Source: Oscillospiraceae bacterium (GTDB lineage Bacteria > Bacillota > Clostridia > Oscillospirales > Ruminococcaceae). From it: a stretch of 39,042 nt of DNA. Positions 1 through 39,042 of the stretch are shown one piece after another. Position 1 is the first letter of the stretch, and each line of letters starts with the position of its first letter. Below the pieces are notes generated by a model. The model was not told where the DNA came from. It worked only from the letters and a program-made list of their open reading frames with translations, and searched no databases. Both the position numbers and the translations under genes were made by a program. Location of the stretch: contig WRHO01000015.1 of NCBI GenBank assembly GCA_009783205.1, positions 1 to 39,042 on the forward strand. Direction: 5' to 3'.

Positions 1-82
1 CGGCGGGTGTGGTCGCGAGTACGGGCAGTGTGAGCGCGCACAGCATTGCCGCTGTGAGCAGTAGTGATAGTAGCTTTTTCAT
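1..82 (-). CDS. Exported protein, N-terminal end only
   Basis: The gene runs off the left edge, so only the first 27 codons are visible. They start MKKLLSLLLTAAMLCALTL and continue to a likely signal peptidase I site (VLA-T). A strong AGGAGG sits at 91-96 on the minus strand, 8 bases before the ATG. The first nine codons are the same, at the DNA level, as those of the lipoprotein gene ending at 922. The mature function cannot be told. Not a lipoprotein in the visible part, because there is no lipobox Cys. Confidence 0.75.
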   Translation of the reverse strand, partial: MKKLLSLLLTAAMLCALTLPVLATTPA

Positions 83-85
83 AAT
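55..85. repeat. 31-bp direct repeat, copy 1
   Basis: These 31 bases are identical to 895-925 in the same orientation. Each copy covers the start codon and first codons (MKKLLSLLL) of a minus-strand gene for an exported protein. The identity includes synonymous positions, which suggests recent duplication or gene conversion. Confidence 0.9.
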
Positions 86-119
86 AGAATCCTCCTAAAA
101 TTGTTTTGTTTGTTATAGT

Positions 120-135
120 ATACGCGCGCGCGTAT
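120..135. repeat. Perfect 16-bp alternating CG palindrome
   Basis: ATACGCGCGCGCGTAT is its own reverse complement and alternates purine and pyrimidine, a pattern able to form Z-DNA or a cruciform. It lies about 40 bp upstream of the start of the truncated minus-strand gene. No protein-binding role can be shown. Confidence 0.7.
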
Positions 136-181
136 TGTTGCCCTTGACTCGTCCCGCTCCTGTAATACACTCGCGTAATAT

Positions 182-922
182 TCAACCGATAATATTTGTA
201 CGAATCCGCGTTTCCCAATCGGGATTATCTTTTTGCCACTCCGACCAAAACGCACTCCATTTATCTTCCCCGAAAACCGATATTACATCACGCGCAGACA
301 TTATGCCGCTTCCGGAAATCCCTTGCTTTTCAAAAGGATTATTAAGGTTATAAATAGATTGTTGCGGAATCATATTTATAATTCGCCCGGTTTTTTTGCT
401 TTTGCATAATGTAAACAAATATAATCCGTCAATTTTTATTTCGGGAACACCCTCGTCTGTTAAAATACCGTCAGGGGGGAAGGCGTTCATTTTTTTTACT
501 AAAGCGAGTTGTTCCTCGACTCGGTAATCCTTAATCCCCCCCAATATGCCTATTTTTATTTTTTCAGATATGTCGCCTTTATATGTCGTAATAACGTCAA
601 CATTATATAATGTGTTTTGTCGACAATACTGCTTGTTTGTTTCCTCCGTCGGCGGGAATCCCGTTTCAATATCTAAAACCTCAAAGGATATATCTGTAAC
701 CCTTCCTATAATTACTATATCTGCAGCTATTGTTAATTCTTCCGCACTCTTAAAAGGGTAATATGACGCATTCGACGAGAAGTAATTAACTTCCTTATAA
801 GCGTCTTTGTTAATACTTTCATCGTAGAAATCGGTAACGGTATATCTGTTCGCAGGAGTCCGATTACAAGCGCACAGAACAATAATTGTTAATATGAGCA
901 GTAGTGATAGTAGCTTTTTCAT
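182..922 (-). CDS. Putative lipoprotein of unknown function
   Basis: A 246-residue protein. It begins MKKLLSLLLILTIIVLCAC, a type II signal peptide with lipobox LCAC, so it should be anchored to the outer face of the membrane. The mature part has a stretch reading ADIVIIGRVTDISFEVLD and later YNVDVITTYKGD, resembling the beta-barrel-like pattern found in many small secreted Firmicutes proteins (VxGxV ... YxVxVxxxxKG). No catalytic motif was recognised. The reading frame is open further upstream, but the ATG at 922 gives the signal peptide, and a near-perfect sigma-A promoter lies at 978-1006. It has no clear operon partner. Function unknown. Confidence 0.8.
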   Translation of the reverse strand: MKKLLSLLLILTIIVLCACNRTPANRYTVTDFYDESINKDAYKEVNYFSSNASYYPFKSAEELTIAADIVIIGRVTDISFEVLDIETGFPPTEETNKQYCRQNTLYNVDVITTYKGDISEKIKIGILGGIKDYRVEEQLALVKKMNAFPPDGILTDEGVPEIKIDGLYLFTLCKSKKTGRIINMIPQQSIYNLNNPFEKQGISGSGIMSARDVISVFGEDKWSAFWSEWQKDNPDWETRIRTNIIG

Positions 923-925
923 AAT
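895..925. repeat. 31-bp direct repeat, copy 2
   Basis: Identical to 55-85, same orientation, and again covering the start codon and first codons of an exported-protein gene. The two copies bracket the lipoprotein gene. Confidence 0.9.
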
Positions 926-977
926 TCTTATTTTCCTCGATTTAATAGATTTCGTATTGCTTATCAACCATAATGCC

Positions 978-1006
978 ATTCTATCATAAATTGCATAAAA
1001 TGTCAA
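978..1006 (-). promoter_or_regulatory. Sigma-A promoter of the lipoprotein gene
   Basis: Read on the minus strand: TTGACA (1006-1001), a 17-base spacer, then TAGAAT (983-978). It points at the lipoprotein gene starting at 922, giving a leader of about 50 nt. It lies inside the region upstream of the divergent recombinase gene. Confidence 0.75.
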
Positions 1007-1092
1007 CATATTTAACAGGAATATTTCAATCACTCTGCCCGGTTCTAAACCCATATTTTCATCATAAACTTTATCCAACGGAGGATTATATT

Positions 1093-2589
1093 TTGAAAGT
1101 AACGGCGATATACACGAGACAATCTGCCGACCGAAAGGACAGCATAAGCATAGAGGGACAGGTTCAAGCCTGTTGCAGAAGAATCGAGGTCACCCAAAGC
1201 GAGTGTATGATTTTTACCGATAAAGGCTTTTCCGGAAAAAACACAGACCGACCCGAATTAAAACGTATGCTTTCTTTTATTCGAGAGGGTTTAATAAAAA
1301 GGGTTGTTGTTTATAGGTTAGACCGAATAAGCCGCTCAATGCTCGATTTTCTTAAAATGCAACAGGAGTTTGAAAAGAAAGATGTTGAGTTTATTTCATG
1401 CGGCGAGGATTTTGACACATCTACTCCTATGGGCAAAATGTTGTTAAAGGTATTGATGATGTTTGCCGAAATGGAGCGCGAAACGATTCAAAAGCGGGTA
1501 AAAGACAACTATTATTCGCGGGGTGAAAAAGGTATGTACTTGGGTGGATATGCCCCATTTGGTTACAATAAGGAAGATGTTTTTATAGGCGACAAAAAAA
1601 CCTGTTGCTTTGCCGAAAATAAATCCGAGTCAAAAACGGTTAAGCATTTGTATAACCAATTTGCAAAAGGCAACAAAAACGTGAGCGAACTCGTGCGCGA
1701 GCTTAATACAAATGCGTGTAAAACGCGGCGGGGCGGTTGTTGGAGCGCGACAACCGTTACGAGACTTCTGTTAAATCCCGTCTATGTAAAAGCAAATAAC
1801 GATATTTATATATTTCTCAAATCAAAAGGTGCAATTATCAATAATTCTTCTGCCGATTTTAACGGCAAAAACGGGTGTTATACATACGGGAATGCAGAAA
1901 CCCGCGGCGGAACAAAGTTCAAGTCGTTTGAAGGCGTCTTTGTCACAATCGCCCCGCACGACGGAATAATTCAACCCGATATTTGGCTCAAAACCCGAGA
2001 AAGACTCGCATCGACAAATAACAACAACAAAAGCGTAGGCGCGGGGTCTTTATCGTGGCTTCAAGGATTAGTCAAATGCGGGTGCGGATATTCAAGATAT
2101 GTAAAACATATCAAAAACGAGTACAGCGATATACGATATTTTTATTGTCACGGAAGGAAACAAAAAACCTGTAGCATATCCCCCGCAATGCTTCGCGCCG
2201 ACGTTTTGGAGGAACAAGCCGACGAGATAATTCGTTCGCGCTTAAACGAGAAATCATATCCAAATAACAGCTCGGCGGTTGAGCGGTGTATAGCCGCGCG
2301 GGATAAAGCGCGTAAACAAATAGAAAACCTCGTAAACCAAATTGCCGAATCAAATAATCGGTATCAACCGCAAGGCGGGGCGGTTGATTATATAAAACGG
2401 GCAATTGACGACCTCGACCGAAAAATTGCCGAACTCGATTATGAACTCGTGTGTCTCGAATCGGAAGAAAAACAATTGTGCAGTTTAAAAGAATGGGACG
2501 CCTTTGATATCCTTCAAAAAAAGCAAATAGCACGATTTTTGATTAAAGAGATAAAGGTCGACACAACAACGGATATTGTTATGCGTTGA
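1093..2589 (+). CDS. Large serine recombinase (site-specific integrase type)
   Basis: A 498-residue recombinase that cuts and rejoins DNA through a 5'-phosphoserine bond. The N-terminal resolvase domain (about 2-150) has the catalytic Ser11 in IYTRQSADR and the arginine cluster in YRLDRISRSM. A recombinase DNA-binding domain (about 165-260) follows, with YAPFGYN and the typical NPVYVKA end. A zinc ribbon comes next (about 325-365, CGCG ... YCHGRKQKTC), then a C-terminal coiled coil. This is the architecture of phage, ICE and sporulation-element integrases. I chose TTG at 1093 because GGAGG at 1080-1084 precedes it by 8 bases and the conserved domain begins there. The 3' end overlaps the convergent beta-helix gene by 11 bases. 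All key residues seem present. No excision factor or clear attachment site was found next to it. Confidence 0.92.
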   Translation: MKVTAIYTRQSADRKDSISIEGQVQACCRRIEVTQSECMIFTDKGFSGKNTDRPELKRMLSFIREGLIKRVVVYRLDRISRSMLDFLKMQQEFEKKDVEFISCGEDFDTSTPMGKMLLKVLMMFAEMERETIQKRVKDNYYSRGEKGMYLGGYAPFGYNKEDVFIGDKKTCCFAENKSESKTVKHLYNQFAKGNKNVSELVRELNTNACKTRRGGCWSATTVTRLLLNPVYVKANNDIYIFLKSKGAIINNSSADFNGKNGCYTYGNAETRGGTKFKSFEGVFVTIAPHDGIIQPDIWLKTRERLASTNNNNKSVGAGSLSWLQGLVKCGCGYSRYVKHIKNEYSDIRYFYCHGRKQKTCSISPAMLRADVLEEQADEIIRSRLNEKSYPNNSSAVERCIAARDKARKQIENLVNQIAESNNRYQPQGGAVDYIKRAIDDLDRKIAELDYELVCLESEEKQLCSLKEWDAFDILQKKQIARFLIKEIKVDTTTDIVMR

Positions 2590-4084
2590 AATACTCGCTT
2601 AACACATTTCCATTTGCGTCAACCAAAAGCAAAGCCCACTCCGGAACAATCTCAAAGTTAATCATTCCCCTTTTAAACCTCATTTTTTCCCAAAATAAGC
2701 TCGTTCTTTCAATGTAAACACATTCGCCGCTTTTTATAACCAAAACCGGAATTTGCCATTTTACATAGTCGCCGTTATGAATGAACAACCCTCTTGTCGA
2801 AACCGATTTATTTGATACATTGTCAATTTTAATGCGAGAAACCCCATTATCGTCAACAACAGAAATGTTTAACGCGGAGGAAAGCTCGCTCGGCGGCTCA
2901 TACAGCGGAACGCGGGGGTCGGGCTGTGGGTATTGCTCGGGTGTGATGTTGGTGAGCGTCGCGCCGGAAAATGCGTTCACCTGTTTAAGACTTCTCGTAT
3001 TTGTGGGGGGGATAACGGTGTTTTCACCGACCAATGCCGACCCCGACCATATACCGACGACAAAGACGGGGTGACTCGCGTTGGTAGGCCAAACGGTGGG
3101 GTCGCCGGCTTTCGGCCCCCAGGTTGATTCGTCGTCCAAATCAAAAGTGTTATCATAAACGACATTGTTATATCCCCAACCCGACTCGACATCATGCACC
3201 TCAATCGCCGCCCTCATACCTGTATTTTCTTCCCTATATCCCGTATTATAACGAACAATTGCGTTATTTCCCTTAAGTATAATAAACGAGCTCGCGGCGG
3301 TTTCGCCGGGGGTGTTTCTGCCGTGTATTCCGGTACCGTACATTACGTTATGTTCGATGACATTGCCGGTGGTAAACTCTTTGACATCAACCGATTCGCC
3401 GGTAACGCCCGGCCCCAATACATTATAGCCGATATAGTTATAGTCACAGGAATATCCGTAACCGGTGGTGGAGTTCGCGCTTCCTATATAAACCGCCTCG
3501 CCGTTGCCTTTACGGTACAAGCCGGTGTTCTCGACCTTATTGAAAATAATCTGACAAAAAGAACTGTCGTCGCGAATGTGAATCGCCTCTTGTCCGCACC
3601 CGAAAATATAGTTTCCGCGCACAATCGTATGCCGCGTATCGTCGAGCATTATTCCCTTTTGACCGCCCTCAATTTCGATATCCTGAATAATCCAGTAATC
3701 GCCGCCCCAAATATGAACCAACATACCGCTTTCGACATTTGTACTCATGATACGGGCGGGGTTAGCGGGGTCTTGACTCCTTAAAACAATAGGGTTTTCC
3801 GACGTTCCCGACCTGTCTCTCGCCTGAACAACGCCCGCGCGCGTTCCGCTCAAGCCGGTAACGTCGTAAACCTCGCTCGTTAAAACGATTTCATCTCCCG
3901 CTATTGCGGTAGACATAACGCTCCTGAGTTCGGTAACGGTTGCCGCCGTCCTCGTCCGCAATGGCTCGGGATAATCCCAAGCCGTAGGCTTAACAATACT
4001 CGGCGGGTTGTCCGCTCCGACCGGAATAACAACAAGCATAAGCATAATAATAGTAATAAACGCGGATAAAACTCTATTTTTCAT
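2579..4084 (-). CDS. Secreted right-handed beta-helix protein (pectate lyase-like fold)
   Basis: A 501-residue exported protein. Its signal peptide is MKNRVLSAFITIIMLMLVV..GA. The opening module (TVTELRSVMSTAIAGDEIVL, then GTSENPIVLRS) is the start seen in polysaccharide-lyase-like beta-helix proteins such as the PL6/PL1 folds. Coils follow to about residue 330, with rungs such as GDYWIIQDIEIEGGQKGI and VRGNYIFGCGQEAIHIRD. The C-terminal 100 residues look like a beta-sandwich. It probably binds or cleaves an acidic polysaccharide, but I could not identify a catalytic set. The ATG at 4084 is chosen for the signal peptide; it is preceded by AAAGGA 12 bases upstream, similar to the spacing in the shared leader seen at 16019, 29675 and 33716. 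A promoter is at 4164-4192. Confidence 0.75.
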   Translation of the reverse strand: MKNRVLSAFITIIMLMLVVIPVGADNPPSIVKPTAWDYPEPLRTRTAATVTELRSVMSTAIAGDEIVLTSEVYDVTGLSGTRAGVVQARDRSGTSENPIVLRSQDPANPARIMSTNVESGMLVHIWGGDYWIIQDIEIEGGQKGIMLDDTRHTIVRGNYIFGCGQEAIHIRDDSSFCQIIFNKVENTGLYRKGNGEAVYIGSANSTTGYGYSCDYNYIGYNVLGPGVTGESVDVKEFTTGNVIEHNVMYGTGIHGRNTPGETAASSFIILKGNNAIVRYNTGYREENTGMRAAIEVHDVESGWGYNNVVYDNTFDLDDESTWGPKAGDPTVWPTNASHPVFVVGIWSGSALVGENTVIPPTNTRSLKQVNAFSGATLTNITPEQYPQPDPRVPLYEPPSELSSALNISVVDDNGVSRIKIDNVSNKSVSTRGLFIHNGDYVKWQIPVLVIKSGECVYIERTSLFWEKMRFKRGMINFEIVPEWALLLVDANGNVLSEYFNA

Positions 4085-4163
4085 TTTTATAACAATTCCT
4101 TTCTGATTATTCGTCTCCAACTATTCGTCTATGAACACAATTTCTAACAAATTTCGCTTTTTT

Positions 4164-4192
4164 ATTTTATCAAAAATGATTATAAAAGTCAA
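4164..4192 (-). promoter_or_regulatory. Sigma-A promoter of the beta-helix gene
   Basis: On the minus strand: TTGACT (4192-4187), a 17-base spacer, then TAAAAT (4169-4164). It is about 80 bases upstream of the beta-helix ATG. Confidence 0.65.
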
Positions 4193-4228
4193 CTTTGATT
4201 TTTAATTTTTTAATTTTTTATTTTTTTT

Positions 4229-4258
4229 GTGACAATCGCGCTTTGTATTTCGTATTAT
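4229..4258 (+). promoter_or_regulatory. Possible promoter of the sigma/anti-sigma operon
   Basis: GTGACA (4229-4234), an 18-base spacer, then TATTAT (4253-4258), 37 bases before the sigma factor start. It is a weak sigma-A match. An ECF-type self-regulated promoter could overlap here, but I cannot define its consensus from one example. Confidence 0.4.
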
Positions 4259-4294
4259 TGTCAAGAAGCTTCTCAATATGGCAAAGGAGGCAGC

Positions 4295-4828
4295 ATGGAG
4301 TGTGAAACAAACCAACAATGTGATAAGCTTACAAAAAGCATAATCGCATATCGCGAAACGGTGTTTCAAGTCGCGTTGGGATATGTAAAAAATATCCACG
4401 ACGCCGACGATATAGCTCAAAATGTTTTCTTAAAATTGTGTAACCACAAAAAGGCTTTTATCAGCCCCGAGGCAGAAAAAGCATGGTTGATTCGCGTAGC
4501 GATTAACGAGGCGAAGGATTTGCTCGGGTCGGCATGGAAAAGAAATCAAAGTAGCTTTGACGAAAGCTTTGGCGTACCGTTTTCGGTTAATGACGAGGAT
4601 TTGAGCGTTTATGAATATGTAAAAAAGCTTAAGCCCAAGTATCGAACCGTGATTTATTTACACTATTTCGAGGGATATTCGACCAAGGAAATCGCGGTTA
4701 TTCTGAAAATGACACAATCTGCCGTAACCACTCAATTAAGCAGGGCGAGAAACCAACTCAAGGAAGATATTACGCAAGATAACAAGGAGGTGAACAGTAG
4801 CTTTGGAAAATTACAAAAACTTATTTAA
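4295..4828 (+). CDS. ECF-type RNA polymerase sigma factor
   Basis: A 177-residue alternative sigma factor made of the two domains typical of the extracytoplasmic-function group. Region 2 (about 10-75) contains FQVALGYVKNIHDADDIAQN and the core-binding and -10 helix. Region 4 (about 110-160) contains KYRTVIYLHYFEGYSTKEIA then SAVTTQLSRARNQLK, a helix-turn-helix for the -35 box. Region 3 is absent, as expected. The start follows AAAGGAGG by 4 bases. The next gene overlaps its end by 26 bases and encodes a membrane protein of anti-sigma layout. This points to a classic sigma/anti-sigma pair that is held off until a surface signal arrives. Confidence 0.92.
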   Translation: MECETNQQCDKLTKSIIAYRETVFQVALGYVKNIHDADDIAQNVFLKLCNHKKAFISPEAEKAWLIRVAINEAKDLLGSAWKRNQSSFDESFGVPFSVNDEDLSVYEYVKKLKPKYRTVIYLHYFEGYSTKEIAVILKMTQSAVTTQLSRARNQLKEDITQDNKEVNSSFGKLQKLI

Positions 4829-5951
4829 AGCGACCGCTCCCGGGAGTTTTGAAGAATTTCGCGATAAAGTCTTGACTAAACAAGCGGCTCAGCAGGACTC
4901 AAAGCAAAGAAAGCGTTCACCCAATATGATTTACGGATTATCGACCGCATTGGCGGCAATGGCGATTTTATTAGGTGGGGCGGGATTGTGGCTAAATTAT
5001 AACAGCAATGAGAACGAAGATATTATGGCTACCGTGACCGTTAATTCGGAAAGCTCTCACCCCGAAGCCACGGTCGTAACGGCGGAGAAAACTGCACCCG
5101 ATGTAACCGTGCCGCCGAGTACCGACGCGATACACACCGAAAATAACATTGTCAATCCCGCACCGGACGGAAATACCGAAACGAGGGCTGTTGAAATCAG
5201 CTCAACCGCATCACCCGAATCTGTACAACACGTTTCTGCCGAAACCGCGGTTGATAAAACCAAGTCCCCCGAAGAAACAAAAGCACCCGAAACGACAAAA
5301 AAGGAAACTCCTCCTACTGAAGAAATGGAAATCCTGAATATGTCAGGCAGAAATATCACCGATGAAATGCTCGCTCAAATGGTGGAAAGCGGAGAAATAC
5401 CTAAGAGCATTAAGGTATTGCGCCTTTATAACAATCAAATCAGTGATGTTTCACCTCTAAGCGAATTAAAGGATTTGACCTCGTTAAGTTTATTAGACAA
5501 TCAAATCACGGATATTTCTCCGTTAAGCGGATTGAAAAATCTGGAAGAGTTGGATTTGCATATTAATCAAATCAGCGACATCTCGGCATTGAGCGGGTTA
5601 ACAAAGTTAAAAATATTGAGCTTAAACGATAACAAAATCACCGATATTTCGCCGTTGAACGAACTGAAAAAATTAGAACAATTGGTGTTATACACTAACC
5701 CAATTGCGGATTTAGAGGCTTGCTTTACAACCCTATGCGGTTTAACAAATTTATTTAATTTGGCTCTGTCTCCTAATCAAATAATTGACAGAGAACACCT
5801 CGAAGCTCTTGAAGCGGCTCTCCCTAAATTGAAGGGATTCTATCCTGTTAAGATTTACCCCAATTTGCCTTTCTATCACGGAGAATTAAGCGAGCAGGAG
5901 GAAGCCGAGTTTTTAGAAATTTTGAAAACCTTAGGCAGAGACGGATGGTAA
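4803..5951 (+). CDS. Membrane anti-sigma-like protein with LRR ectodomain
   Basis: A 382-residue single-pass protein translated from a TTG at 4803, inside the end of the sigma gene, with AAGGAGG 12 bases upstream. Layout: a short cytoplasmic part (1-40), one membrane segment (about 42-66, MIYGLSTALAAMAILLGGAG), a long Thr/Glu/Pro linker (70-175), then an extracellular domain. That domain carries about five internalin-like leucine-rich repeats (176-340) with units such as ISDISALSGLTKLKILSL. Position and layout match an anti-sigma factor, with the cytoplasmic part binding sigma and the LRRs sensing outside. The usual zinc-binding HxxxCxxC is missing. The LRR block and its flanks (ITDEML..MVESGEIP) closely resemble the next two LRR proteins. 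The anti-sigma role is inferred from context. Confidence 0.75.
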   Translation: MENYKNLFKATAPGSFEEFRDKVLTKQAAQQDSKQRKRSPNMIYGLSTALAAMAILLGGAGLWLNYNSNENEDIMATVTVNSESSHPEATVVTAEKTAPDVTVPPSTDAIHTENNIVNPAPDGNTETRAVEISSTASPESVQHVSAETAVDKTKSPEETKAPETTKKETPPTEEMEILNMSGRNITDEMLAQMVESGEIPKSIKVLRLYNNQISDVSPLSELKDLTSLSLLDNQITDISPLSGLKNLEELDLHINQISDISALSGLTKLKILSLNDNKITDISPLNELKKLEQLVLYTNPIADLEACFTTLCGLTNLFNLALSPNQIIDREHLEALEAALPKLKGFYPVKIYPNLPFYHGELSEQEEAEFLEILKTLGRDGW

Positions 5952-6009
5952 ATTATCCCGGCACTAATCCCAAACAGTACGATTATCAAAATACTATTAT
6001 TAATTATTA

Positions 6010-6034
6010 AAAAGGAGACTAACTATTATGAAAA
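6010..6034 (+). promoter_or_regulatory. Shared ribosome-binding leader, copy 1
   Basis: These 25 bases, from the AAAGGAG through the ATG to the fourth A after it, are identical to 25020-25044 before the giant protease gene. The preceding ten bases are also alike. Both genes encode exported proteins with dockerin-like modules. Confidence 0.8.
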
Positions 6035-6987
6035 CTACTATAAAAAGAATGATTGCCGTTATCTGCACAATGGCAATTACGCTCAGCGTGGCGACCGTCA
6101 CCGTTTACGGCGAAAGAAAACCGACACCGGAGCCTTCCGGGTTGACCATTCACAATGTTGTTGATGTTCTTGTGCATTTAGTAGGGCTTAACAGCTCTGT
6201 ATCAAGCTCTTCAAAAGAAGAAAACAAATTCGGCGGCCTTGATTATAATTTAGACGGTGTGGTTAATATTTTCGACGCGATATACGTGTTAGAATGTCTT
6301 GTCAAGTTAGAGTGGCATTATGTGACATATTACGATGACGGCTATATCAGAGTTGACCTACAAGAAAGAGAAATAACCGATGAAATACTCGTTCAAATGG
6401 TCGAAAACGGAACAATCCCCAAGAACACAACATATTTGGATTTATACAAAAATCAAATAAGTGATATTTCTCCGTTAAGTCAATTAACAGAATTGGATGG
6501 TGTTAACTTAGACAGAAATCGAATCAGCGATATTTCTCCATTAAGCGGCTTAAAAAAGTTAGAAAATGTAACCTTTGAATTTAATGAAGTCAGCGATATA
6601 TCGGCATTGAGCGGGCTCAGCAAATTAAAGGTTGTCGGCTTGACTAATAATAATATCACCGATATTTCGGCGTTAAGCGGAATGAAGGATTTGATGTGGT
6701 TATTCTTATGCGCCAACCCGCTCGAGGATTTAGCGGCTACCTATGAAATATTGAGCGGCTTGAAAAACTTAGGGATTTTACAGATTTCACCCAACCATGT
6801 AATCGGTAAAACAGAATTAGAAACGCTCGAAGCGAGTTTGCCAAAGTTATGGGGCGATGACAGCGTACAAAACGGAAGGGTTACTATAACAATCTATGCA
6901 GATGAAAGCGAAGAAAATAAAGCGGACTATAAAGCTAATTATAAGAAACTGTTAACCGAAATGGGACGTTGGATTTGGAACTACTGA
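6028..6987 (+). CDS. Secreted LRR protein with dockerin-like module
   Basis: A 319-residue exported protein. A signal peptide (1-29, ending VTVYG) is followed by a dockerin-like pair. The first half is degenerate (GLTIHNVVDVLVHLVGL, 38-54). The second has an intact calcium-loop pattern, DYNLDGVVNIFDAIYVLECL (71-94). A linker follows, then LRRs from 111 to about 250 with units like NRISDISPLSGLKKL. The dockerin comes before the LRRs here, the reverse of the gene at 8951. It is likely attached to the cell surface or a scaffold through a cohesin partner not seen in this window. It lies 76 bases after the anti-sigma gene and may share its transcript. A strong terminator follows at 7026. Confidence 0.82.
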   Translation: MKTTIKRMIAVICTMAITLSVATVTVYGERKPTPEPSGLTIHNVVDVLVHLVGLNSSVSSSSKEENKFGGLDYNLDGVVNIFDAIYVLECLVKLEWHYVTYYDDGYIRVDLQEREITDEILVQMVENGTIPKNTTYLDLYKNQISDISPLSQLTELDGVNLDRNRISDISPLSGLKKLENVTFEFNEVSDISALSGLSKLKVVGLTNNNITDISALSGMKDLMWLFLCANPLEDLAATYEILSGLKNLGILQISPNHVIGKTELETLEASLPKLWGDDSVQNGRVTITIYADESEENKADYKANYKKLLTEMGRWIWNY

Positions 6988-7025
6988 TTCTTAATATAAA
7001 AAACTTCGAAGTCCTCTTATACCCT

Positions 7026-7074
7026 AAAAAAGCCTTGTCTCAATGCGTTAATCCGCATTGAGACAAGGCTTTTT
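7026..7074 (+). terminator. Rho-independent terminator after the LRR gene
   Basis: A near-perfect stem of about 20 bp: AAAAAGCCTTGTCTCAATGC pairs with its complement across a 6-7 base loop, ending in CTTTTT. It closes the sigma/anti-sigma/LRR transcript. The A-tract on the 5' side means it could also work on the opposite strand. Confidence 0.9.
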
Positions 7075-7078
7075 AATA

Positions 7079-7135
7079 GGCGAACCAACTATATTTGACG
7101 CTATTTACATTTTGGAAAAATTAGTGGGTATGTAA
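7079..7135 (+). pseudogene. Fragment of a dockerin-like C-terminus
   Basis: In frame this reads GEPTIFDAIYILEKLVGM and then a stop. It is the last repeat of a dockerin-like module, nearly the same as the ends of the genes at 8951 (EPTIFDAVDILEALVGL) and 25038 (GEPTIFCAIEILLYIVGL). It has no start codon or upstream coding sequence and begins right after the terminator. It is probably the leftover 3' end of a lost gene. Confidence 0.75.
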
Positions 7136-7154
7136 TGATAATAACGCAAAACTA

Positions 7155-7190
7155 TGCTATATGGTTAACTCACCTTGCTATATGGTTAAG
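7155..7190 (+). promoter_or_regulatory. Direct repeats resembling a LytTR-type operator
   Basis: TGCTATATGGTTAA occurs twice (7155-7168 and 7176-7189), 21 bases apart, which is two helical turns. The inner 9-mers ATGGTTAAC and ATGGTTAAG are separated by 12 bases. That matches the spacing and rough consensus of LytTR-family sites such as those of AgrA and VirR. The binding protein is inferred; no LytTR gene is in the window. Confidence 0.5.
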
Positions 7191-7220
7191 TTTATCGAAA
7201 AACGCCTGTTATTTATATCT

Positions 7221-7239
7221 TATATATATATATATATAT
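7221..7239. repeat. TA dinucleotide tract
   Basis: About nine uninterrupted TA units. It is easily melted and prone to slippage, and it lies between the direct repeats and the promoter. Confidence 0.85.
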
Positions 7240-7262
7240 TCACAAAAATCTTTATAGAAAAT

Positions 7263-7307
7263 TTTGTCAATTTGTATATTGACAAATAAAAATTCATGTG
7301 ATATCAT
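7263..7307 (+). promoter_or_regulatory. Sigma-A promoter with overlapping operator palindrome
   Basis: TTGACA (7279-7284), a 17-base spacer and TATCAT (7302-7307) form the promoter. A 9-bp inverted repeat, TTTGTCAAT (7263-7271) and ATTGACAAA (7278-7286), covers the -35 box, so a dimeric repressor could block it. Transcription would begin near 7314, giving a leader of about 180 nt before the gene at 7497. Confidence 0.6.
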
Positions 7308-7321
7308 TAAAAGCAGTTCAC

Positions 7322-7455
7322 AATATATGCATCCGCGCATATATTTTATAATAAGTATAAAGTACGCACACAGTCTTTGGGGACAGAAAGGGCTGGTGAT
7401 TCCGATGATTTAGACAGCTAAAACGAAATTCGACAGAATTTACGGCAAAAAGACT
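7322..7455 (+). ncRNA. Structured 5' leader, possible riboswitch or attenuator
   Basis: The leader begins with a 9-bp hairpin (AATATATGC 7322-7330 with GCATATATT 7337-7345). Then comes a three-way junction. The outer stem is AGTCTTT 7372-7378 with AAAGACT 7449-7455. The second stem is GGCTG 7391-7395 with CAGCT 7415-7419. The third is AAATTC 7426-7431 with GAATTT 7436-7441 around a GACA loop. I could not match it to the c-di-GMP-I or -II, TPP or cobalamin classes. No transcription terminator is visible in it. Confidence 0.4.
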
Positions 7456-7496
7456 TTTAAAACTAACATTTATTAAAACAAAAGGTGGTAAACACT

Positions 7497-8909
7497 ATGT
7501 TGTTTACAAAAACTAAAAAGCGTTTTATTTCTGCTGTGTTGACAATGGCAATGGTTGTTGGTATAATCATGGTAATACCCGTTTTCGCAAACGAAGATAA
7601 CACAACTACATTCGTGTATGACGGTTATAGAATCGACTATACTATTGACCGCGTGGACGGCGATGTACAGGACATTACCGTTACGATTACCAACACAGGC
7701 GCGGACGTTATTGAAGATTGGGAGCTGGTTTATGACGATTTCGGCGGCGTTGTCGAGGATATTCAAGGCGCGGAGATTGTTTTGAATGAGCACGGGATTA
7801 TTCTTGAGGAAATGCTTTTTGAAAATGCACATAAACCAATGACGGTGGAAATGCTTGAAAATTTCAAAATGGAGTATTATAGCGAACTTGTAAACGTGGA
7901 AAGTATAAACGATAATTCTACGATTCTGCCGAGCGAATCCGTAACTTTTAGTTATATCTTAAGTGATTTTACGGATATTCCCGAATTTATCGGGTTTGAG
8001 GAAGATAAAGTTATTGATGAAGATAATAATATTGTTGATGATGAAGAAGATATTGACGATTATGATTTTTTATCAACTTTATCAATAGGTAACAATTTAC
8101 CATCGTTATCACTCGGCGGTTCGCTTGTTGGTAGTGGTGGCATTAGTACAACGAATTCCGCTGACCCAACAGGAGGGATTTGTGCTTGTTGTGGTAATTG
8201 GTCTTTTACAGTAGAGGGGAGCGGGAATAATAAAACAGTAGTGATTTATTCTAATCTTAAGATAATGGAAGTTAATATACCTATAGCTATAGTTGCAAAT
8301 AGTATGTTTGTACCTTTTTTTGGCTCACTACCTATGACTGTTACAAAAATAAGTAACAACGCTAAATTTCACACTAATATTACATCAGTAACTATTCCTA
8401 ATACCATTACTCATATAGGAAATGAGTCATTTTCCGGTAAACCCTTATTAAAAACCTTAACATTTAAACGAGCAACACCACCTACTTTCGGTTTGAATGT
8501 TTTTCAAGGTACTAATAATATAACAAAAATAAATGTCCCTTTTGGTTCAATCGGCAATTATCGAAATGTATCTCAGTTTAGTAATGCACAAAAAGATAAA
8601 ATACGCGGTTATTGTATAAACCATTCAAGTGACAGAGTATGCTCGTGTAAATTTAGATTAGGAGATGTAGACGGGAATGGAATAATTAACAGCCTTGACG
8701 CAAGTGAAATTTTGCAATATGCCGTTAAATTAGACAGTGTAATTGCTACCACAAGTGGGACTATAAAGAATTATAATTCGTTAAACGCGGCAATAATTAC
8801 TTCCGCATCATGGTCAAGAAATCCCCCCAGACCAGATGTAAATGATTCAAATGAAATTTATAAGTATCTTGCGGGACAAAGCGGAGTATTAAAAAGTTTA
8901 TATGGTTGA
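7497..8909 (+). CDS. Secreted CBM-like / BspA-type LRR protein with dockerin
   Basis: A 470-residue exported protein. A signal peptide (1-31, ending PVFA) is followed by a beta-sandwich module (about 35-150). Its VTITNTGADVIEDWELVYDD resembles the 'NTG..IEDW' core of cellulose-binding family-2-like modules. An acidic linker (about 165-200) leads to a CACC motif. A BspA-type LRR_5 region follows (about 225-370, with SVTIPNTITHIGNESFSGK). A dockerin closes the protein: GDVDGNGIINSLDASEILQY (about 388-410) has a full calcium loop, while the second repeat is degenerate. The ATG at 7497 follows AAAGGTGG by 8 bases. It probably binds plant or host glycans while attached to a surface complex. From about 8200 on, base use turns more A/T-rich than in the first half. 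Confidence 0.75.
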   Translation: MLFTKTKKRFISAVLTMAMVVGIIMVIPVFANEDNTTTFVYDGYRIDYTIDRVDGDVQDITVTITNTGADVIEDWELVYDDFGGVVEDIQGAEIVLNEHGIILEEMLFENAHKPMTVEMLENFKMEYYSELVNVESINDNSTILPSESVTFSYILSDFTDIPEFIGFEEDKVIDEDNNIVDDEEDIDDYDFLSTLSIGNNLPSLSLGGSLVGSGGISTTNSADPTGGICACCGNWSFTVEGSGNNKTVVIYSNLKIMEVNIPIAIVANSMFVPFFGSLPMTVTKISNNAKFHTNITSVTIPNTITHIGNESFSGKPLLKTLTFKRATPPTFGLNVFQGTNNITKINVPFGSIGNYRNVSQFSNAQKDKIRGYCINHSSDRVCSCKFRLGDVDGNGIINSLDASEILQYAVKLDSVIATTSGTIKNYNSLNAAIITSASWSRNPPRPDVNDSNEIYKYLAGQSGVLKSLYG

Positions 8910-8950
8910 AATTATAAAAACTATATTTATTTTAAGAGAGGAATAAACTT

Positions 8951-9742
8951 ATGAAAAAGCAAATACTGTCCGCGATTACTACTGTTACGATGATGTTCTC
9001 GGTGGTGGGTGTAATGTCTATTTCTGCGGTGGAAGAAAAGGAGAGGCTCAAAACTTGCGGCGAATGTGATGTTTGTATAGGACCTGTAGTAGTATCGTAT
9101 CCTGAAGGTTTAAAAGACGCGGTTAGTGTAGCATATAATGTAACTAATGAAATTCTTTCAGAATTGGTAGAAAGCGGAAAAATACCTTTAAGCACTAAAA
9201 CATTATTTATTGGCGGTGGTTATTGTGATATCGAAAGCCCGCTCGGTGATGACGGGATTATTGGAATTCCTACAGTTATTCCGCTAAGCGATATTACCCC
9301 TTTAAGTAAATTAAAAAATTTAGAATACTTTGCCTTAGGTGATTCATTAGTCGGCGACCTTTCTCCTTTGAGCGGGTTGACTAATCTAAACTATATTGAT
9401 TTAAGGGGAAATGATGGGATAATTAACCTTTCACCTCTAAAAGAATTAAAAAACTTAAAGACTTTATATGTATCCTATACCCCCGTCAGCTTAAAACAGA
9501 TAAAAGCACTTAGAGCGGCTTTACCGGAGCTTAGAATATTCTATAACGCAAACTTGGATAACAACAACCTTTTAGGTATGCTCGGTATCGGCGACGTGCT
9601 TGAAATATTCCAATACCTTGTGGGATTGCCGAGCGTGTTTGATAACCCAAGCCCTGACATTTTCCTTATATTTGTGCTTGAAACAAACGAGCCGACTATA
9701 TTTGACGCGGTCGACATTTTAGAAGCGTTGGTTGGGTTATAA
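8951..9742 (+). CDS. Secreted LRR protein with degenerate dockerin tail
   Basis: A 263-residue exported protein: signal peptide (1-26), a short CGECDVCIG motif (35-43), LRRs (about 95-190, e.g. LSPLSGLTNLNYIDLRGN), then a dockerin-like pair at the C-terminus. The first half reads IGDVLEIFQYLVGL and the second EPTIFDAVDILEALVGL. Both keep the helix pattern but have lost most calcium-binding Asp/Asn residues. The LRR block and its leader VTNEILSELVESGKIP are paralogous to the anti-sigma ectodomain and to the gene at 6028. It starts 41 bases after the CBM/LRR gene with AGAGGA upstream, and they are probably co-transcribed. A terminator follows. Confidence 0.8.
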   Translation: MKKQILSAITTVTMMFSVVGVMSISAVEEKERLKTCGECDVCIGPVVVSYPEGLKDAVSVAYNVTNEILSELVESGKIPLSTKTLFIGGGYCDIESPLGDDGIIGIPTVIPLSDITPLSKLKNLEYFALGDSLVGDLSPLSGLTNLNYIDLRGNDGIINLSPLKELKNLKTLYVSYTPVSLKQIKALRAALPELRIFYNANLDNNNLLGMLGIGDVLEIFQYLVGLPSVFDNPSPDIFLIFVLETNEPTIFDAVDILEALVGL

Positions 9743-9756
9743 TTGATGTTGTGAGG

Positions 9757-9782
9757 GCGGGACATTATGTCCCGCTTTTTTT
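9757..9782 (+). terminator. Rho-independent terminator ending the LRR island
   Basis: GCGGGACAT and ATGTCCCGC form a GC-rich hairpin with a minimal loop (9757-9775), followed by seven T residues. Confidence 0.9.
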
Positions 9783-9819
9783 CATTTTTACGTTTTCTTG
9801 TCAAGAGGAAAATTCAATA

Positions 9820-9848
9820 TTGACAAAACAGGGGAAAGTGTGTATAAT
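9820..9848 (+). promoter_or_regulatory. Sigma-A promoter left in front of a gene remnant
   Basis: TTGACA (9820-9825), a 17-base spacer and TATAAT (9843-9848). The first ATG of the remnant (9847) overlaps the -10 box, so the original start must lie further on or the region has been rearranged. Confidence 0.65.
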
Positions 9849-10017
9849 GGAGCATAGAGGCGGCATACTTGATGAATTATCAGAAGAACAGCTTGAATTT
9901 TTGAACGGATTTTTACCGCTCCAAATAGACGGACGTTATCCCGAATACAAATTAGAAATGACTAAAAAGCTAAACACCGAGAATTGCAACACGTTATTAA
10001 AACAGGTGAAGTTGTGT
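9847..10017 (+). pseudogene. Truncated HEPN-domain-like gene remnant
   Basis: The translation contains ELSEEQLEFLNGFLPLQIDG, then RYPEYKLEMTKKLN and a leucine-rich end. The [I/T]xxRYPxY pattern is typical of the C-terminal part of HEPN-domain proteins, which often pair with nucleotidyltransferase (MNT) antitoxins. The similarity stops near 10017, and the frame then runs into sequence that belongs to the opposite-strand CorC gene. There is no MNT gene beside it. It is probably a dead fragment; the family call is tentative. Confidence 0.5.
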
Positions 10018-10053
10018 ACCAATCATAATCAATATAAATTAACACATTGTAGG

Positions 10054-11343
10054 CTATATATTTTCAAATACTTCAAATTTGAGCTTTCCTATTCTTTTCC
10101 CCTTCATGCTGAGTACGGTTATAATAAATTGTTCGGTTTGGACGCTTTCGCCAACCTCCGGAATTTTTTCAAAAAGCTCAAATGCCCAGCCGCCGACGGT
10201 ATTGCTCTCGGACACAATTTCGATGTTTTTGATAGCGGAATAAACCTCAAACGACCTGTTGAAGTCGTTTATACTTAATTCGCCGCCCACCTCAAAGGTG
10301 TTTTCTCCGGTGAATTTTACAGGATGCGTTTCCTCATCGTCTTCGTCCCAAATTTCGCCTACTAATTCCTCAAGAATGTCCTCTAAAGTAACAATCCCAT
10401 CTGTGCCGCCGTGCTGGTCTAACACCACGGCGAGGTGGGATTTTTTCTTTTGCATAAGCTTTAATGCTTCCGAAAGCTTCATAAGAGCGGGAATCCGCAG
10501 TATGTCTTGTACCGCGGGCATTGTCGTCTGAATACTCTCGGAGGTTCCTTCTCTCGCGAGCAAATGTTTCATAAATTCTTTATTGCTGATAAACCCGACA
10601 ATTTTATCGGGGGTTTTGTCATAGACGGGCAATCTCGAATACCCCGATTCAAAGAAGACGTCGCGAACCTTTTCGGGCGAGTCGTTCAAAGCGACCGCCG
10701 TCATATCCACACGCGGCGTCATTATTTCCTCAACGGTTGTTTCGTCAAATTCGAGCGCGGAGCGAACTAAAAAGCTCTCCTGTTCCTCTAAGACGCCCTC
10801 GTCTTCAATTTCGTCTATAATGTGCATAAGCTCCGCTTCGGTAACGCTTACGCGCTTTGCTTTCTTATTGCTGAATATACGCGAAAACAGATTTTGTAAA
10901 ATGAGCATAACAGACGATATAGGGTATAGGACAAACATTAACACATCTAAAGCGTGACAGATTGTTAAAACAAATTCGTCGGCGTGTTCCCGCGCTAAGG
11001 TTTTTGGGAGAATATCGCTGAACACTATTAAGAAAATGGTGATAATTACCGTCACCACGGCAACGGAAATACCCTCGCTTACACCGAACGACGCCGCTAA
11101 CGATATGGCGAAAATTGTCGCGAGCGACGCAATAATAAGATTAAGGCTGTTGTTTGCTATAAGTATTGTAGCCAAAACCCTGTCGTATTTGCCGATAAGC
11201 TTTAATGCTTTTTTTGCAGAGGTCGAGCCGAGTTCCGCTTTATTTTTTAAGCGTATGCGATTGACCCCCGTAATAGCGGTTTCGGACGCCGAGCAAAACG
11301 CCGCCAAAAAAGTCAACAGAAGTATTATTATTATTCGCCACAT
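10054..11343 (-). CDS. CorC/HlyC-family transporter (CNNM + CBS domains)
   Basis: A 429-residue membrane protein. The CNNM domain (about 1-190) has four hydrophobic segments and begins with the typical TFLAAFCSASETAITGVNR. A CBS pair follows (about 195-320, with EIMTPRVDMTAVALND and DQHGGTDGIVTLEDILEELV). The small CorC_HlyC domain (about 340-425) ends the protein. Members are linked to magnesium or cobalt efflux, although early papers called them hemolysins. Length and motifs are complete. There is no good ribosome site; the start lies only 13 bases after the end of hairpin element A, whose edge supplies a TATAAT-like box (11359-11354 on the minus strand). Transcription may therefore depend on the element. 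Confidence 0.9.
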   Translation of the reverse strand: MWRIIIILLLTFLAAFCSASETAITGVNRIRLKNKAELGSTSAKKALKLIGKYDRVLATILIANNSLNLIIASLATIFAISLAASFGVSEGISVAVVTVIITIFLIVFSDILPKTLAREHADEFVLTICHALDVLMFVLYPISSVMLILQNLFSRIFSNKKAKRVSVTEAELMHIIDEIEDEGVLEEQESFLVRSALEFDETTVEEIMTPRVDMTAVALNDSPEKVRDVFFESGYSRLPVYDKTPDKIVGFISNKEFMKHLLAREGTSESIQTTMPAVQDILRIPALMKLSEALKLMQKKKSHLAVVLDQHGGTDGIVTLEDILEELVGEIWDEDDEETHPVKFTGENTFEVGGELSINDFNRSFEVYSAIKNIEIVSESNTVGGWAFELFEKIPEVGESVQTEQFIITVLSMKGKRIGKLKFEVFENI

Positions 11344-11356
11344 TTTTAATCAATTA

Positions 11357-11517
11357 TATAGCAGTTCCACTTAACATTTACACTTTTATCTTGTAAATTT
11401 TGCGTTATACTTCGTTGATTTTTGCTTAAATATAAGCGTATACTCGCACAAAAATCGCCTTGTCTAACACAAAATTTGTCTGCGAATAAAACGCAAATGT
11501 CAAGCGGAACTGCTATA
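11357..11517. repeat. Palindromic element A (161 bp, hairpin-forming)
   Basis: The ends are 25-bp inverted repeats with three mismatches (11357-11381 and 11493-11517). Inner arms also pair, for example AAATTTTGCGTT with AACACAAAATTT, so the whole element can fold into one long hairpin. A 59-bp core (11407-11465) is 52/59 identical to 29456-29514 in element B, while the arms differ between copies. It fills almost the whole gap between udp and the CorC gene. It resembles a MITE but has a conserved middle and variable ends. Confidence 0.85.
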
Positions 11518-11528
11518 CTCCTATAATT

Positions 11529-12311
11529 TTATTTATTTTGTTTTATTAATTTTCGGATTGCTTCTATTGTGCATTTTATAGCCCTTTCGGAGCTTTTACA
11601 GACCTTATCGGGCATACCCGCCTTTGAGCGTTCGACGTTCCATAAAGCGGTCAATACCGCCCCCGCGCGGACATTGCGTACCAACGCCACCGAAAACAAT
11701 GTCGCCGTTTCCATTTCGGAGGCGAGACAGCCCGACTTGACAAAAGCCTCCCACCTGTAGGTAAGATATGGCGCAATCGGCATACCCTCCGGCTCAACCT
11801 CGCCATAGAACGAATCCTTACTTTGCACGACCCCTGTATGATAGGTGTCGCCCTCGACGCCGCTCGAAAGCGCCTTTGCCGATTCGACAATCGCCGTCGT
11901 TACATCAAAATCGGCGACGGCGGGATAACCGGGGGTGAGATATTCGGCACTTGTCCCGTCGCCGCGCACAGACGCCGTAGCCACCACCAAATCCCCGCCG
12001 GTAACCTTGAGGTTTATTCCGCCCGATGTTCCTACCCTTATAAATGTGTGACAGCCGCAGCGAACAAGCTCTTCAAGCGCGATTGCCGCAGACGGCCCGC
12101 CGATTCCCGTTGAAACAACGCTTACCGGAACACCCTCAAGGCTACCCGTGTAGGTTACATATTCGCGATTTGTCGCGATATGAGTCGCATTGTCTAAAAG
12201 GGCGGCAATTTTCTCAACCCTTCCGGGGTCTCCCGGCATTATTACATATTTGCCTACCTGCTCTCGTGTAACCTGCAGATGATATTGCAGGTTTGGGTCT
12301 AACAACGCCAT
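11529..12311 (-). CDS. udp: Uridine phosphorylase
   Basis: A 260-residue cytoplasmic enzyme of the nucleoside phosphorylase-1 family. It splits uridine with phosphate into uracil and ribose-1-phosphate for pyrimidine salvage. Hallmarks: VIMPGDPGRVEKIA near the start (phosphate site), FIRVGTSGGI (about 90-100), and SEMETATLFSVA (about 195-206), the Met-Glu pair that grips the ribose. The YHTGVVQSKDSFYG segment points to uridine rather than purines. Full length for the family. It starts 6 bases after the end of the upstream membrane-protein gene on the same strand, so the two form an operon from the promoter at 12748-12776. Confidence 0.93.
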   Translation of the reverse strand: MALLDPNLQYHLQVTREQVGKYVIMPGDPGRVEKIAALLDNATHIATNREYVTYTGSLEGVPVSVVSTGIGGPSAAIALEELVRCGCHTFIRVGTSGGINLKVTGGDLVVATASVRGDGTSAEYLTPGYPAVADFDVTTAIVESAKALSSGVEGDTYHTGVVQSKDSFYGEVEPEGMPIAPYLTYRWEAFVKSGCLASEMETATLFSVALVRNVRAGAVLTALWNVERSKAGMPDKVCKSSERAIKCTIEAIRKLIKQNK

Positions 12312-12317
12312 AATAGC

Positions 12318-12737
12318 TTACCTCGTTTCTTTTTTTATGTCCCCGATTATTGATTCGGAGGGGGCATTATCTTTTAGTCTTTTATTTTGATTAATATTAA
12401 ACCCCATTATAAGAATAACCGCTGCCGTTTCTAACAAAAGCGGCATATAAGCCCACCAATTTTTCGGAAAAGCGTTAAATACAAATAAAAGCGATACCGC
12501 GCCCGCCGAGGTTAAAGCGGCGGCAGTTTTATACAATTTAAACTTTAATAAAAAACAAGGGATAACGAACCCGATAACAGAAGTAATCAGCCAAAGCACG
12601 GTTATATAGTTGAACTCATATATCTCGGCATCATAACTCACGATAAGACTTACCGGGATTAAAACCCCTAAAACCATCCCCCAAATTGCACCGATAAAGT
12701 TCACTAAAAGCTTTAATAAAAATATAGTCTTTTTCAT
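12318..12737 (-). CDS. Small four-helix membrane protein, unknown
   Basis: A 139-residue protein with about four membrane segments (LLVNFIGAIWGMVLGVLIPV, ITVLWLITSVIGFVIPCFLL, AAALTSAGAVSLLFVF, LLLETAAVILIMGF) and a short charged tail. I do not recognise the family. It is the first gene of an operon with udp, so a link with nucleoside uptake is possible but unproven. A strong promoter lies just upstream. Confidence 0.7.
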   Translation of the reverse strand: MKKTIFLLKLLVNFIGAIWGMVLGVLIPVSLIVSYDAEIYEFNYITVLWLITSVIGFVIPCFLLKFKLYKTAAALTSAGAVSLLFVFNAFPKNWWAYMPLLLETAAVILIMGFNINQNKRLKDNAPSESIIGDIKKETR

Positions 12738-12747
12738 AATAGATTAG

Positions 12748-12776
12748 AGTATACCATATTTTTTATAAACAGTCAA
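12748..12776 (-). promoter_or_regulatory. Sigma-A promoter of the membrane protein-udp operon
   Basis: On the minus strand: TTGACT (12776-12771), a 17-base spacer, then TATACT (12753-12748). It lies 11 bases from the start codon, so the leader is very short. Confidence 0.75.
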
Positions 12777-12823
12777 TATAATACAAGAAAAATTACAAAT
12801 ATATTACAGATAAAATATAATCG

Positions 12824-12852
12824 TTGACAAGCGGGGAAAACTATGATACTCT
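12824..12852 (+). promoter_or_regulatory. Promoter of lipoprotein gene 1
   Basis: TTGACA (12824-12829), a 17-base spacer, TACTCT (12847-12852). The layout and nearby bases (CGTTGACAAGC ... TCTACAT) match the promoter at 13793-13821 before the second lipoprotein gene. Confidence 0.65.
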
Positions 12853-12855
12853 ACA

Positions 12856-12887
12856 TACAGTCGCGAATTTTTAAAAATGCGACTGTA
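12856..12887 (+). promoter_or_regulatory. Leader hairpin before lipoprotein gene 1
   Basis: TACAGTCGC (12856-12864) and GCGACTGTA (12879-12887) form a perfect 9-bp stem at the very start of the expected transcript. An equivalent hairpin sits at 13832-13871 before the second lipoprotein gene. It may stabilise the RNA or serve as a regulatory site. Confidence 0.6.
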
Positions 12888-12936
12888 GAGTACAAAAGAG
12901 TACAAAAAATTTAATTATAAAGGAGACCGGAAAATA

Positions 12937-13623
12937 ATGAAAAAAATATCAGCATTACTTATTGCGGCGGCAATGTGTTTAACCTTAGCGGCTTGTACGC
13001 CTAAACAGGAGGTTGAACAGGTAAAGGATTCTATCGAAGATATTCAGGCGGCTCTCGATGAATTTAACGCGTCTCTTCAGGAGTATCTTGAAGAGGATAA
13101 CGAATTTGACGGATACATTGATTATGATTATGAAGCCGAGATAGACGAATTTATTGAAGAATTTGACGAAACTATGTCTTCTCTCGTTGACCTCGCGGAT
13201 ATTGCCGATGAAATTGACGAAAACGACGACGAACTTGACGAGGACGACCTCAACAACTGGTGCGAGACATTTGTTAATGCTAAGAGCGCGGTCTCAACCT
13301 GGTTAAGCTGGTTAGAAATGCTTGACGAAAGCGTTCCCGATGATTATAGGGCGGCTCACCTCGATGTCGTTTCTGCGGTTGAATCGGTTTCGGAGGTTAT
13401 TACTAATTTTGAGGAAGCCGTTGCCGCCGCGATTGACGGGGAAACAGACGCTTTTTATGAAGGCTTAGCCGACTTTGTTGCTGAAATAGAAAAAGCCGAC
13501 GACGTTTGGAACGACGCAATCGCTTTGTATAATACCGGTAATATTGAGGGCGACAACGACGATGAAGACGAAGGCGGAAACGACGATGGTGAAAATGACG
13601 GCGACGACGAAAACGAAGATTGA
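12937..13623 (+). CDS. Acidic helical lipoprotein, unknown function
   Basis: A 228-residue protein with a lipoprotein signal peptide (MKKISALLIAAAMCLTLAAC). The mature part is strongly acidic, mostly helical and likely coiled (EEVEQVKDSIEDIQAALDEF-like heptads, then IDEFIEEFDETMSSLVDLA). A low-complexity tail of about 30 Asp/Glu/Asn/Gly residues ends the protein. It should sit on the outer membrane face and could bind cations or wall components. Good AAAGGAGA ribosome site. Its promoter and leader hairpin are shared in design with the next gene. A terminator follows. No known family recognised. Confidence 0.75.
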   Translation: MKKISALLIAAAMCLTLAACTPKQEVEQVKDSIEDIQAALDEFNASLQEYLEEDNEFDGYIDYDYEAEIDEFIEEFDETMSSLVDLADIADEIDENDDELDEDDLNNWCETFVNAKSAVSTWLSWLEMLDESVPDDYRAAHLDVVSAVESVSEVITNFEEAVAAAIDGETDAFYEGLADFVAEIEKADDVWNDAIALYNTGNIEGDNDDEDEGGNDDGENDGDDENED

Positions 13624-13652
13624 GAAGGCCCCCTCTTCAAATTTATAATCTA

Positions 13653-13686
13653 TACAGTATCTCGTCATAGAGATACTGTATTTTTA
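13653..13686 (+). terminator. Rho-independent terminator after lipoprotein gene 1
   Basis: TACAGTATCTC and GAGATACTGTA form an 11-bp stem around a six-base loop (13653-13680), followed by TTTTTA. Confidence 0.85.
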
Positions 13687-13792
13687 TATGATATAGCTAA
13701 CTCAACATCTTAATCAAATCTTACAGAATTGTTACAATTTTTAGCCTTTACAGATTAAAGTTTACAATTTCGTTACAATTCATAATTAATCG

Positions 13793-13821
13793 TTGACAAG
13801 CAAAAAAAACTGTGTTATTCT
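13793..13821 (+). promoter_or_regulatory. Promoter of lipoprotein gene 2
   Basis: TTGACA (13793-13798), a 17-base spacer, TATTCT (13816-13821). It is the sister of the promoter at 12824. Confidence 0.7.
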
Positions 13822-13831
13822 ACATGACAGA

Positions 13832-13871
13832 GAGCAGACATACGGAATTGTAAAATTTCTGAATGTCGCTC
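13832..13871 (+). promoter_or_regulatory. Leader hairpin before lipoprotein gene 2
   Basis: GAGCAGACAT (13832-13841) pairs with ATGTCGCTC (13863-13871) with one bulged A. It has the same position and shape as the hairpin at 12856-12887, but a different sequence. Confidence 0.5.
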
Positions 13872-13921
13872 CAAAAGGGTAGAATACCTAAAATTTAAAC
13901 TTATTTAAAAGGAGAAAAATC

Positions 13922-14329
13922 ATGAAAAAATTATTAGCATTACTTATTGCAGCGGCAATGTGTTTCGCTCTCGCAGCTTGCGGAACAGATGAACCCGAAC
14001 CCGAGGTTGTAAACGATACCGAACCCGAGGCTGTAGTCGAAACAGAACCCGAAACAGAACCCGAGATTATTGATGACGAAGAAAACGGTCAAGACGAAGA
14101 TGACGAAGTTGGAATCGTTTGCGAATGTGGTTGTGAAGATTGCACAGGTGAAGAAGACTGTGAATGTTGCGACGAGTGCATCTGCGCTGAATTAAATGCC
14201 GATGACGAAGGCGATGATGAAGGCGATGATGAAGGCGATGATGAAGGCGATGATGAAGGCGACGATGAAGGCGATGATGAAGGCGACGACGAAGGCGATG
14301 ATGAAGGCGACGAAACAGACGCTGAATAA
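13922..14329 (+). CDS. Cys-rich acidic lipoprotein with DDEG repeats
   Basis: A 135-residue lipoprotein. The signal peptide is MKKLLALLIAAAMCFALAAC. A Pro/Glu-rich segment follows, then a compact Cys block with nine Cys in 22 residues (CECGCEDC ... CECCDECIC, about 77-98). The protein ends with nine copies of Asp-Asp-Glu-Gly. The Cys block mixed with acidic residues would bind metals well, and the acidic tail could bind calcium or other cations. The N-terminus is paralogous to the lipoprotein at 12937, but the mature parts are unrelated. No named family recognised; the metal-binding role is inferred from composition only. Confidence 0.7.
   Translation: MKKLLALLIAAAMCFALAACGTDEPEPEVVNDTEPEAVVETEPETEPEIIDDEENGQDEDDEVGIVCECGCEDCTGEEDCECCDECICAELNADDEGDDEGDDEGDDEGDDEGDDEGDDEGDDEGDDEGDETDAE
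14201..14308 (+). repeat. 12-bp tandem repeat, nine units
   Basis: Nine in-frame copies of GATGATGAAGGC, with only T/C changes in Asp codons, encode (DDEG)9. Copy number could change by slippage without breaking the frame. Confidence 0.95.
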
Positions 14330-14343
14330 TATTAAATGACTAT

Positions 14344-14375
14344 AAAACGAGGGAATTTATTTCCCTCGTTTTTTT
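14344..14375 (+). terminator. Rho-independent terminator after lipoprotein gene 2
   Basis: AACGAGGGAA (14346-14355) pairs with TTCCCTCGTT (14361-14370) around a five-base loop, followed by T residues to 14375. Confidence 0.9.
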
Positions 14376-14566
14376 CGTGGTTGCCTATAGTCTGTTAATT
14401 TATATTGCCGATTAATCCAATAAACGGTAGTATATATGGTTGTTTTTACCGTTTTTGTTTGGCGGGCAATTATAAAAATTAAAGTTTTCCTATCATAAAA
14501 ACAATCGTTTTGTTAATATTAATGTCGTAGCGATTTGGCTATGTCAAACAAGAACGGAGATTTTAA

Positions 14567-15856
14567 ATGAGAAGAATAATTAAATTTGTTACGGGATTAT
14601 TTTTAGTTGTTTCGGTCTTATTATGTACAGTTATCGGATTCTATTACGTTAACCTTCCTGACAAGTATTACCTTTCCGATAAAACATTTAAGATTTGTAC
14701 ACTATTTGATATAGATATAGGCGTAGGAAACTCGGACGTAAAGCCGGTTTATGCATCCTCCGACAGCGCGGTAGTGCCAAAAGACGTATCTGTGAAAACG
14801 ACAAATCAAGCGGATTTGAAATTATTGGGGCTTTTTCCTATTAAAACCGTTGACGCGGAAATAATTGAGCGACCGTTGCTCATTCCCTGCGGTACGCCAT
14901 TCGGTATAAAAATAATAACCGGCGGCGCGATTGTTACAGAATTTGGCGAGGTTGACGGCGAGGACGGATATTCCTCACCCGCGCGCGACGGCGGAATAAA
15001 AATAGGGGATATAATAATAAAGGTAAACGACATGGAAATAACGCAAAATGGGGACATTTCCGAAGCGGTACAGCTTAATCCGGAAATTGCACAAATAATC
15101 CACATTCGCGACGGCAAATCGCTCGAAACGAATATTGTACCCGTTAAATCCAACAAAGACGATTCATTAAAAATAGGAATGTGGGTAAGAGATTCGAGCG
15201 CGGGAATAGGCACATTAACCTTTTATAACCCGTCGGACGGAACCTTTGGGGGATTAGGACACGCGGTATGCGATGTCGATACGGGGCAAAAGCTTCCTCT
15301 TTTAAGCGGCGATGCCGTTTCGGTAAACATTTCCGGCGTTACAAAAGGGTTTTCGGGTTCACCGGGCGAGCTTAACGGAAGCTTTCTTTCGAGGGTTCCC
15401 ATAGGTGAAATAAGATGCAACACCGAGGCGGGTATATTCGGCGTTATGGAAAGTCCGCCCACGATAGAAGGCGCAATCCCTATGTCGTATAAGCAAGAGG
15501 TGGAAATAGGAAGCGCGAAGATTATTGCAACCGTTGACGGAAGTTCTCCTAAAGAATACGACGTAATCATCGAAAAAATAGACTACAGCGATAAGAACAA
15601 GGTGAAAAATATGGTGGTGAAGGTTACGGATAAAGAGCTTTTAAGCAAGGCGGGCGGCATTGTTCAAGGAATGTCCGGTAGCCCGATTGTGCAAAACGGG
15701 AGATTAGCGGGGGCGGTAACGCACGTTTTTGTCAGCGACCCGACAAGAGGATACGCTATTTTTGCGGAAAATATGTATAGAGAGTCGTTGGAAATTGTTG
15801 AGCCTTTCGCGATTGTTGAAAAGGAATATGAAGAGGAATATGAGGACGCCGCTTGA
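14567..15856 (+). CDS. spoIVB: SpoIVB serine peptidase (sporulation)
   Basis: A 429-residue protease of family S55. In sporulating Bacillus and Clostridia it is made in the forespore and exported. There it cleaves SpoIVFA and so frees the protease that activates sigma-K in the mother cell (many Clostridia lack SpoIVFA, so the target here may differ). An N-terminal membrane anchor (about 6-27) is followed by a PDZ domain (about 110-190, DGGIKIGDIIIKVNDMEITQ) and the S55 domain. The domain has the catalytic His near 232 in GGLGHAVCD and Ser near 370 in QGMSGSPIVQNG. Full length with all motifs present. GGAG lies upstream of the ATG. It stands alone here; the usual neighbours recN and spo0A were not seen. 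Confidence 0.95.
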   Translation: MRRIIKFVTGLFLVVSVLLCTVIGFYYVNLPDKYYLSDKTFKICTLFDIDIGVGNSDVKPVYASSDSAVVPKDVSVKTTNQADLKLLGLFPIKTVDAEIIERPLLIPCGTPFGIKIITGGAIVTEFGEVDGEDGYSSPARDGGIKIGDIIIKVNDMEITQNGDISEAVQLNPEIAQIIHIRDGKSLETNIVPVKSNKDDSLKIGMWVRDSSAGIGTLTFYNPSDGTFGGLGHAVCDVDTGQKLPLLSGDAVSVNISGVTKGFSGSPGELNGSFLSRVPIGEIRCNTEAGIFGVMESPPTIEGAIPMSYKQEVEIGSAKIIATVDGSSPKEYDVIIEKIDYSDKNKVKNMVVKVTDKELLSKAGGIVQGMSGSPIVQNGRLAGAVTHVFVSDPTRGYAIFAENMYRESLEIVEPFAIVEKEYEEEYEDAA

Positions 15857-15877
15857 TGAATATTAATCCGACAGTAC

Positions 15878-15903
15878 AGCGCGAATGTAAAAACATTCGC
15901 GCT
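15878..15903 (+). terminator. Hairpin after spoIVB, weak terminator
   Basis: AGCGCGAATGT and ACATTCGCGCT form a perfect 11-bp stem with an AAAA loop, 22 bases after the spoIVB stop. There is no T-run after it, so termination would be weak or it may protect the RNA end. Confidence 0.5.
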
Positions 15904-15975
15904 TACATACGGTATTTCCCAATATATAAAATAATACAAGTTTAACAATTATTTTTTCTGTATATAAAATTTTAC

Positions 15976-16005
15976 TTGACTTGACAGATGGTTTTATTAT
16001 ATAAT
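15976..16005 (+). promoter_or_regulatory. Promoter of the unknown gene at 16050
   Basis: TTGACT (15976-15981), an 18-base spacer, TATAAT (16000-16005). A TTGACA overlaps at 15981-15986 but would give too short a spacer. Confidence 0.6.
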
Positions 16006-16018
16006 AGCTTTAATTGCA

Positions 16019-16052
16019 TTTTGTGCATCGGAAAGGAATGGTCGTAAAAATG
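16019..16052 (+). promoter_or_regulatory. Shared 34-nt translation leader, copy 1
   Basis: The consensus is TTTTGTGCNTCGGAAAGG then AATGGTCATAAAAATG, where the last ATG is the start. It also occurs at 29675 and 33716, with looser copies at 20385 and 38721. An ATG directly follows AAAGGA, too close to be used, so the real start is 12 bases further on and in frame. Unrelated genes share it. Confidence 0.75.
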
Positions 16053-17678
16053 TTAAAATCAAATCTTAAAGACGGCAGTTATAACGGACTGTCCACTGAA
16101 CTCGAGCAATTTCTTTGTCAAGAAGCGAAGTTTACCAAGAAAAAAGCAAACACAATCGTTGCGGCTTTGAAAGAGTTGTACGAAACGCGCCCATGGCGGC
16201 TCGATGACATTGCAGATTTCATAGAAGAGTATGAAATTGATTTGACTATGGAGCAGACGAATCAGTTTATCGGTTTAGCTATGTCGATTTACAATGCTTG
16301 CCCGAACAAGTTTGAGTTCGACATGGGCGAGTATATGATAAAAACACAAGCGAAACATCAGCAGAGAATGGCGGCTTTTCGTGAACCGCCGCCCCGCAAC
16401 TCGGAAAAGTCAAACAACAATATTACACTTATACCGAGAAAATCTGTTGCTGAAAATTCCGCCGCCTTAGAAGAGATGGATAACATGAGTCAAAAAGATA
16501 TTGTCGGATTATTGGGGAGGATTATGTCCGGTGAAGCAAGCCAAGCCGACCTCGACCTAATCGAAGCTATTCCCGGTTTGATGGACGATATGGACGAGTT
16601 TAAAGAAGAAATGGGTGAATATTTTACCGATTCGCAGTTCCTCGAAGCGTTTGAACAACATAGCGAAATGCTCGATTCGCTCGTCATTGGCGGCAAGCCC
16701 GTTAAAACTCTTAAAGGAATAGTCGGCAAAAAATCGGTTGCAGAGTTGCGTGAAATTGCTCCGCTAATGGGGATTGAGAATTGCGATAAGTTCAAAAAGT
16801 CCGAATTGGTAAAAGCAATTTGTGACGACAGAATAAATCGCGGCGCGCGCAGATTTTTTGAACTTATGCCCGATGAAGCGTTCGATATGATTGATGCTTT
16901 AGCTGTGGATTGGTTTCCTGTGCCTGCCGAAGACTTGTTTGAATATCCCATGCTTATAAATTCGTTTATAGTCGCTGTTTTCGATTACAACGGAAAGTAT
17001 TACCCCATTCTTCCTTTGGAAATTGAAGATGTTTTCACCGGACTCGACGATGATTTTGAAGAAGAACGTGAAAATTCACAGCTTTTAGGCGATTACGCAC
17101 AGGCGGCGGTTAATCTTTACGGCGCGATTGAAATTGACAGGCTTATGGAAATGTTTAAGAAGAACGGAAACGATTACAGCCAAGCGAAAACTCGCGAGGA
17201 TTTAATCAAGGCTTTGAACGTAATGGGGTCTTTACGGAAAAGCTTTATTGCCCTCGATGATTGCTTGATTGAGATTACTTTGCATTTCAAAACAGAAGAG
17301 AGCAAAAGCGACCGTGTTGCGCGACTTATTGAGAACCACGATAAGCCGATGTATGTTCCGAAAAGCGAAGACGATTTTTTAGAGTATGCGGATAAAGAAT
17401 ATTACGAAGAAACGGCTACCGTAACAAAACTCGAAGACATTTTTGAAAAAGTCCTCGGTGATGATTTCGTAATGCTGACAGCGGCTTTGGTGTTTTCAAT
17501 CAGAGCGGGGTTATACGAGAGCGAAAATCAACTTATGGAAATGATTGAAAAAGGTTGCAAAATGAGTCGGTGTAAATTAACGTCAGCACAGAAAAAGAAA
17601 ATCGCAGGACTTTTGCCGCTATTGTGCGAAGAAACAAGAACGTGGGATAATAATGGCTTTACAACAGTGAAGATTTAG
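16050..17678 (+). CDS. Unknown 542-residue protein with Rho-N/SAP-like segment
   Basis: A soluble, acidic protein with no signal peptide or membrane segment. A segment at about 228-260 (KSVAELREIAPLMGIENCDK, then FKKSELVKAICD) fits the short helix-extended-loop-helix of the Rho N-terminal/SAP type, which often contacts nucleic acids. The rest is helical with Glu/Asp-rich stretches (e.g. DDMDEFKEEMGEY). I do not recognise the whole protein. ATG at 16050 is used because the upstream ATG touches the ribosome site. It has its own promoter and uses the leader also found in the phage cluster, so a mobile-element origin is possible. It is monocistronic. Confidence 0.7.
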   Translation: MLKSNLKDGSYNGLSTELEQFLCQEAKFTKKKANTIVAALKELYETRPWRLDDIADFIEEYEIDLTMEQTNQFIGLAMSIYNACPNKFEFDMGEYMIKTQAKHQQRMAAFREPPPRNSEKSNNNITLIPRKSVAENSAALEEMDNMSQKDIVGLLGRIMSGEASQADLDLIEAIPGLMDDMDEFKEEMGEYFTDSQFLEAFEQHSEMLDSLVIGGKPVKTLKGIVGKKSVAELREIAPLMGIENCDKFKKSELVKAICDDRINRGARRFFELMPDEAFDMIDALAVDWFPVPAEDLFEYPMLINSFIVAVFDYNGKYYPILPLEIEDVFTGLDDDFEEERENSQLLGDYAQAAVNLYGAIEIDRLMEMFKKNGNDYSQAKTREDLIKALNVMGSLRKSFIALDDCLIEITLHFKTEESKSDRVARLIENHDKPMYVPKSEDDFLEYADKEYYEETATVTKLEDIFEKVLGDDFVMLTAALVFSIRAGLYESENQLMEMIEKGCKMSRCKLTSAQKKKIAGLLPLLCEETRTWDNNGFTTVKI

Positions 17679-17697
17679 TTGGAAGTTATACGGAGAC

Positions 17698-17725
17698 TTG
17701 ACAAAAATAGATTTTATGTTATAAT
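17698..17725 (+). promoter_or_regulatory. Promoter of the solute-binding protein gene
   Basis: TTGACA (17698-17703), a 16-base spacer, TATAAT (17720-17725), only 17 bases before the ATG. The leader must be about 11 nt, which leaves room for just a weak ribosome site. Confidence 0.75.
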
Positions 17726-17742
17726 TTTAAGAGAAGTATATT

Positions 17743-19227
17743 ATGAATCCGAGAGTAAAAACATTTTTAATTTTAACAATAATAACCGTTTTGCTTACGG
17801 CGGGGTTAATACTCGCGCTCAAAAATTTGGATTCCGCTAAAACGCCGGGTAAACCGCAACCGCCCGTATTAACCGAACACAAGGCTTTGCCCGATGTTGA
17901 AATTACAGAAAAGTTGAAGCTTTTAACGTGGTACGATATAGATGAAACGTCACCGACCGCGCTATTGTATAAAGCTAAATATTGGCGGAAAGAAGAAAGC
18001 GAGAGCGTATATTATAATGACGACGATTCAAGGGATAATACCTGTGTTCCGCCTATTCCTAATGATGAGTATTATAAAGAACTAAACAGCAAAAGGGAAA
18101 TTTTTGAAGTAACTAAAACTCATCATGAAAATCGCGGACATAAGCTCGCGCAATTGATTATGGCGGGGGATTCTCCCGATTTATTCCCGTTTGATGAATA
18201 CTTATATCCGATGGGCTTATATCATCAATTGTTTTCACCGACAGACGACCTAATTGATTTGAACAGTCCCGAATGGGAGGCAACCAAGCCGTACATTGAC
18301 GCGTTTAAATGGAAGGGCAAGAATTATACCGCGATAACCGAACTCGATAACCCTACAGTATCACTTTTGTATTATCGGAAAAGCGTTCTTCATGAAGCGG
18401 GACTCGAAGACCCGTTTGACTTGTGGGAAAAAGGCAAATGGACGTGGGATTCGTTTATGCAAATGTGTATGTGTTTTTCGGCGCCGGATAAAAAATGGGG
18501 TATTTACGGTTATTGTACTGGCGAGGCGGCAATTGCCTCAACCGGTGCGGGTATAATTGTAATCGAAGACGGACTTCTTAAAAGCAATATGTATGATTCC
18601 CGCATTGAACGGGCAATGGAGTTTTTGCGCGAACTCGCACACAACGGGTATCATATAGCCGATTTCGGCAACAGCCCTTATGATAACTTTTTAGATATGT
18701 TCAAAAAAGGGGATATACTTTTTTGGAACGCCGGGGCGTTTCTGTATGAGGAAACCTTAGTTATTGCCGCAGAAAATGAAAAATGGGCAGAAGATGAGAT
18801 ATGTATTGTTCCTTTTCCGCGAGACCCGTTGACCGACGATTATTACCAACGCGGAAATCATAACGCATTAATGCTCGTAAACGGGGCAAAGAATACAAAC
18901 GGGTTTAAAGCGTGGACACAATGCGCCGTTGTCGCGGCACAGGACGAAGAAATGCGGCAAAGAGTCCGCGCGGGAAAAATGCAGAAACACGGGTGGACAG
19001 ACGAGCAGCTCGATGTATTAGAGCGAATAAAAGCTTTTACACAGGTGTGGGATTTTAACAAAGGAATACTACCTTACACTACAACTTTGGAAAAAATATA
19101 CTTTGCGACACCGACAGACGACCTCATAACCCCCGTAATATCATGTGGAGAATCATATGCGAAAATGCGCGAAGAATTAGGCTATGTTATAGAGGAACAG
19201 ATTTCCGCTTTTAATGAAAACGAATGA
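17743..19227 (+). CDS. Membrane-anchored extracellular solute-binding protein (family 1)
   Basis: A 494-residue protein of the sugar-binding (ABC importer) type. Hallmarks are HKLAQLIMAGDSPDLFPFDE (two-lobed fold hinge) and YRKSVLHEAGLEDPFDLWEK, followed by KWTWDSFMQMC, as in family-1 binding proteins. The N-terminus is a membrane helix (about 7-27, FLILTIITVLLTAGLILAL), but there is no lipobox Cys, so it is likely held by an uncleaved helix instead of a lipid. There are no permease or ATPase genes beside it, so it is an orphan. It may serve a transporter encoded elsewhere or act as a sensor. The ligand is unknown. Confidence 0.85.
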   Translation: MNPRVKTFLILTIITVLLTAGLILALKNLDSAKTPGKPQPPVLTEHKALPDVEITEKLKLLTWYDIDETSPTALLYKAKYWRKEESESVYYNDDDSRDNTCVPPIPNDEYYKELNSKREIFEVTKTHHENRGHKLAQLIMAGDSPDLFPFDEYLYPMGLYHQLFSPTDDLIDLNSPEWEATKPYIDAFKWKGKNYTAITELDNPTVSLLYYRKSVLHEAGLEDPFDLWEKGKWTWDSFMQMCMCFSAPDKKWGIYGYCTGEAAIASTGAGIIVIEDGLLKSNMYDSRIERAMEFLRELAHNGYHIADFGNSPYDNFLDMFKKGDILFWNAGAFLYEETLVIAAENEKWAEDEICIVPFPRDPLTDDYYQRGNHNALMLVNGAKNTNGFKAWTQCAVVAAQDEEMRQRVRAGKMQKHGWTDEQLDVLERIKAFTQVWDFNKGILPYTTTLEKIYFATPTDDLITPVISCGESYAKMREELGYVIEEQISAFNENE

Positions 19228-19317
19228 AGAAAACATCTGAAAGCATTTGAGGAAAACGCGACCGCCCCCGATTTCCTAACCAATTTTTACAAATTTAACG
19301 ACAAATTAAAATTTTTC

Positions 19318-19346
19318 TTGACAAATCGCGCATAATATAGTATGAT
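19318..19346 (+). promoter_or_regulatory. Promoter of the polysaccharide deacetylase gene
   Basis: TTGACA (19318-19323), a 17-base spacer, TATGAT (19341-19346). The deacetylase, bactofilin and flavoprotein genes follow without a clear terminator between them. Confidence 0.75.
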
Positions 19347-19423
19347 GTATTATGTGTATCAAACAGATGCCATAAATAGTGTTTCAAATTCGTTTTAATC
19401 GAACATACGGGGGGTACGGAATT

Positions 19424-20371
19424 TTGTATTTCGGCAGTGTAAAATTTTTTAAGCATTTAATTACAATTATCATTTCGCTTTTGGTTTTAGTAACAATAGC
19501 GGCAATTGTTGTACTTACGGTTGAAAATAACGATTTAAAAAAGCAAATACGCGAGTTAAATAATGAATTTTTGTATAATGACAGAAAGACGCCCGCAGGT
19601 GAGCAACCGAGCGATACCGCAGAGGGTGAAGAACCCGTACAAGACGAGACAACACCGGAATTTGTCCCCGAGGAATCGCCTTATGACGGGCTTTTCGAGG
19701 ATTTGTATGCGGAGAATTACGGTAATACCTCCGAAATTGAATATTCGGACGATTCTAATTATATATACCTGACCTTTGACGACGGCCCGTCTAACAACAC
19801 ATTGACGATTTTAAAATATCTGCGTAATCATAACGCAAAGGCGACCTTTTTTGTGGTGCCGAACGGCGGTAACGCGCATTTGCTCAATCAAATTGCGGAA
19901 GAGGGTCACGCTATCGGTGTTCACAGTTATTCGCATAAATATGACGAAGTATACGAAAGCGTAGAGACTTATTTAGAGGATTTTTATCTCGCCCGTAATC
20001 TTATACATGAGCAAACGGGGCTTTATGTTGATATTTATCGTTTCCCCGGCGGGAGCATTAACGATTATAACGAAGCGATACGCGATGAGATTATTACAGA
20101 AATGAACCGAAGAGGGTTTGTGTACTTTGACTGGAACGTAGACAGCAGGGATTCGAGCGGAGCGTCATGGGACACCATGTACAGGACGGTTCGCGCAGAT
20201 GTCGCGGATAATACCGAAACCGGTGAACGCTCGGTTGTTTTGTTCCACGATTCGGCGAGTTCAACTTTTACGACTTGGGTTATAGAAGACCTTCTCGAAT
20301 CATTTGGAGTTAATCCGTATGAATATATTATCGGTAAATTAGATTTGAGCGTTAGGCCACTTCAATGGTGA
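19424..20371 (+). CDS. Polysaccharide deacetylase (NodB family, CE4)
   Basis: A 315-residue membrane-anchored enzyme that removes acetyl groups from peptidoglycan or a related amino sugar polymer. After an N-terminal helix and a coiled, acidic linker, the NodB domain shows all five motifs: YLTFDDGPSNN (metal and base), HSYSHKYDE (metal), RFPGGS, DWNVDSRD, and VLFHDSA. I chose TTG at 19424 because the GGGGG tract at 19409-19414 precedes it and the membrane anchor starts there. An upstream GTG at 19379 lacks a ribosome site. The bactofilin gene follows by 35 bases, suggesting joint work on cell-wall shape. Confidence 0.88.
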   Translation: MYFGSVKFFKHLITIIISLLVLVTIAAIVVLTVENNDLKKQIRELNNEFLYNDRKTPAGEQPSDTAEGEEPVQDETTPEFVPEESPYDGLFEDLYAENYGNTSEIEYSDDSNYIYLTFDDGPSNNTLTILKYLRNHNAKATFFVVPNGGNAHLLNQIAEEGHAIGVHSYSHKYDEVYESVETYLEDFYLARNLIHEQTGLYVDIYRFPGGSINDYNEAIRDEIITEMNRRGFVYFDWNVDSRDSSGASWDTMYRTVRADVADNTETGERSVVLFHDSASSTFTTWVIEDLLESFGVNPYEYIIGKLDLSVRPLQW

Positions 20372-20384
20372 TGAGCTTTTAAGG

Positions 20385-20409
20385 CTCGGAAAGGTATGTT
20401 GAAAAAATG
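20385..20409 (+). promoter_or_regulatory. Shared translation leader, divergent copy before bactofilin
   Basis: GGCTCGGAAAGGTATG is followed by the true ATG 11 bases after the first ATG. The first ATG would open a six-codon frame (MLKKWE) that overlaps the start of the bactofilin gene. Compare the copy at 38721. Confidence 0.6.
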
Positions 20410-21489
20410 GGAATAAAAGAAAACTTTACCCAAGCGGTAAAAGAGCTTACGGGAATAGGAAAAGAGAAACCCCCCGAAAAAACGCCCCCGCCTAAAAGCC
20501 CCGATACGGTTGAGGGTTTGAAAAAAGCGGTAGGCGGCGGGGTTGAGTCGGTTTCGCGCGAAATTAAATTAGATACACCCGACTGGTCCGTACCCGACTG
20601 GGACGGGAGCGAGGCTTCCACAATTCGCCCTATACCTAAGCAACCGGAGGCTGAACAAGCGTCGTCGATTCCCGTTGCGGAGTCGCCGCCGGCTTCAACA
20701 CCCGCGGCAGAGTTGTTTTTATCGGGTGGCAGTACACCTGCTTCGCGATTCGGCGGACAAGTTCAACCCGAGCAACAGGCGACGCGACAGTTTCCGTCTT
20801 CTCCCCCTCCTCCACCACCTCCTCCGTCGTCGTTTCAACCGCCTCAAGCACAGCACGCACAACAGCAACAAAACGCGCCGCAATCACAACAACCTGCATT
20901 TTATCCCCCTCCGCAATCTGTTCAAAATCAAAATGCTCAACCGCTTTCTTTTGCACAGTCTTCCGGACGGTCGGGTGGAATGAGCGAAGAGAGCGAGCTG
21001 ACCGTTATTTCCCGTAACACCATTATTGAGGGAAGTATTCGTTCATTTGCGGATATGAGCATTGACGGTGCGATAAAGGGCGATGTTGAAACTACTAAAA
21101 ATATTGATTTAAACGGTAAGGTTATAGGGAATATTTCCTGTAACAACGCTATGATGCACACGTCCGAGGTTCAGGGGAATGTACGCATGAAGGGCAATAT
21201 CAGCATGAAACGCGACACCCTGCTGATAGGAGACCTTATGTCTACATACGCCGAGGTAAACGGTAAGGTTCAAGGAAATCTCGACGTTATAGGCAAGGCG
21301 GACGTTAAGGGCGACGCGGTTATTTTTGGCGATATAAGCTCTTCTACCCTTGCGGTTGAGGACGGCGCGCTTATTCAAGGGTATGTCAATACGACGTTCC
21401 TTAATAAAGAAGAAAGTAAGAATCTTTTCCCGGATACGGTCGTTATAAACACCGATATGGGGAATACCGCTCCGGGAAGCACAACATGA
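20407..21489 (+). CDS. Bactofilin with long Pro/Gln-rich N-terminus
   Basis: A 360-residue cytoskeletal protein. The C-terminal bactofilin domain (about 195-340) is a beta-helix with rungs such as NTIIEGSIRSFADMSIDGAI, VQGNVRMKGNISMKRDTLLI and KADVKGDAVIFGDISSSTLA. It polymerises without nucleotide into filaments that place wall enzymes. The first 190 residues are low complexity (eight consecutive prolines at about 135-142, then Gln/Asn-rich), longer than usual for the family, and may bind partners. The stop overlaps the start of the flavoprotein gene by 4 bases, so they are coupled. The deacetylase upstream fits a role in wall shape. Confidence 0.92.
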   Translation: MGIKENFTQAVKELTGIGKEKPPEKTPPPKSPDTVEGLKKAVGGGVESVSREIKLDTPDWSVPDWDGSEASTIRPIPKQPEAEQASSIPVAESPPASTPAAELFLSGGSTPASRFGGQVQPEQQATRQFPSSPPPPPPPPSSFQPPQAQHAQQQQNAPQSQQPAFYPPPQSVQNQNAQPLSFAQSSGRSGGMSEESELTVISRNTIIEGSIRSFADMSIDGAIKGDVETTKNIDLNGKVIGNISCNNAMMHTSEVQGNVRMKGNISMKRDTLLIGDLMSTYAEVNGKVQGNLDVIGKADVKGDAVIFGDISSSTLAVEDGALIQGYVNTTFLNKEESKNLFPDTVVINTDMGNTAPGSTT

Positions 21490-22724
21490 GCTTAAAGAGT
21501 TATGATACAATAATAATCGGGGGAGGCGCAGCGGGTTTCGCGGCGGCCTCCTTCTCTGATAAGCGGAGTCGCGTTTTGATTATAGAAAGAAACGGCGAAC
21601 CCATGAAAAAACTCGCAATCACCGGTAAGGGAAGATGTAACCTTACCAATAATTGCGATACAGAAACAATTCTGAAAAACATTACCAAAAACCCGCAGTT
21701 TATGTTAAGCTCATTAGCCGCGTTTTCCGCTAAGGACACCATGAGCTTTTTTGAGGAATTGGGCGTTTTGCTTAAAACGGAAAGAGGCGGACGGGTTTTT
21801 CCCGCGTCCGATAAATCATACGATATTGTCAACACCTTGAAAAATTACGCGCTTAAACAATGTGGCGTTGAAATAGTAACCGACCGCGCCCGTGAGCTTA
21901 TTGTCGAAAACGCCGTTATAAAAGGGGTGAAATGTTATAACGGCGTTTATAACGCCCCAAAGGTTATTATAGCGACGGGGGGAATGTCCTATCCGAATAC
22001 CGGCTCAACCGGCGACGGTTATCAATTGGCGGCAAAAGCGGGTCACACAATAACCCCGATTGCTCCCGCATTAGTCCCGTTAGAAACAAAGGAAGACTTT
22101 TCCGATATAGCGGGTTTGACGCTGAAGAATGTTAGGCTTTCATTAAGGCAAGGCATTAAAACTATATTTGCCGAGCAGGGGGAGCTTCTCTTTACCCATT
22201 TTGGCGTATCGGGCCCGTTAGTTCTTACCGCAAGCTGTTACATTAATCAGCCGATAACCGACGATTGTCGATTGTCGATTGATTTAAAGCCCGCGCTTGA
22301 AGAAAAAACGCTCGATAATCGGATATTGCGCGACTTTTCCGCGAATAAAAACCGACAACTGAAAAACGCTCTTAATGCTCTTTTGCCGGAAAAGCTTATA
22401 GATATTTTTGTTAAACGAAGCGGGATTAAACCCGAAAAAAAGGTTAATGAAATAACTAAAACAGAACGTCGAAGGCTTCTCGAGTTGTTTAAAGGCTTTG
22501 AGCTTACGGTAACGGCGTCTCGCCCCATTGATGAGGCGGTAATCACCGACGGCGGCGTTTCGGTTAAGGAGATTAACCCCAAAACAATGGAGTCGAGGGT
22601 TGTAAAGGGGTTACACTTTGCGGGGGAGGTTATTGACGTTATGGGGTTAACCGGCGGGTTTAATCTTCAAATTGCGTTTTCTACAGCATATGCCGCGGCT
22701 AAAAGTTCTCATGTAAATTATTAA
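21486..22724 (+). CDS. BaiN/YhiN-family FAD-dependent oxidoreductase
   Basis: A 412-residue flavoprotein of the HI0933/YhiN family. The FAD-binding fold opens the protein: DTIIIGGGAAGFAAASFSDK with the GxGxxG loop. ITGKGRCNLTN (about 43-53) is the family signature. The C-terminus has ITDGGVSVKEINPKTMESR and LTGGFNLQIAFSTAYAA. Reactions are poorly known; one relative, BaiN, takes part in bile-acid dehydroxylation, but many others do not, so that role should not be assumed. It is translationally coupled to the bactofilin gene (ATGA overlap). Confidence 0.9.
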   Translation: MSLKSYDTIIIGGGAAGFAAASFSDKRSRVLIIERNGEPMKKLAITGKGRCNLTNNCDTETILKNITKNPQFMLSSLAAFSAKDTMSFFEELGVLLKTERGGRVFPASDKSYDIVNTLKNYALKQCGVEIVTDRARELIVENAVIKGVKCYNGVYNAPKVIIATGGMSYPNTGSTGDGYQLAAKAGHTITPIAPALVPLETKEDFSDIAGLTLKNVRLSLRQGIKTIFAEQGELLFTHFGVSGPLVLTASCYINQPITDDCRLSIDLKPALEEKTLDNRILRDFSANKNRQLKNALNALLPEKLIDIFVKRSGIKPEKKVNEITKTERRRLLELFKGFELTVTASRPIDEAVITDGGVSVKEINPKTMESRVVKGLHFAGEVIDVMGLTGGFNLQIAFSTAYAAAKSSHVNY

Positions 22725-22742
22725 AGAACTGTTTCTATACTG

Positions 22743-22775
22743 TATAATATCATCATTTTAACAAACAATGATATT
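22743..22775 (+). promoter_or_regulatory. -10 box and palindrome before the TSUP pair
   Basis: TGTATAAT (22741-22748) is an extended -10 box. AATATCAT (22746-22753) and ATGATATT (22768-22775) form an inverted repeat that ends directly at the ATG. No ribosome site is visible. It could be an operator, or a hairpin that hides the start. Confidence 0.5.
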
Positions 22776-23126
22776 ATGAATACAAAACAAAAGCTTATGA
22801 CGGGATTAACGTCGGGACTTCTTAACGGGTTGTTCGGGTCGGGCGGCGGCGTTGCCGCTGTGCCGCTTCTCGAACGCTCAAAGCTCGAACAGCGAAAATG
22901 TCACGCGACATCGGTCGTTTTAATTTTCGTTTTGTCCTTATTCTCTGCGGGAATGTACGCGTTAAACGGTAGTCTCGATTATGCCAAAGCCGCCGAATTC
23001 ATTCCGGCGGGCTTGCTCGGTGCATTGGTCGGGGCGGGGTTGCTCAAGAAAATTAAAAATGACATACTTAAACGTGTATTCGGCGCGGTTATACTAATAT
23101 CGGCAATTCGTATGTTTATAGTATAG
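22776..23126 (+). CDS. TauE/SafE (TSUP) transporter, half-size subunit 1
   Basis: A 116-residue membrane protein with about four helices. It matches one half of a sulfite/sulfonate-type TSUP transporter, opening with GLTSGLLNGLFGSGGGVAAV, the glycine-rich motif of each half. Typical members are about 250 residues with two such halves in one chain. Here the second half is the next gene. The pair most likely forms a heterodimer. The substrate (sulfite, organosulfonate or another anion) cannot be told from sequence. Confidence 0.85.
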   Translation: MNTKQKLMTGLTSGLLNGLFGSGGGVAAVPLLERSKLEQRKCHATSVVLIFVLSLFSAGMYALNGSLDYAKAAEFIPAGLLGALVGAGLLKKIKNDILKRVFGAVILISAIRMFIV

Positions 23127-23147
23127 GTATAGTATAGGGGATTTTTT

Positions 23148-23498
23148 ATGAGTCATATTGCGGGATTTTTAGCGGGAATAACCGCCTCAATGGGTTTAGG
23201 CGGCGGGTTTATCCTTATTATTTATTTGAGCTTTTTTAAAGATATTTCTCAATCGGCGGCGGGAGGGATTAACTTGTTGTTTTTCCTTCCGATTGCGCTC
23301 GTTTCTTCCGTTATTCATATAAAAAACGGGTTGGTCGAAAGGTCGATTATCCCCGCTATATGTATTGCGGGGATTGCCGGAGCGGGTGCGGGCGTTCTTT
23401 TGATGAGCTTTCTCGACGAGGGGATATTGCGTAAGCTTTTCGCTTGTTTATTAGTTTTTGTCGGGTTGCGAGAATTGTTTCATAAATCGAACATCTAA
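23148..23498 (+). CDS. TauE/SafE (TSUP) transporter, half-size subunit 2
   Basis: Also 116 residues, 21 bases after its partner. It opens with FLAGITASMGLGGGFILIIY, the same glycine-rich helix motif, and has four helices. It completes the two-half TSUP fold. Its stop overlaps the end of a small convergent gene by 4 bases. Confidence 0.85.
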   Translation: MSHIAGFLAGITASMGLGGGFILIIYLSFFKDISQSAAGGINLLFFLPIALVSSVIHIKNGLVERSIIPAICIAGIAGAGAGVLLMSFLDEGILRKLFACLLVFVGLRELFHKSNI

Positions 23499-23653
23499 AC
23501 AGTTTCGTAGGGTGTTTTGTTATCTTTGAGAATTTGTAAAACGTATTTCTCAACATCTTCAATTGTTTTACAATCCTCTTTTATTGTAAGAAGAATTTTT
23601 TGACAGGTTGATTGAATCGCTAAACGCTCAATAATTTCCGCGCTATTTGCCAT
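23495..23653 (-). CDS. Small 52-residue protein, unknown
   Basis: MANSAEIIERLAIQSTCQKI and onward: a small helical protein with no membrane segment. AAAGGTGG lies 7 bases before the ATG. An in-frame ATG 18 bases upstream overlaps that site and is less likely. The leader is a copy of the one before the neighbouring gene (23846-23871). It is second in a two-gene operon. I do not recognise it. Confidence 0.6.
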   Translation of the reverse strand: MANSAEIIERLAIQSTCQKILLTIKEDCKTIEDVEKYVLQILKDNKTPYETV

Positions 23654-23675
23654 ATTGTCACCACCTTTCATACGC
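23650..23675 (-). repeat. 26-bp leader repeat, copy 1
   Basis: Identical to 23846-23871 except for one base. It contains CGTATGAAAGGTGGTGAC and the start codon of the downstream small gene. Confidence 0.9.
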
Positions 23676-23849
23676 TTATTTTCGATTTGATTTCCATTCT
23701 TCGAAACGACTTTCAACAGATTTAACATCTTCTTCTTCCATTTTTGCCTTAAAATTAACAATAAGAGTGTGAAAATCGTTGGTGTGTTCTGCCACAAGAA
23801 GTTTAAAAAGAATATCACGTTCATCATGCCGAGTATCAATTTGAGCCAT
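23676..23849 (-). CDS. Small 57-residue protein, unknown
   Basis: MAQIDTRHDERDILFKLLVA and onward: charged, helical and probably cytoplasmic. It uses the same duplicated leader (AAAGGTGG then ATG) as the next gene, which follows after 22 bases. A good promoter stands at 23874-23901. The layout of two tiny genes resembles a toxin-antitoxin pair, but neither matches a family I know, so no function is claimed. Confidence 0.6.
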   Translation of the reverse strand: MAQIDTRHDERDILFKLLVAEHTNDFHTLIVNFKAKMEEEDVKSVESRFEEWKSNRK

Positions 23850-23871
23850 ATCGTCACCACCTTTCATACGT
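23846..23871 (-). repeat. 26-bp leader repeat, copy 2
   Basis: Second copy of the ribosome-binding leader, one mismatch from 23650-23675. Confidence 0.9.
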
Positions 23872-23873
23872 TT

Positions 23874-23901
23874 ATTATACCATAATCAGCCACGATGTCA
23901 A
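23874..23901 (-). promoter_or_regulatory. Promoter of the two small genes
   Basis: On the minus strand: TTGACA (23901-23896), a 16-base spacer, TATAAT (23879-23874). Both boxes are perfect. Confidence 0.8.
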
Positions 23902-23909
23902 GTGTATTT

Positions 23910-24821
23910 TTAATCCATAATGCCGGTTCTTGCGAAGGCACCGTTAAATTCTTCCTCGGTTATGTTATTCGCTTCCAGCAATTTGAGCATTGTCTTTTGG
24001 TTCCAGCTTTTGAATATGTCTAATAAAGCGTTCACCTTTTCCATTTTATCGCCGAGATGTTCATTTGCAACGCGCTCGTCAAACTCTTCGTCTTTTAGGA
24101 ACGCCGCATACATTTTATCTATGTCTTCGAGCCGCTTTTCGAGCGATTCTTTTGTTCTTTTTGATTCCGCCGCAAAATTTTCCTCCGTGCGCGTCCATTG
24201 TCCGCTTATAGAGACGTCATCAATAATTGCCGCCGCCGCACTCCTTTTATCAGTTGCCGCTAAAAACATTGCGCCCGAGAAAAGATATTCAAATGTTTTT
24301 GTGTCGAACGGGTCGCTCTCTTTCCTTCCCCTTGCGGATACAACGTCGTCTATTTTCACCTGTACCTTGTCAAGAAGCTCTCTAACCTCGTCAACCGATA
24401 CTCGCGTTTTTTTAATTCCGCTAAATGCGAATTTGCCTTTGTCTACATAGCCGTCTTTAGATAATATGTCCTCATAGTAGGCTTTTTCTTTTTTTAAGGA
24501 GTTAAACCTTTCTAATTCCTTCTCCTCGTGTTCAATCGCTTCTTTTGTCAACCTTTTAAGGTTTTCTTTGTACATATACGCCATATGCTTCCTGTCCTCT
24601 GCGGAAAGGCACATTATTTTCAAAAGGTTGTTTTCAATTCTTTTGTTAAGCCCCGCGATGAAATTATCGCTGACTTGATTTACAAATGTATCAAAATGTC
24701 CGTTGAAAACAGAATTGATGTTTTTAAGTTGATTCGGAGCGGAAAGACCTCCGCGATTTGTTTCGGTTACGGGATTATTTGCAAACGGGTTTATACCGCC
24801 GATATTATTGTTAACAGTCAT
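23910..24821 (-). CDS. Coiled-coil protein, unknown function
   Basis: A 303-residue soluble protein. The N-terminus is flexible and Asn/Gly-rich (VNNNIGGINPFANNPVTE). It is followed by long charged helices, including HEEKELERFNSLKKEKAYYE and SKRTKESLEKRLEDIDKMYA. No signal peptide or membrane segment and no enzyme motif. AAAAGGAAAA precedes the ATG. It may be a structural or secretion-linked protein, but I recognise no family. It lies upstream of the two small genes on the same strand. Confidence 0.65.
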   Translation of the reverse strand: MTVNNNIGGINPFANNPVTETNRGGLSAPNQLKNINSVFNGHFDTFVNQVSDNFIAGLNKRIENNLLKIMCLSAEDRKHMAYMYKENLKRLTKEAIEHEEKELERFNSLKKEKAYYEDILSKDGYVDKGKFAFSGIKKTRVSVDEVRELLDKVQVKIDDVVSARGRKESDPFDTKTFEYLFSGAMFLAATDKRSAAAAIIDDVSISGQWTRTEENFAAESKRTKESLEKRLEDIDKMYAAFLKDEEFDERVANEHLGDKMEKVNALLDIFKSWNQKTMLKLLEANNITEEEFNGAFARTGIMD

Positions 24822-24911
24822 AACAGTTGTTTTCCTTTTCGATATATTTGAGTTTAATATCGGACGGACATAGGTAAAACTTTACTTTTAGAATTTTTAT
24901 TAATTTAGTTC

Positions 24912-24940
24912 TTGACATTTTTTACATAATGAACTATAAT
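24912..24940 (+). promoter_or_regulatory. Promoter of the giant protease gene
   Basis: TTGACA (24912-24917), a 17-base spacer, TATAAT (24935-24940): a full consensus match. The leader is about 90 nt. Confidence 0.85.
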
Positions 24941-25019
24941 AACTATGTATAGTAATTGTAAAATAATGAGATTTGAGTCGATGAGTCGAGAAAAGAGAAA
25001 AATTATTTGGAAATTATTT

Positions 25020-25044
25020 AAAAGGAGACTAACTATTATGAAAA
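25020..25044 (+). promoter_or_regulatory. Shared ribosome-binding leader, copy 2
   Basis: Identical over 25 bases to 6010-6034 before the LRR-dockerin gene; contains AAAGGAG and the start codon. Confidence 0.8.
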
Positions 25045-28000
25045 AACGCATACTGTCCTTATTTGTTACAAGCGCGATGTTGTTTAACACCGTCGCGGTT
25101 GCGGCGATTCCCGCTATTCTTTCGGAGCCGCATGAAACCCCGGGGTTTGCGGACTTAGCCTCTTCTGATACCGAGCCTTGGTTAGCGGAGGGATTTGTCC
25201 CGGGATATATTGAAGCAGAGAATAATAGAGAATACCCGCATATCCCGTGGTTTCAAGCGTTTGCGATTGTACCGGAGAAATATGACGGCAGAGAATCCGG
25301 TTATATATCTAATATAAAGAACCAGGGGTCTAACGGCTTGTGTTGGGCTTTTACGTCTTCTGCGGTTGCCGAAGCTAATATGCTCAAAAACGGGCAGGGA
25401 ATGAACAGCTTTTCGGAATTGCATATGGGCTATTCCACCGCTTTAAACCACGTCGGAAACAATTATGCTCTCCTTCCGAGCGGTAGTTATAACCCGCGAT
25501 ACAACCCCGGCGACGGCGGACACGAAACGATTGCTTTAAATTATTTTATGCGCGGCGTTTTCGGCGGATTGGTTAATAATTCTAAAGACCCTTATGTTAC
25601 GGCGAGCATACCCGCGCGAGATGTTGCGATTACCCAAAGCATAACGAGGGATTTCGCCGTTCAAAATGCATTTTATCTCGGAGGCTCAAAAGGCAGCGTA
25701 ACTCCGACTCAGATTAAGGAATCGGTTATTGAGTACGGCGCGGTCGGCGCGGCAATGTACTGGGACGAGCCGACTTATAACGAACAATACTCATCGTATT
25801 ATTATTCGAGTCCGACCAGTCCGAGTCATGCCGTTGCTATTATCGGGTGGGACGATAATTTTTCGAAGACTAAATTTAAAACAGTCCCGCCTAATGACGG
25901 CGCGTGGCTCGTAAAAAATAGCTGGGGGGTTTCATTTGGTGATAGCGGATGCTTTTGGATTTCATATGATGACGCAAGCTTTCCGATATATACTTACACT
26001 ATTGACAGAGTGAAGACATTTAACCCCGAGTCGACAACCCTTCACGAGTATGATTACTTAGTGACGGAGTCTTCAGACGGCCCGAGTTCTTCCGATACTA
26101 ATTTTTATGCGCGCGTTTTCACCACCGACAAAGATAACGAAAAGCTTGAACAGGTTGTTGTTGAATCGTTGACCTCCGACGTTATGTTTTCGGTTGATGT
26201 AATACCGAATTTTCAAGGCTTTGACAGTTATCAGACAACCGATTTTTCGGTAAAAGCAACCAAGACGGTCACGTATCCGGGGCATTATACGCTCGATTTG
26301 GGGACGGCGGTCGATTTGGGGGACGCGGGTTCGCAGTTTGCGGTTGTTGTCAAGTTTGACAAAATTAATACGAGCGGTGCGGCTTATTATCCCTATACAT
26401 CGTCATTGTCCGCGTCCGCAGGTACAGCCTTTCACTCCGCAGGCGGCGCGTTCGCGAGCACAACGCGCAGTTATAAAATAAAAGCGGTAACTACCGTCAG
26501 TATTTGTGAGTATTGTGACAAATATATCTGTATTTGTGTTCGTTGCGGCGAATGTGACGAGATAGGTAAAACGCTTTGTTCCGACTGTGGCGTATGCGCC
26601 GAGTGTAACGCCGACGTATACGGGTATACAAGCTGTCCCGATTGTGACGTTTGTTCGGGCTGTAACGTCGGAAACGGCGTGGTTATTTGTCCCGATTGTG
26701 ACACTTGTTCCGCTTGTAACGATAAAAAGATACCTTCGGTTCATTATTGTTCCGAGTGTGATTTGTGTTTTGAATGCGTCGATATGTGTGCTTATTGCGG
26801 GTTATGCACAGACTGTTGCGAGTGTGTTGAGCTACCCGACGGGATTATCTACGATATGCAAACCGACGATAATATATGGCATATGGAAGGCAGCGGAAAC
26901 AACCCGAGCTATTACAACACAGATACCTTATTCAGAGTCAGCAGCAGTAATGTAAGCATTGTGGTGGATAACGACCCGCCTAAAGTAATTACAGTGAAAA
27001 GAAGCGGCAGCACCAGTTCGGCTCAAGCAATACGAATGAGGCTAAATACGATAACATTTAAGCCGGGTCATTCGTATAAATTCGAGATTGGCGGTAGGTT
27101 TATTAACCCCGCGGCGAATGTTCAAGCGCGGTTGCGCTTTGAGTATGTTGATAATCTTAACGGATTGTACAATAACGACGTTTTAAAGCTTCAACCGCTC
27201 GACAATAACGGTTATTTCAGCATGGATTATAACACAACCTATACCCAATTATCAAAGCATATTACGGCAACCAATAATGTCGCGGAATACAGTATCGGAA
27301 GCACCGGAAGCTCTCCCCTTCCCGATATGGTCATTACCATGTTCCGTATTATCGAAAAGCCTATGGGCGTTAATTCCTGTGCGTTTTGCGGGCAGGAAAG
27401 CACTACCCGCTGTGTAAGCTGTGGTTATTGTACCGATTGTATCGTCAGTATCTGTGAGGTTTGTAACAAGTGTGAAAAATGTTGCACTTGCGTTCCCGTA
27501 TATGACGGCGTAGTTTACGATATGCAAAAGGACGCTAAATTGTCGGATTTAGACGGAACTAACACCCAGCCCTCCTCAAACGTATTGAGAAGAGGTTCGT
27601 CCAGTGCGGAGTATTCCGTAGATATGAACGACCCGAGAAAAATCAGCATAACGAGAAGCGCGGCTACGTCTTCACAGGCAATTCTGATAAGATTAAACAA
27701 TTTGGCGATTAGCCCTAAACATTCATATCAATTCGAGATTTCGGGTAAATTTATTAACCCCGCCGCCGGTCTTCAGGCAAGGTTGCGTTTTGAGGACACA
27801 GTCACCAAGGTGCTAAAGCTTGAGCCGCTCGACGAAAACGGCGAATTTAGCATGGTCTACGATACGACCCATGAACAGATTTCGCAACATCTAAGCGGCG
27901 GTAGCTACAGCATCGGCTGTAACGGAAGCTCGAGCGTCCCTTACGCCAATATGGTAATTACCTCATTGCGTATTGTTGAAGCCCCGCTCCCCGCTAATGC

Positions 28001-29225
28001 CTGCGTTTTATGCGCGGAGCAAAACGCCAACCGCTGTGTCGATTGCGGATATTGCGTAAAATGCGTCGAACGCATTTGTACAGTTTGTAAAAAATGCGAA
28101 AAAAGCTGTGTGTGCGTCTTTTACTGTGCCGAGTGTAACGAGGAGCTATCGGAGTGTATTTGTTGTACCGATTGTTGGAAGTATCCTTGTGTATGTCCGC
28201 CGGAAACAACCGCGACTACTGAGGAGACGACCGTGACGACGACCACCACTGAGGTTACCACTACGCCCGAGCCTACTACTACAACGCCCGAACCCACTAC
28301 AACACCCGAGCCTACTACTACAACGCCCGAGCCTACTACTACAACGCCCGAGCCTACTACTACAACACCGGAGCTTACTACTACAACACCCGAGCCTACT
28401 ACTACAACGCCCGAGCCTACGACCACGCCGGAGCCTACTACGACCACTCCCGAGCCTACCACGACAACGCCCGAGCCTACGACAACGCCCGAGCTTACAA
28501 CCACGCCCGAGCCTACCACAACGCCCGAGATTACGACCACGCCGGAGCCTACTACGACAACGCCCGAGCCTACGACAACGCCCGAGCTTACGACAACGCC
28601 CGAGCTTACGACCACACCGGAGCCTACTACGACCACTCCCGAGCCTACCACAACGCCCGAACCTACTACAACACCTTTCTATGGTTTTTGTACCAAGTGC
28701 GGGGCGGCGTTGACCGGCGGTAATTTCTGTGCCGGTTGCGGAAGCCCGGTCGGAACAACGACGGAGACAACCACCACGGAGCCGGTGACAACCACTACGG
28801 AACCGGAAACGACTACATCTGAGCCGGAGACGACTACTTCTGAACCGGAGACAACTACTTCTGAACCGGAGACGACGACATCTGAACCGGAGACGACTAC
28901 TTCTGAACCGGTGATAACTACCACAGAGCCGGTGATAACTACCACAGAGCCTTTGACAACTGCCACCGAACCCGTTACAACCAATACCGTGCCGAAGAAT
29001 AAGCCGGGGATAATTTCAAGTAAGGGCGAAGAAGAAGGCGCGCCGACAATCTTCTGTTTCATTGAGATACTATTGTATCTTGTGAAAATGCCGAGTAACG
29101 CTAAGGACAATTCTGCGGCAATTCTAAGCCCCGAGGGTGAAGCGGCGGGAGAGCCTACCATATTCTGTGCTATTGAAATTCTTTTGTATATAGTGGGATT
29201 ACCGACTTATAAAACACTTGGATAA
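25038..29225 (+). CDS. Giant secreted papain-family (C1A) protease with zinc-ribbon-like, CBM-like and dockerin-like modules
   Basis: A 1395-residue exported protein. After the signal peptide comes a C1A peptidase with Gln96 and Cys102 (NIKNQGSNGLCWAF), His264 (PSHAVAIIGWD) and Asn294 (VKNSWG), followed by a lectin-like domain as in clostridial Cwp84-type enzymes. Next are Cys-rich CxxC arrays (about 488-598, 780-822, 987-1055). They alternate with two repeated beta-sandwich modules (about 601-775, 823-985) that start DG[IV][IV]YDMQ and resemble carbohydrate-binding modules. Then come Thr-Pro-Glu repeats (1057-1213), a single zinc ribbon (CTKCGAALTGGNFCAGCG), Thr-Ser-Glu-Pro repeats, and a dockerin-like pair. 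In both dockerin repeats the usual Asp is Cys (PTIFCFIEILLY, PTIFCAIEILLY). It is probably a surface protease for host or microbial glycoproteins. The ATG at 25038 matches the ribosome site and signal peptide. Confidence 0.85.
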   Translation: MKKRILSLFVTSAMLFNTVAVAAIPAILSEPHETPGFADLASSDTEPWLAEGFVPGYIEAENNREYPHIPWFQAFAIVPEKYDGRESGYISNIKNQGSNGLCWAFTSSAVAEANMLKNGQGMNSFSELHMGYSTALNHVGNNYALLPSGSYNPRYNPGDGGHETIALNYFMRGVFGGLVNNSKDPYVTASIPARDVAITQSITRDFAVQNAFYLGGSKGSVTPTQIKESVIEYGAVGAAMYWDEPTYNEQYSSYYYSSPTSPSHAVAIIGWDDNFSKTKFKTVPPNDGAWLVKNSWGVSFGDSGCFWISYDDASFPIYTYTIDRVKTFNPESTTLHEYDYLVTESSDGPSSSDTNFYARVFTTDKDNEKLEQVVVESLTSDVMFSVDVIPNFQGFDSYQTTDFSVKATKTVTYPGHYTLDLGTAVDLGDAGSQFAVVVKFDKINTSGAAYYPYTSSLSASAGTAFHSAGGAFASTTRSYKIKAVTTVSICEYCDKYICICVRCGECDEIGKTLCSDCGVCAECNADVYGYTSCPDCDVCSGCNVGNGVVICPDCDTCSACNDKKIPSVHYCSECDLCFECVDMCAYCGLCTDCCECVELPDGIIYDMQTDDNIWHMEGSGNNPSYYNTDTLFRVSSSNVSIVVDNDPPKVITVKRSGSTSSAQAIRMRLNTITFKPGHSYKFEIGGRFINPAANVQARLRFEYVDNLNGLYNNDVLKLQPLDNNGYFSMDYNTTYTQLSKHITATNNVAEYSIGSTGSSPLPDMVITMFRIIEKPMGVNSCAFCGQESTTRCVSCGYCTDCIVSICEVCNKCEKCCTCVPVYDGVVYDMQKDAKLSDLDGTNTQPSSNVLRRGSSSAEYSVDMNDPRKISITRSAATSSQAILIRLNNLAISPKHSYQFEISGKFINPAAGLQARLRFEDTVTKVLKLEPLDENGEFSMVYDTTHEQISQHLSGGSYSIGCNGSSSVPYANMVITSLRIVEAPLPANACVLCAEQNANRCVDCGYCVKCVERICTVCKKCEKSCVCVFYCAECNEELSECICCTDCWKYPCVCPPETTATTEETTVTTTTTEVTTTPEPTTTTPEPTTTPEPTTTTPEPTTTTPEPTTTTPELTTTTPEPTTTTPEPTTTPEPTTTTPEPTTTTPEPTTTPELTTTPEPTTTPEITTTPEPTTTTPEPTTTPELTTTPELTTTPEPTTTTPEPTTTPEPTTTPFYGFCTKCGAALTGGNFCAGCGSPVGTTTETTTTEPVTTTTEPETTTSEPETTTSEPETTTSEPETTTSEPETTTSEPVITTTEPVITTTEPLTTATEPVTTNTVPKNKPGIISSKGEEEGAPTIFCFIEILLYLVKMPSNAKDNSAAILSPEGEAAGEPTIFCAIEILLYIVGLPTYKTLG
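28206..28677 (+). repeat. TTTPEP-coding repeat tract
   Basis: Degenerate tandem repeats of 12-18 bp encode Thr-Thr-(Thr)-Pro-Glu-Pro/Leu linkers. A second tract at about 28756-29000 encodes Thr-Thr-Ser-Glu-Pro-Glu. Both should be extended, likely glycosylated stalks. Opposite-strand open frames in this region are a by-product of the repeats. Confidence 0.9.
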
Positions 29226-29312
29226 GCCAAACAAGAGATAAGCCAAAAGGACGGGGTTTACTCGTCCGAGGGGCGAATCTTGACGGCGGGTAATGATAAA
29301 AAAATAGTAAAG

Positions 29313-29346
29313 ACAACCTTCGAAATCTTTTTTGGGGGTTGTTTTT
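29313..29346 (+). terminator. Possible weak terminator after the protease gene
   Basis: ACAACC (29313-29318) can pair with GGTTGT (29337-29342), followed by TTTT. The stem is short and the loop large, so this is a weak candidate. Confidence 0.4.
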
Positions 29347-29401
29347 GTTGCAAAGGCAACGAAACGTGGCACTATTGCTTTTAAGCAGATGTTATTCTTG
29401 T

Positions 29402-29569
29402 ATATGGCAACCTCCGAAAACCTCTTCCGGCACTCGCCGGTTGAAAAATTCCGCCATACTTCGTTGATTTTTCTTTAAATATCAACGGATATTCGCAGAA
29501 AAATCGCCTTGTCTGATGAAATTTTCATCTCGACGATTACACAAAACAGGTTTTCGGAGGTTGCCATAT
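29402..29569. repeat. Palindromic element B (168 bp, hairpin-forming)
   Basis: Its ends are perfect 22-bp inverted repeats (29402-29423 and 29548-29569). The 59-bp core at 29456-29514 matches the core of element A at 52 of 59 positions, while the outer arms share no clear sequence with A. Inner arms still pair. One core pair flips from G-C in A to C-G in B (before TTTAAAT and after TCGCA), a compensatory change. Confidence 0.85.
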
Positions 29570-29593
29570 GGCGGATTGCCTATAAAAATATAT

Positions 29594-29667
29594 AAGGAGT
29601 ACGATAAGTTTGAATAAAAGCTGGCAGGGGTGGCTCTGCCGCCCCGAAGCTGGATAGGCTTTTATTC
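29594..29667 (+). promoter_or_regulatory. Hairpin with 15-codon leader frame before the portal gene
   Basis: AAGGAG (29594-29599) precedes a TTG at 29610 that opens a 15-codon frame, LNKSWQGWLCRPEAG, ending at 29657. The frame sits inside a hairpin closed by GAATAAAAGC (29612-29621) and GCTTTTATTC (29658-29667). It could be a leader peptide controlling the phage operon, or just a structured leader. Confidence 0.4.
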
Positions 29668-29674
29668 GCAGAGG

Positions 29675-29708
29675 TTTTGTGCCTCGGAAAGGAATGGTCA
29701 TAAAAATG
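29675..29708 (+). promoter_or_regulatory. Shared 34-nt translation leader, copy 2 (portal)
   Basis: Same as 16019-16052 except for two bases. The portal start is the last ATG. Confidence 0.8.
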
Positions 29709-31049
29709 GAATTTAACTTTAAAATTAAGGCGGACAGGGAGTTTATTGAGCGCGAAATAGAAGTTTTTAAAGCTTCCGAAAGGCGGAGACTTATGTTGAC
29801 CGGCGAGGACTATTATTTTGGGCGGCACGATATTTTGTATCGCTCGCGAACCGTTATCGGCGAAAACGGCGAACTCGAACCGGTTTACAACCTCCCCGAT
29901 AATAAAGCGGTGGATAATCAGTATCGCAAGCTCGTTAATCAAAAGACCAATTATTTATTGGGGCGACCTTTGACGTTCAGAACCGACGACAGCGGGTATT
30001 ATGAATATTTATCGAAGGTATTTGACAGGCGGTTTATGCGGTTGATGAAAAACATCTGTAAAGACGCGTATAATCACGGAATTTCTTGGATTTATCCCTG
30101 TTTCAAGGACGGGCGTATTTGTTTTAAGCGAATGAACGGATATGAGATGATTCCCGGTTGGCGCGATTTTGAGCATACCGAGTTGGATTATGCCATACGT
30201 GTGTACGAGGTCGTCGATTATTCAAAAGCAAACGAACGAGAGCAAATTGTTGAGAAAATTGAGGTTTTTGATGAGGGCGGTATTCATTATTTTGAACTCG
30301 ACAACAAAGGTAGGTTAGTAGGAGTCGCACCTTATCATGCGGCTTATATCTCTACAGGGGATAACGAGTTTTGTTGGGGGCGGATTCCGCTCGTTGCTTT
30401 TAAGAGGGATTCGGACGAATGCCCGCTTATCGGTTGTGTTAAGTCGCTTCAGGACGGATTAAATCTAATCCTTTCAAATTTTTTAAACGCTATGGAGGAA
30501 GACCCACGCAATACGCTTTTAGTTCTCGTTAATTATGACGGGGATAACCTCGGCGAGTTTCGCCGCAATCTTGCCGCTTACGGCGCGGTTAAGGTTCGCT
30601 CGATTGACGGAGCGGCGGGAGACTTAAAAACGCTTAAGGTAGAGGTGAACGCCGAAAATTATCGCACCGTTATTGCGATATTCAAAAAAGCGATTATTGA
30701 GAACGGTATGGGGTTCGACGCTAAAGATTCGCGCTTAAACGGCAGCTCTAATCAGATGAACATTCAATCTATGTATTCAGATGTGGATTTGGACGCTAAC
30801 GAGACCGAAACCGAATTTCAAGCATCACTTTCGGACTTAATGTGGTTCGTTAATCGCAATTTCGACGCGTCGGTACCTTTGCACACCGCAGATGTTGAGT
30901 TTATATTTAATCGGGATATGATGATGAACGAGGGGGCGGTTATTGATAACTGCGTCAAGTCATTGGGTATTCTATCACGCGAGACCGTAATCGCCAATCA
31001 CCCGTGGGTCGACGACGTTATGGGAGAGCTGCGGGCGGTTGACAGTTGA
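29706..31049 (+). CDS. Phage portal protein (SPP1 family)
   Basis: A 447-residue portal, the ring at the capsid vertex through which DNA passes. Typical features are LPDNKAVDNQYRKLVNQKTN then YLLGRPLTF near the N-terminus, IPLVAFKRDSDECPLIGCVK, the YDG...AAYGAVKV stretch, and FRASLSDLMWFVN-like C-terminal helices. Length fits the family. No terminase gene precedes it, which is unusual since terminase large subunit normally lies immediately upstream. The start is the last ATG of the shared leader. Confidence 0.9.
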   Translation: MEFNFKIKADREFIEREIEVFKASERRRLMLTGEDYYFGRHDILYRSRTVIGENGELEPVYNLPDNKAVDNQYRKLVNQKTNYLLGRPLTFRTDDSGYYEYLSKVFDRRFMRLMKNICKDAYNHGISWIYPCFKDGRICFKRMNGYEMIPGWRDFEHTELDYAIRVYEVVDYSKANEREQIVEKIEVFDEGGIHYFELDNKGRLVGVAPYHAAYISTGDNEFCWGRIPLVAFKRDSDECPLIGCVKSLQDGLNLILSNFLNAMEEDPRNTLLVLVNYDGDNLGEFRRNLAAYGAVKVRSIDGAAGDLKTLKVEVNAENYRTVIAIFKKAIIENGMGFDAKDSRLNGSSNQMNIQSMYSDVDLDANETETEFQASLSDLMWFVNRNFDASVPLHTADVEFIFNRDMMMNEGAVIDNCVKSLGILSRETVIANHPWVDDVMGELRAVDS

Positions 31050-31067
31050 TATTTTGTGTGCTATAAT
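31039..31067 (+). promoter_or_regulatory. Promoter of the ATP-grasp gene inside the phage cluster
   Basis: TTGACA (31039-31044), a 17-base spacer, TATAAT (31062-31067), a perfect match overlapping the end of the portal gene. The ATG at 31074 is seven bases after the -10, so the message may be leaderless. Confidence 0.8.
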
Positions 31068-31073
31068 GAGCAT

Positions 31074-32102
31074 ATGAGAAAGATTAAGTATTTAATTCGC
31101 TGTTTCTTCAAAATGGATTTTGGGCGGCTTTTTTCGACCGTTCGCACACTTTCAAAAGAGAATCAAACGCCTTCAGCCTTTGTGTTCCTTGATATGCTTT
31201 GGTGTGGGCTTCGCTATGGGGCGGGGTATGTCGATTATCTTATATTTGACTTTATACGGCTTTCGGGCAAGCAACGCCGCACCTTTGTTACCCGCGGAAT
31301 AAATAATGAGTTTATAAGAAAATTAAACAATAAGGAAAACTATTATAAGTTTGAGGATAAAGCCGTTTTTAATTCAATCTTTAAAGAATATATCGGAAGG
31401 AATTGGGTTAGTCTTAAGGAAACCTCTGCCGATGGTCTCGCGCAGTTTCTTGAGGTTAACCCCGTCGTTATTGTTAAGCCGATTGATTCGATATGTGGTA
31501 AAGGAATTGAAAAAATTTATACCGAGGATTGTGATTCGGGCGAGTTATACGAAAGGTTAATTAAAAACGGACAACTCTTGGTTGAGGAGTGTATCACGCA
31601 GCATGATGAGGTTGCCGCAATTAACCCCGCTTCGGTGAATACCGTCAGATTAATGACCATCGCGGGAGACGGTAAGGTTTATATCATGTTCCGAGCCTTG
31701 CGGCTCGGAGTAGGCGACAGCGTAGTTGATAATTTTAACGCAGGCGGATTGTTTGTTTTGTTAGATGAAAACGGGGTTATTGTAACCGACGCCGTTAATA
31801 AAAAAACGGAAATATTCCATTCTCACCCCACAACCGGCGTCGTTTTTAAGGGAACACAGATTCCGTTTTTTGAGGAAACGGAGCTTATGATTTCAAAGGC
31901 GGCGTTGCGCGGGGCGGAAGAAGGTATTCGTTATATAAGCTGGGATATTGCGGTTACCCCTTCGGGCCCGGTTGTTGTTGAGGCGAATCATAACCCGGGA
32001 TACGATTTGTTGCAGTCTAAGGTTTATTTGACGGATAATGAGTTTGGACGACGGGGTGATTTTAAAAATGTAATACAACATATATGCAACGAGCGAAAGT
32101 AA
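31074..32102 (+). CDS. ATP-grasp enzyme, sugar-transfer-associated type
   Basis: A 342-residue enzyme of the ATP-grasp fold, which joins a carboxyl group to an amine, thiol or other nucleophile using ATP. The ATP-binding part has FLEVNPVVIVKPIDSICGKG (about 132-151) and LLVEECITQHDEVAAINPAS (about 175-195). VNTVRLMTI and ISWDIAVTPSGPVVVEANHN near the end supply the metal ligands. The closest family I can name is the sugar-transfer-associated ATP-grasp group, usually found in capsule and surface-polymer loci. Here it stands between portal and scaffold-like genes, with its own perfect promoter and no ribosome site. It is likely a cargo ('moron') gene. The start could instead be the ATG at 31113. 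Confidence 0.8.
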   Translation: MRKIKYLIRCFFKMDFGRLFSTVRTLSKENQTPSAFVFLDMLWCGLRYGAGYVDYLIFDFIRLSGKQRRTFVTRGINNEFIRKLNNKENYYKFEDKAVFNSIFKEYIGRNWVSLKETSADGLAQFLEVNPVVIVKPIDSICGKGIEKIYTEDCDSGELYERLIKNGQLLVEECITQHDEVAAINPASVNTVRLMTIAGDGKVYIMFRALRLGVGDSVVDNFNAGGLFVLLDENGVIVTDAVNKKTEIFHSHPTTGVVFKGTQIPFFEETELMISKAALRGAEEGIRYISWDIAVTPSGPVVVEANHNPGYDLLQSKVYLTDNEFGRRGDFKNVIQHICNERK

Positions 32103-32165
32103 ATAACTGTATATAGCGTTTTAGAAGATATTTTAAAAAACAGGCAAACAGAATTGCAATTGTTG

Positions 32166-32190
32166 CCGGTGCAACGAATGTTGGCACCGG
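32166..32190 (+). terminator. Hairpin after the ATP-grasp gene
   Basis: CCGGTGC (32166-32172) and GCACCGG (32184-32190) form a GC-rich 7-bp stem. There is no T-run, so it may be a weak terminator or a structured spacer. Confidence 0.4.
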
Positions 32191-32222
32191 AGCGAGATAA
32201 CGTATGTTAAAATAGTATTATG

Positions 32223-32268
32223 GAAAGCTGAAGATTAAAAGCGATTGAGTTTTTAATCCTCGGCTTTC
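32223..32268 (+). promoter_or_regulatory. Long hairpin before the scaffold-like gene
   Basis: GAAAGC (32223-32228) pairs with GCTTTC (32263-32268), and inside it GATTAAAA pairs with TTTTAATC. It ends 25 bases before the next start codon. The TTCTTATAT that follows is a poor terminator tail. Confidence 0.5.
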
Positions 32269-32292
32269 TTATATATGAAAGGAGACCAAGAT

Positions 32293-32655
32293 ATGGAAGA
32301 AAAAAATAAGGCAAATGTTGACGGGAAGGTTGTTACGACTGCCCGGGAACACGACGGCAAGGACGCGACAGAAAAGGTCATGGATTCGAACGATTTCGAT
32401 AAAGCGGTTAATGAAGCGGTTAATGACGCCCTCAAGGGATTGCAGGAGCAGATTGATTCTTTAAAAAGCGCGATTGATGAAATTTTTGTTAAACAAAACG
32501 AATCGGCGGCAAAACACGATTGTACGTTAAACCTTAACGGCGCGGTCACGGGCGAAACGGGGAGAGAAGCCCCGGATAAGCGGGTCGATTTTTCAAAATT
32601 AAGCTATTCTGAATTATGCTCATTTTTGGAAAAACACCCGAGAGCAAAATTGTAA
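32293..32655 (+). CDS. Probable phage scaffold-like protein
   Basis: A 120-residue charged protein placed between portal and capsid, where scaffolding proteins normally lie. The middle is a predicted coiled coil (FDKAVNEAVNDALKGLQEQI). The tail reads VDFSKLSYSELCSFLEKHP, a short motif often seen at the end of such head proteins in Clostridia phages. The ATG at 32293 follows AAAGGAG by 9 bases; an earlier in-frame ATG lies on the ribosome site. The call rests mainly on position and shape. Confidence 0.6.
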   Translation: MEEKNKANVDGKVVTTAREHDGKDATEKVMDSNDFDKAVNEAVNDALKGLQEQIDSLKSAIDEIFVKQNESAAKHDCTLNLNGAVTGETGREAPDKRVDFSKLSYSELCSFLEKHPRAKL

Positions 32656-32676
32656 TTTATAAAAAGGAGAGAACGA

Positions 32677-33711
32677 ATGAAAGGTACAAAATTTAACGCG
32701 AAGAAGTTTAACCCCGAGGCTTTTGATTATTCGGTTAAAAGAACCAAAGGTTTAAAGGTTAACGAATTAGTTAAGGCGAAGGCATTAGCAGCTAATCCCG
32801 ACATTAAAAATGTTTTTTCGGCGGGAAGCACGGTAGGATTTGCAAGGGTAATTATGCGCGGCGCACTCGACGGCGGGGCAATCAATTATGACGGAGCTAC
32901 CGATATTAACCCCGAAAACACTAAAGTTTTTGAGCAGGGGGTTGTTGTTGTCGGCAGAGCAAAGGGCTGGGTAGAAAAAGACTTTATCTATGATTCGGGC
33001 GGCGGTGATTTTATGGATTCTGTTGCGCGACAGGTTGCGGAGTATAAAGACGATATTGATATCGGTACATTAAGCGCGGTGCTTGACGGTATATTCTCTA
33101 TGAGCGGAACCGAGAATCTTAAATTTGTCAACGAGCATACGCATAACATTTCTGAAAACGGAGAAGGCGGTATTACCGCAGTTGCGCTTAACAACGCGGC
33201 TTTCAAGGCTTGTGGCGTTAATAAAAAGAAATTTACTGTTGTTCTTATGCACTCTACAATTGCGACATCTTTAGAAAACCTCAATTTGCTCGAGTATATG
33301 CGTTATACCGATAAGGACGGTATAACGAGAGAGATTCAGCTCGGAACATGGTGCGGGCGTTTGGTTATTGTTGACGATAATCTCCCCGTAACGCAAGAGG
33401 GCGGGAAAACGCTTTATACCACCTATATCTTAGGTGAAGGCGCGTTTTCTTATGAAGATATAGGCGTTAAAAATTCTTACGAGCTTGCGCGCGACCCGAA
33501 GACGAACGGTGGGGAGGATACCCTTTATATGAGACAGCGTAAAGCGTTTGCGCCTTACGGAATCAGTTATGAAAAGCAGAGCCAAAGCTCGCTTTCTCCT
33601 ACCGATTATGAACTTTCCGACGGCGAAAATTGGGAACTCGTTAATGTCGAGTATGACACCTATGTTGACCATAAAAAGATTCCTATTGCAAGGATTATTT
33701 CCCGAGGGTAG
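32677..33711 (+). CDS. Phage major capsid protein
   Basis: A 344-residue coat protein. The N-terminal KKFNPEAFDYSVKRTKGL, the central ICTLSAVLDGIFSMSG-like helix, VVLMHSTIATSLENLNLLEY and CGRLVIVDDNLPVTQEGGKT are typical of HK97-fold coat proteins of Clostridia myophages. Good AAAGGAGA site. It follows the scaffold-like gene by 21 bases. The head completion and connector genes that usually follow are missing; the tail-terminator-like gene is next. Confidence 0.85.
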   Translation: MKGTKFNAKKFNPEAFDYSVKRTKGLKVNELVKAKALAANPDIKNVFSAGSTVGFARVIMRGALDGGAINYDGATDINPENTKVFEQGVVVVGRAKGWVEKDFIYDSGGGDFMDSVARQVAEYKDDIDIGTLSAVLDGIFSMSGTENLKFVNEHTHNISENGEGGITAVALNNAAFKACGVNKKKFTVVLMHSTIATSLENLNLLEYMRYTDKDGITREIQLGTWCGRLVIVDDNLPVTQEGGKTLYTTYILGEGAFSYEDIGVKNSYELARDPKTNGGEDTLYMRQRKAFAPYGISYEKQSQSSLSPTDYELSDGENWELVNVEYDTYVDHKKIPIARIISRG

Positions 33712-33715
33712 GGGG

Positions 33716-33749
33716 GGTTGTGCTTCGGAAAGGAATGGTCATATATATG
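33716..33749 (+). promoter_or_regulatory. Shared 34-nt translation leader, copy 3
   Basis: Matches the copies at 16019 and 29675 from GTGC onward except for a few bases near the ATG. It follows the capsid stop directly. Confidence 0.75.
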
Positions 33750-34223
33750 GTTAGTGAAATAATTTCGGGGGTTTGTTCCAATTTAGCGCGCGAATTTGGA
33801 GAAGATGTTAAAATATATACCGAAGATTCGGCTCGAAAAGCGGGGATTCTTAATTCAAAGGCACCCTTACGCGAGTCGAATTTTTACGTTTCATCTAAGA
33901 ACCCTTCAAACAAACGAATCAAGGACAGGCATTTTACCTCTACTCAATTATTGGGGAATAGGTATTTACACAGCGTTGCATTATGTGTAGAATGTCGTTG
34001 GTTTGAAAATTGGCAGGATATTCTCGACCGATTGTTTATATGCTTAGAATATATTTCCGTCGGAGGTTCCAAGACGGTTATACGCGGGGCAGCTATGCAG
34101 GGGGAGCGGGTTGACGACTTATTAAGTTTTTTTGTCAATTATGACGTTTTTGTGTATTACAGCGAAGACGAGAAAGAGAAAATGGGGAAATTAGAAATGG
34201 AGGAAAAATTATTATGGCATTAG
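33747..34223 (+). CDS. Phage tail-terminator-like protein
   Basis: A 158-residue protein. It has the look of the minor tail/terminator proteins that precede the sheath gene in PBSX-like phages: EIISGVCSNLAREFGEDVKI, then SNFYVSSKNPSNKRIKDRHF, and a compact alpha/beta end. ATG at 33747 is the last of the shared leader. It overlaps the sheath fragment by 10 bases. The assignment rests on position and general pattern. Confidence 0.65.
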   Translation: MVSEIISGVCSNLAREFGEDVKIYTEDSARKAGILNSKAPLRESNFYVSSKNPSNKRIKDRHFTSTQLLGNRYLHSVALCVECRWFENWQDILDRLFICLEYISVGGSKTVIRGAAMQGERVDDLLSFFVNYDVFVYYSEDEKEKMGKLEMEEKLLWH

Positions 34224-34462
34224 GCGGAGGCGTTTTTATCGGGCAAAATAAAACCTTACCCGGCTCGTATATTAACTTTGTCTCTTTAGCGCGTATAGGC
34301 GCGGCACTTTCCGAAAGGGGTGCCGCCGCTTTTGCTTTAGAGATGAACTGGGGAGTCGAGGATAAAGTTTTTACCGTTACCAACGAAGACTTTATAAAAA
34401 ATTCCACGTCACTTTTCGGTTATGATTATACCGACGATAAAATGAAGGGATTACGGCAATAA
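34214..34462 (+). pseudogene. Truncated phage tail sheath gene (N-terminus only)
   Basis: 82 residues that match the start of contractile tail sheath proteins (XkdK type): MALGGGVFIGQNKTLPGSYI, then SERGAAAFALEMNWG and EVFTVTNEDF-like FTVTNEDFIKNSTSLFGYD. The chain stops right after KMKGLRQ, whereas a whole sheath is about 350-450 residues. The XkdP-like gene begins 17 bases later. The rest of sheath, tail tube, tail chaperone and tape measure have been removed in one deletion. Confidence 0.85.
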
Positions 34463-34478
34463 ATTGCGGAAGGTAGAT

Positions 34479-35078
34479 ATGGCGTCGGGCGGCGAAATTG
34501 TTTTTTCGGAGGTAAAAGGGTTAGCCGAAATCAGATTTTCGGCTTTGCTTCCGCAGGTCGTTTATCCTTTTGCCGTTTACAGAAGCGGGTTTGTACTCGG
34601 CGGAAGTATATTGCAGAGCTTATTGGATTTGCAAGAATCCGGTAAGCCGTTCAGGTTTATTGTGTCTCGAAAATCTGCGGGGGGGAGGGCTCTCGCTTCT
34701 ACGAATATTAAAGTCGTTTTTTCCGAGATTCGTTCTCGCGAGGACGCCGCAGAAGGGAAAGATATTTATATAGATGTCAGGTTAAGCGAGTATCGAGATT
34801 TTGCCGTAAAAAACGTAATAATCAATTCTCCGGATGGGGTTAAGGGGTCTGCACCCACGCCGACGCGCCCCGTTGACAGTGTTCCCGACGTCAGCAATTA
34901 TCGCGTCGCAAAGGACGATACGCTTTGGATAATAGCGCACAAGCTTTTAGGCGAGGGGAGTCGGTATAAGGACATATACGATTTGAATAAGCCGTTAATT
35001 GACCGCGATAATGTCGGGAAAGGAACCACCACCTATACCATTCACCCCGAGCAAAACTTGAAAATTCCTAAGAATTAG
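34479..35078 (+). CDS. XkdP-like LysM baseplate protein
   Basis: A 199-residue phage baseplate-hub-associated protein. The N-terminal part (FAVYRSGFVLGGSILQSLLD) fits the tail hub region. A C-terminal LysM domain (about 144-197, YRVAKDDTLWIIAHKLLGEG) binds peptidoglycan. ATG at 34479 follows GGAAGG by 5 bases; an upstream TTG at 34464 is less likely. It abuts the truncated sheath. Confidence 0.8.
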   Translation: MASGGEIVFSEVKGLAEIRFSALLPQVVYPFAVYRSGFVLGGSILQSLLDLQESGKPFRFIVSRKSAGGRALASTNIKVVFSEIRSREDAAEGKDIYIDVRLSEYRDFAVKNVIINSPDGVKGSAPTPTRPVDSVPDVSNYRVAKDDTLWIIAHKLLGEGSRYKDIYDLNKPLIDRDNVGKGTTTYTIHPEQNLKIPKN

Positions 35079-35093
35079 AAATGGAGACTAACA

Positions 35094-36038
35094 GTGTTTG
35101 AATTAAGGGTTAATAATCAAAGTTGTTCTTTTGAACCGCAGGTTTGTGACGGCGTTTTATATGAAAGCTTTAATCAAGGTCGGTGTTCTAAGCTTTCGTT
35201 CGGTATAATCGGGCAAAAGCTTTTGGGAAATCAATTTGCGATAAGAGCGGGCGACAAGGTGGGGCTTAAGGTCAACGGCAGAAAAATGTTTTTCGGGGTA
35301 GTTTTTCAAAGAAAAAAGGAGCATAACGGCATCGAAACCGTTACAGCCTATGACCAATTAAGATATTTGAAAAATAAGGATACCTATATCTATTCCGGAA
35401 AACGGGCGAGCGACGTTATACGCACGATTGCTTTGGATTATAAATTGCGGGTGGGTGATATTGACCAAACACAATGTATCATTCCGGAGCGTATAGAAGA
35501 CGACGTTGCGCTTTCGGATATAATCGAAAATGCACTCGATTATGAGTACGAAAGAAGCGGCACGCGATTTACGCTTATTGATGAATTTGGGGAGCTTTCT
35601 TTGAAGAATGAGGCTCAAATGTTTTCGGGGGCAGAGCTTAATAGGGATACAATAGGAGAATTGAGCTTTTTTTCATCAATTGAAGGGCGGAGTAACAGAA
35701 TTAAGCTCTCTCGGCAAGAAAATAATTCAAGCGACCGAGAGGTTTATATTGCGAGGGACATAGACAGCGAATACAGAATCGGCGTTTTACAGCATTATAT
35801 GAAAATCAGCGACGAAAACGAAGCCCTTGTAAGCAGGGCTAATTCGTTATTGGCTATATATAACAAGGACGAGCGAAGCGTTTCTGTAAAAAACGCGCTG
35901 GGTGACGTAAGGGTTCGAGGCGGTTCCGGTATAGCTTTGAATTTTGATGAGTTTAAAGGTAACGCCACGGTATTACAATGTGTTCATAAATTAAACGGGG
36001 AACAGCATTTGATGGATTTGGTTTTAGGGGGGATTTAA
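35094..36038 (+). CDS. XkdQ-like baseplate hub protein
   Basis: A 314-residue protein of the PBSX XkdQ type, related in fold to the T4 gp27/gp5 hub. It contains AGDKVGLKVNGRKMFFGVVF, then VTAYDQLRYLKNKDTYIYSG, the standard XkdQ core, and ends ATVLQCVHKLNGEQHLMDLV. A GTG start at 35094 with GGAG upstream. It overlaps the next start by one base (TAATG). Confidence 0.85.
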   Translation: MFELRVNNQSCSFEPQVCDGVLYESFNQGRCSKLSFGIIGQKLLGNQFAIRAGDKVGLKVNGRKMFFGVVFQRKKEHNGIETVTAYDQLRYLKNKDTYIYSGKRASDVIRTIALDYKLRVGDIDQTQCIIPERIEDDVALSDIIENALDYEYERSGTRFTLIDEFGELSLKNEAQMFSGAELNRDTIGELSFFSSIEGRSNRIKLSRQENNSSDREVYIARDIDSEYRIGVLQHYMKISDENEALVSRANSLLAIYNKDERSVSVKNALGDVRVRGGSGIALNFDEFKGNATVLQCVHKLNGEQHLMDLVLGGI

Positions 36039-36466
36039 TGTTACCTAATGGGTTTTATGACGTTGCCGATGAATTCGGCAACGAGTCTTTAAGGAAGGAG
36101 TATTCCGAAAAGACTTATAATTTGGAAAATTTGAGCGGCGGTAAAACATTTATTGACGGAAGAGAAGCAATTAGCCAGGCGGTTGTAAAAATACTCAATA
36201 CAGAAAGATTTCGACACCCTATATATTCTACAGATTACGGAATCGAACTCGCCGATTTGTTCGGGCGGGATTGTGATTATGTGTGTGTTGAGCTCGAGCG
36301 AAGAATCAAGGAGGCATTGCTTTCCGACAGTCGAATTTTGCGGGTAGTCGGGTTTAATTTTGTTCAAGAAAAGAATATTGTTCGCGTTACATTTACCGTT
36401 TATTCAATTTACGGGGAACACAAGCTTGAAGCTTTTGAGTTTTATACAGACAGGGGGAAAGAATAA
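36038..36466 (+). CDS. XkdS-like baseplate wedge protein (gp25/DUF2634)
   Basis: A 142-residue baseplate protein. ISQAVVKILNTERFRHPIYS and the following TDYGIELADLFGRD are the family signature. It connects the hub to the wedge of the contractile tail. It overlaps both neighbours by one base. Confidence 0.88.
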   Translation: MLPNGFYDVADEFGNESLRKEYSEKTYNLENLSGGKTFIDGREAISQAVVKILNTERFRHPIYSTDYGIELADLFGRDCDYVCVELERRIKEALLSDSRILRVVGFNFVQEKNIVRVTFTVYSIYGEHKLEAFEFYTDRGKE

Positions 36467-37554
36467 TGTACAAAAATATGACATTCGGGTTTATATTGTC
36501 GCGTATGCTCGACAGGATTCCGGACGATGTTGATAAGCGGGAGGGAAGCGTTATATATGACGCATTGGCTCCCGTCGCGCTCGAGTTGGCACAGTTTTAT
36601 TCCGAACTCGACAACGCGATTGACGAGACCTTTGCCGATACAGCCGGGCGCGAAATGCTTATTCGCAGGGCGGCGGAAAGGGCGATTACACCTTATCCCG
36701 CAACCTTTGCAACCATTAAGGGCGAGTTTAATATAACGGTACCCGCAAACACATTGTTCACCGTTTTATCGGGAGTCGACGAGGAAGAATTGATTTACCG
36801 AGTGACGGAGAATATTGAGGGTTTAACATACCGCTTAGTATGTACAAGCAAAGGCGCGGTCGGTAACAGGTCGGTAGGGGATTTGCTCCCCGTTAATTAT
36901 ATTGAGGGGCTTACATCGGCTAAGATTACCGGGTTGCTCATTCCGGGTGAGGACGAGGAGGAGACCGAGCATTTAAGAAAACGATATTTTGAAAGCATTG
37001 AAAACTACAGCTACGGAGGAAATGTTGCCGATTATCGAAGAATGGTTCTCGCGCTACCCGGCGTCGGCGGCGTAAAAATCACCCCCTCGTATAACGGCGG
37101 GGGTCATGTCAGACTTTCTATTATAACCAACCAATGGGACATTCCTTCAAACGAAATGATTACGGATATAAAAGGAATTATTGACCCGGCGAGAAATCCG
37201 GGAAAAGGATACGGACTCGCCCCGATTGGTCATAATGTAACCGTTATAGGCGTAATGGGAATGACTATAAATGTTTCGGCGAAATTCATTATGTCACAGG
37301 GGGTCAGCTTTGAGGATACGGAATCCGATTTAAACAGGGTTTTAGACGAATATTTCAGAGAATTTGCCGTTATGTGGGAAGCGTTAGACGACATAACCTT
37401 GAGCGCGTCACAGCTCGAGGTTAAATTTTTAAATGTTACTCTCGGGAAAATCAGGGCTATAGAAAATTTAAAATTCAACAATTCAAACGACAGAAACTAT
37501 ATGATTTACTCCAACCATATTCCTTTAAGGGGGGAGATAACAAATGTTGATTAA
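36466..37554 (+). CDS. XkdT-like baseplate J protein
   Basis: A 362-residue wedge protein (Baseplate_J family, like T4 gp6). Typical stretches are DKREGSVIYDALAPVALELA, LIRRAAERAITPYPATFATI, ETEHLRKRYFESIENYSYGG, NVADYRRMVLALPGVGGVKI and NPGKGYGLAPIGHNVTVIGV. Full length. Ends 11 bases inside the next gene. Confidence 0.92.
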   Translation: MYKNMTFGFILSRMLDRIPDDVDKREGSVIYDALAPVALELAQFYSELDNAIDETFADTAGREMLIRRAAERAITPYPATFATIKGEFNITVPANTLFTVLSGVDEEELIYRVTENIEGLTYRLVCTSKGAVGNRSVGDLLPVNYIEGLTSAKITGLLIPGEDEEETEHLRKRYFESIENYSYGGNVADYRRMVLALPGVGGVKITPSYNGGGHVRLSIITNQWDIPSNEMITDIKGIIDPARNPGKGYGLAPIGHNVTVIGVMGMTINVSAKFIMSQGVSFEDTESDLNRVLDEYFREFAVMWEALDDITLSASQLEVKFLNVTLGKIRAIENLKFNNSNDRNYMIYSNHIPLRGEITNVD

Positions 37555-38107
37555 ATATTTACCGGAGAATATGCAGCGGATTAAAGAGTTTTCTTATATA
37601 ATGAAAACTCAAAGCGACGAAATAAATTATATAAGCGCGGCAATCGGTAAAATCTTAAACAATTCATTTGCCGCTTATGCCGATGAGTCCGAAGTCGGTC
37701 TTTACAGGTGGGAGAAAATATTCGGCATTACCGGTATGTCGGGGAAAACCGCAGAAGAAAGACGCCGCGAGATTATTTGTCGATTATCGGATTTTCTCCC
37801 GTATACGCATAATGCGTTAGAAGCCGTTATACTTTCGTTATACAAGCCTATGGGGGTAACAAACGTCCGTATAAGCGCAAATTATGATAAGTATATATTA
37901 AGTATTTTATTCTTTTTGGAGATGGAGCCTTATTATCACGAAATAGAAAGACTTCTTGAACGATGGGCTCCTGCAAATCTTTTAACCGAAATAATAATTA
38001 TTTACAGAAGGCACAGAGCCTTAAAAAAAGAAACGCATAAGCAGCTCGGTGTTCGTACGCACCGTTATTTAAAAAAGGAAGGAAATGTAGAGAGGTCTTT
38101 TACATGA
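37544..38107 (+). CDS. XkdU-like tail protein (DUF2313/YmfQ family)
   Basis: A 187-residue protein that in Mu- and PBSX-like phages links baseplate and fibre. Features are YAD.SEVGLYRWEKIFGITG, KTAEERRREIICRLSDFLPY and a basic C-terminus. It starts inside the XkdT gene with a GGGGGAG site and overlaps the next start by 4 bases. Confidence 0.85.
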   Translation: MLIKYLPENMQRIKEFSYIMKTQSDEINYISAAIGKILNNSFAAYADESEVGLYRWEKIFGITGMSGKTAEERRREIICRLSDFLPYTHNALEAVILSLYKPMGVTNVRISANYDKYILSILFFLEMEPYYHEIERLLERWAPANLLTEIIIIYRRHRALKKETHKQLGVRTHRYLKKEGNVERSFT

Positions 38108-38694
38108 TTACAACAGAAAAGGGATTTAAACTTCCCGATGAGAACGATTTTTACGATATACAGGATTTTAACGATAATTTTGAGCGCGCAGATATAATAC
38201 TCAGAGAATTTGACGCTGTATCCGACCGCGTTGACACGCTCGAGCAAAAGTATGCAGATGATAACGAAAACGGAAGCTCGCTTTTGGAAAAAATCGACAC
38301 GCTCGAATCAAAGCTGGATTATTTGAAGCTTCGCTTAAATGTCGCGAATTATGCGGTTTTTGAGAGAATAGCATTTATGGGCGAATATAAAGGCGTATGC
38401 ACTACGGGCAAATATACCGCCGTCAAGTCCGTAACAATTCCCGGGTTTACGCTTACGGACGGCGTTATATTCGGCGTTGTATTCGCTAACGGCAACGGTT
38501 ATATCAACCCTACATTAAGAATAAACGACGGGACTCAAAATTTGTCTGATATAGAAATGTGGGACGAGAAGGGGCGCATAGGAAACGGTAACCAAACTAT
38601 TGATACTTATAGCGGTATGTACAATGTGTTCAGATATAATCAAGCTCTTAACAGGTTTATATGGATTATGGCTATGCAACAGGTGAACGGATAA
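38104..38694 (+). CDS. Short phage tail fibre-like protein
   Basis: A 196-residue protein. The N-terminal part is an attachment-like segment (GFKLPDENDFYDIQDFNDNF), then a coiled coil (VSDRVDTLEQKYADDNE and LEKIDTLESKLDYLKLR), then a beta-rich C-terminal domain (about 110-196). That layout fits a receptor-binding fibre or fibre-adaptor placed after XkdU. It is short, so it may need a partner. Start by ATG overlapping the previous stop. Confidence 0.75.
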   Translation: MITTEKGFKLPDENDFYDIQDFNDNFERADIILREFDAVSDRVDTLEQKYADDNENGSSLLEKIDTLESKLDYLKLRLNVANYAVFERIAFMGEYKGVCTTGKYTAVKSVTIPGFTLTDGVIFGVVFANGNGYINPTLRINDGTQNLSDIEMWDEKGRIGNGNQTIDTYSGMYNVFRYNQALNRFIWIMAMQQVNG

Positions 38695-38720
38695 GATGAA
38701 GTTTAAAAGAGAGCTTTTTG

Positions 38721-38751
38721 CGGCTCGGAAAGGTATGGTAATATAAAATTG
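38721..38751 (+). promoter_or_regulatory. Shared translation leader, divergent copy before holin
   Basis: CGGCTCGGAAAGGTATGG is followed, after a stop in that short frame (ATGGTAATATAA), by the TTG start at 38749. Compare 20385, which begins GGCTCGGAAAGGTATG as well. Confidence 0.65.
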
Positions 38752-39042
38752 AATAATAAAACGGTTTTTGAAGTCATTTGCGTAATAACGGGCGGATTAG
38801 CGGGGTTTCTTTTTGGAGCCGCCGACGGGTTGTTTTATGCTTTAGTGACGTTCGTCGTTATGGATTATATCACCGGCGTAGTAAACGCAATTATTAATAA
38901 AAGGCTTTCAAGCAGAACGGGGTTTGAAGGGTTATTTCGCAAAATAATGGTTTTTATTTTAGTTGCGTTGGCAAATATTATTGGCAACCTCCGCAAACCC
39001 CGATTCGCACCGTCAATTTCGTATAAATTGAAAATAATTGCT
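38749..39042 (+). CDS. Phage holin (TcdE/Phage_holin_4_1-like), right end cut or disrupted
   Basis: 98 codons are visible. The translation LNNKTVFEVICVITGGLAGF, GAADGLFYALVTFVVMDYIT and FRKIMVFILVALANII has the membrane segments and DYITG motif of the TcdE/xhlB-type holin family, which permeabilises the membrane for endolysin release. After position 38980 the sequence changes to GNLRKPRFAP..., which does not look like a holin. This coincides with a match to the end of element B, so the gene may be interrupted. TTG start. Confidence 0.75.
   Translation, partial: MNNKTVFEVICVITGGLAGFLFGAADGLFYALVTFVVMDYITGVVNAIINKRLSSRTGFEGLFRKIMVFILVALANIIGNLRKPRFAPSISYKLKIIA
38981..39042. repeat. Possible start of a third palindromic element
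   Basis: TTGGCAACCTCCGCAAACC matches the left end of element B (ATGGCAACCTCCGAAAACC) at 17 of 19 positions. The following 40 bases do not match, and the window ends before any core or right arm. It lies inside the holin frame. Confidence 0.4.

Follow-up and report, generated by a model that had tools for sequence, protein, structure and literature searches.

The palindromic elements of the window

The window analysed here is the whole 39,042-nucleotide stretch of contig WRHO01000015.1, from an Oscillospiraceae bacterium. The first-pass annotation had placed two palindromes, A and B, at 11357-11517 and 29402-29569, and both were present as described. For B, the earlier extent was amended: the element lies there, and the outermost ATAT on each side was recognised as a 4-bp target duplication, leaving B proper at 160 bp. 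The features are as follows, with positions counted from the first letter of the window.

11357..11517, minus strand (the folded strand): element A, a 161-bp MITE-like hairpin with TATAGCAGTTCC-type ends
11407..11416, minus strand: element A, one side of the conserved internal loop (minus strand AACGAAGTAT)
11417..11424, minus strand: element A, one side of the 8-bp inner stem that covaries in the covariation tests
11449..11456, minus strand: element A, other side of the 8-bp inner stem that covaries in the covariation tests
11457..11465, minus strand: element A, other side of the conserved internal loop (minus strand AGACAAGGC)
29402..29405, no strand: ATAT, left copy of the 4-bp target duplication of element B (flanks ATAT / ATAT)
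29406..29565, minus strand (the folded strand): element B proper, a 160-bp MITE-like hairpin with GGCAACCTCCGAAAACC-type ends
29456..29465, minus strand: element B, one side of the conserved internal loop
29466..29473, minus strand: element B, one side of the 8-bp inner stem that covaries in the covariation tests
29498..29505, minus strand: element B, other side of the 8-bp inner stem that covaries in the covariation tests
29506..29514, minus strand: element B, other side of the conserved internal loop
29566..29569, no strand: ATAT, right copy of the 4-bp target duplication of element B (flanks ATAT / ATAT)

A and B share a 59-bp core at 52 of 59 positions (88%), and the arms are self-complementary within each copy (outer arms 83% over 30 nt and 96% over 25 nt). 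The compensatory swap reported after GATTTTT and before AAAAATC proved real, with A reading GATTTTTG / CAAAAATC and B reading GATTTTTC / GAAAAATC. Folded as RNA, the minus strand reached -67.8 kcal/mol for A (z -10.3) and -81.8 kcal/mol for B (z -11.0), with 0/200 shuffles as stable in either case, and this stability excludes chance as the source of the two palindromes.

Several other features of the window were noted. A 34-nt leader-like repeat (..CTCGGAAAGGAATGGTC..) occurs at 16019-16052, 20377-20410, 29675-29708, 33716-33749 and 38716-38749, at or shortly before ORF starts in four of the five cases as judged by eye, and strings like it, with a small GAGC..GCTC hairpin, were seen beside several elements elsewhere in the genome. 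Read by eye from the ORFs, a phage-like gene block starting beside element B occupies 29580-38749, and a 1426-aa ORF at 24945-29225 has the look of a papain-like protease and carries cysteine-rich repeats as well as long TTPEP repeats.

A family with one core and many ends

We found that A and B are members of an extensive family of small mobile DNA elements that occurs in several bacterial phyla. The core recurs many times in the source genome, and the arms of the copies pair. Trained on 30 diverse sequences, a covariance model gave 45 matches there, and BLAST gave 42 matching stretches with A and 55 with B, of many arm types, although part of these stretches were counted on both strands and part cover arms only. 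In a phylum-wide scan that scored 10 candidates per genome, a part of all candidates, the model matched at least 23 of 398 genomes (the source genome counted) and 19 of 267 genera. When 150 candidates per genome, again a part of all, were scored in 12 genomes chosen for holding a motif hit, each gave from at least 1 to at least 80 model matches. Nitrosospira Nl5 held at least 21 and a Bacteroidetes MAG at least 80, and the carriers beyond the source genome include Pseudomonas, Pseudoduganella, Nitrosospira, Lutispora, Bacteroidetes MAGs and others.

A scan of genome contigs for the exact motif, which fixes the letters of the internal loop, returned at least 110 stretches, compared to a chance expectation of about 0.4 hits (hand arithmetic under uniform bases). 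The same motif had 0 matches in viral contigs, and one Pseudomonas copy searched against plasmids gave no match. The covariance model is now at hand for detecting the family in further genomes.

The copies have no coding capacity, are present in many copies, lie mostly between genes, and carry TIRs and target-site duplications. The first-pass annotation is corrected to this extent, that the copies are themselves MITE-like with paired TIRs. Its observation that the ends vary while the core stays was right. Among the eleven TIR types of the source genome, core identity averaged 81% (lowest pair 70%), while TIR identity averaged 47%, compared to 46% after shuffling, with related pairs reaching up to 86%. 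The build is modular, with unrelated TIRs standing on one core. Using a TIR library written by hand from the copies read, the same TIR type was found on both sides in 37 of 40 copies of the source genome and hybrids in 0; two of the remaining three copies were cut by contig ends and one was without a clear right TIR. The 5 of 45 copies outside this set were typed by eye (four B and one B').

Copies in the source genome measure 158-163 bp (36 copies with both ends placed; 4 of the 40 had no placed ends). Among 129 distinct elements from all sources with located ends, out of 173, 86 fell within 155-172 bp, a range that held 71 of 95 elements from Bacillota and the rest, 9 of 16 from Bacteroidetes, 5 of 7 from Pseudomonas and Pseudoduganella, and 1 of 11 from Nitrosospira. 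This near-constant length may come through mere common descent. The flanks fell into three classes, namely TATA ends, 3-bp TNA and 4 bp. Type I showed a 3-bp TNA target duplication in 5 of 7 copies, and types B and B' showed a 4-bp duplication in 6 of the 11 copies for which both flanks were available, as read by eye; for the TATA-ended types the duplication was ambiguous.

The position of the copies relative to genes bears on whether they could be a host regulatory or terminator element that has spread near genes. In line with this, crude ORFs contain few of the cores (114 of 124 are outside), and a median distance of 73-83 bp separates the core and the next ORF. Against it, orientation to the flanking genes was random (34/34/11/10 among 89 of the 124 cores, the other 35 lacking a gene within 600 bp on one of their sides), and the distribution was patchy, with 7 of 25 genomes of the genus positive by BLAST. 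A host regulatory role was rejected on the random orientation, which fits an element serving itself, and the host-element explanation as a whole is highly improbable.

Some copies in other genomes depart from the usual build, lacking TIRs or standing in tandem arrays (L161, L090, L227). In a Ruminococcus MAG (L161:6983-7441), a tandem hairpin array of 4.3 copies with a period of 106 bp and four model matches sits between argB- and argD-like genes, named from their ORFs, with the folded strand antisense to them. In two rumen MAGs (L090:402-497 and L197), a TIR-less copy comes directly after the stop codon of a gene resembling rpsN, in the same position in both. Six loci (L404, L406, L407, L410, L204 and L206) were internally deleted, with the TIRs kept, the core mostly or wholly lost and a shortest length of about 43 bp. 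In the relative G003, B-type TIRs surround a different interior (L401, L402 and L403), and two of these loci contain a further insertion.

Covariation, internal loop and strand preference

Selection on a single-strand fold, as suggested by the first-pass annotation, is well supported by helix covariation, compensatory changes, a conserved internal loop and strand asymmetry; the proposed fold stood, and the selected strand is the minus strand, opposite to the one first read. In 30 diverse sequences compared with the named structure, double changes were seen in 21 of 31 pairs (shuffled mean 15.7; 1/500 shuffles as high), and the covariation score was 0.413 compared to 0.146 after shuffling (0/500 as high), dropping to 0.07-0.19 when the partner was slid by 1-3 columns. 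Paired cells made up 87.1% of these sequences and 70.7% after shuffling, the apical stem being weakest at 71.7%. RNAalifold, run on a MAFFT alignment that was not fitted to the structure, recovered the interrupted-loop hairpin unaided with 17 of 25 pairs doubly changed, and four in-loop pairs were invariant in that alignment because the motif fixes them.

A gapless test gave the same picture. Here, 159 hits that included elements reached repeatedly were reduced to 107 unique elements and then to 40 below 80% identity. The inner 8-bp stem was paired in 244 of 320 cells (shuffled mean 146; maximum of 2000 shuffles 176), and arm positions 5-15 were paired in 341 of 440 cells, compared to 225 by shuffling. 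At position 4 of the inner stem, the 40 elements used all four Watson-Crick pairs (TA 17, AT 9, GC 8 and CG 3).

On the strand opposite to the one first read, the internal loop with its closing pairs reads C-RA-G-GC / AA-C-GMA-G. Its conservation was assessed in 59 nonredundant elements from loci outside the model-building set, and is quoted from the 48 of these without the exact motif, since that motif fixes the loop letters. At eleven positions of the loop and closing pairs, one base was kept in 41-48 of the 48 elements, a figure that is partly built in as the elements were found with model R1. One loop position also covaried in a non-Watson-Crick manner. Of the 40 nonredundant elements, 25 have A facing C and 15 have G facing A (40/40 fitting); the reduction that gave this set also took out all six A-A loops. 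Among the 107 unique elements, 72 A-C and 29 G-A loops fitted and 6 were A-A, and the covariation was weaker in the wider set of 59, where 40 and 9 fitted and 10 did not. Both copies in the window carry A-A at this position, fitting neither form.

We considered whether the paired stems need any function at all. Ordinary MITE subfamilies from one ancestor could have their stems kept paired by replication slippage and template switching, and five B/B' copies do show such templated correction, their internal loop 1 having changed from CGCA to TAAA, the perfect complement; the internally deleted copies would also fit. Helix covariation may thus be partly a product of palindrome correction. Such correction would erase a mismatched loop, yet the loop was retained at the level given above, which in part reflects the model used to find the elements, and 55 of the 59 elements show a preference for one strand. 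We regard a family without function as very unlikely, and we infer that the interior fold is under selection, for the element's own spread.

One strand is favoured in most elements. On the strand first read, two stem positions are mostly C-A oppositions, which on the opposite strand become G-U wobbles. By RNA energy, that opposite strand was the more stable in 35 of 37 elements of one set and 55 of 59 of another, the second set having been oriented by the covariance model, which may favour the modelled strand. Within this second set, the preference was seen in 44 of the 48 elements without the exact motif. The energies cannot separate RNA from single-strand DNA.

A role of the same fold as RNA is possible, and we rate it almost as likely as the DNA-level role set out below. 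Minus-strand read-through transcripts would carry the motif as a protein-binding site, a cleavage site or a small self-cleaving ribozyme, easing insertion harm or aiding the element. Such a role would account for the U-G wobbles at the two stem positions (24/30 and 23/30 sequences), the A-C / G-A loop covariation in the 40 elements, the G-A oppositions that are plentiful by eye in the inner stem of some classes, and the RNA energy gap of 8.7-11.6 kcal/mol between strands. Yet in the wider set the wobbles were not dominant (17/59 and 25/59) and 10 of 59 loops misfit, DNA parameters prefer this strand too (57/59), and neighbouring genes show no orientation preference. The arms are highly variable, so a shared promoter seems unlikely, which also counts against transcripts of this kind.

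The family was likewise absent from Rfam. Rfam 15 had 0 matches in the window at the gathering score, and element B gave 12 sub-threshold hits at E<=10, the best being MIR4208 at 34.1 bits, where the gathering score is 140; the weak miRNA hits arise because the element is a long hairpin. Across 20 related loci, the sole Rfam hits at E<=0.1 were a tRNA lying next to an element and a plastid model covering the same tRNA. A tRNA gene was noted near one Bacteroidetes copy (L335:39-110).

Probable exchange of ends, a proposed mechanism and known systems

Candidate transposase partners were examined. The K-type TIR, found in relatives and outside the 11 types of the source genome, showed full identity across 18-21 nt with ends beside IS630 (DDE_3) reading frames in genome G017, these frames being partial and cut by contig ends. 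G017 also contains a complete IS630 whose ends resemble types N, M and L and carry no hairpin, and TIR types L, M, N and H bear a distant likeness to one IS630. For the A or B types no autonomous partner was found, with 32 of 102 candidates scored in the source genome, and the DDE_Tnp_1 loci of seven genomes gave no TIR match among the best 40 rows. IS630 as the mover of all types was dropped: DDE_3 was found in 0 of 10 other element-bearing genomes, and by eye no inverted TAGTACTCTGT-type end pair stood 1-2 kb apart in G384 or G245. A candidate empty site was noted in G010, where the two gene matches recur but lie 166 bp closer together (a gap of 739 in the query and 573 in the subject); the intervening sequence is too diverged for the join to be read.

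The arms were compared in four pairs, two of which were the same elements; the boundary was abrupt on both sides in one, clearly so on the left only in one, and graded in one. L105 and L062 have about 29 nt of both inner arms in common and then diverge abruptly on both sides, and in L123 the left arm resembles type F (74% to its best match) and the right arm is of type G (95%). Both observations, together with the differing flanking duplications, argue against a history without exchange, in which the arms evolved rapidly alongside changing transposases and the core was simply slower. Such drift would fit the narrow length range across 36 copies of 11 types, the likeness of types L, M, N and H to one IS630, and the difference between L064 and L069, which looks graded. 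On balance we consider it unlikely.

Our preferred explanation, to which we give an even chance as a whole, is that these elements are MITE-like, that their ends differ and have probably been exchanged, and that the strand-specific fold of their interior is under selection for their own spread. Each would be a non-autonomous transposon of about 160 bp in which two modules are combined. The outer one would be a TIR pair, about 20-25 bp each, recognised in trans by a DDE transposase and occurring in many types, always as a matching pair in the source genome. The inner module would be a strand-specific hairpin head, made up of an apical hairpin, a small loop, the covarying 8-bp stem and the purine-rich internal loop, closed by the covarying arms. 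In this way MITEs of several transposase families would carry one common interior fold. The TIRs would be exchanged as pairs, probably by recombination within the common core followed by re-symmetrising, a step beside which the templated correction in the five B/B' copies may be cited.

The loop would be read in single-stranded form, aiding the element's own spread. The folded strand may be the lagging-strand template or a displaced strand, and its folding in the cell would bring both ends into one duplex, while a widely conserved host factor, a putative binding protein, would recognise the loop, placed at a fixed spacing from both ends. We hold this DNA-level job of uniting the ends and presenting the loop only tentatively, at somewhat less than even. 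Single-strand DNA is placed slightly ahead of RNA because the spacing between loop and ends is nearly constant whatever the TIR sequence, Nitrosospira excepted. It is also conceivable, though rather doubtful, that the family represents a new mobile non-coding class, in which one folded module in at least three phyla borrows the ends of any transposon and one hairpin parasitises several unrelated transposases, the loop being a universal host factor site or a small ribozyme.

Bacterial MITEs are usually regarded as shortened transposons and defined by their ends. The present family reverses this picture, as its interior is conserved and selected and its ends differ. The origin of MITEs and their switching between transposases thereby become testable, as does the role of a strand-specific loop in an element that encodes nothing. 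In the open-licence papers searched by motif and topic, no description of the family was found, the two motif hits being unrelated by title.

Integron attC sites and REP/RAYT elements also form single-strand hairpins, in which unpaired bases provide strand-specific recognition by a recombinase or transposase. REP/RAYT elements have a GTAG-type foot and a RAYT gene, and neither system is known to share the loop described here. The likeness lies in the strand-specific single-strand hairpin, whereas the ends of the present family resemble the TIRs of DDE transposons with target duplications.

Closer in build are several short elements from the literature, compared here by description. The Correia/NEMIS elements of Neisseria are non-autonomous, measure about 107-155 bp, carry TIRs with TA at the ends and give stem-loop transcripts (PMC2229807), a build much like that of the present family. 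They differ in being known from Neisseria with related TIRs, and the parts of that account consulted here mention no internal loop common to several phyla (PMC2229807). RUP of Streptococcus pneumoniae, at 107 bp with TIRs like those of IS630-Spn1 and a TA target, is likewise short and similarly bounded; it is described as one element in one species, and the same parts of the account do not mention an interior common to other MITEs (PMC2229807). MITEs in general are described, in the portion of the source drawn on, as short, with TIRs, direct repeats at the target and transcripts with stable stem-loops (PMC10969869). Compared to that description, it is the interior of the present family, and not its ends, that is common to the TIR types and phyla and that covaries on one strand.
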